Part shown: piece by piece, positions 1 to 64,000 of the stretch
Layout of the letters: every line of letters begins with the position of its first letter
Numbering within the stretch: position 1 is the stretch's first letter
Assembly (NCBI GenBank): GCA_032622095.1
Contig: CP136066.1
Location: 204,434,978 to 204,498,977, forward strand
From: Siphonodentalium dalli
Taxonomy: Eukaryota > Mollusca > Scaphopoda > Gadilida > Siphonodentaliidae
Length of the DNA stretch: 64,000 nt
Reading direction: 5' to 3'
Program-made: the position numbers and the translations under genes
The notes under the pieces: model-generated
The model's database searches: none
Told to the model about the DNA's origin: nothing
Seen by the model: only the letters and a program-made list of their open reading frames with translations

Positions 1-2780
1 ATCCTGAATTCCACTATTATACTGGTATTTAACCATTACCGTTTTGTTAATTTGGTAAAAGATGGATAATCCAAAATCATATTTCACACAAATATTATTC
101 AACATCAGGTCACACTAATACGGTATCATACATATTAGTCCAGTGCATTTATGGTTTTACCCAGAACTAATTGCAACAGAATGTTTTTTTGCTGGAATAG
201 GTACAGATACCCTCCATAAACAACATACTAAAAATCAGCAAAATTCGGAAAAAGGGAAATTGGTTATTTTCGTGAAATAAATTTGGGAAAATTTGGTCAA
301 ATCATCAATTTATGGATTTTCTTTAACGTATATAAAAAAATTAAATACACAAGTCCTACAAATATCATGCCTATTTTGTTGTCCTCACTTTCCTGAATCC
401 AGACCTGAAAACCAATGTCAGAGTTTTTGAGTATTTTTCGAGTTGTGTGCCTTCAAAAATGTGCATTTACCTTATTTCGGAGCCTAAATTTCGCATAATG
501 AGCCAAATGTCGTATTTTATGGTTAATTATTTTTAAAAAGAGCGCAAAATGCAGAGCTTTTTCACTGTTTTTGTAATTTCGTCACTAGATAAAACACAAA
601 AAATGATTAATATGTGCATCCATGGTTAAGAAGAATAAAATATTCTCAAACAAAATGTGTGTTCCATTGTATGGACTTAGCCAAATTTGCCACTGACACA
701 GAACCCGTGTGATGAAATGCCATATTTGAGGTCATGTATATAACGCAATAAATTAAAATCTATATGCTCTGCTTTTCTCGCTACCTTTTAAGAATACAAG
801 ATTGAACAAATTGTGATGGAATTTCTAAATACATTGGTGAAGAAAATTAAATTATGGCTCCATGAACTCGTAGTCTAGCCTCTTTCCGAAAATGCTATTG
901 TGGGGCGTTTCTGTCAATTTTTTAAAGGTTTTTGTGCATATTCAGAAATATTAACGAAAGTTTATTGTGTAAAAGTATTTGATATTTCTTCTTATATCAG
1001 TTTTACGTTGAGAAAATAACATTTCAATGGTTATACATATGAATGTCACTGGATTTCACTCATCATTTCGGGAATATTACTCCAAATTTGAATGGCAGAA
1101 ATATGGGGTAGGGGAAAGCATATCAACAAAAACTATAAAATCAGGCATCTTGAAACATACAACTTTATATTATCAGCTGCTGCATGTATTGTTCTTTCAT
1201 ACGTAATTTAGCACTTTCTTTGTTTATATTCATTGACAGAGCTATAATCTTTTTTGTCGTAAAGTGGCAGTGAAATTTCAAATTGGCATTTTGAAATTGT
1301 TTTTAAACAACATGGCCATAACATTCTAAATAAAAGTTCAGTAACGCATTAAGCCGTTTAATAAAGCAACAGGAATATATACAAACTGGAAGAAAACAAC
1401 TTTGTGTCTGAAATGGCTGTATTTTGGTGATATTACATTTTATGATTTCTCTTACCCCTATACAAACGTTCAAATTTGGAGTTAGTTTACTGAAAAATGA
1501 GAGAAATCAAGTGACATACGAGGGCATAACCAATGTAAGGCTTAATTTTCAACACTAAAGTGTTGGGGGAGTAAAGTTCAAATAATGTTACACATTAAAA
1601 CACCATTTGCTTTTTCTATTTATGCCCAAAAACCGTTTTGAATGGACAAAAATGTCTCAACATGGCATTTTTGGAAACAAGTTAAGACTAAGGATTCAAA
1701 GGGCCATAAGTTGATTTTCTTAAATAAAGTTTTGTTAATACCTTTGCAATTTGTTCAATCTAGTATACTTAAAAGGTTACAAGAAAAGCAGGGCATATGG
1801 ATATAAAATGATTGAGTTACATGACCTCAAATATTGCATTTCATCACACAGGTTCTGTGTCAGTGGCAAATTTGGCTAAGTCCATACAATGGAACACACA
1901 TTTTGTTTGAGAATATTTTATTCTTCTTAACCATACTTGCACATATTAATCATTTTTTGTGTTTTATCTAGTGAGGAAATTACAAAAACAGTGAAAAAGC
2001 TCTGCATTTGGCGCGTTTTTTAAATAATTAACCATAAAATACGACATTTGGGTCATTCTGCGAAATTTAGGCTCCGAAATAAGGTAAATTCCCGTTTTTG
2101 AAGGCACACAACTCGAAAAATACTCAATAAATCTAGCAATGGTTTTCAGTTCTGGATTCAGGAAAGTGAGGACAACAAAATAGGAATGATATATGTATGA
2201 CTTGTTAATTTGATTTTGTTATATACATCCATGAAAATCCATAAATTGATGATTTTACCATATTTTCCCTAATTTATTTCACGAAATTCACCAATTTCCC
2301 TTTTTCCGATTTTTGCTGATTTTTAGTATGTTGTTTATGGAGGGTTTATGTACTTATTCCAGCAAAAAAAAATTCTGTTGCAATTAGTTCCGGGTTTGGC
2401 ATTTTTTCTCATAAATGCACTGGACTATATAGTTTATCCATGAGAATGATTTATCATGACGGCACACGATAAGCAACTCAATTAGCATGCAATTAGTTGA
2501 AATATTGTTATGAAGGAGTGATTGAGTCATCCTGCTATTGTCATTTAGAACGGGATATATTAGTAATGAATAACAAAGCTGGCGCAAAAGATGTCACAAC
2601 GAATTTTGTCGGAAGACTGTTCATTCGCTGCGATATTGTTAAGAGTGTAAGAGTGACACTTGGCTGTGCACTGGTATGTGCCGTCTTCTATTCCCGACGC
2701 AAATAAAGGAAACATGAATATGTTATAGTCAGATATCACTATAATAGTGGAACATCACTATAATAGTGGAATTCAGGATG
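1..2780. mobile_element. Large foldback (long inverted repeat) element
   Basis: Roughly 1-1125 and 1440-2780 are diverged inverted copies of each other. For example, 155-260 pairs with 2290-2400, 540-720 with 1850-2000, and 790-960 with 1620-1785. The outermost 'atcctgaattccactatta' at position 1 is matched inverted at about 2760-2780. A loop of about 300 bp separates the arms, and the right arm has some 200 bp extra near 2430-2740. No transposase frame was found. The left boundary coincides with the window edge, so the element may extend further. Confidence 0.8.
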
Positions 2781-2968
2781 TGCCTGACCTGTCTATAGTG
2801 AATATTGTTGAAATAGCTGCCAAAAATTGTCGATCCCCACTTTTATATTTTAATTTTACAGAAGCAAATCGCATGATGAACAAGTCCGAGAACAAGTTTT
2901 TATCGTTCTATGTATTTATAGAACAAACGATGGTAAGCTTTACGACTCGGTTCGTCATCTCTAGTAAA

Positions 2969-3097
2969 TACCCCAGGGTCGAAGGTCGAACACAAGGGTC
3001 AGTTAATACCCCAGGGTCGAAGGTCGAACACAGAGGTCAGTTAATATCCCAGGGTCGAAGGTCGAACACAGGGGTCAGTTAATATCCCAGGGTCAAA
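2969..3097. repeat. 38-bp tandem repeat, about 3.3 copies
   Basis: The motif cagggtcgaaggtcgaacac recurs at 2974, 3012, 3050 and (broken) 3088, an exact 38-bp period. Confidence 0.9.
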
Positions 3098-3099
3098 AT

Positions 3100-3790
3100 A
3101 CAGGGTTCCGGAACCTTTTTTTTTATTATTTTATTATATTATTTTTAGAAGTTTCTCCCCATTTTGAGGAAATCACACCAAGCATGGGGGAAAATGGCTT
3201 CAAAAACACTATTTTTCAAAATATCAAATGTGTTGACAGCACTACCCGTTCCTTAGATATTATTCTTCATCACAAACACCCATAAAATATGATAAAGCAA
3301 AACAAGTTTGAAAACTCTAATCCCAAATTCAAAACCTGGTAGATTTGTTTCAAAATCCGATGTCCTCGCCAGACGTCTAGCTATGTATTGACCTAAAATA
3401 TACGTAATTATTAGCTATGTAAGCGGCCAATGTAGTAGCAAATAGCTGAAATCATAGAAACATTCCCCCTTCTCGCTCCCAGAATGCAAAATAATTCAAA
3501 CTAAGATATAGAGTTATTCCCCTTCCATTGAAAATAATAGACTTTGCAAAACAGTCCAGCTGAAACTTAAGCAAGACAACATGCTGGTACCTCAACAAAA
3601 ACAATATGTTCACAGTTTGTTACACCAGATAAGTTGATAATACAATGTTTTGGAGCTTCCTCTTTCAAATGGTATATAATATGGCATATGTTTTACATAA
3701 TGTTATCTGGGGGTTTGAAAATTAAACCCTGTGGTCTTAAATCGAGATGTCGAATCGGACTTGGCAAAATTAATGTTCACAATATATAGT
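3100..3790. repeat. T-rich tract and degraded MITE copy
   Basis: A T-rich run lies at about 3117-3150. Positions 3497-3710 align with 38124-38338, the end of the expanded MITE described below (shared 'gatatagagtta', 'cccttcca', 'aatacaatgtttt', 'gcttc.tctttcaaat'). No gene is seen. Confidence 0.6.
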
Positions 3791-3853
3791 CAGTGGGCTG
3801 GAATACCCGCACAGCGGGCTGGAATACCGGCACAGTGGGTTGGAATACCGGCA
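3791..3853. repeat. 21-bp tandem repeat, three copies
   Basis: Three copies of cagtgggctggaataccggca with one or two differences each, directly before the inverted-repeat transposon. Confidence 0.85.
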
Positions 3854-3868
3854 CCACACCTAATATAC

Positions 3869-5031
3869 TAGTCCAAGTCTTCTTGTACTAAAACCAGCTA
3901 AGATATTGGGATGGCGATGCTGGTCTTTAGTCCAAGACCGCTTGTATACCAATCCTTTGACACGACTTACGCCCACGATCTGTGGCGGGAATTTGTGGTG
4001 TATTTTACTGGATTTACCTAGCAAATTAATACATGATGCTATATGCATCGGAAAGGCTTACATCTTATGGTCATAATGGTGTATAATAATCTAACTTTAA
4101 TGTTAAATTACACATAGAATATTCCGGTTGATTGCCACACACATCGATTTGTTTCTCTGTTTGTTTACATTTTAACCGAAAGCCGAAGTGGTCCGAATAA
4201 GTTCGGCATAATCCGCTGTTTGTTCTACTAATTCTACTTTCTGTTTCTATATATAGCGCGGGTTTTCCGAACAAAAATAGCGAAAACCGATCGCCCGAAA
4301 GTCCAGTTTTCTATGTGCTTTCAGAACAATTCCCGCACTAAAAACTTAATGACATAATGGAGGATCAGAACGGTAGTTTTGTTGACAATTTTCGCAAGCA
4401 ACTTGTCAAAATTAGAGCAAATTAGAACTCTTGTGTCTGACTTGCCATGCGTGATGTGCATTTGACATCTGTGTTGATAAAATAATCGGAGAACCGAATC
4501 ACACAGTTTCGAAATATAGTTCTTCCGTTTTAGTGGGACTTTTCAAACTTAAGGTTCATTTATTTAGTGTATTACATTTATATCTCCAATGTTTAATTAA
4601 TCTATTTATTATTTTATTTATTGACACACATAATTACGATTACAATGGAGAATTCATCGCAATTTGCGTTGTTGTCCAAAATCTACGGAATATTTTCAAC
4701 GGAAAATGCCGAACGCAGTTCGCAAGGTCAACTGAGTTCGCATACTTTAAAAAATATGTAAACACTGCGGCAAATGTTTCTTTTCACATTAAATTACCGC
4801 TTTCAATTCACAACCGATGTGGGTTTCAGATAAAATAGCATGTCTTCTGCGGAAACTATCCGTTTATTGTAGCAATTGTGATATTTTATTTCATATAATT
4901 GTGGTTTTATTTGAGCGGATCACTAACGCTTAAGTCCTGTCAAAGGAATGCATGGGCCTGGAACTCGGACTAAAGACCGGCACCTCCATCCCGATATCTT
5001 AGCCGGCTTTAGTACGAGAAGACTTGGACTA
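3869..5031. mobile_element. 1.16-kb non-autonomous transposon, 9-bp target duplication (Mutator-like)
   Basis: Terminal inverted repeats of about 100 bp begin tagtccaagtct and end in the inverse at 5031. Both sides carry the direct repeat ctaatatac (3860-3868 and 5032-5040). A perfect 9-bp duplication with long terminal repeats is typical of Mutator-like elements. The interior has no recognisable transposase; the longest frame (4533-4838, plus) resembles nothing I know. Confidence 0.8.
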
Positions 5032-5040
5032 CTAATATAC

Positions 5041-5631
5041 ATGCATGGTCCATCGTTCGTGTGTGTATGATGACTATTGAAGAAAACGGTGTTATTTGTA
5101 TCATATCAGTTTCGGTGATATGTTACGTTTATAGTTATACACATGTTGTACTCATTGACCATGATATATTCATATAAAGAAATATATGTTGTTGTTAAAT
5201 AATAAACGTTGATGTTGGAAGTTAGAGTTATATTTAAATATTTACATAGCCCGCCTGTGTCACATTAAATCGTGGTCGGTGATTTTGGTAAACTGCCAAT
5301 TAAGCTACCAGTTGCATAACCCAATAACACACAAACCCCAAATAACACACGAACACGACGTCACAAATTGTTGACCTGATCTGACCTAATCACTAAAAGC
5401 GGTCAGCAGAATAATTGGGCGTGCTTTTCAAATTCCAGCCGAATTGCATCTGAAGCCAGTTATTTATATCGATTACGTTATCGTTATTAATAAAAGCTTG
5501 TATATCTTATATAGGGTTGACTTAATGTGCTGCCTGTGTTGGTCTCAAATTATCGGCAGATGTTGTGAAAATAAATAAAAATACACTCAACATTTTTATG
5601 GGATTAAATCATCAAAAATCTATATAAATAT
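5041..5631. other. No gene seen
   Basis: AT-rich unique-looking sequence. I see no exon, RNA gene or clear repeat. Confidence 0.5.
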
Positions 5632-5776
5632 AAGAAATGAATGTAGTGTGTGTGCGTTATTGTGGGAGACGGTCCTGTGGTCGTTGTGGGCACATTTAGT
5701 GTAAAATAAATGTGCCCTAAAAACGACCATAGCGCCGTATCCCCCAATAACACACACATACTACATTCATTTCTTA
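5632..5776. repeat. 145-bp hairpin (imperfect palindrome)
   Basis: aagaaatgaatgtagt at 5632 is mirrored by its inverse ending near 5776. The arms include tgtgtgcgttattg/caataacacacaca and gggcacattt/aaatgtgccc around a short loop at about 5700. It is probably a small foldback MITE. Confidence 0.75.
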
Positions 5777-6274
5777 ATTGTTCCCCTATTTTCTGAATTG
5801 CATGGACTTTACACTATCAAATTATTTATATAAGCAATTGAAAATACTAGCTCTGTTGACACCCCCCCCCCCCCCTCATAATTTGAAAATTACTCAGGTC
5901 CTTCGAGATATTTGGTTATATTTAGAAAATTACAAACTAATGTAGCTGGTCCCGAAAACAATTGAGGTGGTACACTAAGCACAGCCCAATACCAATACCA
6001 AAAAATGGCAATCAGAACCAAAAATCCGATACACTATTCTTATAAGTCTAGAAATTTGAGAATATTTTTTCTTATTTTTGACTGGTAAGTAAGAACGTGC
6101 CTTTTTTAACGTATTAGAAATAATTTCTAGCTTTACGAAATATATTTTGTAGATATAAGAGCATAAACATTTTCTAAGTATACTCACAAATTATCTAGTC
6201 TTTTTCTACTTTTCTAGTTTTGTGAGAAAATAATTTCTTAAGAAATTAAATTATTTCTTACCTTTTTCTAGATG
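5777..6274. other. No gene seen; short poly-C
   Basis: A C homopolymer lies at about 5861-5876; the rest is AT-rich with many 'aagaaa/tttctt' runs. No coding signal. Confidence 0.5.
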
Positions 6275-6970
6275 AGAAAAAGACTTTAAGAAATTATTTC
6301 TTAATATTAAGAAATCGTGAGAAAAAAAATTGGTCCTTTCTTACAAAATAGTAAGAAAATTAAAAGAAATTTATTTTTCTAACTATTAGAAAATCTGATG
6401 CGAGAAAATTAAAAAAGTATATACTCCAAAGATAATATTTCTTGTTTTAAGTTTTAAAATCCTTTTTGGAAGTGCAATACTAACAACTTAGAGATAGAGG
6501 TAAATGATTAACTATCGGCCGCAAAGATCGCGCCTCGTCGAAATTCGATCCCAATCATTTCGTGAAAACTCCTGTTTGTCTTCATCGATCTGCCAATATC
6601 ATATTACTCGCGTTGTCTGAAATCGATGGTGTATGTTGGAGATAAACACTGTTAGTTTGAATTTCCTGACACACGATCAGACCTCAAAGTGAAGGTGGAA
6701 GTCTCCATTATGTCCAACAAACATCATGTATATCATATATACAAAGAACGTCACGAATGTGTTAATGGGTTTGTTGATACGACACGAGTGCTAGCGCAGA
6801 ATGATAGAACGAGAGGTGCAGCATCGATTTCTATCCTTCAGTGGTGGCACAAGTGCCGTATCAACAGACCCATTAACACACGTGTCGTTCTGTGGTTATT
6901 ACATACCACGATGTCGCCACCCGTCCTATAGAATCCGTGAATTAAAAAAAACAGACTTACAATGTTTATA
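6275..6970. repeat. Dispersed 0.7-kb repeat, copy 1
   Basis: Aligns over its length with 25745-26465. Shared landmarks are the 'taagaaat' hairpins, 'aacaacttagagatagagg', 'cctcgtcgaaattcgatccc', 'gtttgtcttcatcga', 'tgtccaac.aa.atcatgta' and 'tgtcgccatccgtccta'. The open frame at 6689-6931 is not conserved between the copies, so it is not treated as a gene. Confidence 0.75.
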
Positions 6971-8080
6971 GACCTTGAGCTACCATATGGCCACCCTCCC
7001 CCTATGCGGATTTTAGCCGACTATGTTTTCCGGTAGAGGGTGTATTTCACATATTTTTCTGCTTGTTTGCCACTCGGGGGTGGGGGCTTTTTCATTTTAT
7101 AGCGATTTTCAACAAACTACTGTGATTTTTTGCGATAAAATCCTCATTGGGCCTCAATACTAAAACTATATGTATCTTTTCAAACTCATTTTCATTCGAA
7201 CTGTATATAATAAGTGTTTGCATCGATAGCGTTACATGGGTACCTGACTCGATATTTTTCTTAAAGTGACACCGATGATTCGATTTTTTATTTATTTTGA
7301 AGATATATCTAAAAAGTACAGTATGTGGACTTACGCATGCATAATGTAATTAAACTATGATAAATACCGTTGTTTCCATGATTTTCCTCGAGAATATAGG
7401 CCAGGGCAGTTTTCTATAACATTCCACGAGCACATGGGTGTATATAGGTAGTCCTTGTTCACATGTTTCGAGGCCATTGAATCCAAGATGGCCGCCAAAA
7501 TGGAATATCTGACCTGGTAAATTTTAATTCACAATCACTCAGTGAGTTTATGGGATATCATGTCGCGCGATATGTCATTCTATTGATAATTGAGTACTCC
7601 TTATTTTTAGGTATCAATAAATTTCATATATTCAAAATGGCCGCCAAGATGGCCGCCGGAAGTGGAAAATATGACGCTTTTTCACTAATATCTTCTAGAT
7701 CAGTTTCTGCTGTTTGGAACTGGTTGAGGATTGTGACCTTATTTATATATCTTTATTTTAACCTATCTTTGGGGTAATGAAAAAGACAATTATTGGGTCC
7801 CTAACCCCTTCCGATCCCTCAAAAGTTTGATTTTACAGAACGCGGTATAAAATTTCACAATCGGTTTTCTAGTCATGTTTCAATAAGGAATGAGCAGAAC
7901 TGTGGAAAGTAAGTGAGGCAAGACATTACCCATGGATATTCCAAATCATAAGAACACAAGTTGTTTCTTTGGCCCAAAATGGCCGCCAAAATATGGAAAA
8001 TGGTAGATATTTTTGACACAATCGAAAGAACCTTTATATACATCAATCCTCACTAGAATCACTGTCAGATAGATAGTAGA
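6971..8080. other. No gene seen; 'atggccgcc' motifs
   Basis: The motif aagatggccgccaaaatgg recurs near 7487, 7640 and (variant) 7975, as in dispersed repeats near 52.7, 57.2 and 58.0 kb. No intact coding region. Confidence 0.45.
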
Positions 8081-8697
8081 GTAGAGAATGTAACAATCGT
8101 CGTCTGAACTGATATCATCATTGTCACCTGAATGATAATTCTCTGTGCAACTCTCGGACTCGCTCAGGATATCTATGAGTGCAATTGGAGCTGGGTCCCC
8201 ACTTGTCCAATCTATGTCAATTCTGTCCATATCGTCCAATTTCCAATCGGACTAGGAATATCTGGACACGGGATGTGAGAATTCTTCCAGATCAGCGCCT
8301 GATAGTTTTCCCTGTCTGTGTGCTTCTTAAGGGACCAACGGCATGATGGTAATAAACTCATATCAGTGCCAGTAGAACTACCGATGATAGCCCCGGCTTT
8401 CACTTGGAACTTCTTATTAAACATGTCGTAACGTAGGTTATCGATATCCCAATAAGTTTTTCCACCTTACTTCGCGCACACGAAACGCTCGAGTTCTGCG
8501 TATACTTCTATGGGGATGTCAATGTCCCGACCGACGGATTCGAATGTATTAAGAAACTCAGGTTGATCAGTTAAGAGTTTCATTGGAACGAGTTTTCCTC
8601 GTCGTACAAATGCGCTTGCTGTGTCGCATCCAGTGAATGCGTGCACAGTGGGAAGTACATTGCAAAGATCCTGGCTTGTATTGTCGGGTGTGATGGT
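8081..8697 (-). pseudogene. Broken gene of the invertebrate 'HAFTGCDT' family
   Basis: Reading the minus strand from 8697 gives DLCNVLPTVHAFTGCDTASAF, then RRGKLVPMKLL, SVGRDIDIP, a stop TAA (8469-8467) after ERFVCAK, then YWDIDNLRYDMFNKKF. It continues with LLPSCRWSLKKHTDRENYQA, IWKNSHIPCPDIPSPIGN, a -1 frameshift near 8238, and DIDWTSGDPAPIALIDILSE ending in an acidic tail. The combination HA.TGCDT.SAF / LPp...L..H..RanYQa.IW / P..PSP.G / i.W..g.PAP...l.lls matches, from memory, a large family of uncharacterised proteins repeated many times in mollusc, cnidarian and other invertebrate genomes, some copies of which end in a cysteine-rich domain. The stop and frameshift mark this copy as dead. 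The family's biochemical function is not known to me; its copy number suggests association with mobile DNA. Confidence 0.7.
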
Positions 8698-8848
8698 GCT
8701 TTTATTTTATAGTCATGATCATGGTTGAGGCGAACGCCATTTACGTCACGTGACGTCAACAGGATGCGCATATATGTTCCATACGGATTTCTAAATATGG
8801 AACATTAGTAACAAGCGAATCACACATTTTTTCGGAAGAGTATTATAA

Positions 8849-9088
8849 TTAAAGGTACTCAATCCGATCAGACGCTCCTAAGTTACTATTTATTTGGCTT
8901 CGGGGGTAAAAATATTTGATTCGAGTCGAGGAACCCACACATCAAAGCTCAGAGTGATTAGATATCGATGTTTGAAGTTTGCGATTTCTATTGTTTGTGG
9001 GACAGAACCTGCCGGTCAAACGGACGGTCTTGCAGATAAAGATGGATAACTCTAAAATCAGCCATTGAAATCACTGTTAGATTAGCCG
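8849..9088 (+). mobile_element. TTAA-flanked 'GGTACTCAA' MITE, truncated
   Basis: Begins TTAAAGGTACTCAATCCGAT, then the family landmarks 'ttcgggggtaaaaa.tatttg', 'ttcgagtcgaggaaccca', 'tcaaagctcagagt' and 'gataactctaaaatca'. The right half and terminal repeat are lost at a junction shared with 21662-21690 ('atcagccattgaaatcactg'). Confidence 0.75.
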
Positions 9089-9180
9089 TAAGTGAGTGGG
9101 TTTCCTCCACCATTAAACTGGCAATGTGGTTATATGGCCTTAGTTGCTGAAAGCGACATTAAGCCCCAATCAATCAATTA
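9089..9180 (+). mobile_element. SINE 3' tail fragment
   Basis: Contains 'tatggccttagttgctgaaa', 'gcgacattaagcccc' and an AATC-type tail (aatcaatcaatta). This matches the 3' end of tRNA-derived SINEs that I recognise from molluscs. The tRNA-like head is absent. Confidence 0.65.
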
Positions 9181-10363
9181 CTCTTCTCGTCTCCCATTTA
9201 TGTTTCCTGTTCACACCTCTCGCACCCACGCACACCCCACTATTCCACCCCACACTACTCTCTGCAAACTACTGTGTAGGTAGAATGCCATTGGCGCTGG
9301 ACACATGGTGTGTACCTCCAATATCTATACAGTATTGTATACATGTGTATACACATGTTGTGTATGTTTTTCTATATTTACACATATATGTGTAAACACT
9401 TGAACATATATGTGTATCGAGTACTATTGACATGCGCACTGATACTGAACACTCATTCTACACGTGTTGCCTCAGTTTGGAAGCCATATTGGTTTGTTGG
9501 TGTTGATCACCGTTTCGACTCCAATAAGGACCAAGACCACTGAATTTGAGCCGTTATACAAGAAGAATATCTTTAGTAAAGGTGAGAATATTTATGCAAA
9601 CATACGAAGAACGTAATTAGATACTTCGTAGGCCCTACATAATGTTAATTGAAGGTAAATTCGACGAAACAGTAGGCTAATGCGTTAGTCCTGGAATTTA
9701 CACTCGACTCATCATCAATTGGTAATGTTATTTTATACTAGCAGTTGGAACTAATAACTATATATCCAAATTTCAAAAGTTATTTAGTCTTAGTATGGAA
9801 GCCGGAATCCGGTAAAGGTATCGAACAAATGTGTCCGGAAATTACCTTTCCCTGCGACCTTGACCTTCTATTTCTGCCGTAAAAATTCGCATAATTTCGT
9901 GTTCGACAACACGTATACTGCACTTTCTGCAGTACTATTCCTTAAATTATACTCAGTTCTCAACAATGTGAAGTATGCCTACATATTCATTTTTCTAAAT
10001 GAAAAAAACTCCAACAGGCTGTCACTCACTGACTGTTCACTGGCAACATGCACGCACAGGCATTCTGAAACTTTCAGTGAAAGTTCTGTCGAGTTCTGAA
10101 CACAGAACAGTGAGTGATAAATAATTAAAATACATTTATATTATTTATTAATAACTGCCTATAAGTGAACATTCAGACAACCATGATACAATCGTATATG
10201 ACAGCTGACGTAAGTGGAGGAATCGTGGCCCGATGAGATCATGATTGCGATGTTGACATGTTGTCGTACGTCATGATGTCGATGATTGATATCGTACTAG
10301 TAGTACTCGTACCCGCTGGACTGTCAGGGCAAAACAATTGTCCATTGGCACACATTGTATTTG
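9181..10363. other. No gene seen; tacacatatatgtgta palindromes
   Basis: At 9335-9420 several overlapping palindromes of the type acacatatatgtgt occur, related to those at 20870-21290 and 63120-63220. The rest has no coding or RNA signal I can support. Confidence 0.5.
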
Positions 10364-10954
10364 CCGTTCGGCCGCGGAGTCAAGAGTTTGTAACTGTAGC
10401 AGTTGAGCACTGCGGCCGAACGGCAAGTGAACCGCGGCCGAATGGCAAGTACACCACGGCCGAACGGGAAGTATATACACTGCGGCCGAATGGCAAGTGC
10501 ACCATGGCCGAAAGGCAACTACAATGGAGCCGAATGGCATGTACAACATGGTTAGATTTCTAGTTTGTATCGTCTTTTTTCAGTTTAACCCTTTACCCAA
10601 CAAACCGGCCAAATAAAGCTTCAACAGCCTAAAATATCTTCAGTCTGTCTCAATAGAACCATACAAATATGGATATCATTGGAACCGGCTCCTTGACCAC
10701 ATTGTGATAGTTATAGTTATGCCCTGCATTCCAATGCCAATGCATTCTCTTATATATGCGAGTCGACCATAGGTCGCCTCGCATTGGTCGACTCGCATAT
10801 ATAAGAGAATGCATTGGCACAGGGCCGTTCTGTTGGGTAAAGGGTTAATGAACGTACACCGTGGCAACTACATGTACACCATGGCCGACTGGCAAGTACA
10901 CTGCGGCCCAACTGTAGTTAGTAGGTGGAGCATCAGTGTAGAAGGTTTTGCATT
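10364..10954. repeat. GC-rich 22-26-bp tandem repeat split by a MITE
   Basis: Units resembling gcggccgaatggcaagtaca repeat about six to eight times at 10364-10560 and resume at 10850-10920 (ccatggccgactggcaagta). The TTAA MITE at 10585-10848 was inserted between them. Confidence 0.75.
10585..10848. mobile_element. Type-B core MITE (TTAA-flanked)
   Basis: Starts TTAACCCTTTACCCAACAAA and ends in the inverse ..gttgggtaaagggTTAA. It carries one collapsed copy of the palindromic core (gccaatgcattctcttatat ... atataagagaatgcattggc at about 10735-10820). TTAA flanks and CCCTTT termini are piggyBac-like. No transposase. Confidence 0.85.
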
Positions 10955-13263
10955 TTGGCCGCGGTGGCAACACTAACCACACCACGGTTAAAGTAGTGGA
11001 GACTTGTTTTGTTCAGCTGAGTAGGTTGTTTGTATAGCATGTGATTGATTACCTTGCGATCTTTTCAGCCACGATTTTTATGTACACACGACTGTGATTA
11101 TGTCACAAGATAAGATAAGTTTATTGGCACTAGAATCATATGAAACATTGTAACAGTGGATACGACACAATTTTGAATCTAAAATCAAATGGTGCTTGAT
11201 ATTATTTTTTTACTTGTGATTTTGACGTGAGCATGCTAACTATCGGTTACTTCCTACGACGAAAATCCTTCCACTTATGATTGAATCGTGGTTGTCTGAA
11301 AGCTCACTAAGTAGATAGTATTACATATTTCCAATTTCCAACAACACCTAGTTTCGAATTAAAGGTACGGTTGGCCTTGGCGGTGGGTATCCTGTGAAAA
11401 TATTTCCACCCGTCAAAAACCGCCACAAACAGAAAGAACATCAAAATGTAGACATACTTTGTCCGTATACAAATAAGAAATATCGCATAAACAGTATGTT
11501 ATTGTCATATGTTTGACCATTGTTATGTAAACAAAAGCATCAAACGTTACTTTTCTGGTGTTGTTTATATTATGATGGTAAACATAAAGAGCGTTCTTTG
11601 TTGGTGAATTCCTGATATGGAAGTAATAAAGAGCGTTTATGCCATTTGTGTGATTAGCCAGTAGCATTGTGCTGTCTTCTGTAACATAATCAGGTTCTTG
11701 CTTAGGTAGAATATAGTAGGTCTTTATGATAACATGCTGTTTACGCGATGGTCGTGGTATATATGAACGAAACTGTATGCGTATTAATGTTTTTCTGTTT
11801 ACGGTGATTGGAACAAATATGAATATTTTCGACAACTAAGGCCTCACGTGCCTTTAATGGAATATGCACAAGTCATCAAAAGCCAAAATTAGTTTTTGCA
11901 CCTCTTATAGCTCGAACAAGTTATCACAGACCTCAGTTGTTGGAAACTTGTGTCGAAACATCGAAAGAATAAATATCTCCACCTCTACTTATAATTCTGT
12001 CAATAGCAAGCCCACGGGTAGCCATGGGGCTTCGTACCCTTTGAACGAACTGCCCTTTTTACTGCAAGTGCCCGGTGGTGGTGATCGCCATTCGGGTGAA
12101 CATGTCATGTGCAGCATTTGCTGAGCGGCAATTACCGACAGGGACCTCTCTTCGAACGAACGATGTATATACGTACCAGTATATAACTATAGTCACATAT
12201 ACTTAATGCAGACTTAGTCTCGACAGAGACTGGTGCACACAAATTCAATAAATACAAATGTACAGACTGCCAACCCATGTCGGTATGAAGCTGCTATTAC
12301 AGACATGCGGTTGATGCATGAGGCTAGATGGGTTTATATATATAGGCGCAACGTTTCAAATCATATATATTATATAAATCACTGGGGTTATGGCTGACGC
12401 AATTAAGCACATTTTTAAATCGAATGGGTTTAACTCTATCAGCCACAACCTCAGTTGTCGCACGCGTCAGTCGCAGGTATGTGAAAACAGGAATTCGACT
12501 TGCATAAACTAGCCTGACAGAATCACTGGATATAAAGACCAATGTATACAGCAAAAGGGTATCGTGTAAAGTATATCCTTCGAATGTCCGGCAAATATCA
12601 TATCAGCCTATAGCCGGGGCAGAGACTGGTAATGCTACAATTAACCTATGTCCATCAACCTTGGTAAAAAATTTCAACTGTTCTAAATATCGTTGAATTC
12701 CAGACATGTACATTTATAGGAAATTTCACAAGAAACAATAGGTTGAAATCTTTTTGTAGATTGATTATCAAACAATCTATTAGTGTGGAATAATTTGTGT
12801 TAGACCAACAGGTCAGGTCTGAAGTTTCTAAAACCTTGAGGCTACTCAATAGATGCTATAGGATTTAGCAATTTGTATGTTCAAATTTCAAATGTTCTCA
12901 CACGGCCCAGTGAATTCTGTGTCACCGATCACACAAGGACGGAGTTGTATTAATAATAATAACATGCATGAGCGTTATGTTTTATTAACAGCCCTTGGAC
13001 CTATTTGTGGTCCTTGACTGTCGGGACATTATTTAATGCCCTCCAAAATTATTATTATACCCCCCACCTGCAAGTTGTGGGGGGTTATACTGGAAACATC
13101 TTAGCCCTCCGTCTGTCCATGGACACAAATTTGTGCAGAGTTTTTCTCAGTCATTTTTAATCATTTTCCATGAAACTTGGCACAGACAGCAACCACAATG
13201 ATAACCTGTGCACCTGTGATTATGAGGTCTGTCCAATTGTTTTTAGTTATCCCCCTTTTTGAC
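10955..13263. other. No recognised gene; one unexplained open frame
   Basis: A 140-codon minus-strand frame (11835-11413) is not low-complexity but resembles no family I know and has no supporting context. At 12980-13050 a small palindrome surrounds 'ccttggacctatttgtggtc'. From 13060, 'ccccccacctgcaagttg..' followed by 'catgaaacttggcacagaca' resembles a high-copy dispersed repeat type of mollusc genomes. Confidence 0.4.
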
Positions 13264-13657
13264 TTAAAGGTACTCAATCCGATCAGAGGGTCCCCATCTC
13301 AACAGATTCCAACAACAATTTTTTGTTATCAAAGGTCACTTTAGTTATCAGAATCAAATAATTATCCAAAAATAATGCTGACGACTGTGAACTGTCGTAT
13401 ATAATTGCCCAAAATCTGTTGTATAGCAACATTTTGTTCAATGGAATTTAGTATCGTGAGTATGTCGGTCGGCTTTTTCGGGAAACTTCTGGGACAGAAA
13501 GTATTCCTGATAATGAAAAATAATAGATTTCTAAATTCGATATCTAATAAATCTGAGCTTTGATGGGTGGCTTCCTCGACTCGAATCAAATATTTTTTAC
13601 CCCCGAAGCCATTGAAATAGTAATTGAGAGAATTTTTATCCGATTGAGTACCTTTAA
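13264..13657. mobile_element. 'GGTACTCAA' MITE, full length, TTAA-flanked
   Basis: Left end TTAAAGGTACTCAATCCGAT, right end ..atccgattgagtaccTTTAA: inverted terminal repeats with TTAA at both ends (13264-13267, 13654-13657). Related copies lie at 8849, 17120, 18025, 21768, 36755, 60018 and 61150. TTAA flanks suggest piggyBac-type mobilisation. Confidence 0.85.
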
Positions 13658-14103
13658 GAAAATTTTCAATAAATTATACAGGGGTATTACTTTGAGCTTT
13701 TGTTCCTAAAATTTTTGGTCAATTGTTTCAAAACTTTCACAGACATTTAGTACCATGGGAAACTGCATTATTCCTACATATTTTGTTAAATTTTTTTAAA
13801 TGGCACAGATATTTATTACCATCCATGGGAATCTGTGCATCTGCGATTTTAAAGTCGGTCAGAGTGCACTTGCACTTTACTTGCTACCAAAGCTCATATA
13901 CAGAGAAAATTCTTTTTTTATTTTATCTTCTTTTTCCCGTTTTATGCAGAACATAACTCAACATTTGAGTTGAGTCGCTATGGATGCTTGCGACAAAAAT
14001 GGCCAAGATAATTTCATCATAAATTATTGTGGTTAAAGAGACTGTTCGGCAGACATTCTACTAGTACTTGTGTTCCAATTCACAATTTTAACCGGCTCCA
14101 ACT
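13658..14103. other. No gene seen
   Basis: AT-rich. Near 13740-13860 two segments resemble each other ('ttagtaccatgggaaact' and 'ttaccatccatgggaatct'), suggesting a small old duplication. Confidence 0.4.
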
Positions 14104-14398
14104 TGATTGGTTTGGTTTATTAGGGTTTAACGTCGTTCTAGCCACCAGGCCACACGAGACATTGTCAATTTTACTGGTAGAGAAAAGACCACACAGAGGC
14201 TTGATTTCACCAAGAAGTCGTCCCACTGTGTGTAGAAACCACCGACCCCCAGAAATCAGCTGACAAACTTGCCCAGATACACGATTCCAGTCACCCTTGG
14301 CCTTCCTATGACGGGGTTCGAACCAGCTTCGTCAGCGCTGGACGGCCTGTGGCGGTGTAATGCAACTGGCACTCTACCGATTCGATCACCGGGGGCCC
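14104..14398 (-). mobile_element. tRNA-derived SINE
   Basis: On the minus strand the head carries an A-box-like 'tcgaatcggtagagtgcca' and a B-box 'ctggttcgaacccc' about 50 bp apart. It ends with 'ctagaacgacgttaaaccc' and 'taataaaccaaaccaa'. Head, body and tail match the layout of mollusc SINEs. It is a SINE rather than a working tRNA, because no acceptor stem can be folded. Confidence 0.75.
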
Positions 14399-15532
14399 TT
14401 GCTCCAACTTGAAAACAAATTTGACTTCTTGTCTGATATAATACAACATGTGTCAGTGCATGTGTTGGATATTTTAGGAGGTGGGTGGCTTTATACATTT
14501 CAAATTCAAGGTGCGTTCCTCCCCAATGGAGACCCTCCATCCACGTCCCTGATGAATGTTGGTGAAGTACATATGTGATTTTATAGCCCTGGAAGTTATT
14601 GCTGTGGCCAATTTTCAGATTTCATGTGTATGTATACAATTGCAATTAAATAACTAGTCTGAGTAATAGCTTTTTCTAATGAAAACAATATTGTAATAAG
14701 TGTTTACTAATTTTTGCAGATAACCTCAGCTTATTGTAAGAATGAGTGATGTGATCCTCTGAATTTTCTGCAAGACAACTTTGCCAATAATTCTGGAATT
14801 TGTGAGAGGACAAAACATTTCCAATGGCAGTCTGTGTCTGTGAGTAAAATATAATGATGTTACTTTGCATTTCAACTAATCTTTTAATTTTGAGAGGCAT
14901 TGGGGCTACATGATCTGACTCACATGTATCACAACCTACATGCACATATACAGTCGGTCAGGATGCTGAAATCAATCATCCAGATGAACTACTCTCATAA
15001 TGAGGGGGTGCTTATGACTCTACGGCAATGTCATCGATGTGTGCTTTTTACGGAACACTCATTTTAGCACTGCGAAGCTCAACGGGGATATTATATAGAT
15101 ATATTCTTCGCTGATGTTGAATCAAATATGAATCATATACTCATGCAGCAGCATGTTTAATTGAATATGATTTTTTTAATATTTGCGGGATCCTAAAATT
15201 AAGTTACCCCTAGTGTCATCGAGAATCTTTTATCAAATGAGTTGCAGAAGGTGCATGGATATATTTTGCGACAGCAAAACTCGAGCAGAATGTAATTATG
15301 CACTGTCCACCATGATTTTGATAAAATATTTGAGATTATGGTACAAGTTGTGTTCTGTATTTATTCTACACCATTGTGTCAATCCATGAGTCAGCTACCT
15401 TTATTGTGATTTAAGTCTGATGGATAACCGGTTATGATTGGGACATCACCTGAAGCTGATTGTTGACATACTAAATGTACCTATAATAGCTGTTTGTCAC
15501 CTTTCTTGATGACAACATCAACAAAAATAGTT
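14399..15532. other. No gene seen; dispersed fragment near 14480-14560
   Basis: 'ccaatggagaccctccatcc' with 'acgtccctgat' also occurs at 55704-55735, so this piece belongs to a dispersed repeat. The rest shows no coding signal. Confidence 0.45.
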
Positions 15533-16528
15533 CCGGTGTAACAGTTTATCTCCCCCCCCCCCCTGGGTATCTTCCCCCCGCCCTGGGTATCTTCCCCCCC
15601 CCACTCATATATATTTTTTTCCTCACTTATTTTATAATATTATGGTAAGAAATGCCGAGAAAACTATTAAAAAAAAAAAAATTTATTTTGAAGTTTAATT
15701 AACCCCTCACACAATAGCATAAATATATCAAAATATTACCTTACGATTTTATCGTTTATTTTGCTTTATATTGTCATGAAATGGCGAGAAATTAACTTTA
15801 TATGAGAACAATTTAATAGAGTAAGAATTTGGGGTGGGGGGGGGGTGAAGATACCCAGGCCTGAGTATCTTCCCCCTCACCCAGCACCTACATATGACAA
15901 AAATTAAAAGTATGATTTTATTGCTTAATTTGCTTTATATAGTTATGAAATGGCGAGATAAACTTATATATATATTTTTTTTAATTCTGCTGCTGGGTGA
16001 GGGGGGGGGGGGGAGGATACTCAGGCCTCTCCCCAACACCAAATTCCTACTCTATCAACTTTTTGTCATAAAAAGTTAATTTCTGACCATATCATGACTA
16101 TTTAAAGCGATAAAATCATACGTTTAATTTTTGTCATATGTAGGTGCTGGGTGGGGGGGAAGATACTCAGGCCTGGGTATCTTTCCCCCCCACCCCAAAT
16201 TCTTACTCTATCAAATTTTGCTCATATAAAGTTAATTTCTCGCCATTTCATGACTATATAAAGCAAATTAAACGATAGAATCATACGGTAATATTTTGAC
16301 ATATTTATGCTATTATTGGGTTAAGTTAAACTTCAAAATAACCAAAAAAAAAAAAAAATTAATAGTTTTCTCGGCATTTCTTACCATAATAATATAAAAT
16401 AAGTGAGGGAAAAAAAATGTATGAGTGGGGGGGGAAGATACCCAGGGTGGGGGGGGAGATACCCCGGGGTATGTTCCCCCCCGGGGGGGAAGATACCCAG
16501 GGGGGGAGATATAATCGTGTTACACCGG
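15533..16528. mobile_element. 1.0-kb foldback element with C/G-rich ends
   Basis: ccggtgtaac at 15533 is mirrored by gttacaccgg ending at 16528. The arms pair over nearly their full length: 'gaaatgccgagaaaactatt' at 15651 with its inverse near 16361-16380, and 'atgaaatggcgaga' with 'tctcgccatttcat'. C/G runs and 'gggtatcttcccccc' / 'ggggggaagataccc' units recur at the tips and near the centre. No coding content. Confidence 0.85.
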
Positions 16529-17119
16529 CTTCTATTCCACTAGAGGCATACAATAATAGGTATTCAGTTGAATAGTGAGATTTGGTTGAATAGTCAATAG
16601 GTGTGGAATAAAGCTTTATTTTATTTTACTTCTAATTACACAGCTGCAATATTTTGGTTTATTTCGTAAATTCAGTTACATTGTTGGTATAATTTTTCAG
16701 CTTGTCCACGATAGTGCAATCCTGATGTCATTGAGACTCGCAACATATTTGACATCATGCATGACAGCCTATCCAGTTCCAGAGAATTAATTTAATTCCT
16801 TGCCATGTTCAATATATAACTAACTTGCCTAGATAGTGGACAAATATTATTACTTGATTGAATATTGGTGTGTAGTAAATACAAAACCAAACCACACCTG
16901 CAAACAATTGTCCACTTATCTGTTATGTTAAAGTGTTATGCTGCAAGATGCAATTTGACACTGGCTACTCATGTAATATTTCACGGAACTTGAGCCCCAA
17001 CAAGTCTGTATACTAACTATACTCACATGTTTTTTTAATATTTGGAGTGATTATTTATTTTACTTCATTGTATAATAATTATATAAAGCATTTCATGTAT
17101 AATTTAGCGTGCAAACTCT
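16529..17119. other. No gene seen
   Basis: AT-rich sequence without visible repeats, exons or RNA genes. Confidence 0.45.
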
Positions 17120-17640
17120 CAAGTTGATTCAATGAACCCCATATATTCAGCTTCCAACAACATATTTTGAAATGCTGCTTCAGTTATCAGAATCGATTAA
17201 TTGCTCAAAAATAATGTCAATTATAGTATAAAATTGCTCAAAATGTGTTATTTATCAACATGTTTTTCAATGAAAATTTTGCCTCATTATCAACACAAAG
17301 CTACTTGATTTTAGAGTTATCTTCATCCGCAATTTGGTCCAAGACCATTGGCCCGTTGACTTTTTCCCAGGCCACTATTAAGTCTCGATGGTGAAAAATA
17401 ATAGATTTAAAAATGAATATGTAATAACTCTTAGCTTTGGTGGGTGGGTTCATCGACTCAAATCAGATATCCTCCCACCCGAATCCAAATATATAGTAAC
17501 TACACACACGTACCAATTTCGTCCCGATCGGCCGAGAATCGTAGATTTGTATCAATGACAGACAAACATACAGACAGACAAACAGAGGTCTTCAAAATAT
17601 ATATGAGATTGAGCCTTATTGAGGGGCATCTAATCGGATG
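17120..17640. mobile_element. Old, diverged relative of the 'GGTACTCAA' MITE
   Basis: Shares 'ttccaacaaca', 'tcagttatcagaatc.a.taattg', 'tcaaaaataatg', 'gaaaaataatagattt' and 'gggttc.tcgactcaaat' with 13264-13657. It lacks clean terminal repeats and continues into 'gacagacaaacatacagaca'. Confidence 0.6.
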
Positions 17641-18024
17641 ATGCATACTTAATATTGATTATATTTAAACAGTTTACAGCTCTGTTTGTTCTGAGCAATA
17701 ACTATTTCTAAAAATAGTGACAAATATATGTCCCACAGGGCAACTTGATAGTCACATTATATAAGGAAATCAATATTAATTGATAGTAGTGTTCCCAGGT
17801 AGGTGTTTTTGATTCATTTCTCTTATGTTATACCGAGGAAACTATATACTTGTTGTGGGAACAGATAATTCATCTTTAAATTGAAGCCTGGAAATCATAG
17901 AGTGTGTCATTTCATGTTTGGGAAATATGATGAACATTGGTACAAGTGACCTAGATAGCTGGAACCTGATTTGTGGATTTTCATCAAGTTGGGGGAGGTG
18001 TGTCTGAAAATGGTTGGTTAAATG

Positions 18025-18431
18025 TTAAAGGTACTCAATCCAATTAGACCCTCATAAATTACTATTTCTTTGGCTTCTGAGGTAAAAAAAATAATTGATT
18101 CGAGTCGAGTAACCTACCCATCAACCCTCAGAGTGATCAGATATAAATTTTTGAAGTTTTGTTATCTCTTGTTTCTGGCCCAGAACATCCGGTCAAAAGG
18201 AAGTTCTCAGTGCTTCATTTTAGAGTTATCCATCTTCGTCCGTTTGAATAAATAATTCTGTTGCAATTATTAGTACACATCTCGAGAAAATTACAAATTA
18301 AAAAAAAGAATCAATATCTGATCATTCTGAACTTTGATGGATGGGTTCCTCGACTCAAATTAATTATTTTTAACCCCTGAAGCCGAAGAAATAGTATTTT
18401 AGGGGTGCTTAATCAGATTGAGTACCTTTAA
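18025..18431. mobile_element. 'GGTACTCAA' MITE, full length, TTAA-flanked
   Basis: TTAAAGGTACTCAATCCAAT at the left and ..cagattgagtaccTTTAA at the right, with TTAA at 18025-18028 and 18428-18431. The middle includes 'gattcgagtcgag' and its inverse 'ctcgactcaaat'. Confidence 0.85.
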
Positions 18432-19479
18432 GATCCATGCTATAATAGATTTTTTTCAGTTCAAATTATGACATACATAAACAATTATTTAAAATTCTGA
18501 CTTCATATATTTATTTTTTCAGGATGACTACAGAATCAGATATACAATGTGCTATATGAGGAAGTAGAGGTCTACCATACAGTAATGATGTGTTACTACT
18601 TCTAGCTTCAAAATGCCATGAGTTGAATTTCCCATTCAAGGTGGATGACAAACAGTATTTATGGACCAGTTCTCAAATGTGTGACAATCTTCAGCCGTGT
18701 AATATCATACACATGCTTTGTAAATTACCATGCAATATATTATTGTGAAGGAGGATGGATGATGAGTCACATTATTGTAATTGATGATCTGACAATCTTC
18801 AACTAAGGAATTTTCTGTTCTCTGTTCATTAAAATCATGGTAAAAGAAGCCTTGATTTTGGCTAACTACAGGATTGGAGCAGTGGTCATACTATTATTCC
18901 TCTAATTTATTAACTGACTGAAACGGCTGAAGTGGACTATCTATTAACATTTCTCCAGTGAACATGTCTGCTTGTGCCTCAACTGTTACTGTAGTGTCAA
19001 CCAGAGTTTGAAGGCTCCTGCAGCACATGAAATATGAATTTTCAGCTTCATTTGTTGGATATGTAGTTATATACCATTAAAATAAAGTTCATGTAAAATA
19101 ATTATACTCTTTGAGAATAAACTTTCCTCTATCAAAGTAATGGTGGTAATATTGTATTGAAAAACGATGTCAGCTTAATATAATATGGGTTTATTTATCT
19201 ACTGGAAATAGGATAAGTCAGTGGGGTGTACAAATTAAATAACATCAAAGAGACCATATTTTATCTTGGTGTTTGGTGTGATGACACCTTATCAGTATTC
19301 TGTGTATTCTGCTTCTGAATTGTAATGTAAGCATTGATACTGAATCTTAATTGCCATGATACACCATGAAAGTAATAGAGAAGTGATTCCTGTTCAATGA
19401 CTGGTGGTATCCTAACTACAGTATATGTAACGCAACAGAAATTGCTGGTCCCACTTTTACTTGTAACTTCTTTCGTAAA
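18432..19479. other. No gene supported
   Basis: A pyrimidine-rich ..tttattttttcag at about 18523 precedes atgactacagaatcagatat, which stops after 11 codons. Two aataaa-like motifs occur near 19080 and 19120. This could be a 3' untranslated exon, but no upstream coding exon was found. Confidence 0.3.
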
Positions 19480-20700
19480 TTTTAACAGTACTTATCTGAC
19501 AGTGCTGTCTCGTCAAAAGTTCAAAACAGATCAAAATGATAAATTTAATATATGCTCAGTTTTCGAAAAATCCTCATGTCATTGATGCGGGAGAGGTGGC
19601 TTGGAATCATTCCAAAGATCCTCATACCCTGTCAATTGAAGAGGTGACTTCGATGCTGACTCCAGAATAAGAGCAATTATTAAAATGCATGTAACATGCA
19701 TGTAACTCTATTCATAATAGCATTGTTTGTATTGTCATTGCCATTTTATTGTACCGGTATATATGAATTTCAATGCCAACTTTCTCTGAAGTTAGTTCCA
19801 TTCCACAAATCCGTTATACATGTATATGATAACTAATGGGTTGATACTTTTTGGAGAGTGTTGTGTCCTCTTGTCAAAACTTATCAAAATGATATTTTCA
19901 TGCTCACTCAGTTTTTGAAAAATCCTCTTGTCATTGACAAGGGAGAGGTGACTTGGAGTCATTCTAAAGATCCTCATACCCTGTCAATTGAAGAGGTGAC
20001 TTCGATGCCTTATCCTGGATGCAAGCAATTAAAATATAAACTTGAATGCATCTAACTTTTCCGGTTCAATATAATTGTTTATTTGCCAATTTATTTTACA
20101 GGCAAATGACAATGCCAACTATGGGTGATGTTCGATCAATTAAGCGTACTGGATGTATATCTAATAGCACATTCCTCGGGATTTTATTCTGGGTAACATT
20201 TTTCTGACAATGCTGTGTTTTCTCAACAAAATTTATCAATATGACACTTTCATTCTCAGTTTTTGAAAGATCTTCATGTCATTGACATGGGAGAGGTGGC
20301 TTGGAGTCAATCCGAAGATCCTCGTGCCCTGTAAATTGAAGAAGTGGCTTCAAAAACTGAGAATGAAAGTATCATATTGATAAATTTTGTTGAGAAAACA
20401 TAGCATTGTCAGAAAAATGTTACCCAGAATAAAATCCCGAGGAATGTGCTATTAGATATACATCCAGTACACTTAATTGATCGAACATCACCCATAGTTG
20501 GCATTGTCATTTGCCTGTAAAATAAATTGGCAATTAAACAATTATATTGAACCGGAAAAGTTAGATAAATAGTGAGTTAAACTTTTCTTGCCCATTTCAT
20601 TGTCATTGCAAATTTATTATACCAGTACATGTAAATGCCAATGTAATATGAGGTCCATTCAGCATATATAACATATGATAGCATGTTTTTCATGATTTGT
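19480..20700. repeat. Local direct triplication with a terminal inverted copy
   Basis: Related direct copies begin near 19495, 19850 and 20195. Each contains the frame 'gt.attga...gggagaggtg.cttgg' and 'gatcctc.t.ccctgt.aattg'. A 218-bp segment, 20050-20267, is then repeated inverted at 20349-20566 with very few differences. In the middle copy a plus-strand frame (19858-20055) includes EVTWSHSKDPHTLSIEE, broken by stops in the other copies. Confidence 0.85.
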
Positions 20701-20869
20701 TTTGGCTAATAAAAAAAAAGAAGTAATAATTATGGCTTTCAATATCAAACATTCTTACTGTGATGGCCTAAATTCAGTGGCCTCAACCATGCGATTCTGA
20801 TTCGACATTACAGTTGCTACATCACCCAAAAATGTCCAATATTTGCAAAAAGAATGCATGTAAATTTAT

Positions 20870-21295
20870 TACACATAAAGTGTATAGATTAGTTGGTACA
20901 CAGTGTGTGTACCAAATATGCACAATACTGGGTACTATATACTACAAAATTGTGTAGGTTGTTACACAGATGTGTATAAATAAAGTACACACTACTGTGT
21001 ACTATGTACACAAATGTGTATAAATAAAGTACACACTAACTGTGTATTATCTGTGTACTAACTGTGTAGTAACTGTCTACCAACTGTTTACTACACACAA
21101 GTGTATAGCGACTACACATACATGTGTGTATAGAGCTACACATATTGTGTGTACCAAAAATTGCTCTATACACATACATGTGTGTATAGAGCTACACATA
21201 TTGTGTGTACCAAAATTGCTCTACAGTTTCCTACACATAATTGTTGGAGAGCAGATGTTACACATATATGTGTACAAAGTGTGTAGCGTTTCTAC
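20870..21295. repeat. Tacaca/tgtgta-rich short-repeat region
   Basis: Many units of tgtgtataaataaagtacac and palindromes such as tacacatacatgtgtgta. A 60-bp unit ('gagctacacatattgtgtgt') occurs twice at 21135-21225. Confidence 0.75.
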
Positions 21296-21336
21296 AGTGT
21301 TTTTTAGAGAGTATCGCTTTCCATCTTTCTTTGTGT

Positions 21337-21339
<3 letters not shown>

Positions 21340-21392
<53 letters not shown>
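21340..21392. repeat. (TC)n microsatellite
   Basis: About 26 uninterrupted TC dinucleotides. Confidence 0.97.
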
Positions 21393-21396
<4 letters not shown>

Positions 21397-21478
21397 TTCT
21401 TCACCACGCACTTTCATTCACGATAATTTGACGGCTCTGACACCCCTTGACTCGTTTACAATCGATAATCTAACTCTT

Positions 21479-21750
21479 TTATGAGGGAGCTGCGCTGGTG
21501 CAGCATTAAAGATCATGGGCCACTGCATTCTCGTATATATCCAGATGTTTCCATCGTGGACTTTGTAACTCGAAATCGTTATCTGGTGGAGTTGCCAGTT
21601 ACTCGCCGATGGCCGGTGGTTTGCCGCATATATATGGTCGACGCATATATATGGTCGACGAGTTTATCAGCCATTGAAATCACTGTTAGATTAAAGATCA
21701 TGGGTCAGTGCAATCTCGTATATATGCGAGTCTCCCATAGGAGAATGCAC
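21479..21750. mobile_element. Diverged type-D core MITE
   Basis: 'atgagggagctgcgctggtg', 'cagcattaaagatcatggg' and core pieces 'tgcattctcgtatatat' and 'tatatgcgagtctcccatag' match the type-D elements near 31.0 and 60.9 kb. The centre contains two tandem 'catatatatggtcgacg'. Confidence 0.6.
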
Positions 21751-21767
21751 TAACATAACCACTCGAT

Positions 21768-21839
21768 TTATCTGCAAGAAGCCACCGAAGCCAAAGAAAT
21801 AGTAATTTAGGAGCGTCTGATCGGACTGAGTACCTTTAA
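21768..21839 (-). mobile_element. End fragment of a 'GGTACTCAA' MITE
   Basis: Ends 'gatcggactgagtaccTTTAA' preceded by 'gccaaagaaatagtaattta', the standard right end of the family. Confidence 0.75.
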
Positions 21840-22710
21840 TGTTTACCACTTACTATATTTGTGTTCTATAAACTACATATTACAGGTTGATATATGTGAT
21901 TAACTTAGTTTGACATGGCATTGATTGCTACTGCAATGTGTCCATGAATTTATGTGACGTAGACTGACAGATATCCGGGTATTTAGTAATTTTACCCAAA
22001 AATTCCCCGTCTATATGAAGTTTAGTGGGGTATACATATTTGACCATATTTGACCCCATGGCTGGATGGTCCCATATACCCCCTAGAATATACCCCTCCT
22101 TACCACATATGACACCCCCTGATGGGGTGAAATTGGGATATGGAACAGTTTCGTGAACAGTTGGGTTTTCGGCCAATTTAGGTGACGCCCCCCCCCCCCC
22201 CCCCCGAATATCCACTAGAAACATCCAACACGATGGGCTAATATTGGTGTTGAACCATTGTCCTAACATGTGAAGATATGTTCTATATATATGGCAAAAC
22301 AACAGTTACTTTGCTTATGAACCCGGAAATAATACGTTCTCCCCATTGGTATGATAAGATAAGATACGATTTATTTGCATAAACACCAATAAAGGCAGTA
22401 TGCTAAGAATACAATGCACAATAAAACAATAATTAATAAATAATTGCATGTGAACATGACATGTCTATAATAATTATAACTGCATGTGTTTTACTGTGTG
22501 TGGTGGCACAATAATCGTTCTGAACGCTTATCAAAGAAGCGCCGGACCACGTTGCAGATGTTGCTGCTTACATCAAGGGTATCATTCTGTATAAACAATT
22601 CAATTTCTGATAATTTGATATACTTGTAAGATTACTGTGATAACTAATAACAATTTGGAAAATTTAATTTCTTAGATCGAAATAGTGTGGACATTCCATA
22701 CTAAACTAAT
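21840..22710. other. No gene seen; poly-C and short repeats
   Basis: C homopolymer at about 22187-22205. 'gataagataaga..atttattt' near 22350 resembles 11107-11125 and may be an old retroelement end. No coding signal. Confidence 0.4.
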
Positions 22711-22964
22711 CAAGCCTTGATATAGCGTGTCTGTCATTTGCAGAATGAGGTCCACAGAGGGTGAATTTAGTGATGCTACCCCGCATAGCGGGTTAGCATC
22801 ACCAAATTCACCCTCTGTGGACTTCATTCTGCTTACACCTCAGCAGAATGAGGTTCACAGAGGGTGAATTTGGTGATGCTAGCCCGCTATGCGGGGTAGC
22901 ATCACTAAATTATCCCTCTGTGGACCTCATTCTGCAAATGACAGACTCGCTATTTCAAGGCTTG
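22711..22964. mobile_element. Nested-palindrome MITE (CAAGCCTTG type), copy 1
   Basis: Begins caagccttga and ends tttcaaggcttg. Inside, two hairpins each carry 'gcagaatgaggt.cacagag' and its inverse, with 'gatgctaccccgcatagcgg' at the tip, facing each other around 'cttacacctcagc'. Copy 2 is at 41997-42216. Confidence 0.85.
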
Positions 22965-23624
22965 AAACTGATACTCATTTTTTACATTAAAGGCACAATC
23001 TCTCCCCTTCTTTAAGTAAAGGCAGATGGTGTCAGCCTTTCTCGATAGCGAGTTTCACTAATACGCAGTTTTGTAAAAGTAATCCTGTCTTTCACAGAAA
23101 GGGTGTTTGTTAAGTAAGTCTCTAAGATATGATAATTTTTAAACAACCTATATATAGGTTCTGAGTTTATTTTTCTGTCCATCTCGTTTAGTGTCATCAA
23201 TTATAGATCTCTTGAATTCTCTCACATGTTCTTCCCGAAGCTTACACTTGAGATTTCTAATGATAGTTTGGTTATTTAATGAAACCTATATTTTGACATC
23301 CAAATGCGTTTATAGTCCTGAATAAAGAGCTACATTTAGCTTTCCTCATCATATGTTCAGAGCAGCAATAATTTTCCGACCATCAAGAAAACCATAGTCA
23401 GAAATGGTAACGCCACCAATATCATATTATTAGCCATAAATATAAATTATAATACAATTATTCTATAAACTAGCTTTCAAATTTGATGCGGGAAATTCGC
23501 ATACTTCCATATTTCAAGTTTTCCCGTTTCTCGTGTCATTCGTTACTTTCTTCAAACTGTCTTCTTTATTACACAAGCTGATGGGTCCGACTTCGCCCGG
23601 ACTGTTTCCCATCTGATTTCCGAT
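22965..23624. other. No gene seen
   Basis: AT-rich. The minus-strand frame at 23200-23012 is short and unrecognised. Confidence 0.4.
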
Positions 23625-24140
23625 GAAAGGCGCGATTTGACCTTCAATTGACTATTTCGAAAGTCAAGGTCAGGTCAGGGTCATGATTTGACCAGTCCAA
23701 AACACCCCCACCCGGAGAAAAGTACCCCTAGGTATCAAATTTCGTCGAAATCCGTTTTACCCCACTTGACCTTTAATGAACAATTTTGAACGTCAAGGTA
23801 AGATCGGAGTCATGATTTGACCCGTCCAAAACACTCCCCCGACAAAAGTACCCATAGGTATCAAATTTCGTCGAAATCCATCCGTTTTGTCCGATTTGAC
23901 ATTTGATTGACCACATTGAAGGTCAAGGTCAGGCCGATGTCACGATTTGACCCGTTCAAAACTTTCCCCGGACAAAAGTATCCCTAGGTATCAAATTTCG
24001 CCGAAATGTGTCCGTTTTACCCAAATTGACCTTGCATTGACAGTTTTAAAGGTCAAGTCAGGGTCACGATTTGACCCGTCCAAAACACTTCCCGGACATA
24101 AATACCCATAAGTATCAAATTACGTTGAAATCTATGAAAA
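23625..24140. repeat. 130-bp tandem array, about four units
   Basis: The 'ggtcaaggtc' landmark recurs at about 23661, 23791, 23921 and 24051, an exact 130-bp spacing. Each unit contains 'gatttgacccgtccaaaaca' and 'aggtatcaaatttcg.cgaaa'. An inverted relative lies at 56400-56715. Confidence 0.9.
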
Positions 24141-24169
24141 GCCGAGGAGGACATGTTGGTTGCTAATTG

Positions 24170-24316
24170 CTAGATATACGACGCTGTATTTTAAAGGTGT
24201 TTCAATTGGTGATGAATTATAGTATTTTATTCAAATTTTATGGCATAAATTGTTATTAAAACCGTATATATACTATAAAATATGAATGACTCGAAAGTTA
24301 AGTGGGCCTTTAAACA
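24170..24316 (-). mobile_element. Fragment of the 'GGCCCACTTAA' MITE
   Basis: Ends 'gaaagttaagtgggcctTTAA', the inverse of the start of elements at 37291 and 53053. TTAA follows directly. Confidence 0.55.
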
Positions 24317-24574
24317 AAGTCACAATTGCAGTTAGGCTCATCTCATACTCGATATACAGCGATATTCTGCTGCGCAGTTTGTTATAGCCTCCAGTGTCCA
24401 TTGAGCGTTATAGCCCCAACTGTTATAATTCGCCTTTAGCAGGCGTACTCTTGCCTCAGATTATTGAGATATTAGGTCACACGTAATCACATTAAATCGC
24501 ATGGAAACATAGCAATTGTGTGGGCTGCTTGGCGTGAATATGTAATGAGAAATAAGGTCATACGTAATGACATT

Positions 24575-25335
24575 AAACTCAAGAAAACCAGCGAAAACAA
24601 AACAAAATCACATTTAATGTTTTAAGTTATTTCCTTCATAAAAAGAATCTTCGTGATAATGAACCCTCTCAATACTTTAGAATATAGAATTAACCTTAAA
24701 ATAACAAAAATATTCGGAACACAGAACCTTCGGAATAACGAACCTTCGGACTGGTGAACCTTCGGAATAGCGAACATTCAGAGAAATTTCGGAATAGTGG
24801 ACCTTCGGGATAGTGAACCTTCGGAATAGAGACATGCCCCCCAACATTCATATTATATGCCCAAAGTTCAAAGCTATGGGCCCATAAAATTCTAAACTTG
24901 GCCCTTAAAATATTGAACTCCAAATTGGAGCCCACACAGAACATCACGTAAGTCAACTGTACCTGTGTCATGTCCAAATGCTGGATGGTCCATATATACC
25001 ACAACATTCATATTATATGCCAAGAATTCAACGGTATGGGCCCACGTAATGACATTAAATCTCAAGAAAACCCGCGAAAACAAAACAAAATCACATTTAA
25101 TGTTCTAAGTTAAGTTATTTCCTCCTGTATCTGTATCGGTGTGCGCGCAGGATCAGTTCGGATGTGAGCGCACACTCCATAAAAAGAATCTTTGTGAAAA
25201 TGAACCCTCTCAAATTAGTCTCAATACTTTAGAATATAGAATTAACCTAAAAATAACAAAAACCTTCGGAATAGAGAACCTTCGGAATAGCGGACCTTCG
25301 GGATAGCAAATCTTCATAATAGAAACATGTCCCCA
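24575..25335. repeat. Direct duplication with 'accttcggaatagcga' units
   Basis: 24575-24850 and 25050-25335 share 'aaacaaaacaaaatcacat', 'aaaaagaatctt.gtga.aa' and 'tactttagaatatagaatta', followed by several 15-17-bp 'gaaccttcggaatag' units. The segment between (24835-25050) also repeats 'acattcatattatatgcc'. Confidence 0.8.
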
Positions 25336-25744
25336 CAATTACACCGGTGACGTAAACACATGTGCTAATCTTTGTCGTACTATCGTAATTATCGGTACGA
25401 TTTATACTCTAGTACGAAACAAGAATACATTCCTCCATACGACCATGAGTCTATGCAAATCTGTACACCAGTGTCCACCCACTTCGTGGCGGTAATAAAA
25501 CGTCAGTACACACACGCGATTGACTGGAGGCATTTCGCCATCATTTTCGTGTCCAGTATATACCAGAGCGTACAAGTCATACTTCCTTCCTGGCTCTGTC
25601 GCCGGCTGGGTACCAGTTTAATGAACAGATTGGTATTCTATATTTAACGTGGGTTTTCCCGACAACAATGGTTGATACCAAAAAGTGTTGAAAGTGGAAT
25701 GTTTTGTCTGATTTATTAAACATTTACGTAACTCATATATACTC

Positions 25745-26465
25745 TTTCTAAGATTAAATTATTTCTTAATATTAAGAAATCACGCGAAAAATATTTGATC
25801 CTTTCTTAGAAAATAGTAAGAAAAATATTCTCATAATTAGAATTTAAATTTTTATTAGAAATTTATTTTTCTAACTATTGGAAAATCTGTTGCAAGAAAA
25901 TGTTATAAGTATACACCCAACAGATTTCCTGTTTTAAGGTTTTTTTCTCAAAATAAGAAAATCCTTTTTGGCAGTGAAATAATAACAACTTAGAGATAGA
26001 GGTGTCGGCTGTAGAACTCGCGGCTATAGCCTCGTCGAAATTCGATCCCAATCATTTCGCGAAAAACTCATGTTTGTCTTCATCGACCTGCCAATGTCAT
26101 GTTACTCCCGTTGTCTTAGATCGATGGCGTACGTTGCAGATAAACACTCTGTCAGTTTGAATTTCCAGACACACAATCAGTCCTCAAATGGAAGGTGGAT
26201 GCTGCCATTATGTCCAACGAAAATCATGTATATCATATATACAAATAGCCACACGAGTGCGTTAACGGGTTTGTTGATATTTGTTGAGTGATAGCACAGA
26301 AGGAATGACCGAGAGGCACAGCCTTGAGTTCTATCCTTCATCAGTGGCACAGGTGCCGTGTCGACAACCTACTAAAACACGTGTTGTTTTGTGTTTATTA
26401 CACACCACGGTGTCGCCATCCGTCCTAGAATCGGTGAATTAAAACAATATATTTACAAAGTTTAT
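25745..26465. repeat. Dispersed 0.7-kb repeat, copy 2
   Basis: Diverged partner of 6275-6970 in the same orientation. Its right edge directly abuts a short piece (about 26470-26515) that matches 8668-8710 at the start of the HAFTGCDT pseudogene. Confidence 0.75.
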
Positions 26466-26861
26466 TCCGCCACATACCTGACTTGTATTGTCAGGTGTGA
26501 TGATGCTTTTATTTTATTGCACACCCAATGGCTTATTTGTGCGAAATACAGCAAAATACAGAAGAGTTGAAACGTTCACCAAAAAAGTGCGTATTGTTCT
26601 TGAACAATACAACCCTATTACGTCAACAACGTCACTGGCAACGTCAACTTTAACAGAAATGTCTTCGCTAAATTATTGGGTATGGTCTACATTAAGCACA
26701 AGTTTGTTCAATTAAATACAACAATATCGACCTAAATGTTAGTATGTTACAAGCTGCAACCTTCAGAGTGTGCAATAAACATAGAACAGCACAGTTGTGT
26801 GACATGTTAACGCTATTGCACTCTTTTGTCGTGCCGCGCGGTAAAACTCGAACCTCCGGTG

Positions 26862-27450
26862 TAATCTCTAAACAGTTGCTATTTAAATTGAGATGTTCTG
26901 GAAACTACGTATACGTCACTAATGTAATCTCTAAACAGTTGCTAATTCAGATGTTCTGGAAACTACGTCACTAATGTAATCTCTAAACAGTTGCTAATTG
27001 AGATCTTTTTGGAAACTACGCCACCAATGCAATCTTTAAACAGTCGCTTCAGACGTTCTTGAACCTATTGACTGGTTCCTGGACTATAGACCTTGCCACG
27101 GCTCTGCTTTGCACTGGTATCGTTACATGGCACGGGAGGGATGTTGCAGAGCGATAGCGTCGTAGTATTTCACATATTTGAGCAAAGAACAAGTCTAAGG
27201 AACATACGGCATTAATGTAATCTCTAAACCGTCGATTCAGACGTCCAGTAACCTTCGTATAGACTCATCCCTGGTTCATCGCTCTGTAACGTGCCCTCCC
27301 ATAATAACGACGCCAAAATCAGAGCGATGGCATTTTTTTAGTCCAGGGACCAGTCAATAACCTACATCACTAATGTTTTTTTTCTAAAACCATCGCTTCA
27401 GACGTTCAGGATCCTACGTCACTAATGTAATCTCTAAACAGTCGCTTCAG
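26862..27450. repeat. About 52-bp tandem repeat interrupted by an inverted-repeat insert
   Basis: 'aatctctaaacagt.gct' with 'ctacgtcactaatgt' recurs at about 26862, 26929, 26977, 27030, 27219 and 27420. Between them, 'ttgactggttcctggacta' (27068) and its inverse 'tagtccagggaccagtcaa' (27338) bound an inserted segment. Confidence 0.7.
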
Positions 27451-27648
27451 ACGTTCGGATAGCCGCTATCTGGGATTCAGGCAGCGGACAAGCTTATTAG
27501 TTGTTGCAGGGGTTAATGTACTAACGAATGAAAGGGATTATGTGTATTTTGCGAACATCTGGTAAATGGTTGAGGTGTATCTGATGTTCAAAATCAGGAA
27601 CAATCATATACCTATTTTCCTTGTAAATTTAAGTTATAGATATGACTT
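27451..27648. repeat. Segment duplicated at 29220-29350
   Basis: 'gcgaacatctggtaaatggt' and 'tgaggtgt' followed by 'atttaagttatagatatga' match 29256-29350 with substitutions. Confidence 0.65.
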
Positions 27649-27904
27649 TTAACCCTTTGAGTGCCAGGGGCCGATCTCATCGGCCCTAAACCTACAAAAT
27701 AAGTCTGTTAAAGAATATAAGAATAAATTATTAAAATTGTAAAAAATTGTAAAAAAAAATAAATAAAAAATTGTTAGGCCAATGCATTCTCTTATACATT
27801 GTATATGCGAGGCGACCTATGGTCGACTCGCATATATAAGAGAATGCATTGGCACAGGGTATATGGGTTGATACAAAAATCGGACCTGGCACTCAAAGGG
27901 TTAA
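27649..27904. mobile_element. Type-C core MITE (TTAA-flanked)
   Basis: Starts TTAACCCTTTGAGTGCCAGG and ends ..ctggcactcaaaggg TTAA. Contains the shared linker 'tgttaaagaatataagaata' and one palindromic core (27778-27856). Confidence 0.85.
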
Positions 27905-28119
27905 ACAAATTTAGAATCAAACCAGCTAGAGACTTTATTTAGTTTCTTGGTCCTGCGCATGTTAGGTCTTCAGCGACTGCTTGATTCGCTGCAAACTTGG
28001 GAATTTTCCCTCTCAGTATCGCTCCTGGTGCTCTCTCTGAACCAATGACAATACGATACGATAGCGATATATCGGAGCAGCAGTCTGAAGCAAGGTGTCT
28101 ATTCCACACAGTAACATGG

Positions 28120-28195
28120 GGTCGGCTCGCTGTCTGTTCGGTATATATAGTGTATGCGGTCGGCTCGCTGTCTGTTCGGTATATATAGTGTATCA
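28120..28195. repeat. 38-bp tandem duplication
   Basis: gtcggctcgctgtctgttcg with 'gtatatatagtgtat' occurs at 28121 and 28159. Confidence 0.9.
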
Positions 28196-28335
28196 TGGGC
28201 GCAGTTGGGGGCACGGTGATCAGTTTAATATGTGAAGATAATAAAATGTAGACAGACCGTTCCAGAAATCAATAGAAATTCAGAGAATAATACGCTGCGA
28301 TTTTAACATAATTATACATCCGGGTATCGATTATC

Positions 28336-28908
28336 CGAGAGCGGATAGCTCAGTTGGTTTGTCGGCCGACCTCTGAGGTACACCTTCCATACTGTCGAGG
28401 GTTCGAATCCGAGATGGTATATATCGGTCGGACTTTGTGTCGCCATCCGAATTCCCAGTACCATCATTACCCGTTCGCCTTTTTGCCCCCTTTTTTTCGC
28501 TGTTAGCATTTTTTGTTACCACCCCCAATTTACCAGTAACTCTTTAATATTTTTTCGATTTGTAATTTTATGTGCTTTTGTATTTCTTAGTAACGTCTCA
28601 CTTATAGTTTTACATTTTTTGTTGATGTCCAAAATTATGTCTCATATTTGCAATTGTATTTTATGTTTAACATGTCAAGCGTTTTAGAGCACTTCGGTGG
28701 ATTTTACGCTATACAAAACTGTTATTTGTTTATTTATATTGCCTTTACTGTGCGGTTGATAATTAGGTTAAGTTTGCGTATTTTTAGTTAGGTTCTTTGT
28801 ATATAAAATTATCCATTCGCTATTTACTATTATTTTAGGATGTGTGCCATGTCTGTATTGTAAGCGCATTGAAACTAATTTATTGTATAATGCGCTCTAA
28901 ATGTATCT

Positions 28909-28941
<33 letters not shown>

Positions 28942-28945
28942 CCAT
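28336..28945 (+). mobile_element. tRNA-derived SINE with AAT-repeat tail
   Basis: The head 'gcggatagctcagttggttt' is a good tRNA D-arm/A-box and 'gagggttcgaatccgaga' a good B-box, about 50 bp apart. Acceptor arms do not pair, so it is not a tRNA gene. The 3' part has two 'agcgca..gcgctctaaatgta'-like stretches and ends in (aataat)n, a tail type shared with L2/CR1-like LINEs. Confidence 0.65.
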
Positions 28946-29447
28946 AGACACAACGAATCAACCATCAATGTACGATTCCAGAAGCAATTTAAAGCATTCT
29001 CAGAAAACATTGAAAAATGCGTACTGGGCGAATTTCGTACCTCAACTCCTTTGATAATGGCATGACCAGTGATGGCACTAGGTTGTAATACACCAAATGA
29101 TTTGCATATAGGCCTCAGAGTTAACAAATCCCGCTGGCCTGTATTCGCAAGAAAGACGTTCAGATAGAGCTCTATCTGAAACTCGTGTAGTGGATGAGCT
29201 AGATATGTGTTGCATGAGTTATGGTACTTACGAATAAAAGGACGTGTGTGCATTTTACGAACATCTATTGAATGGTTGAGGTGTGTTTCTTGTGCGAAAC
29301 AGGGACACAATCGATATCTATTTTCTTTTTAAAGTTGAGTTATAAATATGAGATTTTAACGATTAATGAGTTTTATATGCGCGTTATGAATTTCCATAGA
29401 CCATGCACTACTTTACCCGTCATCTAAACATCATATACATGTATGTT
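28946..29447. other. No recognised gene
   Basis: A 128-codon minus-strand frame (29310-28924) overlaps the SINE tail and the 27.5-kb duplication, so it is probably fortuitous. Confidence 0.4.
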
Positions 29448-29847
29448 TTAACCCTTTACCCAACAGAACGGCCCTGTGCCAATGCATTCTCTTATATATG
29501 CGAGTCGACCATAGGTCGCCTCGCATATATAAGAGAATGCATTGGCTTAACACATTAAAAATTATAAAATTGTTAAAGAATGTAAGAAAAAATGGTAAAA
29601 AGTGTTAAAAAAAGATTTTTTTTAGGCCAATGCATTCTCTTATATATGCGAGGCGACCTATGGTCGACTCGCATATATAAGAGAATGCATTGGCACAGGG
29701 CATAACTGTAACTATCACAATGTGGTCAAGGAGCCGGTTCCAATGATATCCATATTTGTATGGTTCTATTGAGACAGACCGAAGATATTTTAGGCTGTTG
29801 AAGCTTTATTTGGCCGGTTTTGGCCGGTTTGTTGGGTAAAGGGTTAA
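29448..29847. mobile_element. Type-B core MITE (TTAA-flanked), full length
   Basis: TTAACCCTTTACCCAACAGA at the left, ..gttgggtaaaggg TTAA at the right. Two inverted palindromic cores (about 29477-29546 and 29627-29695) lie around the linker 'aaaattgttaaagaatgtaa'. The right arm carries 'atgatatccatatttgtatg'. Confidence 0.9.
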
Positions 29848-30185
29848 ACAAATTTAAAATCAAAACCGTTTTGGGTTAGAGACTTGATCGGTGATGTAGG
29901 CGTCTGTCCCTGGTTTTGTTGTCCTATGATGTTCAATGGGCGATACATATGGCTGCTCGCCTCAAATTAAATAACAAGACTGATATAAAACAAACAAGAC
30001 ACTTTATTGAAGGCGCTGAATGTAAAAGAAGCGTAAACAGAAATGCTTAGAGACAAAACAACAATACAATGAGCAACAAATCATTTAAATCTTCTATTCT
30101 ATAAACGTATATCGGCAAAACATATCTGAACACACGAATTGGGACGTAATGTCATTGGCAATATTACATGTACATACATATAGAG

Positions 30186-30332
30186 GATCTACAAATGGTC
30201 CCTAGGTTTATAGCGAAATTTACAAAACGAGTCCAGTAAATTAGGTCTGGACCGAGCCTTTTAGCCAAATATATATACTGGACGAGTTTTGTAAATATCG
30301 ATATAAACTGGGGACGAGTTGTAGATTATAAT
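30186..30332. repeat. Short foldback ('ctacaa..gtccc' type), copy 1
   Basis: 'tttatagcgaaatttacaaa' with 'acgagtccagtaaa' is mirrored by 'ggacgagttttgtaaata' and 'tataaactgggg'. A relative is at 50846-50940. Confidence 0.6.
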
Positions 30333-30977
30333 TATTACTTGATCCAAAACCTCCATAAAATATACTTAAAATCAATAAATGGGACGAGAAACTAAGAACG
30401 ACTTCTATAAGGCGTACGATGACGTTTCACATAACCAGGCGCTGTTTGCTCGCATAAAGGTATAGTCCCTAGATACATAAGACGTATTTAAAGCCGTAAA
30501 TTTAATGAAATAGTTTTTTAAACTATATGCAATATCAATCACAGTGACCGATTCTTCTTCATTGCAAATCTCTCTATTCCGAATCACATTTGCAACAATA
30601 ACACGTCTGGGTACGCCTGGCACTATTTACTGTTGTGCAATGACCGTTGCATATCATTATTATAGAATGTGTTTAATGAAAGGAATAAGGTCGGATCATG
30701 TAATATATATAATTCCCGAGTCAGCTGCCTAATTCTGTAATTATACTGATGCCTTTAAATTTGTGATTCAATTCTAAACAAACTATCAACAATGTTTTGT
30801 TTTGTAAGAAAAGCATCGATGCACATAGTTGACTCAAATGTATTTCATTTGTCAATATACTACCAATAAAAAGTCCCTTAAGCAGCTATCTAATGGTATC
30901 AAATTATCAAACTTCTAGTTTTATATTACCACAGCGTTTAGTCGTGATATTATCTGTATATGTCAGCTGATACGCTG
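30333..30977. other. No gene seen
   Basis: A 72-codon minus-strand frame (30623-30405) is unrecognised. The rest is AT-rich without repeats I can name. Confidence 0.4.
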
Positions 30978-31248
30978 TTAACTCTTTCGTGACAGGAGCA
31001 GCGCTGGTGCGGCAATAAAGATCCTGTGCCAGTACATTCTCATATATTATGCAAGTCAACAGGTAGCCTCGCATATATAAGAGAATGAACTGGCTTACAA
31101 TATCAAGGTAAATATTGGCAGGTCAATGTATTATCCAATATATGCGAGGCTCCATATATAGGGGAGACTCGCATATGCATTTTTAAGAGAATGCATTGGC
31201 ATATGGTTTTCGTAAAATGTCAGGAAGCTTCAGTCATGGAAGGGTTAA
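30978..31248. mobile_element. Type-D core MITE (TTAA-flanked)
   Basis: Left end 'TTAACTCTTTCGTGACAGGA' with 'gcagcgctggtgcggcaata', right end 'cagtcatggaaggg TTAA'. Two diverged cores are separated by the 'caaggtaaatattggca' linker. Confidence 0.75.
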
Positions 31249-31485
31249 CGAGTAGTTCCCTTAGGACATGTTAAGATAATAAGTTCCACAAACAGGTTGT
31301 TTATTTTTTTTTGTCTGTCGTCTGCTGGTTTTTCCTGAACATCCTTCAAAATGAATAATATATCATTCCAGTGTATGCTTTTATAACTGAACGGGAGAAT
31401 CCATTCAGTAACTAAGGGGTTAAGCCCTCATGCCAGCACGTGCCACGTGTATAGGATATTTGTTTTTGGTTTAACGTTACAGCCG

Positions 31486-31734
31486 TTAACCCTTCCATGA
31501 CTGGAGCTTCCTGAATTTTTTCGAAAACCCGTGCCAATGCATTCTCTTATATATGGCAGTCTCCCATAGGGAGCCTAGCCTATATGAGATTATACATTGA
31601 CCTAACAATATATACCTTGACCGTGTAAGCCTGTGCATTCTAATATATATGCGAGGCTAATAATGGGAACATATCATCTGAACATGTCCTAAGGGAACTA
31701 TTCGTCAATGAGTCATTGGTAAAGAAAGAGTTAA
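31486..31734. mobile_element. Type-D core MITE, rearranged
   Basis: Starts TTAACCCTTCCATGACTGGA; cores are diverged. The right part carries 'gaacatgtcctaagggaact', also seen inverted near 31250-31275. Confidence 0.65.
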
Positions 31735-31968
31735 CCCTTCCATGAAGCTTCCTGACATTTTACGAAAACCCTGTGCCAATGCATTCTCTAAAATATAGGG
31801 AGCCTCGTATAAATCAGAGTATAAATTGGCTTAACCTTGATCTTGTAAGCCTGTGCATTCTCTTATATATGAAAAGTTCCATATATCGGAGACTCGCATA
31901 TACAAGAGAATGCACTGGCACAGTATCTTTATTGCTGCACCAGCTAGCTCCCACCATGAAAGGGTTAA
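31731..31968. mobile_element. Type-D core MITE, directly adjacent copy
   Basis: Starts TTAACCCTTCCATGAAGCTT and ends 'ccaccatgaaaggg TTAA', with the right arm 'atctttattgctgcacc'. It shares the TTAA at 31731-31734 with its left neighbour. Confidence 0.75.
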
Positions 31969-32292
31969 GTTATACCGCGACTGACCACGTGTGCGAGCAG
32001 CTATAACATCGTATTCTATAATGTTGCACTATAATGATCTCACCTAAAAAACGCTACTTTATGGTTACCCAATGTTATCTCCGATTTCAGAGTATGCCGT
32101 CCGCTTGGTACTGAGGGGTCACTATCGAAGACAGGCTCAGGTTACTACGAGTCGGGCGGCTGGTTCGATTGTGCCAAGGAAAACAAATCTAACGCGCGAA
32201 ATTCGGCAACAAATGTCTGAGTTTCTACTTCGTGAAAGTTAAAAGTAGTATGTCCATTATAAATCACAGCTGTTCGTCTCAAGGTTGATATA
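31969..32292. other. No gene seen
   Basis: Unique-looking sequence between MITEs without coding or RNA signals. Confidence 0.4.
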
Positions 32293-32751
32293 TGTGACCC
32301 GCCATATCAAATCCAGTCGTTAAGTCTGGATTTTTTTTTTACCCTGTGCCAATGCATTCTCTTATATATGCGAGTCGACCATAGGTCGCCTCGCATATAT
32401 AAGAGAATGCATTGGCCTAACAATTTTTATCATGTTTTTTAAATAAATGTTTCTTACAATTTTTAGGACATAACATAAAAAACATCCATTACCCTGCAGG
32501 GAGCCCCACACATATATAGAAGCATATAGAAGAGTGTCGTCTGCTCATGTTTGTCTGGGGCTCTGTATGGGTGAAATTATAAAATTGTTAAAGAATACAA
32601 GAACAAATTATTAAAATTGTAAAAAATTGTTAAGCCAATGCATTCTCTTATATATGCGAGGCGACCTATGGTCGACTCGCATATATAAGAGAATGCATTG
32701 GCACAGGGTAAAAAATCCCGACTTACGACTGGATTTGATATGGCGGTCACA
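32293..32751. mobile_element. Type-A core MITE (TA-flanked)
   Basis: Ends tgtgacccgccatatcaaat and inverse, flanked by TA. Inside are two palindromic cores in opposite orientation and, between them, a third hairpin (gagcccca ... tggggctc). The TA flanks and termini suggest Tc1/mariner-type mobilisation. Confidence 0.85.
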
Positions 32752-33149
32752 TATACAGTCTCTTTGAAAAGCTGACGAAAATCCTATATCAGAATGACGT
32801 CTCCCTAGAACTCTCTATTAAAATTAGGTTCTGTGTTGAAGGGATTCCCTCCATTTCATTGGAGAGTGGCGCAGACTGTGCGCGATTTCATTGGTTTCTG
32901 GCATAGCAGATCACGTCGGAGATCAGAAGTCAATTACGCGTTGACAATTTTCCCACGCATTGTCAAATTCAACTTGTTGGAAAACTGAATAAAGGCGATA
33001 TATCCATAATTCATTATGCTCATCGCAATATAGGTGACATCATCTTCGAGTTTTGTTTTATCAGTCAACGATATTAATGACTGATTATTCTTTCGCATCT
33101 AGTTGTATTTATAACTATTTCTAAATACTACGATTCTCACAAACATTTA
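32752..33149. other. No gene seen
   Basis: Unremarkable sequence. Confidence 0.4.
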
Positions 33150-33157
33150 CTATGCAC

Positions 33158-33496
33158 CAGGGTTGGGGTAATCGTAATCAGTAGGCCTAATCGTAATCAA
33201 AGTAATCGATTACAAAATGTTGAGTAATCGCATGTAATCAGTAATCATGCATTTTTTGATTACAATTAATCGTAATCGTAATCGTAATCGATTACTTTCA
33301 AATGTACCTGTAGTCATGATTACATTTTGATTACTTTTTGATTACTTTTACTAAAATAGCTATTGGATATTGTCACAATGTAGCAATGTGGAGTGTGCAG
33401 AGATACAAACATCATATCAGAAAGTCAGAAATCAAAAGTAATTGTAATAATTGTAATCGTAATCGATTACATTGGCATGTAATCGCCCCAACCCTG
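33158..33496. mobile_element. hAT-type MITE with perfect 8-bp target duplication
   Basis: Begins cagggttggggtaatcg and ends cgccccaaccctg. Direct repeat ctatgcac at 33150-33157 and 33497-33504. The interior is built of 'taatcgtaatcg' and 'cgattac' runs. An 8-bp duplication with CAGGG ends is diagnostic of hAT. Confidence 0.92.
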
Positions 33497-33568
33497 CTAT
33501 GCACTACATATTTGGAAACGGTTTATTACGTTATGTTGGGAATGCCGCGTCGTCGTAGAAATGAAATA

Positions 33569-33908
33569 TTAACCCTTTACCCAACAAAACGGCCAAAACC
33601 GGCCAAATAAAGCTTCAACAGCCTAAAATATCTTGGGTCTGTCTCAATAAAACCATACAAATATGGATATCATTGGAACCGGCCCATTGACCACATTGTG
33701 ATGATTACAGTTATGCCCTGTGCCAATGCATTCTCTTATATATGCGAGTCGACCTTTTTACCATTTTTTCTTACATTCTTTAACAATTTTATAATTTTTA
33801 ATGTGTTAAGCCAATACATTCTCTTATATATGCGAGGCGACCTATGGTCGACTCGCATATATAAGAGAATGCATTGGCACAGGGCCCTTCTGTTGGGTAA
33901 AGGGTTAA
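33569..33908. mobile_element. Type-B core MITE (TTAA-flanked), left core truncated
   Basis: TTAACCCTTTACCCAACAAA to ..gttgggtaaaggg TTAA. The left core stops after 'atgcgagtcgacc' and joins the linker; the right core is complete. Confidence 0.85.
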
Positions 33909-34839
33909 TGACACTTCTAGAGACGTAATTACGATACAGGATTTTCGTCGGCTTTTCAAAGAGACTAGGTCTATATATAGGCCTACAGGAAAATTGACTG
34001 AAAATTGCTATCTATATAGCTGTCGCCTGTCACTGTTTCTGCGACTCTTTTGTTTGTTTATTGGCGCGCAGTATCTTGTTTAATAGACTGGTTCCTGGTC
34101 CAAAACTGAACAAATCTGAAAGCGTAGTAACCTGTCCCCCTCCAGCGTAGCGCTCTCTCAACATATCAACAGTGTGTATGGGTAGACAGACAATAAACAT
34201 TATTCAATTAACAAAACGCAATAATTCCACATTTCAGGCCACTATTAATTGTTCACAGTCTTTCCAATATTCAACTAGTAAATGTATGATTCCGACACAC
34301 ATCCATGAAATTTACGTTAACTGATGCACAGAAGACACTCCTCTGTGTATACAGGAATGGTTGACAATATAAGCCAATACAAATAAGAAATGAGCAGTAT
34401 AGGTATACGTGTAAGTACATGTGCACGTATGTGTGGTTGATTATGTCGTTGTCGTAACGTATTATTACGCCCTCTATAGTGTGTATACAGTGAGGCTTAT
34501 CTGGCGCTGTCATAGAAGCTACATGGGGTAACTTTGATTAATAATGTACTCGCTACATTGCCTACTGGTTAGACTTTTTGCAGGATATATGTATTCACGG
34601 ACGTATCTTCGCGGACGCCTCATTGTTGCAGTATGCAACTTTTATGACCGCGTTAATTGCTTTCGATATTTAGGTATGAACAATGGCTGGGCCACTCCTG
34701 AAGATATTATCGCGGGAACATAATGAGTAATATAACGGCTAACATTGCTGATGAAGTATGTCTCGGTTGAAATGTAGAATAAAAGGTCGGCCGACCACAG
34801 TGTCCCCCGACAACGTGGCAAGTCGATGCCGCTTTGTTA
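33909..34839. other. No gene seen
   Basis: 'actggttcctggtccaaaac' at 34088 resembles the insert end near 27070. No coding signal. Confidence 0.4.
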
Positions 34840-35430
34840 AAGAAATTTAAAAAAATGTTGAAATGTTCTAAGTCGAAACGGTTAATAATTCCGTTAAAAA
34901 CTAATTTGTCCGTCATCTATATACATGTTGCACATCTCCAATATGTGGGTAACAATACTCTGAAGTTTCAAATATCTACGATCAAAACTGTAGGAGTTGA
35001 TTACACCATGAAGGTACCCTCATACAGAAAATTCTAACAAATGTTTTTCAAAGTCGAAAGGCCCATAACTCTGGGAAAACTCATTGGATCAGACTCAAAT
35101 TCGAACTCAACCTGTATCTTAATATGACTGATCCACATGAAAACGTTATTTGCAATTAAAGGATCCGAACTTGAGATATCATTCGGAAACCGAAAAAGTG
35201 AGAAATGTTCTAAGTAAAAATAAAGTTGAAAAAAGGGATATAACTCCATAAAAGAACATCGGATCAAACCCAGAATTGCAGAGCACCTGTGTTCTTGGTT
35301 GAGACACGTACATACATACCGGATGATCATTACTGGAGTTATAACTCCGGACAGACGGGCAGACGCACGGACGGATGGGACGGACGAGGCTGATTACAAT
35401 AGTCCCCCAAAAATAATTTTTTCGGGGGAC
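34840..35430. repeat. Dispersed non-coding repeat
   Basis: Two related halves ('gaaatgttctaagt.gaaa' at 34859 and 35205). The end reads 'gagttataactccggacaga', 'cgggcagacgcacggacgga' and 'cccccaaaaataattttttc' with a short palindrome, a style seen in high-copy mollusc repeats. Confidence 0.5.
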
Positions 35431-35695
35431 AATAAAGGTCGTATTGCGAAGTATCGGTAGTGTATTTATTCCGATTAGTACAATTTTGACCCGCATTTAG
35501 AGGCTTTCTGGTGTGGTGAATGAGAATTCTTCAGTGATAAGCCGTTGTTGTTGTAATAATTTGAAGGATTAGTTGTTTTAACGGAATTCTGAGGTGGTGC
35601 ATTCATGAAATCAGTATATTTTATATTTCATATATAATATGCCTAATAATATGATCTTGAGGGGGTTACCATTTCTGACTATGGTTTTCTTGTAC

Positions 35696-35799
35696 ATAAA
35701 TGCACACCGTGCATGTGTTTTCCTGTAGGCCTATCGATACATAAATGCACACCGTGCATGTGTTTTCCTGTAGGCCTATCGATACATAAATGCACACCA
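35696..35799. repeat. 45-bp tandem repeat, 2.3 copies
   Basis: tgcacaccgtgcatgtgttt starts at 35701 and 35746, with a partial third at 35791. Confidence 0.92.
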
Positions 35800-35984
35800 G
35801 TCTCGGTCGCCGCGAGATTAAAATAGTTGTCAACTTGTCGTCTGCTTCAATTTGAAATTAAGTTTTTCTTCCTATGGCGGGAAAAAACGAATAACAGTGC
35901 ACGTGCTCATGCATTTCTGTTTAAAACACAATGACAATTTCCATTGTCACGTGACAGTGTGCGAGATAGGTGTGCATTAATATA

Positions 35985-36442
35985 TGTGACCCGCCATATC
36001 AAATCCAGTCGTAAGTCGGGATTGTTTTACCCTGTGCCAATGCATTCTCTTATATATATGCGAGTCGACCATAGGTCGCCTCGCATATATAAGAGAATGC
36101 ATTGGCCTTACAATTTTTTACAATTTTAATAATTTTTTCTTGTATTCTTTAACAATGTATAATTTCACCCATACAGAGCCCCAGACAAATATGAGCAGAC
36201 GACTCTTCTATATGCTTCTATATATGTGTGGGGCTCCCTGCAGGGTAATGGATGTTTTTTATTTTATGTCCTAAAAATTGTCAGAAACATTTATTTTAAA
36301 AAAATGATAAAAAATTGTTAGGCCAATGCATTCTCTTATATATGCGAGGCGACCTATGGTCGACTAGCATATATAAGAGAATGCATTGGCACATGGTAAA
36401 AAAAATCCCGACTTACGACTGGATTTGATATGGCGGGTCACA
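35985..36442. mobile_element. Type-A core MITE (TA-flanked)
   Basis: Same layout as 32293-32751, with both cores and the central gagcccca/tggggctc hairpin, in the opposite orientation. Confidence 0.88.
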
Positions 36443-36754
36443 TATTATATAAACGTTACGACAACGACTGCTTGATCGTATGTGTGTTTTATGCTTTATA
36501 ATCTTCGAATAAAAAACGTGAAGACTGTGTGCAATGATACACTATTGATACAAGGTCCCATTTGTGAGGTAGCATCTTGCTCTCTGTATATAATAACATA
36601 ATTATGTGGATTTACTCTATCAATAGGCAGATTATGCACCGAAATAAAATATCGAAACAATGCAGCTCACATCAAACAGCAGATTTGTGTCTTTGGTATT
36701 GTTTTTGGAAAATATATGTATATGGATATGTATATATGCGCGCACACCGTACTC

Positions 36755-37231
36755 TTAAAGGTACTCAACCCGTAAAGAGGGTCCCCATCTCAACAGATTC
36801 CAACAACAACAATCCGATCGGAGGGTCCTATATTACTATTTCTTTGGCTTTGGGGGTAAAAAATATTTGATTCGAGTCGAGGAACCCATCAAACAAAGCT
36901 CAGAGTTATTAGATATTGATTTTTGAAATTTGTTATAAACTCGAGATGAGTACTGCTAACTGCCGTAATCTGCTCTGGATGTGTTCTCCAAATCTATTCA
37001 AACAGACAAGGATGGATAACTCTAAAATCAAGTGGTAATTTTAACGCAATTTTGACTGAGTTCTGGGCCAGATAGTATTCCCGATAATGAAAAATAATAG
37101 ATTTCTAAAATCGATATCTAACAAATCTGAGCTTTGATGGGTGATTTCCTCGACTCGAATCAAATATTTTTGACCCCCGAAGCCATTGAAATAGTAATTG
37201 AGAGGAGTTTTATCGGGTTGAGTACCTTTAA
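36755..37231. mobile_element. 'GGTACTCAA' MITE, 477-bp form
   Basis: TTAAAGGTACTCAACCCGTA to ..tatcgggttgagtaccTTTAA. It is nearly identical to the inverse of 60018-60494, including a duplicated left end ('caacaacaatccgatcggag'). Confidence 0.9.
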
Positions 37232-37317
37232 ATGTGCGCACCAAAATAAGACATTTTAACTGCAATTTGACTAGGCTGTGTCGTCATGTTAAAGGCCCAC
37301 TTAATTTTCAAATGCAA

Positions 37318-37977
37318 ATATCACATTATACATAACATATTCCATATAATATACCATTATACATAACATATTCCATATAATATCACATTATACATAACAT
37401 ATTCCATATAATATCACATTATACATAACATATTCCATATAATATCACATTATACATAACATATTCCATATAATATACCATTATACATAACATATTCCAT
37501 ATAATATACCATTATACATAACATATTCCATATAATATCACATTATACATAACATATTCCATATAATATCACATTATACATAACATATTCCATATAATAT
37601 CACATTATACATAACATATTCCATATAATATCACATTATACATAACATATTCCATATAATATACCATTATACATAACATATTCCATATAATATACCATTA
37701 TACATAACATATTCCATATAATATCACATTATACATAACATATTCCATATAATATCACATTATACATAACATATTCCATATAATATCACATTATACATAA
37801 CATATTCCATATAATATCACATTATACATAACATATTCCATATAATATACCATTATACATAACATATTCCATATAATATACCATTATACATAACATATTC
37901 CATATAATATACCATTATACATAACATATTCCATATAATATACCATTATACATAACATATTCCATATAATATACCAT
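37318..37977. repeat. 31-bp satellite, about 21 copies
   Basis: Unit cattatacataacatattcc + atataatat, with two variants (tatcacatt and tatac catt) in blocks that alternate. Copies are almost identical, implying recent expansion. Confidence 0.97.
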
Positions 37978-38240
37978 TTGGGAGAGGAACCAAAATATAT
38001 ATATATTCAACCAGAATACGGAACATGATGTGGTCTAGGAGTGTCCAACAAGTGATAGAGATTCTCATATTCACCAGAAGAGTTTACCCGTTATTTACCT
38101 CAGAAGGCATCATAATTCACAACTAGGATATAGAGTTACTCCCCTTCCACCGAGAATAATAAACTAGCAGTATGGACCAGATCGAAATTAAGCACAGAAC
38201 ATTGCACATCGGTACTTTGACAAAAACAACATGTAAACAC

Positions 38241-38246
38241 TTTATT
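38241..38246 (-). promoter_or_regulatory. Candidate polyadenylation signal for the annexin transcript
   Basis: The minus strand reads AATAAA about 316 bp after the annexin stop codon; a weaker ATTAAA lies at 38331-38326. Both fall inside the MITE spanning 37291-38362, so the transposon may supply the gene's 3' end. No better signal was seen between the stop and the MITE. This rests on position and motif only. Confidence 0.35.
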
Positions 38247-38561
38247 CGACCGGATAAGTTTATAATACAATGTTTTGATGCTTCATCTTTCAAATAGTAT
38301 AGACTATGGAATATGTTGTCTATAATTTAATCTGGTTATTCGAAATTTAAGTGGGCCTTTGTGAACAAATTCTACAATATGCGACACAAAACTATTGTAC
38401 TGCCCATTATGAGATTCAAAGAATTGCTTCAAAGTCTGTGTTACGTTGGCGCATTCGCCAAACAAACCACGGGTACACATATGTGAGAACAATCTATCTC
38501 AAAAAAAGACAGAATTTGGACTAATCTCGTATATGGAGTGGCTGACGCCATGTCACGTGGT

Positions 38562-38696
38562 TCACGCTTTAGCGTTGCCACGAATTACAGCCAGGATCAT
38601 TTTCTTGTAGTCTCCACTAAGATCGTCTGCTACGTCCTCTTCTAGATTTCTCTCGTACATCGTGAGATATTTCTGTTTTATCGTCTCCAGGTTGAT
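38562..38696 (-). CDS. Annexin terminal exon: second half of repeat 4 and stop
   Basis: The acceptor ..atttgttgcag is followed by 135 nt encoding 44 residues and TGA (38564-38562). The residues run from INLETIKQKYLTMYERN through LEEDVADDLSGDYKKMILA and end IRGNAKA. The Y...Y...L...v.ddlSGDYKk.iLa pattern is the conserved last helices of an annexin core. Annexin proteins typically end within a few residues of this point, so the C-terminus looks complete. Confidence 0.93.
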   Translation of the reverse strand: MNLETIKQKYLTMYERNLEEDVADDLSGDYKKMILAVIRGNAKA

Positions 38697-41600
38697 CTGC
38701 AACAAATATGCTAGGTTTATAATATATAGTATATATACATGTGGCTAACTATCCTCATGTTTTCCCATATATTTTATTCTTGTTTTAAATACATTTGAGA
38801 ATGTTATATTTTATTCTTTATTTTCGTTGGGTTGTCTCTGGGTCGTGTTGTCCCTGTGTCGTGTTGTCCCTGTGTCGGGTTGTCCCTGAGTCGGGTTGTC
38901 CCTGGTCGGGTTGTCCCTGGGTCGATCGGGTTGGGTTGGGTTGTCCATGAGTCGGGTTGTCACTGGTTCGGGTTGTCACTGGGTCGGGTTGTCCCTGGAT
39001 AACGGTTGCCCCTGGGTCGGGTTTTTACTGGGTCGAGTTGTTACTGGGTATAGTTGTCACTGGGTCGGGTTGTCCCTGGGCCGGGTTGTCTCAGGGTGCT
39101 GGTTGTTCCTGGGTCGGGTTATTACTGGGTCGAGTTGTTACTGGGTCGAGTTACCACTGTGTCGGGTTGTCCCTGTGTCGGGTCGTCCCTGTGCCGGGTT
39201 GTCCATGGGTCGGCTTGTCCCTGGATCAGGTTGTCCCTGTGTCGGGTTGTCCCTGTGTCGGGTTGTCCCTGTGTCGGGTTGTCCCCGTGTCGGGTTGTCC
39301 CTGGGTCGGCTTGTCCCTGAATCAGACTGTCCCTGTGTCGGGTTGTATCGGGTTGTCCCTGGGTCGGGTTGTTACTGGGTCGAGTTGTCCCTGGGTCGGG
39401 TTGTCCCTGGGTTGGCTTGTCCCTGGGTCAGGTTGTCCCTGTGTCAGATTGTCCCTGTGTCGGGTTGTATTGGGTTATCCCGGGGCCGGGTTGTCCCAGG
39501 GTCGGGGTATCCCAGGGTCGAGTTGTCCCTGGGTCGGGTTGTTACTGAGCCGGGTTGTCTCTGGGTCGGGCTGTCCCTGGGTCCATCGGGTTGGGTTGTG
39601 TTGCCCCTGGGTCGGGTTGTCCCTGGATCAGGTTGCCCCTGGGTCGGGTTTTTACTGGGTCGAGTTGTTACTGGGTAGAATTGTCACTGGGTCGGGTTGT
39701 CCCTGTGTCGGGTTGTCCCTGGTCGATCGGGTTGTTACTGCATGGGTTGGCTTGCCCCTGGGTCATGTTGTCCCTGTGTCGGGTTGTATTGGGTTGTCCC
39801 GGGGCCGGGTTATCCCAGGGTCGGGTTGTCCCTGGGTCGGGTTGTTACTGGGTCGAGTTGTCACTGCGTCGGGTTGTCCCTGTGTAGGGTTGTCCCTTTG
39901 TATGGTTTCCTCACTTTCCTGTGTCAGGTTGTCCCAGGGTCGGCTTGTCCCTGGATCAGGTTGTCCCTGTGTCGGGTTGTCCCTGTGTCGGTTTGTTTCG
40001 GGTTGTCGTCGGGCCGGTTGTCCCTGGGAAGGTGTTGTCCCAGGGTCGGGTGGTCCCGTTCCATGTTTATGTATCCCTGCCTCATTATATAAGACCCGGA
40101 TGAAACTCACCTCAGCTCTGGATAGAACAACGTATATCAGCAGCCGATCTCTGGTACCGAGACCTTTAGTTGAGTACCGTAACGTTTTGGCATGATGTTT
40201 ATCTGGATCCACTGTGTTTAAGACTAAAAAAAAAACAAGAGAGTAAGCGACTGTTGCGAGTTAGCTTATGGAGCATCGCATATATAAGAGATGCACTGGC
40301 TTACAAGGTCAAGGTAAATCATTTTAGGCCAATGTATTCTCGTATATATGCGAGACTCCTTATAGGAGACTCACATATACCAGGAAGCTCCCGCCATGAA
40401 AGGGTTAAAGACTGCTTGATTCAAAATTACATTATATATATATAATAATATTCTAATTCACTCTATCCCACACGGAGATGGAAATTAACCCACTCTTTAC
40501 AAACGCTCGTTGGTGAGTGGTTCCCTAAGGAAATGTTCAGATAATAAGTTCAACAAATGGCCATTGTTGAACTTGTTATATCGACACTAGTCTTCCCACC
40601 AAAGAATATGAATCATTCTGCACTGTATTATATGTGACCCGCCATATCAAATCCAGTCGTAAGTCGGGATTTTTTTTACCCTGTGCCAATGCATTCACTT
40701 ATATATGCGAGTCGACCATAGGTCGCCTCGCATATATAAGAGAATGCATTGGCCTAACAATTTTTTTTACAATTTTAATAATGTTTTCTTGTAATCTTTA
40801 ACAATTTTATAATTTCACCCATACATAGCCCCAGACAAACATGAGCAGACGACACTCTTCTATATGCTTCTATATATGTGTGGGGCTCCCTGCAGGGTAA
40901 TGGATGTTTTTTTATTTTATGTCCTAAAATTGTAAGAAACATTTTTTTTTTTTAAATGATAAAAAACTGTTAGGCCAATGCATTCTCTTATATATGCGAG
41001 GCGATCTATGTGCATTGGCACAGGGTAAACAAAATCCCGACGGTCACATATATTTCCATTGAAAGGTATACGTTTATAACTGAGTGGGATAAACCATTTA
41101 GAATAGAAAGGGTTAAAGAAGTTGTTTCTTTTTTGTTTTATTTTGAAGATATATAATCAGATTCGTGTTGTAAGTTGTGGCACGACAGAGATAGACCATC
41201 TTTAATATTAGAAAGTATCGGTATATTTAATCAACGCTATGTCCCTCGCATGTCATGTTCTGTGTTCAATAGGAGATAACTCTACCGTGTAAAGAATTGG
41301 TGAGTCCACTTACCTAATGCTTTCAGGAGTTTCAAACAGTTGCCACTGAACCACATTTTGAAGGCTTCTTTTATACTCATTCCTTTAATCTAAAAGTTGA
41401 TGAAAGAGAATATACATGTACCCACAAATTAAACGCACGTTCTTTCAAACTTCTAGTACTCGATTAATCCTACGAATCTATTCAAATAACATGCTATCAC
41501 CCCTGGTTAAGTGGTCCTGTTAATGTGCTATGATGCAAATGATAAGTTTACACCAAACCACAGGGAAGAAATGATTGTTATGATACATAAATTACGGAAA

Positions 41601-44600
41601 GATGGACTGAATAGACAATTATGTTATATTTACAAACAACATATATCAACACCAGTATTCATTTATATGTAAATCGCGATAATTCGTGGTAAATTCGGTG
41701 TTGCAATACTTGAAATACACATATTTCAGACTGAAGGTGCACGAAATCAGGTCTCCATATTCACAACTCTGAAATGATACCGTGGCCATATAGAGTCCAA
41801 GTTAATTAAGTCAACTCAATATTTAAAATACGCAGACAACTGTTGGTTTTTTTCTAACTCAGCAGCCTACCGGTGTGGATTTAGTTCTTTCGAGATCATT
41901 TCAACGATATCCATAACTATGTTGGCAATAATAGTGAAAATAATCCTCCGCATCTCACGAGAGGAGAAAAACCGTACATTACTCAGCAAGCCTTGAAATA
42001 GGGTGTCTGTCATTTGCAGAATGTGGTCCACAGAGGGTGAATTTAGTGATGCTACCCCGCATAGCGGGCTAGCATCACCAAATTCACACTCTGGGAACCT
42101 CATTCTGCTGAGGTGTAAGCAGAATGAGGTCCCCAGAGGGTGAATTTGGTGATCACTAAATTCACCCTCTGGGGACCTCATTCTGCAAATGACAGACACC
42201 CCATTTCAAGGCTTGCTACTCAGAACAGTTGACTGTTGTGTTTATTATATTCTCTAGACCACAATGAAACACCAAATTCGATCAAATACGTTCTTAAAGC
42301 TACAACATTTCAAGCCATTTATGTTAATATAACGCGGAAGGATACCGAATGACGCAAATATTGACGCCATGACGCAATGCTGAGAGTAGGATAACATCTT
42401 GAGAGTAGGATAACATCTTGAGAGTAGGATAACATCTTGAGAGTAGGATAACATCTTGAGAGTAGGATAACATCTTGAGAGTAGGATAACATCTTGAGAG
42501 TAGGATAACATCTTGAGAGTAGGATAACATATTGAGAGTAGGATAACATATTGAGAGTGGGATAACATCTTGAGAGTAGGATAACATCTTGAGAGTAGGA
42601 TAACATCTTGAGAGTAGGATAACATCGTGAGAGTAGGATAACATCGTGAGAGTAGGATAACATCGTGAGAGTAGGATAACATCTTGAGAGTAGGATAACA
42701 TCTTGAGAGTAGGATAACATCGTGAGAGTAGGATAACATCTTGTGAGTAGGATAACATCTTGAGAGTAGGATAACATCGTGAGAGTAGGATAACATCGTG
42801 AGAGTAGGATAACATCGTGAGAGTAGGATAACATCGTGAGAGTAGGATAACATCTTGAGAGTAGGATAACATCGTGAGAGTAGGATAACATCGTGAGAGT
42901 AGGATAACATCGTGAGAGTAGGATAACATCGTGAGAGTAGGATAACATCGTGCGAGTAGGATAACATCGTGAGAGTAGGATAACATCGTGAGAGTAGGAT
43001 AACATCGTGAGAGTAGGATAACACCGTGCGAGTAGGATAACACCGTGGGAGTAGGATAACATCGTGAGAGTAGGATAACATCGTGAGAGTAGGATAACAT
43101 CTTGAGAGTAGGATAACATCGTGAGAGTAGGATAACATCGTGAGAGTAGGATAACATCGTGAGAGTAGGATAACATCTTGAGAGTAGGATAACATCTTGA
43201 GAGTAGGATAACATCGTGAGAGTAGGATAACATCTTGAGAGTATGATAACATCGTGAGAGTAGGATAACATCGTGAGAGTAGGATAACATCGTGAGAGTA
43301 GGATAACATCGTGAGAGTAGGATAACATCTTGAGAGTAGGATAACATCTTGAGAGTAGGATAACATCTTGAGAGTAGGATAACATCGTGAGAGTAGGATA
43401 ACATCGTGGGAGTAGGATAACATCTTGAGAGTAGGATAACATCGTGAGAGTAGGATAACATCTTGAGAGTAGGATAACATATTGAGAGTAGGATAACATC
43501 GTGAGAGTAGGATAACATCTTGAGAGTAGGATAACATCTTGAGAGTAGGATAACATCGTGAGAGTAGGATAACATCGTGAGAGTATGATAACATCTTGAG
43601 AGTAGGATAACATCGTGAGAGTAGGATAACATCGTGAGAGTAGGATAACATCGTGAGAGTAGGATAGCATCTTGAGAGTAGGATAACATCGTGAGAGTAG
43701 GATAACATCGTGAGAGTAGGATAACATCGTGAGAGTAGGATAACATCGTGAGAGTAGGATAACATCGTGAGAGTAGGATAACATCGTGAGAGTAGGATAA
43801 CATCGTGAGAGTAGGATAACATCGTGAGAGTAGGATAACATCGTGAGAGTAGGATAACATCGTGAGAGTAGGATAACATCGTGAGAGTAGGATAACATCG
43901 TGGGAGTAGGATAACATCGTGAGAGTAGGATAACATCGTGAGAGTAGGATAACATCGTGAGAGTAGGATAACATCTTGAGAGTAGGATAACATCGTGAGA
44001 GTAGGATAACATCGTGAGAGTAGGATAACATCTTGAGAGTAGGATAACATCGTGAGAGTAGGATAACATCGTGAGAGTAGGATAACATCGTGAGAGTAGG
44101 ATAACATCTTGAGAGTAGGATAACATCGTGAGAGTAGGATAACATCGTGAGAGTAGGATAACATCGTGAGAGTAGGATAACATCTTGAGAGTAGGATAAC
44201 ATCGTGAGAGTAGGATAACATCGTGCGAGTAGGATAACATCTTGAGAGTAGGATAACATCGTGAGAGTAGGATAACATCGTGAGAGTAGGATAACATCGT
44301 GAGAGTAGGATAACATATTGAGTAGGATAACATCTTGAGAGTAGAATAACATCGTGAGAGTAGGATAACATCTTGAGAGTAGGATAACATCGTGAGAGTA
44401 GGATAACATCGTGCGAGTAGGATAACATCGTGAGAGTAGGATAACATCGTGAGAGTAGGATAACATCTTGAGAGTAGGATAACATCTTGAGAGTAGGATA
44501 ACATCGTGCGAGTAGGATAACATCGTGAGAGTAGGATAACATCTTGAGAGTAGGATAACATCGTGAGAGTAGGATAACATCTTGGGAGTAGGATAACATC

Positions 44601-47600
44601 TCGCGAGTAGGATAACATCGTGAGAGTAGGATAACATCTTGAGAGTAGGATAACATCTTGAGAGTAGGATAACATCGTGAGAGTAGGATAACATCGTGCG
44701 AGTAGGATAACATCGTGAGAGTAGGATAACATCTTGAGAGTAGGATAACATCGTGAGAGTAGGATAACATCGTGAGAGTAGGATAACATCTTGAGAGTAG
44801 GATAACATCGTGCGAGTAGGATAACATCGTGAGAGTAGGATAACATCGTGAGAGTAGGATAACATCGTGAGAGTAGGATAACATCGTGAGAGTAGGATAA
44901 CATCTTGAGAGTAGGATAACATCGTGAGAGTAGGATAACATCGTGAGAGTAGGATAACATCGTGAGAGTAGGATAACATCTTGAGAGTAGGATAACATCG
45001 TGAGAGTAGGATAACATCGTGAGAGTAGGATAACATCGTGAGAGTAGGATAACATCGTGAGAGTGGGATAACATCGTGAGAGTAGGATAACATCGTGAGA
45101 GTAGGATAACATCTTGAGAGTAGGATAACATCGTGCGAGTAGGATAACATCGTGAGAGTAGGATAACATCTTGAGAGTAGGATAACATCTTGAGAGTAGG
45201 ATAACATCGTGAGAGTAGGATAACATCGTGAGAGTAGGATAACATCGTGAGAGTAGGATAACATCTGGCGCGTAGGATAACATCTTGAGAGTAGGATAAC
45301 ATCTTGAGAGTAGGATAACATCTTGGGAGTAGGATAACATCTTGCGAGTAGGATAACATCGTGAGAGTAGGATAACATCGTGAGAGTAGGATAACATCGT
45401 GAGAGTAGGATAACATCGTGCGAGTAGGATAACATCGTGAGAGTAGGATAACATCGTGAGAGTAGGATAACATCTTGAGAGTAGGATAACATCTTGAGAG
45501 TAGGATAACATCGTGAGAGTAGGATAACATCGTGAGAGTAGGATAACACCGTGAGAGTAGGATAACATCGTGAGAGTAGGATAACATCCTGAGAGTAGGA
45601 TAACATCGTGAGAGTAGGATAACATCTTGAGAGTAGGATAACATCATGAGAGTAGGATAACATCTTGAGAGTAGGATAACATCGTGAGAGTAGGATAACA
45701 TCGTGAGAGTAGGATAACATCTTGAGAGTAGGATAACATCTTGAGAGTAGGATAACATCGTGAGAGTAGGATAACATCGTGAGAGTAGGATAACATCGTG
45801 AGAGTAGGATAACATCGTGAGAGTAGGATAACATCGTGAGAGTAGGATAACATCGTGAGAGTAGGATAACATCGTGAGAGTAGGATAACATCGTGAGAGT
45901 AGGATAACATCGTGAGAGTAGGATAACATCGTGAGAGTAGGCTAACATCGTGAGAGTTAGTGTTGAAACGATTAGTGGTTTTGAGGAATCGACTAGTCGC
46001 CAGAGGGAATCGACTACTAGTCGACTAGTCGGACCCCTTCCGAAACTTACCGTTTTGTGCTCATATACGTATATAATTTGCCGTTTGTTTTGAGTACCAG
46101 TAACTAACTTTGCATTTTCGAACGCAAAGCAAGACGTGATTAAACACTATTTGCCGTGATTATTTGGCTTAATATCACTGAAGGTTAATAGGTAATTAAT
46201 TTGTCCCAGGTATATGATGTTTTATGACAATCAAATTACCATCCAGTTGATGTATGTATCTAAACGGTGGTGACAACACCTGATCGATCGCGGAAACGCT
46301 ACGGATTACGGAGTGGAAGCGCGTGCAACAATCAGAAACCGGTGCATTATTCTATATGTTTTGTGTAAAAATGTTCCTTTAAAATTGATATGGTATCATT
46401 GGTATGGTATACCGGGCCGTACCGGTTCTTACATACAATCGAACATCGTTGTTTTCGAACTTGCCCAGTGTGCTTGTCACCGATTGACTTCACAAACGGG
46501 TGTACATGAAGAAATGCAAGATATTTTGAGAAACGAACTTCATCTCCGACAGAGTCAAACAAAAGTTACAATATAAATGTTATAACAGCTGTAGTGCGTA
46601 CAAGCCTTTTATGCTCGCAGATGTCATGTACATATATCGGACACGGAATGTGGTAAAGTTCCCTGTAAATATATAGTCCGCATATATTAAAAAATGGGCC
46701 ATGCATTGCGTACATAATGTTGTTCCTTGTATTCATTGCAAGGTCACGATATGACATAGTTTAATCACGGACATTCATTTTCCCGCCAAAACGCACGTGT
46801 TTTCACTGTTTGATTTGATCGCGTACATAATTGTCTCTCGTGCATGGTACATTGTAAATATATATACAATTTTACTCGCGAGTCCCCGAATACACAATCG
46901 ATCGTGTCAGTTTCAGAAATAAAACTGCGCAGACCGGCGATGTTAATAGTACATTTCAATGCGATGTCGTATGTTCTATATTTAGCCCGATTCCAGGAAT
47001 TTGCGTCATCCAGATTACGTTTCTGGGAACAGCTTTGTCACCGCCCAATTCCACGAAGGATTTAAGTTTGAGGTGCTAAAATACATTGTAAGTTTTCACA
47101 AACACAGCCCATATAAACGACGTGGGATTTCCGAAGTGACTCGCCAGTTTAGTTCGAAATACGCGACGCTATTCGATGCATAGCATGGCCGACCGCGGGT
47201 TGGCTTTATATTTATATCTATAATACAATATATCTAGAACGTGCGATCGTATACGCTCACCCATGCGTCAGTTGATGCATGTGGTGGTTGTAAAAAATAT
47301 CACACAATTTTACAAATAAACTTTAAAGGTATACTGACATAGTACTTCAATAAACTATAATATATTGGATTTGTTATTAAACTTAAAACTTAATAATGTC
47401 ACCTCGCAACTAACTTGATTGAAGTTGAGTCCTGCACACCTGCAAGCACGTTGACCAGATATCACTCAGATCAATTCCGTCACGCCGAAATAGACACGGT
47501 TGCGATAGGCGCTGATTCTGTGAAGTTGATTATCAAAGCCGGTCGTCTCAACTTCAAAGAATAAGCCGGCGCGGCGCCGACAAATGCATTGAGTTGAGGT

Positions 47601-50600
47601 CATTGGGTTTCGCGCTCGTGCATGACCACCAAATACTGAAAGCAGTTATCGCATCAAAGGGACAACAAAGAAGGCTTTAGCAAGCTAATTGTGATTGTGT
47701 ATTTCGATAGCCTGATTGTTTAAATTGACCAGTAATTCGGCAACGGCACTGCTTTCGCGATGGCATAATGGTGGTGGGTGTGTTCCGACTAGTCGACTAG
47801 CCGATTTCGGAATCGACTAATTTAATAATCGCGTCGATTTCGATTAGTCGATTAATCGTTTCAACACTAGTGAGAGTAGGCTAACATCGTGAGAGTAGGA
47901 TAACATCTTGAGAGTAGGATAACATCGTGATAGTAGGATAACATCGTGAGAGTAGGATAACATCGTGAGAGTAGGATAACATCGTGAGAGTAGGATAACA
48001 TCGTGAGAGTAGGATAACACCGTGCGAGTAGGATAACATCGTGCGAGTAGGATAACATCGTGCGAGTAGGATAACATCGTGCGAGTAGGATGACACCGTG
48101 AGAGTAGGATAACATCGTGAGAGTAGGATAACATCGTAAGAGTAGGATAACATCGTGGGAGTAGGATAACATCGTGAGAGTAGGATAACATGGTGAGAGT
48201 AGGATAACATCTTGAGAGTAGGATAACACCGTGAGAGTAGGATAACAACGTGAGAGTAGGATAACATCGTGAGAGTAGGATAACATCGTGAGAGTAGGAT
48301 AACATCTTGAGAGTAGGATAACATCGTGAGAGTAGGATAACATCGTGAGAGTAGGATAACATCGTGAGAGTAGGATAACATCGTGAGACTAGGATAACAT
48401 CTTGAGAGTAGGATAACATCGTGAGAGTAGGATAACATCGTGAGAGTAGGATAACATCGTGCGAGTAGGATAACATCGTGAGAGTAGGATAACATCGTGA
48501 TAGTAGGATAACATCGTGAGAGTAGGATAACATCGTGAGAGTAGGATAACATCGTGAGAGTAGGATAACATCTTGAGAGTAGGATAACATCGTGAGAGTA
48601 GGATAACATCTTGAGAGTAGGATAACATCGTGATAGTAGGATAACATCGTGAGAGTAGGATAACATCGTGAGAGTAGGATAACATCGTGAGAGTAGGATA
48701 ACATCGTGAGAGTAGGATAACATCTTGAGAGTAGGATAACATCGTGAGAGTATGATAACATCGTGGGAGTAGGATAACATCGTGCGAGTAGGATAACATC
48801 GTGAGAGTAGGATAACACGTCCTGTCTTCTGTGAGTGGGGATATGATTTATATTTTGACGTAAAATGTTGATGAAAACATAATAAAAATGAGTATTTGGA
48901 GCATGCATAAGGACCCATCTTCACAACAAAATAATGATGCAGTTATGTTCTACTCGATGTAAATTTTCGTCTTTAATATACACGCGTATATTCGGGGATG
49001 ATTAAGAACTGAAACTGTCATCAGATCAACTGTGCTGCGCGAATTAAAATACGAGTAATGTAATGAGATATGTGCCGAGGACAGGGTCTCTAGATAAGTG
49101 AACTCGAGGTTAACCCTTTACCCAACAGAACGGCCCTGTGCCAATGCATTCTTTTATATATGCGAGTCGACCATAGGTCGCCTCGCATATATAAGAGAAT
49201 GCATTGGCTTAACACATTAAATTTTTTTTTAGGCCAATGCATTCTCTTATATATGCGAGGCGACCTATGGTCGACTCGCATATATAAGAGAATGCATTGG
49301 CACAGGGCATAACTGTAACTATCACAATGTGGTCAAGGAGCCGGTTCCAATGATATCCATATTTGTATGGTTTTATTGAGACAGACCGAAGATATTTTAG
49401 GCTGTTGAAGCTTTATTTGGCCGGTTTTGGCCGGTTTGTTGGGTAAAGGGTTAATGGTCGAAGCAACAACTATGATATAGTTTCTTATTTTAACCTATGA
49501 CTTGGAACTGATATAATTTCGATCCGTATATTTTGCTCAATAAAGCAATATATATATAGGTAAACATTAAATTGATGTTTGACATGACACGGTCGGTCTT
49601 CGGTTACATAGGTCAGAACATAAGCAAAGTGGGGCATTGTTTGAGATATGTTCACACGTGGCTTGCAAGTATTGTATTACACAAATCAAACACGTGTACA
49701 TTGGAATTGTCTATAAAAGCAACATTTGATTAAATGTTCTGGTCAAACAATGCTAAGCAGATGACAGACAGAGAAACACCCACTGAACTGCTATTCAATA
49801 TTGTGTATGTATGATCAGATAATAGAGTTAATAAATTGAATAATGCATTAGGTAAACATCTCTACAGATGAATTATAACAGCCATCGGCTACTATCCAGT
49901 TTCCGAAGTGGTATGCATATACATATGCGGAGCTTTCGCATATGTATTATATTACACGATCCTACCCTTATTCCATTCAATAAACCCATTCTATAAATTG
50001 TGATATGAAACGGTAGTTGCATAACAGGAAATAGTGCCAAGTGACTTTGACTTCCGGTGTGTCGCCTGTTTACATTCCCTACAGCCTACGCTGCGTCTCA
50101 AAATACTATGGCTTCCAATATTTTTCAACAAACTCTAATGAATGAAGAGTTTGAAAACTTATTTCTTTAAAAATACGCCAATAAACACGCCAAAAAAGTT
50201 TTTATTTATCTGGGACTATTTCTTTACGAGGGCAAACAACGCATAGTTACGTGAAACGTAATCGCAGGCCTTTTAGAAGCCGATGTTATTTTCACATCCC
50301 ATCTGTTGATTTAACCCTTTGAGTGCCAGGTCCGATTTTTGTATCAACCCATATACCCTGTGCCAATGCATTCTATTATATATGCGAGTCGACCATAGGT
50401 CGCCTCGCATATATAAGAGAATACATTGGCCTAACAATTTTTCACCATTTGTTATTATTTTTTACAATTTTTTACAATTTCAATAATTTTTTCTTATATT
50501 CTTTAACAGGCTTATTTTGTAGGTTTAGTGCCAGGGAATCTTACGTTTTTCATGGGAATCAAAATTATTACTATGAACACTTGGTGATAGGTTTGAGTTA

Positions 50601-53600
50601 TAACATGCCCCTAAGGTTTTATCCAGTTTATTTTTAAATTCGCTATAGCATGCTTAAGCATACCCAAAAATATTCAACCCAAAAAAAAAAAAATCTAAAA
50701 AAAAAAAAAAAAGAAGTTTATTTTTTATTTTTTTTAGGGCCGATTTTACAGACCGTAAATTAGGGCCGATGAGATCGGCCCCTGGCACTGAAAGGGTTAA
50801 ATTTGTTTTGTCACGGTCTTGGATCATGAAATAAATTGAAACTACCAATTAGTCCCCAGTTTATAGTGAGATTTAACAGACCTAATTTACTGGACTCATT
50901 TTGTAAATTCCGCTATAAACTGGGGACTCATTGTAGATCATCTATATAAAGCATAACGTAAAATGAAAGTATTCCTTTAGAAAGTAGTTTTATCTATCTG
51001 TAACGGAAGTCACAATAATTAACCAACAATCATTGAATCGCCGAGGATTACCACAACCGGATGACACATAGAGAAACTGTTCATTTCACACAAGTATATG
51101 CCATAGGCATTCCTTACTATATGAGGTATATAGCGAGTTCCAGGCACTGGTGAACGTAAGTGTTCTTTAATTGAATTGGGAACATTCTTCTCAATTGTGC
51201 AGTGAATTGTGTTCTTATATTTGAGATTTACCATTCAATGGCATATCGGCACCGAAATATTGTACCCACCCACCTCCCCACACTGTGTTCATTCTTGATC
51301 TGGGTGAATACATATAGAATATGTAGCTAGTGTCGTCGCTTAAATTGTTTATGTCCGTGAGGGGGATTTGAGCATCTATAGATGCCAAATCCCCCGAGTG
51401 GACATAAACAGTTTAAGCGATGACATTAGCTACATATTTTATTTATCCATCGCACAAAACTTGCCTTTTGTGAGGTAAATCTGTCATTTTCCTCAGTTTT
51501 ACATTCGTTACTTCGATGACGCCATTACATTTATTAGGTCAAGCAAACCAATTAGTATTCATGACGTGTTAAAACCGGAGTGCAGCTTAGAGCGAAATAG
51601 TTCATTTGCATTTTTACATTTATTATAAGCAGACCTTGTTCTGATGATTTATAGATGTTTTAGAGCTAAAACATATATCATTTTACGAATTATTTTAGTG
51701 AATTATACACGATAAGAACGTTCTGAAATCACAATGACGTCATTAAGGCCGGTTGACGTCCCTAGTTACCTGCGCAATTTGCATATCAAATTACGTCATA
51801 AAAGTAGTACTAACCTAATAAACCTACGTTGACCTAATAAAGCTACATTGACGTAATAAACGTAACGTTTATTAGGCAGGCTTTATGTAGTCAATAGACG
51901 TAGTCAGCGGTGGATAAATACATGTACGTCACATATGTGACCCGCCATATCAAATCCAGTCGAAAGTCGGGATTGTTTTACCCTGTGCCAATGCATTCTC
52001 TTATATATGCGAGGCGACCATAGGTCGCCTCGCATATATAAGCGAATGCATTGGCCTAACAAATTTTTTTCATGTTTTTTAAATAAATGTTTCTTACAAT
52101 TTTTAGGACACAAAATAAAAAACATCCATTACCCTACAGGGAGCCCCACAGATATATAGAAGCATATAGAAGAGTGTCGTCTGCTCATGTTTGTCTGGGG
52201 CTCTGTATGGGTGAAATTATAAAATTGTTAAAGAATACAAGAACAAATTATTAAAATTGTAAAAAATTGTTAGGCCAATGCATTCTCTTATATATGCGAG
52301 GCGACCTATGGTCGACTCGCATATATAAGAGAATGCATTGGCACAGGGTAAAGAAATCCCGACTTCCGACTGGATTTGATATGGCGGGTCACATATAGTC
52401 TAGCTTCCTCACTCACCTCCGCAAATTTATCGAATGCAGCTACAGCAGCCTCTCGATCCTTTTGTAAAACTATTGGCAGCACATCTTCGATTTCAGGGTC
52501 GTCACCTTCGCTGGTTTTCTGTTGATGAATGTAAACATACATATTTAACGCTTTACTTAGTTAATGAGAATACGAAGAGACGACAAACAGCCGAACATAT
52601 GATACCGATTATTGGAGAATTTATTTGAAAATTTATAATCACCTCTAGATGGGAGCTATAAAATTTGAACAATTTTCGATAAAAAAAACATGGCCGCCAG
52701 CAGCCATCTTGGATTTTACTCTTTACATGAATAAATTTGTTGGCACACACTAGACCACATCCTTCATCTGATTATCATTAAACTTCATATGGATCTTCGG
52801 GGTTACTTCTAGATGGGAGCCTCCTATTTTGACTGAAATTTGTTGCAAAACATGGCCACCAGCTGCCATCTTGGAATTTACTCTTTGTATGACTAAATCC
52901 TTTGGCAAACCCTACAGACCACATCCCTCATCTCATCTCATCACCAAACTTCATATGGATCTATTCATCGGTGACAAATATGCAGATAATAAGTTCTACT
53001 GCCGTTTGATGAACTTATTATCTGAACATATCCTAAATCGTCAATGAGTATTAAAGGCCCACTTAATTTTCGAATCACAAGATCATATTATATATACAAC
53101 TTATTGCACCGTTTGAAAAAGGAAGCTCCAAAACATTGTAGTATTATCAACTTATCCGTCAATAAACTGTGAACATGTTGTTTTTGTCAAGGTGCCGGTG
53201 TGTGTTATGTGCTTAATTTCGATCTCGTCTGTACTGCAAGTTTATTATTCTCCATGGAAGGGGAATAACTCTATATCTTAGTTGTGAATTATGATGAATT
53301 CTGGGGTAAATAACGTGGAAAGGCATGGTGAATCTGAGAATCTCTATCACTTGGTGGACACTCCTAGGCCACAGCCGTTCTGTATTATGTTGGAATATAT
53401 ATATGTTTGGTTCCTCTTCCAAATGGTATTCGAAAATTAAGTGAGCCATTGATAAAGAAATGGTAAAACCGACAAATATATGTACTATTCACAGCATCTA
53501 ATTTTGTGAAAATATGACCATGTTTATATTATGTTCAGCAGTTAGCTATACATACTGGAACATGTAAGTATAGATCGAGCTTCTCAATTTAAGACTCCAT

Positions 53601-56600
53601 GCAGGGAATCTACCGGAAGCCGTTTCCAAGGTTACCGAGAGAACGTCTGTGAACTATATGTTCGATACTGACAATCTGGGGGTGGTTTACCGGAAATTGG
53701 ATACACGAGATAGTGGCAATTTTAGGAGTGAATGCCTCATTGGCAGGTAATGGCGACATTTCGCTGTAGAATCGTTGCTATGGCGACGCTGTTGTTTTAT
53801 GGTAGTTTATTCTGATTGAATGATCGACATCGGCTCAGTAATAACTTCCACATAAAATGGTTACCACATTGGAGGTTGCCGTCTGTCATTTGTGTATCGG
53901 GTAAATTGGCTTATACATGCTAGCAACAGAATTCATTGGCTTGAATTCAGGGGCGATGGGGACAGGGGTTTGTGGGGGGGGGGGGGGGTCTCACACCCCA
54001 TCTTTGGTAAACAGTTTCAACAGTTGGAAATGTCATGTCTGACACAACATTCTACACCACATAATTATGTGACCCGCCATATCAAATCCAGTCGTAAGTC
54101 GGGATTTGTTTACCCTGTGCCAATGCATTCTCTTATATATGCGAGTCGACCATAGGTCGCCTCGCATATATAAGAGAATGCATTGGCCTAACAATTTTTT
54201 ACAATTTTAAATAATTTGTTCTTGTATTCTTTAACAATTTTATAATTTCACCCATACAGAGCCCCAGACAAACATGAGCAGACGACACTCTTCTATATGC
54301 TTCTATATATGTGTGGGGCTCCCTGCAGGGTAATGGATGTTTTTTATTTTATGTCCTAAAAATCGTAGAAACATTTATTTAAAAAAAATGATAAAATATT
54401 GTTAGGCCAATGCATTCTCTTATATATGCGAGGCGACCTATGGTCGACTCGCATATATAAGAGAATGCATTGGCACAGGGTAAAAAAAAATCCCGACTTA
54501 CGACTGGATTTGATATGGCGGGTCACATATATAAAGGTTGAAATAGTCCTCATTGTTTGGATTTGTTTGGATTTCCAGCCAGTAAGTTATAAAGTGAGAA
54601 TGGAATGTGTTGGTTTTTAGACCAACAGTAGCAAATTTTTCTACGTTTGGTGAAATGTTTTGGTTTGAAATGGCCATCAATTCAGGGGGGAGTCTGGAAA
54701 ACATTTGCAGACACGAGACTCAAAAAATAATTTCCGACCTCAAGGTACCCACATCGGTACCTGCAAAAATAAAAATAATTTCCTTGGCAACATTTGGGAT
54801 TTAGGACCCACCCCCTTATCCCATATTGGCACTTTTAAATGCTTTTTTACTAATTTTGTTATTGGGAATACCATCACAAATGTATTCCTTGTTCCACTCT
54901 CTATTTTACAAGTCACTAAAATTGACTAAATATATGTGCCATGATCAGTGCCATCCTACCATACCATTTAGTCTTCGGCATTATTATTGACTATTGATAA
55001 AAATAAATGGCGTGAAACAATTCTATCCCAATCTGCTTCAATTATATTAATATATAGGTAAAGTACTTTATTCTCTGAAACAAACTATGCACAAACTTGC
55101 CTAAACACCAAATCTAACCCCATGCAACATAATTTTGAGCGTGATATTGTTGTAAAATCCAGTGTTAAAACCAGGTGACTTCTAGGTCCATGCATATTGT
55201 GTCGCAATGTGGTGACTGATCGGGGGTCCAGAGCTAGTCACTATGCTAGAAACTATGGTTTGATATCTGGAAGGACGATATAGCACTACACTACAATATA
55301 TAATGCGAAAATATAGTCGTTTTTGTTTCGGGAGATTCGTATTCAGTTTTATAGGCAAACATACTTTATCAAGTGATTTAGCAAACACAAACTTGGCTAC
55401 TTCGAGTTATGTCTGCCAGAAAGCCTGCATTTGAAACGGTGTTGGAACCTCAAACAATATTGACCCCCTACACACTGCCCTACAGGGATCTAAATGTGTT
55501 CTAAATGATATATGTATTTAGATAAGAGACTATATAAGTTTAATAGTGGACAAACATGAGTAAATTTTGTCAGGTTGGAACTTTCCAACAGTTGGAAAGT
55601 TTCAAGTACCACTTAAATAGTTTCAACCTAAGAGGTGGGGTGCAAATGGACTTTCACGGATAATGGGAAGGGGTGCAGTTGGAAATTTCAAGGTGGAAAC
55701 ACACCAATGGAGACCCTCTAGCCACGTCCCTGATTCAATTTAATCTCAATAGCCTCAAGTGTGCATTGAGAGTTTTTTTGTTCACGGCGGAGACGATTGG
55801 CTCAATTGAACCATGCACATGGGCCTGTGACACGCTCCGTTGCCTGCCCCATTTTGCACTTCCCATATACGCCACTTCTATATATACGCGCCTGCTTTAC
55901 GTTAATGGTATACTATATATAACAAGAAAACTAAGATGCATGCATCAGGTCGGCCGTGAACTATCTACCATAGAATTGTTGTAGCTATCGATTATACATT
56001 TTGAAACACCTGTCTGTATGTATGTATGTGTGTATGCGTGAATGCATGTGTGTATGTGTTATAGACTCTAACACTGCTCGAATTTGGTATTTAACGTGTC
56101 AACTTGACCTCGCTCATAGGCATGTTTCTGGACCTTGACCGATCCGACTAAAAATGTGTGTGTAGGACTACTTCGATCCCGGGAGCAATATGGACGGGTC
56201 CAATTTCACGTGGGACCATGTTCTCGAACGTGCTGACTTAGGCATGTTTCTGGACCAATTGAACAATAGTTTGGCCAGACGCTGTATATACTGGGTACTG
56301 TCCAGATGGAGGCGATCACAAAAAAAATCCCTAACTAGCCCGAACGAAGTCGAGTACATCAGCTAGTTTAATATATATTTTGGACATTTGTCTGTCTGTT
56401 TGTCTGTTAGCTATGGCCGGGAAAACTGCCGGACAGATTTGACGAAATTTGATACCTAGGGGAAATTATTTCCAGGGAGTATTTTGGACGGGTCAAATCT
56501 TGATCCCGACCTGACTTTGACATTCAAAAAGATCAATTCAAGGTCAAATCTGGTAAAACGGAAGTATTTCAACGAAATTTGATACCTACTGTTACTTTTG

Positions 56601-59600
56601 TCCCAGGAGTGTTTCGGGTGGGTCAAATCATGACCCTGACCTGATCTTGACATTCAAAATTGTCAATTCAAGGTCAAATCGGGTATAAAGCCGAGGGGAA
56701 CATCCCGGACGAAGTGGGGTCCACGAGCTACTATTATATATTTCTAGATTTAGTTACAAACTAAATACCTGTATATTGTACAAAGAAATGTTTGACAAAT
56801 ATATCTGTATCAATATTACCATACGGGTCATTAAAATAGATACGACGAAACAAATTTTGAAGGGTGCATGTATCAGGTAAATTTTTATATTTCAAATGAT
56901 GACAGGAATGCAGAAAGTTGAAGTACCTACGTAATACTGCCTATCCGCATGAAGAGATATACATGTATATAAAAACCAGATGAGGGATATGTCTGTACAG
57001 TTGCTAAACAATTCAGTCATGCAAAAGAGGATCAAAGAGTAAGATACCAAATTGCTGCCTGTGGTAATGTTTTTTAACGAAATTCGGGAAAATTATATTA
57101 CTCTCACCCTGGTTATCCAGAAGATAATTGTGGAATCTGATGACGATCGGACAAGGGGTGTCGTCTGTAGGATCAACCAAATTATTTAGCCATAAAAATA
57201 GTAAAATTGAAGATCACCGCTGGCAGTGATGTCTTCACAAGGACAGTTTGAGAACAAAATATGGCTCACATCTAGCGGTGACCCAAAATATCCACACAAG
57301 AAAAAGTTCTCCAATAAAAGCTGGCTGCAGGGTGCGCCAATTGATTCAAATTCGAAATTTAGCAGGGTGTACTGCTTGTGGCCATGTTTTCCCCGCAAAT
57401 TTGATAGACTGATGGACAAAACCACTGAATCCGTTGAATCAATATACATGTATACATGGATTAATTTATATGCATTGTTATACACAGTACTGGTATATAA
57501 AGGTACTGAAAATAACCATATTACTAGTATACACAAAATAAACCATATATCATGGCTATGGGTTCTAATATCCGAACATGACAGCTGAGAACTTGGTGTG
57601 AATTAAAGAGTGGTGGTTTCTCAAGCATATCTAACCCTCCACGTTAGAAACATGCCATTAAATGTCATAAGTATAATCTAGCTTGAGGACAGAAGTGATC
57701 CATAAAACCCCCCTTAATTCAACCAGGTCCTCGCGCGATGTATGATCGATCACACGATGATCTAGGGGGATTAGAATTGATGTATAAAAACAGCACTGCA
57801 TGTAAATATAAAATAAAATAGTGCTACATCTTATTACAGATTATTGCCATATATAATCAGTGATTATACAGACAGTCTGACAAAATAAAGTTTCAGTGAC
57901 ACTCTATCCGAAGAGGGGAATAATTTCATCTGTTACAGTCAATGGAGCAATTATGAATCTGGAAAGGTGAAATTTCTAAGTAATACTAGATATCGACATG
58001 ACGCGATAAAATATAACGTAAATGCAATATGGCCGCTGGCGACCATTTTTTCCTATGAAATTAAAAAAATATTTGATAGCTCTCATCTGATAGATCAATA
58101 TCAAGATAAATATGAAGTTTGGTGATGATCGGATGAGTGAAGTGGACTGTGGTCTGTGCTAAACGGTTTAGTAATGCTTAAAAAGATTCTTACCTTAATA
58201 TTTTTATGTTCACTTTATAAACTTCACTGAGTCATCTTTGTCATGTATTGAGTTTGATATCTTTTGTTAACAGTTTATAAATCATGTATGTCTCATGTTT
58301 GTTATTTTAATTTATGTGTTTATTATCATTAAATAAAGTTGCATTCCTTAAAAAGATTCTTACCTCAATGTTTTTATGTTCACTTTATAAACTCCACTGA
58401 GTCATCTTTGTCATGTATTGAATTTGATATCTTTTGTTAACAGTTTATAAATTATGTATGTCTCGTGTTCGTTATTATATTATATACACTTTATAGTGTG
58501 TTTTCAGAACGAAAAAAATTTGAAATAAATCAACAAATTTGTAAATTTAAAAACAATTCAAACGTTGTTGTATTCCATGTCCCAGCCCGGACATATACAC
58601 CAAATTTCAATAATATTCATTGAGAAACAACGGACCAAACGCTATATAACACCCGTATACATCTTTTATTCCGTATCGGACTCGGGTACATGTTATAGTA
58701 GGTACCGAATTGACACACGTCGACTGGGCGAGTTGGCCCTGGGGCGATTAGGTCGATTCCGGCACATTCTATAATTTACCGTATGTATCCGTTTACGCGT
58801 AGTTTACTTTAGAAAGTTCCGCAATTAATACCGTAAATAGAGCGACCTTATTTGACAGAGAATGCCTCTGTTATTGATTATCAAGTTGCTATACATTAAA
58901 AACGACAAATTCACATGCTCGTTCAAGCGCAGTAGTCTATTTTCCCCATGTTAAAGGACATCCACAAATACTAAATAACGCTAACCTACTGCCGAATGTT
59001 TGACACGACAACTGTTAACATATTTGGGCTGAATTCATCTGACGCGGTATTATTCCTCAAAATAAACAACAAAACCATCGTTACTTGGAAATGTAGTTTG
59101 GGCTAACATTTACATAAATCCTCCAGATCAATTATCCGACACACACGTCAGATGAAAAAGTCACATGAAGTAACCGGCCAAATTGGCCGAAATAAGTCCT
59201 TATTATAGTACCATTAACGTGAAGCAGGCGCATATATAGCAGCGGCGTATATGGGCAGTGCAAAAGGGGGCGGGCAGCGGAGCGCGTTACAGGCCCCTGT
59301 GATTGAATGTGACGGCCAAATTATGCATGTAAACGTTTATATGACCTCCAATCACATTCACCCGCCGATAAAATGATATAAAACTTTTCATTTTTTTCTT
59401 ACATTTTATCGGTGACTTCGAGTTCCCGGCACCCAGTCCAAATTTTCGAACAGAAAAGTCTTCAGCAAGGCCTCAATTTCTGACGATATTACTCTGGACA
59501 GTATAACCTTATAGTGAGTATATCGATATGGCATGGTTTAACCCTTCCATAACTGGAGCTTCCTGAAATTTTGCGAAAACCCTGTGCCAAAGCATTCTCT

Positions 59601-60755
59601 TATATATGCGAGTACCCCTATGAAAGACTCGCATATATGAGAGAATGCATGCACTGAATTTGTTAAGCCATTACATGCGTTACGAATGACTCAACATCCG
59701 GGCTCTGATTCAACCCCAACGCCCCACACATTCCCAATATTAACCTAATAATCTTGGCCTAATCTTTGCCTAATCTTGTAATTAAAGCCAGTGCATGATA
59801 TTATATGTGCGAGATCCCCTATGGGAGACTCGTACATATATAAGAGAATGCATGCACTGAATGTGTTATGCAACAAGTGAGATCACTGAGTCGCGGCCAT
59901 GTTGGATTCCTCCAGCCCCCCCCCCCCCATTCCACGGTTTAAGTTATTCAGGTCAAACTTTTCAAATGTTCCATATAATTATATGGAATGCACCTCCAGA
60001 ACTTTGACCTGTAACACTTAAAGGTACTCAACCCGATAAAACTCCTCTCAATTACTATTTCAATGGCTTCGGGGGTCAAAAATATTTGATTCGAGTCGAG
60101 GAAGTCACCCATCAAAGCTCAGATTTGTTAGATATCGATTTTAGAAATCTATTATTTTTCATTATCGGGAATACTATCTGGCCCAGAACTCAATCAAAAT
60201 TGCGTTAAAATTACCACTTGATTTTAGAGTTATTCATCCTTGTCTGTTTGAATAGATTTGGAGTACACATCCAGAGCAGATTACGGCAGTTATTAGTACT
60301 GATCTCGAGAACATAACAAATTTGAAAAATCAATATCTAATAACTCTGAGCTTTGTTTGATGGGTTCCTCGACTCGAATCAAATATTTTTTACCCCCAAA
60401 GCCAAAGAAATAGTAATATAGGACCCTCTGATCGGATTGTTGTTGTTGGAATCTGTTGAGATGGGGACCCTCTTTACGGGTTGAGTACCTTTAAACATTG
60501 AAACTGGGGCTGGATGAATACAATATGGCCGCGACTCAGTGAAAGGGCTTATTACATGCGTTACGAATAATGACTCTACATACGGGCTCTGATTCAACGC
60601 TAACGCATCCCCTATCTTTACCTCGTATAAACCTTGGGCAAGTTCTAGTGGATCCCTGTCATCCGTCGTCGGTCCGTCCATAATCGCCATGAGGAGAGTC
60701 CTGAAATCTCCGCTCGTGTCGTCAGCAATATCCTTCGCTAGTTCACTGTCGTATA
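38562..60755 (-). CDS. Annexin gene, 3' part (five exons, 5' end outside window)
   Basis: Annexins bind acidic membrane phospholipids in a calcium-dependent way on the cytosolic face and act in membrane trafficking and repair. Joining complement(38562..38696, 40111..40211, 41314..41389, 52417..52518, 60622..60755) gives 181 residues in one frame, and each junction has GT/AG ends and matching phase. The product reads as the second half of annexin repeat 2 (DIADDTSGDF, LAQGLYE), repeat 3 (VLPIVLQKDREAAVAAFDKF, then IKGMSIKEAF), repeat 4 (STKGLGTRDRLLIYVVLSRAE split by an intron from INLETIKQKY and DLSGDYKKMIL), then a stop. A normal four-repeat annexin is about 310-330 residues, so roughly 130 N-terminal residues are missing to the right. 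The calcium loops look weak: repeat 3 lacks GxGT, and repeat 4 has GLGTRD where GxGTDD is usual. The family call is secure; the subfamily is not resolved. Confidence 0.9.
38826..40065. repeat. 16-bp minisatellite filling the last annexin intron
   Basis: About 77 variants of tgggtcgggttgtccc fill 1.24 kb of the 1.41-kb intron. The period of 16 is not a multiple of three, so long frames across it are repeats of a 16-residue pattern in all plus frames and are not treated as genes. Confidence 0.93.
40111..40211 (-). CDS. Annexin exon: first half of repeat 4
   Basis: The acceptor ..cttaaacacag and donor gtgagt (40110-40105) bound a 101-nt exon. Its first two bases complete a valine codon begun in the previous exon. 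It then encodes 33 residues, DPDKHHAKTLRYSTKGLGTRD to LSRAE. This is the clearest annexin signature in the window (A..L..S.KGLGT...L....vsRaE). The calcium-loop aspartate after GLGT is arginine here. The 16-bp minisatellite of the next intron begins about 45 bp after the donor. Confidence 0.93.
40240..40411. mobile_element. Type-D core MITE, partial (intronic)
   Basis: 'catatataagagatgcactg', 'caaggtcaaggtaaat' and ending 'gctcccgccatgaaaggg TTAA'. The left terminus is missing. Confidence 0.6.
40634..41052. mobile_element. Type-A core MITE with damaged right end (intronic)
   Basis: Left half standard (tgtgacccgccatatcaaat, core, gagcccc-like hairpin). The right core is truncated after 'gcgaggcgatctatg', and the right terminus is cut to 'cccgacggtcacata'. 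Confidence 0.8.
41314..41389 (-). CDS. Annexin exon: second half of repeat 3
   Basis: The acceptor ..caacttttag and donor gtaagt (41313-41308) bound a 76-nt exon encoding 25 residues (IKGMSIKEAFKMWFSGN.. to LLKAL) plus one base of the next codon. The pattern corresponds to the annexin 'I.G.dI..ai....SG....lLal' segment. The usual acidic residue after SG is replaced (SGNCLK), consistent with a weak repeat 3 calcium site. The exon is too short to stand out alone; it was found by splice sites and by continuity with its neighbours. Confidence 0.85.
41390..41989. other. Intron sequence, no gene seen
   Basis: AT-rich intronic sequence between exon 41314-41389 and the next MITE. Confidence 0.5.
41997..42216. 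mobile_element. Nested-palindrome MITE (CAAGCCTTG type), copy 2
   Basis: Same termini and hairpins as 22711-22964. Here it is flanked by the direct repeat tactcag (41990-41996 and 42217-42223), a likely 7-bp target duplication. The second hairpin lacks its 'gctacccc..' tip. Confidence 0.8.
42376..45957. repeat. 19-bp minisatellite, first block (about 188 units)
   Basis: Unit gagagtaggataacatcgt, with common variants cttgagag, cgtgcgag and cgtgggag. Because the unit has no stop on the minus strand in any frame, three frames of about 1,100-1,200 codons run across it, each a 19-residue repeat. They lie inside an annexin intron and carry no start context or domain, so I do not call them genes. 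Confidence 0.97.
45958..47869. mobile_element. hAT-type transposon inside the minisatellite, 8-bp target duplication
   Basis: Ends tagtgttgaaacgattag and ..taatcgtttcaacacta are inverted. The flanking direct repeat gtgagagt (45950-45957 and 47870-47877) comes from the minisatellite unit, so the insertion is exact. TAGTGTTG ends and an 8-bp duplication place it in hAT. The 1.9-kb length and broken coding content make it non-autonomous. Confidence 0.92.
46347..46562 (-). pseudogene. Possible BED zinc-finger relic of a hAT transposase
   Basis: The minus-strand frame contains QRCSIVCKNRYGPVY..TISILKEHFYTKH. The spacing C-x3-C ... H-x4-H with 'T..L..H...KH' resembles the BED finger found at the N-terminus of hAT transposases (usually C-x2-C). 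No catalytic DDE region follows. It lies inside the hAT element, which supports the reading, but the match is short. Confidence 0.4.
47870..48818. repeat. 19-bp minisatellite, second block (about 50 units)
   Basis: Continuation of the 42376-45957 array after the hAT insertion, in the same orientation and with the same variants. It ends 'ggataacacgtcctgtcttc'. Confidence 0.97.
48819..49109. other. Intron sequence, no gene seen
   Basis: Ordinary intronic sequence. Confidence 0.5.
49110..49454. mobile_element. Type-B core MITE (TTAA-flanked, intronic)
   Basis: TTAACCCTTTACCCAACAGA to ..gttgggtaaaggg TTAA with two complete cores separated by a short T-rich linker. Close to 29448-29847 but with a shortened linker. 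Confidence 0.9.
49455..50310. other. Intron sequence, no gene seen
   Basis: AT-rich. A short 'gcatatacatatgcggagct' palindrome lies near 49913. Confidence 0.45.
50311..50800. mobile_element. Type-C core MITE (TTAA-flanked, intronic), right core lost
   Basis: TTAACCCTTTGAGTGCCAGG to ..ctggcactgaaaggg TTAA. Has the left core and linker. The right part carries poly-A and T runs and 'ggccgatgagatcggcc' instead of the second core. Confidence 0.85.
50846..50940. repeat. Short foldback, copy 2
   Basis: 'agtccccagtttatagtgag' is mirrored by 'cgctataaactggggact' around 'ctaatttactggact'. Related to 30186-30332. Confidence 0.7.
51319..51438. repeat. 120-bp hairpin
   Basis: aatatgtagctagtgtcgtc through 'gtgagggggatttg' pairs with 'caaatcccccgagtgg' through 'atgacattagctacatatt'. 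The loop 'agcatctatagatgc' is itself a small palindrome. Confidence 0.85.
51439..51935. other. Intron sequence, no gene seen
   Basis: Contains short repeats of 'cctaataaacctacgttga' near 51815-51860. No exon. Confidence 0.45.
51936..52393. mobile_element. Type-A core MITE next to an annexin splice donor
   Basis: TA-flanked tgtgacccgcc termini, two cores and the central hairpin. Its right edge is 17 bp from the donor of annexin exon 52417-52518. Confidence 0.9.
52417..52518 (-). CDS. Annexin exon: first half of repeat 3
   Basis: The acceptor ..catcaacag and donor gtgagt (52416-52411) bound a 102-nt exon with phase 0 at both ends. It encodes 34 residues from KTSEGDDPEIEDVLP to REAAVAAFDKFAE. 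In annexins this place reads 'xxxGTDExxFxxILxxRxxxHLxxxFxxY'. Here the hydrophobic pattern and the FDKF are kept, but the glycine-rich calcium loop is replaced by an acidic EGDDPEIED stretch, so the repeat 3 type-II calcium site is probably altered. A type-A MITE begins only 17 bp beyond the donor. Confidence 0.85.
52640..53050. repeat. 164-bp tandem duplication with 'atggccgcc' motif
   Basis: 'ctagatgggagc' recurs at 52645 and 52809; each unit contains 'acatggcc.ccagc.gccatc', 'tt.actcttt' and 'aaacttcatatggatct'. Related pieces are at about 57100-57420 and inverted at 57930-58160. Confidence 0.75.
53053..53450. mobile_element. 'GGCCCACTTAA' MITE, compact form
   Basis: Starts ttaaaggcccacttaatttt and ends 'cgaaaattaagtgagcc'. 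The body matches 38362-37980 in inverse orientation and shows the element without the 31-bp satellite. Confidence 0.85.
53451..54067. other. Intron sequence; poly-G
   Basis: A G homopolymer at about 53975-53987. 'caacagttggaaatgtcat' near 54018 recurs at 55588 and 63917 as part of a dispersed repeat. Confidence 0.45.
54068..54527. mobile_element. Type-A core MITE (TA-flanked, intronic)
   Basis: Complete, with both cores and the central hairpin. Almost identical to 35985-36442 in sequence. Confidence 0.92.
54528..56399. other. Intron sequence with dispersed fragments
   Basis: 55790-55925 is an inverted relative of 59205-59330 ('catatacgccacttctatat', 'gcgcctgctttacgttaatg'). 56014-56058 is a tgta/tgtg microsatellite. 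No exon is expected, because the flanking annexin exons join directly. Confidence 0.5.
56400..56715. repeat. Inverted relative of the 130-bp array
   Basis: 'cgaaatttgatacct' followed by 'gggtcaaatc.tga.cc.gac' recurs about 130 bp apart. It is the inverse of 23625-24140. Confidence 0.8.
56716..58175. other. Intron sequence with 'atggccgc' dispersed repeats
   Basis: Segments at 57100-57420 and 57930-58160 ('gatgatcggatgagtgaag', 'aaatatgaagtttggtgatg') resemble 52640-53050, partly inverted. No exon. Confidence 0.5.
58176..58490. repeat. 170-bp tandem duplication
   Basis: 'cttaaaaagattcttacct' occurs at about 58178 and 58348 followed by near-identical sequence (tttttatgttcactttataa, 'actgagtcatctttgtcatg'). 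The first unit ends in 'attaaataaagttgcattcc'. Confidence 0.88.
58491..59537. other. Intron sequence, no gene seen
   Basis: 59205-59330 pairs with 55790-55925 (inverted dispersed repeat). The plus-strand frame at 58565-58774 is unrecognised. Confidence 0.45.
59538..59880. mobile_element. Type-D core MITE(s), diverged
   Basis: TTAACCCTTCCATAACTGGA and 'cgaaaaccctgtgccaaagc' begin the element. Two core-like hairpins (59590-59650 and 59787-59855) each end 'gagaatgcatgcactgaat', an end not seen in the other copies. Confidence 0.65.
60018..60494. mobile_element. 'GGTACTCAA' MITE, 477-bp form, inverted
   Basis: TTAAAGGTACTCAACCCGAT to ..acgggttgagtaccTTTAA. Nearly identical to the inverse of 36755-37231. 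It lies 128 bp from the annexin exon at 60622. Confidence 0.92.
60622..60755 (-). CDS. Annexin exon: second half of repeat 2
   Basis: The acceptor ..atttcag precedes the exon at 60756 and the donor gtaaag follows at 60621-60616. The exon is 134 nt: it starts with two bases of a split codon and then encodes 44 residues beginning YDSELAKDIADDTSGDF and ending DPLELAQGLYE. The acidic DDTSGDF helix and the LYE at the end of the repeat are annexin hallmarks. The next exon continues in phase 0 exactly where repeat 3 should start. A TTAA-flanked MITE sits about 75 bp before the acceptor and another about 130 bp after the donor. Confidence 0.9.
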
Positions 60756-60830
60756 CTGAAATTAGAGTCATTCATCATGTGATGAGCGCAAAAAATCCGG
60801 TCTGGTTTTTTTTTGCTCACATGGTAAGAC

Positions 60831-61096
60831 TTAACTCTTCTATGACTGGAGATTCTTGAAATTTTGCGAAAACCCTTTGTCAATGCATTCTCTTATATAT
60901 GCCAGTCCCACATATATAGGGAGTCTCGCACATTTTAGAGAATGCATTGGCCTAACAATATTTACCTTGACCTTGTAAGCCAGTGCATTATCTTATATAT
61001 GCGAGGCTGCCTATGGGAGACCCGCATATATAAGAAATGCACTGGCACATGGTCGTTAATGCTGCACCAGCACAGGTCCCGTCATGAAAGGGTTAA
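60831..61096. mobile_element. Type-D core MITE (TTAA-flanked)
   Basis: TTAACTCTTCTATGACTGGA to ..cccgtcatgaaaggg TTAA, with two cores around 'ccttgaccttgtaagcc' and the arm 'cgttaatgctgcaccagc'. It sits just before the annexin exon acceptor at 60756. Confidence 0.85.
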
Positions 61097-61149
61097 TACG
61101 GTGTATCTCTTCAGGGCCACAACAACATAATATTTATAAATCGCGATAA

Positions 61150-61311
61150 ATAACAGATTTTGTGCAATTTTATACTATAGTTGATTGTGCTTTTCGTTAT
61201 TTTTGGGCAATTATTAGATTCTGATAACTGAAGCGGCGTTTCAAAAAATGTTGTTGTTGTTGGAATGTGATGATATGGGGACCATCGAATCGGATTGAGT
61301 ACCTTTAAGAT
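61150..61311 (-). mobile_element. Half copy of a 'GGTACTCAA' MITE
   Basis: Inverse of the left part of 13264-13657: 'gggcaattattagattctga', 'taactgaag', 'gttgttggaatg' and the terminus 'atcggattgagtaccTTTAA'. Confidence 0.75.
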
Positions 61312-61555
61312 ATGAACAGTTGAATTACTGTTACATGTCCCTGATATTCAGGCGAACCCGACCGAGGAAAATATAAAGACATCGCAGACATGAAGAAAGT
61401 AGACTTGAAACAACAATCTTCTTTGTTGAACGATAGTTATCAGATCACAATTAAATGGGAAATGCCAAAGTCATTACTCAATTTGACATAACATGATTTA
61501 TATCATCATCAGTGGAGCTTTCCGCAGCTGTCAATCAAATAATAAATAACAGATA

Positions 61556-62012
61556 TATGACCCGCCATATCATATCCAGTCGTAAGTCAGGATTTTTTTT
61601 ACCCTGTGCCAATGCATTCTCTTATATATGCGAGTCGACCATAGGTCGCCTCGCATATATAAGAGAATGCATTGGCCTAACAATTTTAATAATTTTTTCT
61701 TGTATTCTTTAACAATTTTATAATTTCACCCATACAGAGCCCCAGACAAACATGAGCGCAGACGACATGTACTCTTATATATGCTTCTATATATGTGTGG
61801 GGCTCCCTGCAGGGTAAAAATGGATGTTTTTTATTTTATGTCCTAAAAATTGTAAGAAACATTTATTTAAAAAAATGATAAAAAATTGTTAGGCCAATGC
61901 ATTCTCTTATATATGCGAGGTGACATATGGTCGACTCGCATATATAAGAGAATGCATTCGCAAAGGGTAAAAAAAAAACGACTTACGACTGGATTTGATA
62001 TGGCGGGTCACA
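61556..62012. mobile_element. Type-A core MITE (slightly decayed)
   Basis: Left end tatgacccgccatatcatat, right end 'tatggcgggtcacata'. Two cores; the right one has several substitutions (cgaggtgacatatggtcga, gcattcgcaaaggg). The central gagcccc/ggggctc hairpin is present. Confidence 0.88.
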
Positions 62013-62229
62013 TATATTCTACCAATCAGCGACTGATCTGGTCGCTTGCCGCATTGATAATTCTTTGTTCACCCTAATGTTGATTTACACGCATACTTTC
62101 CGTGTTATTTTCAACAACAAAAATTGTTGTCAAATCATAATGTACTGAAATTTGTATTTGCGCCATCATATAGGAAATTCATCCTTGATTATAAAACTAT
62201 GCTTCATTTACGGCCAAATTACAATCAAC

Positions 62230-62350
62230 CATTGAGCATGTTTGTATAATTATACGGTAGTGGAATATAATATTATAGTGTACTGTATATTTGACGGTAT
62301 TATTGTATAATTATACGGTAGTAGAATATACGGTATACTGTCAATTATAC
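62230..62350. repeat. Short 'attatacggta' repeats
   Basis: attatacggtagtggaatat, 'attatacggtagtagaatat' and 'caattatacggtacta' recur within 110 bp. Confidence 0.65.
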
Positions 62351-62359
62351 GGTACTAAG

Positions 62360-62684
62360 GCTGAAGGGGTCACTCTCACCAAAAAAAGTGCTGACGGGTA
62401 CACAGGATTTTCAAAATGTGCTGAAGGGTACACAGGGTTTGAAATGTCGTTCTAAAGGCATTCAGTTTTCGTATCTGCCATGATTTCTGTTAGAGAATAA
62501 TTGTTTACATTCCAATGAATATTAAAATATACTGAAAACAAACTGCTAATGGGCGCCAGACTTTCATAAACACAATTTAAGTAATGGTGTTCGTCCCGAT
62601 CACAAACCATGTGTACCCTTCAGCACATTTTCAAACCCTGTGTACCCTTCAGCACTTTTTTTTGGTGAGAGTGACCCCTTCAGC
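62360..62684. mobile_element. 325-bp MITE with 9-bp target duplication
   Basis: gctgaaggggtcactctcac and its inverse form ends of at least 80 bp ('gtgctgaagggtacacaggg'). Direct repeat ggtactaag at 62351-62359 and 62685-62693. A 9-bp duplication fits Mutator-like elements; the ends differ from those of 3869-5031. Confidence 0.88.
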
Positions 62685-62693
62685 GGTACTAAG

Positions 62694-64000
62694 ACTACTG
62701 GCAACTGAGCTGCCGGTATACTCTACCGTAACAATTACGGTGGGTTATTTACCAGGCTATGGTCTTACAATCTCGTCCAAATACGGATACGATAGGCGAG
62801 AATCGCATGCGTTTTGATATGTCGATGCCGTCTGGAGAGTTTGGCGGGACCAGCATCCCGTCTCGATTTGCTCAGTCTACCCTTGATGCTATAAAGTGGT
62901 AGCCGCGGGCGCTTATATATAGAGTTGTTTTTATGAGCCATCAGGCCCCCGCGGCAGCGGTCGCTGGCGCGACCTGACTGCCTCGATATCAATTTGAAAA
63001 AGGGGGTGACGTTGCTTAACGCGCCTGCGGCGCTTCAATAACAGTTTGAATTTTGTGTTTCCCAACAGGTCTTACACTGTAAAAAGGACTGTGTGGCAGC
63101 TTCCACACAATGACTGTGTGGAGGCATTATCTGAACATAAATGTGTACACTATACACACATATGTGTGTATCACCCAATATCCACACATATATGTGTACA
63201 TCACCACACATATTTGTATGTGACGTCGGTTTTTTTAAATCTCACGTGGTGGTCACGCGCTCGTCGTTGTTTCGTACAGGCTCACAGGCTGCCGTAAAGT
63301 GTACACATGGAGTCTTGTTGATTGTGGTGGATCTCGAAATTCGATATATTGGTCGGTCTCTTCGATTATTTCTATAGTTAAGGTAAGATTATATTTAAAT
63401 TGGCAAGATATTCACCTTTGTGAGAATTTCCGTATCTTTTTTGTATAAAACATGATTGAACGAAATAATAAACTTGATTTGGATTTTCTGATTCATCAAT
63501 TCCCTGTCGCATAGTCATATATTTACATTTTAGAGTTGTGCGTTTATCTGGGTTTATCTGTTGTTTCTGTAGTCTATATGATACACATCTTTCCGAAGCA
63601 CAAAACCTGCTCGAAAATTGTCTTTATGTAAATTGACAAAATCAACTGTGTGGTGAAGACATTTACTGAACAAATGTGTGTTCATCACATACACACTATA
63701 TATTATACAGCGTGCTTTAAACCAGAACCACAATTTTATTATTTTGCACGGTAAGGTTCTCATGTTGATAAAGTAACGACGTTTTTTGTGTTTATATGGA
63801 ATGCAGATGAGAGGAAATATATACTGAGACCAGTGACGTGGCGACAGGGCGGATATTGGGAAGGGTGTGTCTATAACCCTATCCCAAACCTCGGTAAAAT
63901 TTACTAAAAATTCCAACAGTTGGAAATTTCATGCCTGACGCAAAGTTACAAGTTTTACACCACATGCATTATAATAGGTTGAAATTGTTCTCTTTGTTTG
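62694..64000. other. No gene seen; acacata palindromes
   Basis: 63125-63220 holds several 'acacatatgtgtgt' palindromes like those at 9335 and 21135. 63905-63960 repeats 'caacagttggaaatttcat' from a dispersed family. A 120-codon minus frame (63916-63554) overlaps that repeat and is unrecognised. I looked for the missing annexin repeat 1 and early repeat 2 here and did not find them. Confidence 0.45.

Follow-up and report, generated by a model that had tools for sequence, protein, structure and literature searches.

A stretch of the genome of the scaphopod Siphonodentalium dalli raises the question of how one palindromic body can be carried by MITEs whose ends appear unrelated. The stretch, called the window throughout, comprises 64,000 nucleotides, and a preliminary description had noted in it several kinds of elements, here types A to D, built around inverted copies of a common core. 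We found this observation to be real: the named motifs are present, the elements lie in the window, and the centre of the core occurs throughout the genome. The reading that we prefer, at a probability of roughly 70%, is that these are modular MITEs whose body captured ends and exchanged them between end types. As a pattern, this capture and exchange is well supported, and the mechanism that may have produced it is set out below together with its rivals.

The window elements and their hairpin core

Through motif scans and reading, six type A, four type B, two type C and about five type D elements were found in the window (Table 1). They also lie outside the interval 29448-54527 to which the pattern had been assigned. 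The A, B and C copies in the window are 256-490 bp long, and they have the general properties of MITEs, being short, non-coding, high in copy number and bounded by terminal inverted repeats and target duplications.

Table 1. Positions of the type A to D elements in the window and of the two cores of the reference copy.
Feature	Position	Strand	Remarks
Type A, reference copy	54068..54527	+	45-bp end, CCCTGT, hairpin, linker, GC-rich middle (M), second linker, hairpin, ACAGGG, end; TA flanks
69-bp hairpin core, left copy of reference A element	54119..54187	+	
69-bp hairpin core, right inverted copy of reference A element	54406..54474	-	
Type A	32293..32751	-	interior inverted relative to the copy at 54068
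Type A	35985..36442	+	
Type A	40633..about 41048	+	right hairpin and end truncated
Type A	51936..52393	-	
Type A	61556..62012	+	
Type B	29448..29847	+	TTAA, short arm, hairpin, linker without M, hairpin, 153-bp long arm, TTAA
Type B	10585..10848	-	one fused hairpin
Type B	33569..33908	-	one hairpin partly deleted
Type B	49110..49454	+	short linker
Type C	27649..27904	-	one hairpin, TTAA flanks
Type C	50311..50800	+	long form, one hairpin
Type D	about 30978..31248	-	diverged hairpins with another centre
Type D, two joined elements	31486..31968	+	
Type D, right part	40255..40408	-	diverged hairpins
Type D	60829..61096	+	
Type D, left part	59538..59900	+	two diverged hairpins; right end not found

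The 69-bp hairpin copies in these elements are whole, partial or, in type D, diverged. Intact A and B elements contain two inverted hairpins with CCCTGT on the outer side of each, type C elements contain a single hairpin, and the diverged hairpins of type D have a centre that differs from that of A, B and C. The centre GTCGACCATAGGTCGCC occurs 19 times in the window within three mismatches, always inside an A, B or C element. Folded, the core gives a near-perfect hairpin of -35.4 kcal/mol, compared to an average of -6.6 over 200 shuffled sequences (z -15.6), and an Rfam search of the window at gathering thresholds gave no match.

Genome-wide counts were taken from the 2.23-Gb assembly of nine contigs. 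Exact matches to the 31-bp hairpin centre number 115,931 and there are none to the same pattern read backwards, so chance is excluded; the 24-bp A end has 14,897 exact matches, again with none for the backwards pattern. The best 40 of 1,404 candidate type A copies align over 457-460 of 460 bases with 97-98% identity, the query itself excepted. The hairpin consensus, drawn from 99 ungapped cores of full length that have a recognised end, does not differ at any of the 69 positions between A, B-short, B-long and C copies. The idea that A, B and C have the same interior is borne out for the core but does not hold throughout, as B is without the GC-rich middle and C has only one hairpin; nor do only the outer 50-90 bp differ, since the long arm of B measures 153 bp.

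The GC-rich piece in the A interior is 80 bp long. Up to this piece, from which the B linker is free, the A and B linkers have 52 identities over 60 bp with one 7-bp gap. A relative of the piece adjoins TTAA on one side in two loci (L120, L121), and the middle may itself be an old inserted MITE. Both loci (L120:18-160 and L121:19-150) present the same arrangement, namely a 20-bp A end with the relative of the middle, TTAATA, and then a second A end.

Among 27 bodies, the cores appeared to mutate more slowly (0.7-0.9%) than the interior between them (2.05%); we rejected this as a sign of constraint because the loci had been picked by exact core matches. The five intact A copies of the window, which were not picked in this way, show 6 differences in 690 core positions and 20 in 1,074 interior positions, too few to decide.

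Several other observations concern the hairpin or its surroundings. A hairpin equal to the A/B/C consensus lies, with a diverged A interior, inside a dispersed repeat of more than 6 kb (L016 and the single locus L078/L084), and another copy of this repeat (L085) has a diverged hairpin only. The repeat was not adopted as the source of the body, and L084 has no ORF of at least 110 aa. A tandem duplication of a hairpin arm at L075:172-226 (CCCTGTGCCAATGCATTCTCTTATAATACCCTGTGCC...) is a possible slippage product. The window also contains two large arrays of one 19-bp satellite (TGAGAGTAGGATAACATCG; 42381-45957 and 47870-48817), with long open stretches in several minus-strand frames, and a 31-bp array (21 copies, 97% matches) near a decayed 16-bp array (GGGTTGTCCCTGGGTC; 37317-37972 and 38829-40057). 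At 22740-22935 there are about two copies of a 103-bp unit that on reading is a long palindrome (GCAGAATGAGGTCC...GGACCTCATTCTGC), and similar sequence is found in L029 and L059.

Two classes of target site

TTAA flanks types B, C and D, whose ends start CCCTT and all begin with TTAACCCTT. The CC[C/T]T terminal motif, as defined for the CMITE families (PMC2872659), is present in the B and C ends (CCCTTTACCC, CCCTTTGAGTG). An exact TTAA start was recorded in 84 of 91 B and C end matches in the sampled loci, a count restricted to ends aligned from position 1, which favours TTAA.

The type A ends (TGTGACCCGCC...) are mostly flanked by TA. Flank pairs of A-type ends, comprising A copies and copies of the A0 family described below, are equal at 2 bp in 22 of 30 cases compared to 12.3 expected by re-pairing, the 30 including two spurious rows (L103, L110) and three loci counted twice. 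At 3 bp there is one match (0.5 expected) and at 4 bp there is none. A Tc1/mariner MITE would have a strict TA duplication; TA/TA accounts for 16 of the 30 pairs here, and TT/TT, AA/AA and AT/AT were also found. On this evidence, one body moves with TTAA under B ends and with a 2-bp duplication under A ends. The suggestion that the flanks imply different transposase classes therefore holds for A against the rest, but not among the rest: B, C and D, with TTAA and CCCTT in common, are one target-site class, all of piggyBac type, and type A alone is different.

Ends without the body, and hosts without an insert

A-like ends also occur on elements that do not carry the body. This A0 family, found by a search with L124 and extended by reading nine further copies, has an unrelated interior, and the best 40 of 398 candidates are 85-94% identical, the query excepted. 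The A end consensus was taken from the ends of the five window A copies (one of the ten ends was cut two bases off, which leaves the consensus unaffected); of its 41 positions, 2 are different in the left end of A0 and 8 in the right end. One A0 copy (L138) has the exact A sequence as far as GGGATTT. Because both A ends are nearer to the left end of A0, the A element looks, by sequence comparison, as if one A0 terminus had been placed in inverted copies on either side of the body. A search for A ends with other subterminal sequence gave 85 places, by eye mostly single-indel A copies, in addition to L124.

The B end TTAACCCTTTACCCAACAG was likewise found without the body. It stands at both ends of 3.4 kb in L114, and at one end only in L115 and L116, where the 3.6 kb fetched contain no hairpin. 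These three loci were considered as autonomous B parents and rejected, having no piggyBac similarity. The corresponding search for C gave 58 places, by eye mostly deletion and microhomology derivatives of C, and the candidates L117 and L118 still contain the hairpin. At C3:289371064-289371098 and C9:83324211-83324245 a C end is fused straight to the hairpin at a common GTGCC, which is what microhomology joins would be expected to give.

Under the preferred reading of end capture and exchange, the body consists of the pair of inverted, perfect 69-bp hairpins and an AT-rich linker, with (A) or without (B) the GC-rich middle. It would not encode its own mobility; acquired ends, recognised by transposases, would move it. 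These would be piggyBac-type TTAA ends in B, C and D, or the A ends of another system with a 2-bp, mostly TA, duplication. The A ends would come from the body-less A0, presumably the older family, whose left terminus would have been joined to the body and then copied in inverted form on the other side, probably by strand switching or by repair templated by the inverted arms.

The hairpins may have had a more active part in this, and we put forward tentatively, as a possibility, that the hairpin pair amplifies ends of any kind. Its inverted arms would copy any one-sided terminus to the other side and so make MITEs out of unrelated transposon fragments, with the result that one body rides at least two transposition systems. 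If this were true, such an event would have given rise directly to type A, both of whose ends resemble the left end of A0.

Nested insertion offers a different account, which we consider unlikely. Here the body would be a mobile MITE in its own right, with CCCTGTGCC...GGCACAGGG ends and a TA target, that inserted into unrelated host MITEs and was amplified with them. Consistent with this, TA bounds the body in A and C, and a palindromic TA target may be what the T-run and A-run around the body in A represent. At apparently unique sites there are six complete bodies (L038, L054, L066-L069) on which no A, B or C end was recognised, and end capture does not account for them. However, the B junctions are without TA, the TA in L064-L083 is uninformative because it was part of the search pattern, and A itself supplies a TA. 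When L067 was compared by eye with the neighbouring repeat unit, no clean TA duplication was seen. Nor were intact empty hosts recovered by searches requiring exact matches of 12-15 bases on each side and at most 30 bases between, a pattern that hosts with mutated ends would escape. An A-end palindrome without the body was found at one place only, a deletion derivative that keeps CCCTGTGCCAATGCATT, and the four candidate places for an empty B host all retain remnants of the body. Insertion into an A or B family still abundant in this form is not how the composites came about.

Association of ends and interiors in sampled loci

We examined which end goes with which interior in 63 loci, drawn from the first 100 core matches listed for contig 1, with paired cores merged into one locus. 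Nine units (18 places) of two tandem arrays with periods of 11.17 and 14.56 kb were left out, and some near-copies remain in the sample (L001/L002, L008-L010, L028/L036, L029/L035). These loci hold 107 hairpins of at least 55 bp. Where BLAST module mapping recognised both the outer and the inner module, 83 of 85 hairpins were concordant (51 B, 24 A and 8 C) and two were chimeras. In both chimeras (L059, L060) a C end is followed by the hairpin and then by the A-type linker and middle, and the second end is unrecognised; a third row with C and A (L062) was excluded by eye, as it rests on a 20-bp AT-rich match. The A interior without a recognised end was recorded for eight hairpins in six loci (L028/L036, L029/L035, L038, L054). 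The common end classes thus mostly have their own interior variant, and chimeras are rare in this sample.

The periodic arrays themselves lie at C1:742232-771526 and C1:826056-915866, where cores recur at about 14.56 kb and about 11.17 kb. The units that were read (L006, L011, L012) hold type B elements and look like large tandem repeat units. At C1:14252062-14252796 three A ends follow one another in direct orientation with a spacing of 355-356 bp and may form a tandem MITE array; tandem arrays of MITE units have been reported for CMITE (PMC2872659).

The concordance of ends and interiors could also be read as vertical descent from one ancestral MITE, whose ends diverged past recognition as the hairpin was conserved. 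The common start of the B, C and D ends and the diverged hairpin of D would fit such a history as well. The preliminary description had held that deeply split interior clades matching the ends would speak for it, and what was found goes half of this way: nearly all hairpins match the interior of their own end, but neither the chimeras nor the identical core fit a strictly vertical descent. A and B ends also exist on elements without the body. Taken together with the B-ended copies that follow, by which it is already contradicted for A versus B, descent of this kind is quite unlikely.

B-ended copies carrying the A body

The body following TA outside the usual A or C context was matched at 1,577 places, of which 100 were listed; 20 loci were fetched, and then five more rows with a B arm. 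In 17 of the 100 matches listed (of 1,577), the body is preceded by CAACAGCCTAAAATA, which is the B long arm cut short. In all eight fetched copies with such a junction (L071, L076, L077, L128-L132), B ends enclose an A body that is complete. In seven of them both flanks are TTAA, and the remaining copy, L071, has TTAA/TTGA. As L129 and L130 have common flanks, there are seven independent sites, six of them with TTAA on both sides. The identity of these bodies with the A body of the reference copy at 54068 is 96.5-98.1%. Near-identical A bodies (96-98%) thus occur between A ends and between B ends, which drift of the ends would not leave.

The arm junction is identical in seven of the eight copies, so one founder of the B-ended family probably transposed repeatedly. 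A perfect hairpin present more than 100,000 times is difficult to assemble, but it is extremely improbable that the chimeras are misjoined reads of this very abundant repeat, since one arm junction is present in seven of the eight fetched B-ended A bodies at seven different sites with TTAA and recurs in 17 of the 100 matches listed, a recurrence at many TTAA sites that misassembly would not produce.

A tree was built from 35 bodies, of which 19 are A-ended, eight are B-ended, six have no ends and two have half an A end. A-ended and B-ended bodies are not separated in it, and the B label needs 6 changes compared to a shuffle mean of 7.3. Three of 32 inner branches are well supported, and an AU test does not reject the B-ended bodies as one clade (p 0.317). 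The tree shows that there is no deep split, and not the number or direction of exchanges.

In the model of captured and exchanged ends, later ectopic recombination or gene conversion within the near-identical hairpin arms would have swapped bodies between end types, in whichever direction, and some of the recombinants would then have transposed further. Repeated capture or exchange of ends had been proposed at the outset. This proposal gains from the unrelated ends on one body, the transposed recombinants and the body-less A and B ends, but loses the part in which B, C and D were separate classes.

Candidate transposase sources

The PF13843 profile gave at least 128 matches, with 116 of 649 candidate loci scored, and many of the frames are intact. 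Among the 28 piggyBac loci fetched from these 116, no exact B, C or D end was found, and none of them contains the hairpin. The closest ends in these 28 loci have 2 mismatches per 17 bases for C, 4 for B, and 5 and 4 for the two D ends; a B end at 4 mismatches is expected 0.6 times by chance. The near match to C, TTAACACGTTGAGTGCC, is a TTAA end that lies upstream of intact piggyBac frames in L086 (at 420) and L090 (at 3249, minus strand), with a chance rate of 0.005 per shuffled end. It is possibly a relative of the C transposase system. A further locus (L108) has the end TTAACCCTTTGAACCC with the partner TTAACTCTTTGAACCC. To judge from such likeness between termini, piggyBac elements with ends related to the MITE ends exist in this genome. 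The search for source transposases with matching ends, as first suggested, has therefore yielded one near match for C and no exact match in the loci fetched.

Among the matches listed, the stretch C1:161-178 Mb is rich both in piggyBac transposase matches and in B ends whose subterminal sequence is not that of the MITEs.

Comparison with known systems

It had been stated that no described family has this property, which has to be corrected. The CMITE families of Acropora corals (Wang et al. 2010, PMC2872659) differ in their piggyBac TIRs but have in common a conserved interior of 75 bp, whose origin the authors left open. As in our elements, CMITE families with different TIRs share an interior that is more conserved than the TIRs, and TTAA sites, CC[C/T]T ends and tandem arrays are described; one element with a mismatched interior and a new element made by CMITE insertion are also presented (PMC2872659). 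In contrast, all CMITE families as described there are TTAA-flanked and about 100 bp long (PMC2872659), whereas the A ends here are flanked by TA or another WW. The interior here is a pair of 69-bp hairpins, the copy number is far higher, and one body occurs in two target-site classes. When the published 60-bp CMITE interior consensus was compared to the window and the loci fetched up to L132, the best match was 16 bp (E 0.35), and the interior is unrelated.

Galileo/Foldback elements of Drosophila (PMC3573991) are similar in having chimeric copies, exchange through inverted arms, and subfamilies proposed to have been born by recombination. They differ in their long, internally repetitive TIRs, their P-element superfamily and their 7-bp duplications, and the Galileo chimeras reported are between subfamilies of one transposon and without matching duplications (PMC3573991). 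On reading, the arms of the window elements showed no tandem repeats. The highly conserved domains of SINEs, together with MER6 (PMC6887750), are another case of a conserved internal domain on elements with unrelated ends, the V domain being found in a MITE; that domain comes from a SINE and is not a hairpin pair, and the abstract makes no claim of an exchange of end types within one genome (PMC6887750). Types B and C resemble ordinary piggyBac-derived MITEs in their TTAA flanks, CCC termini and the lack of any coding capacity seen. Unlike these, the interior is common to several end types and not specific to one, and the 28 fetched loci include no parental transposase with exact ends.

A modular element with a shared interior therefore has a precedent in CMITE, and what is new here is one body across two target-site classes. 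No description of a MITE body common to TTAA and 2-bp target classes was found in the open-licence literature, which is weak evidence of absence.

Significance

The classification of MITEs by interior alone or by TIR alone would, as these elements warn, lead to conflicting families. How MITEs gain interiors unlike those of any parent transposon is an old open question. In this genome the likely end donor A0, the body and the recombinant products coexist in abundance, which makes capture, inverted duplication and exchange datable and testable.
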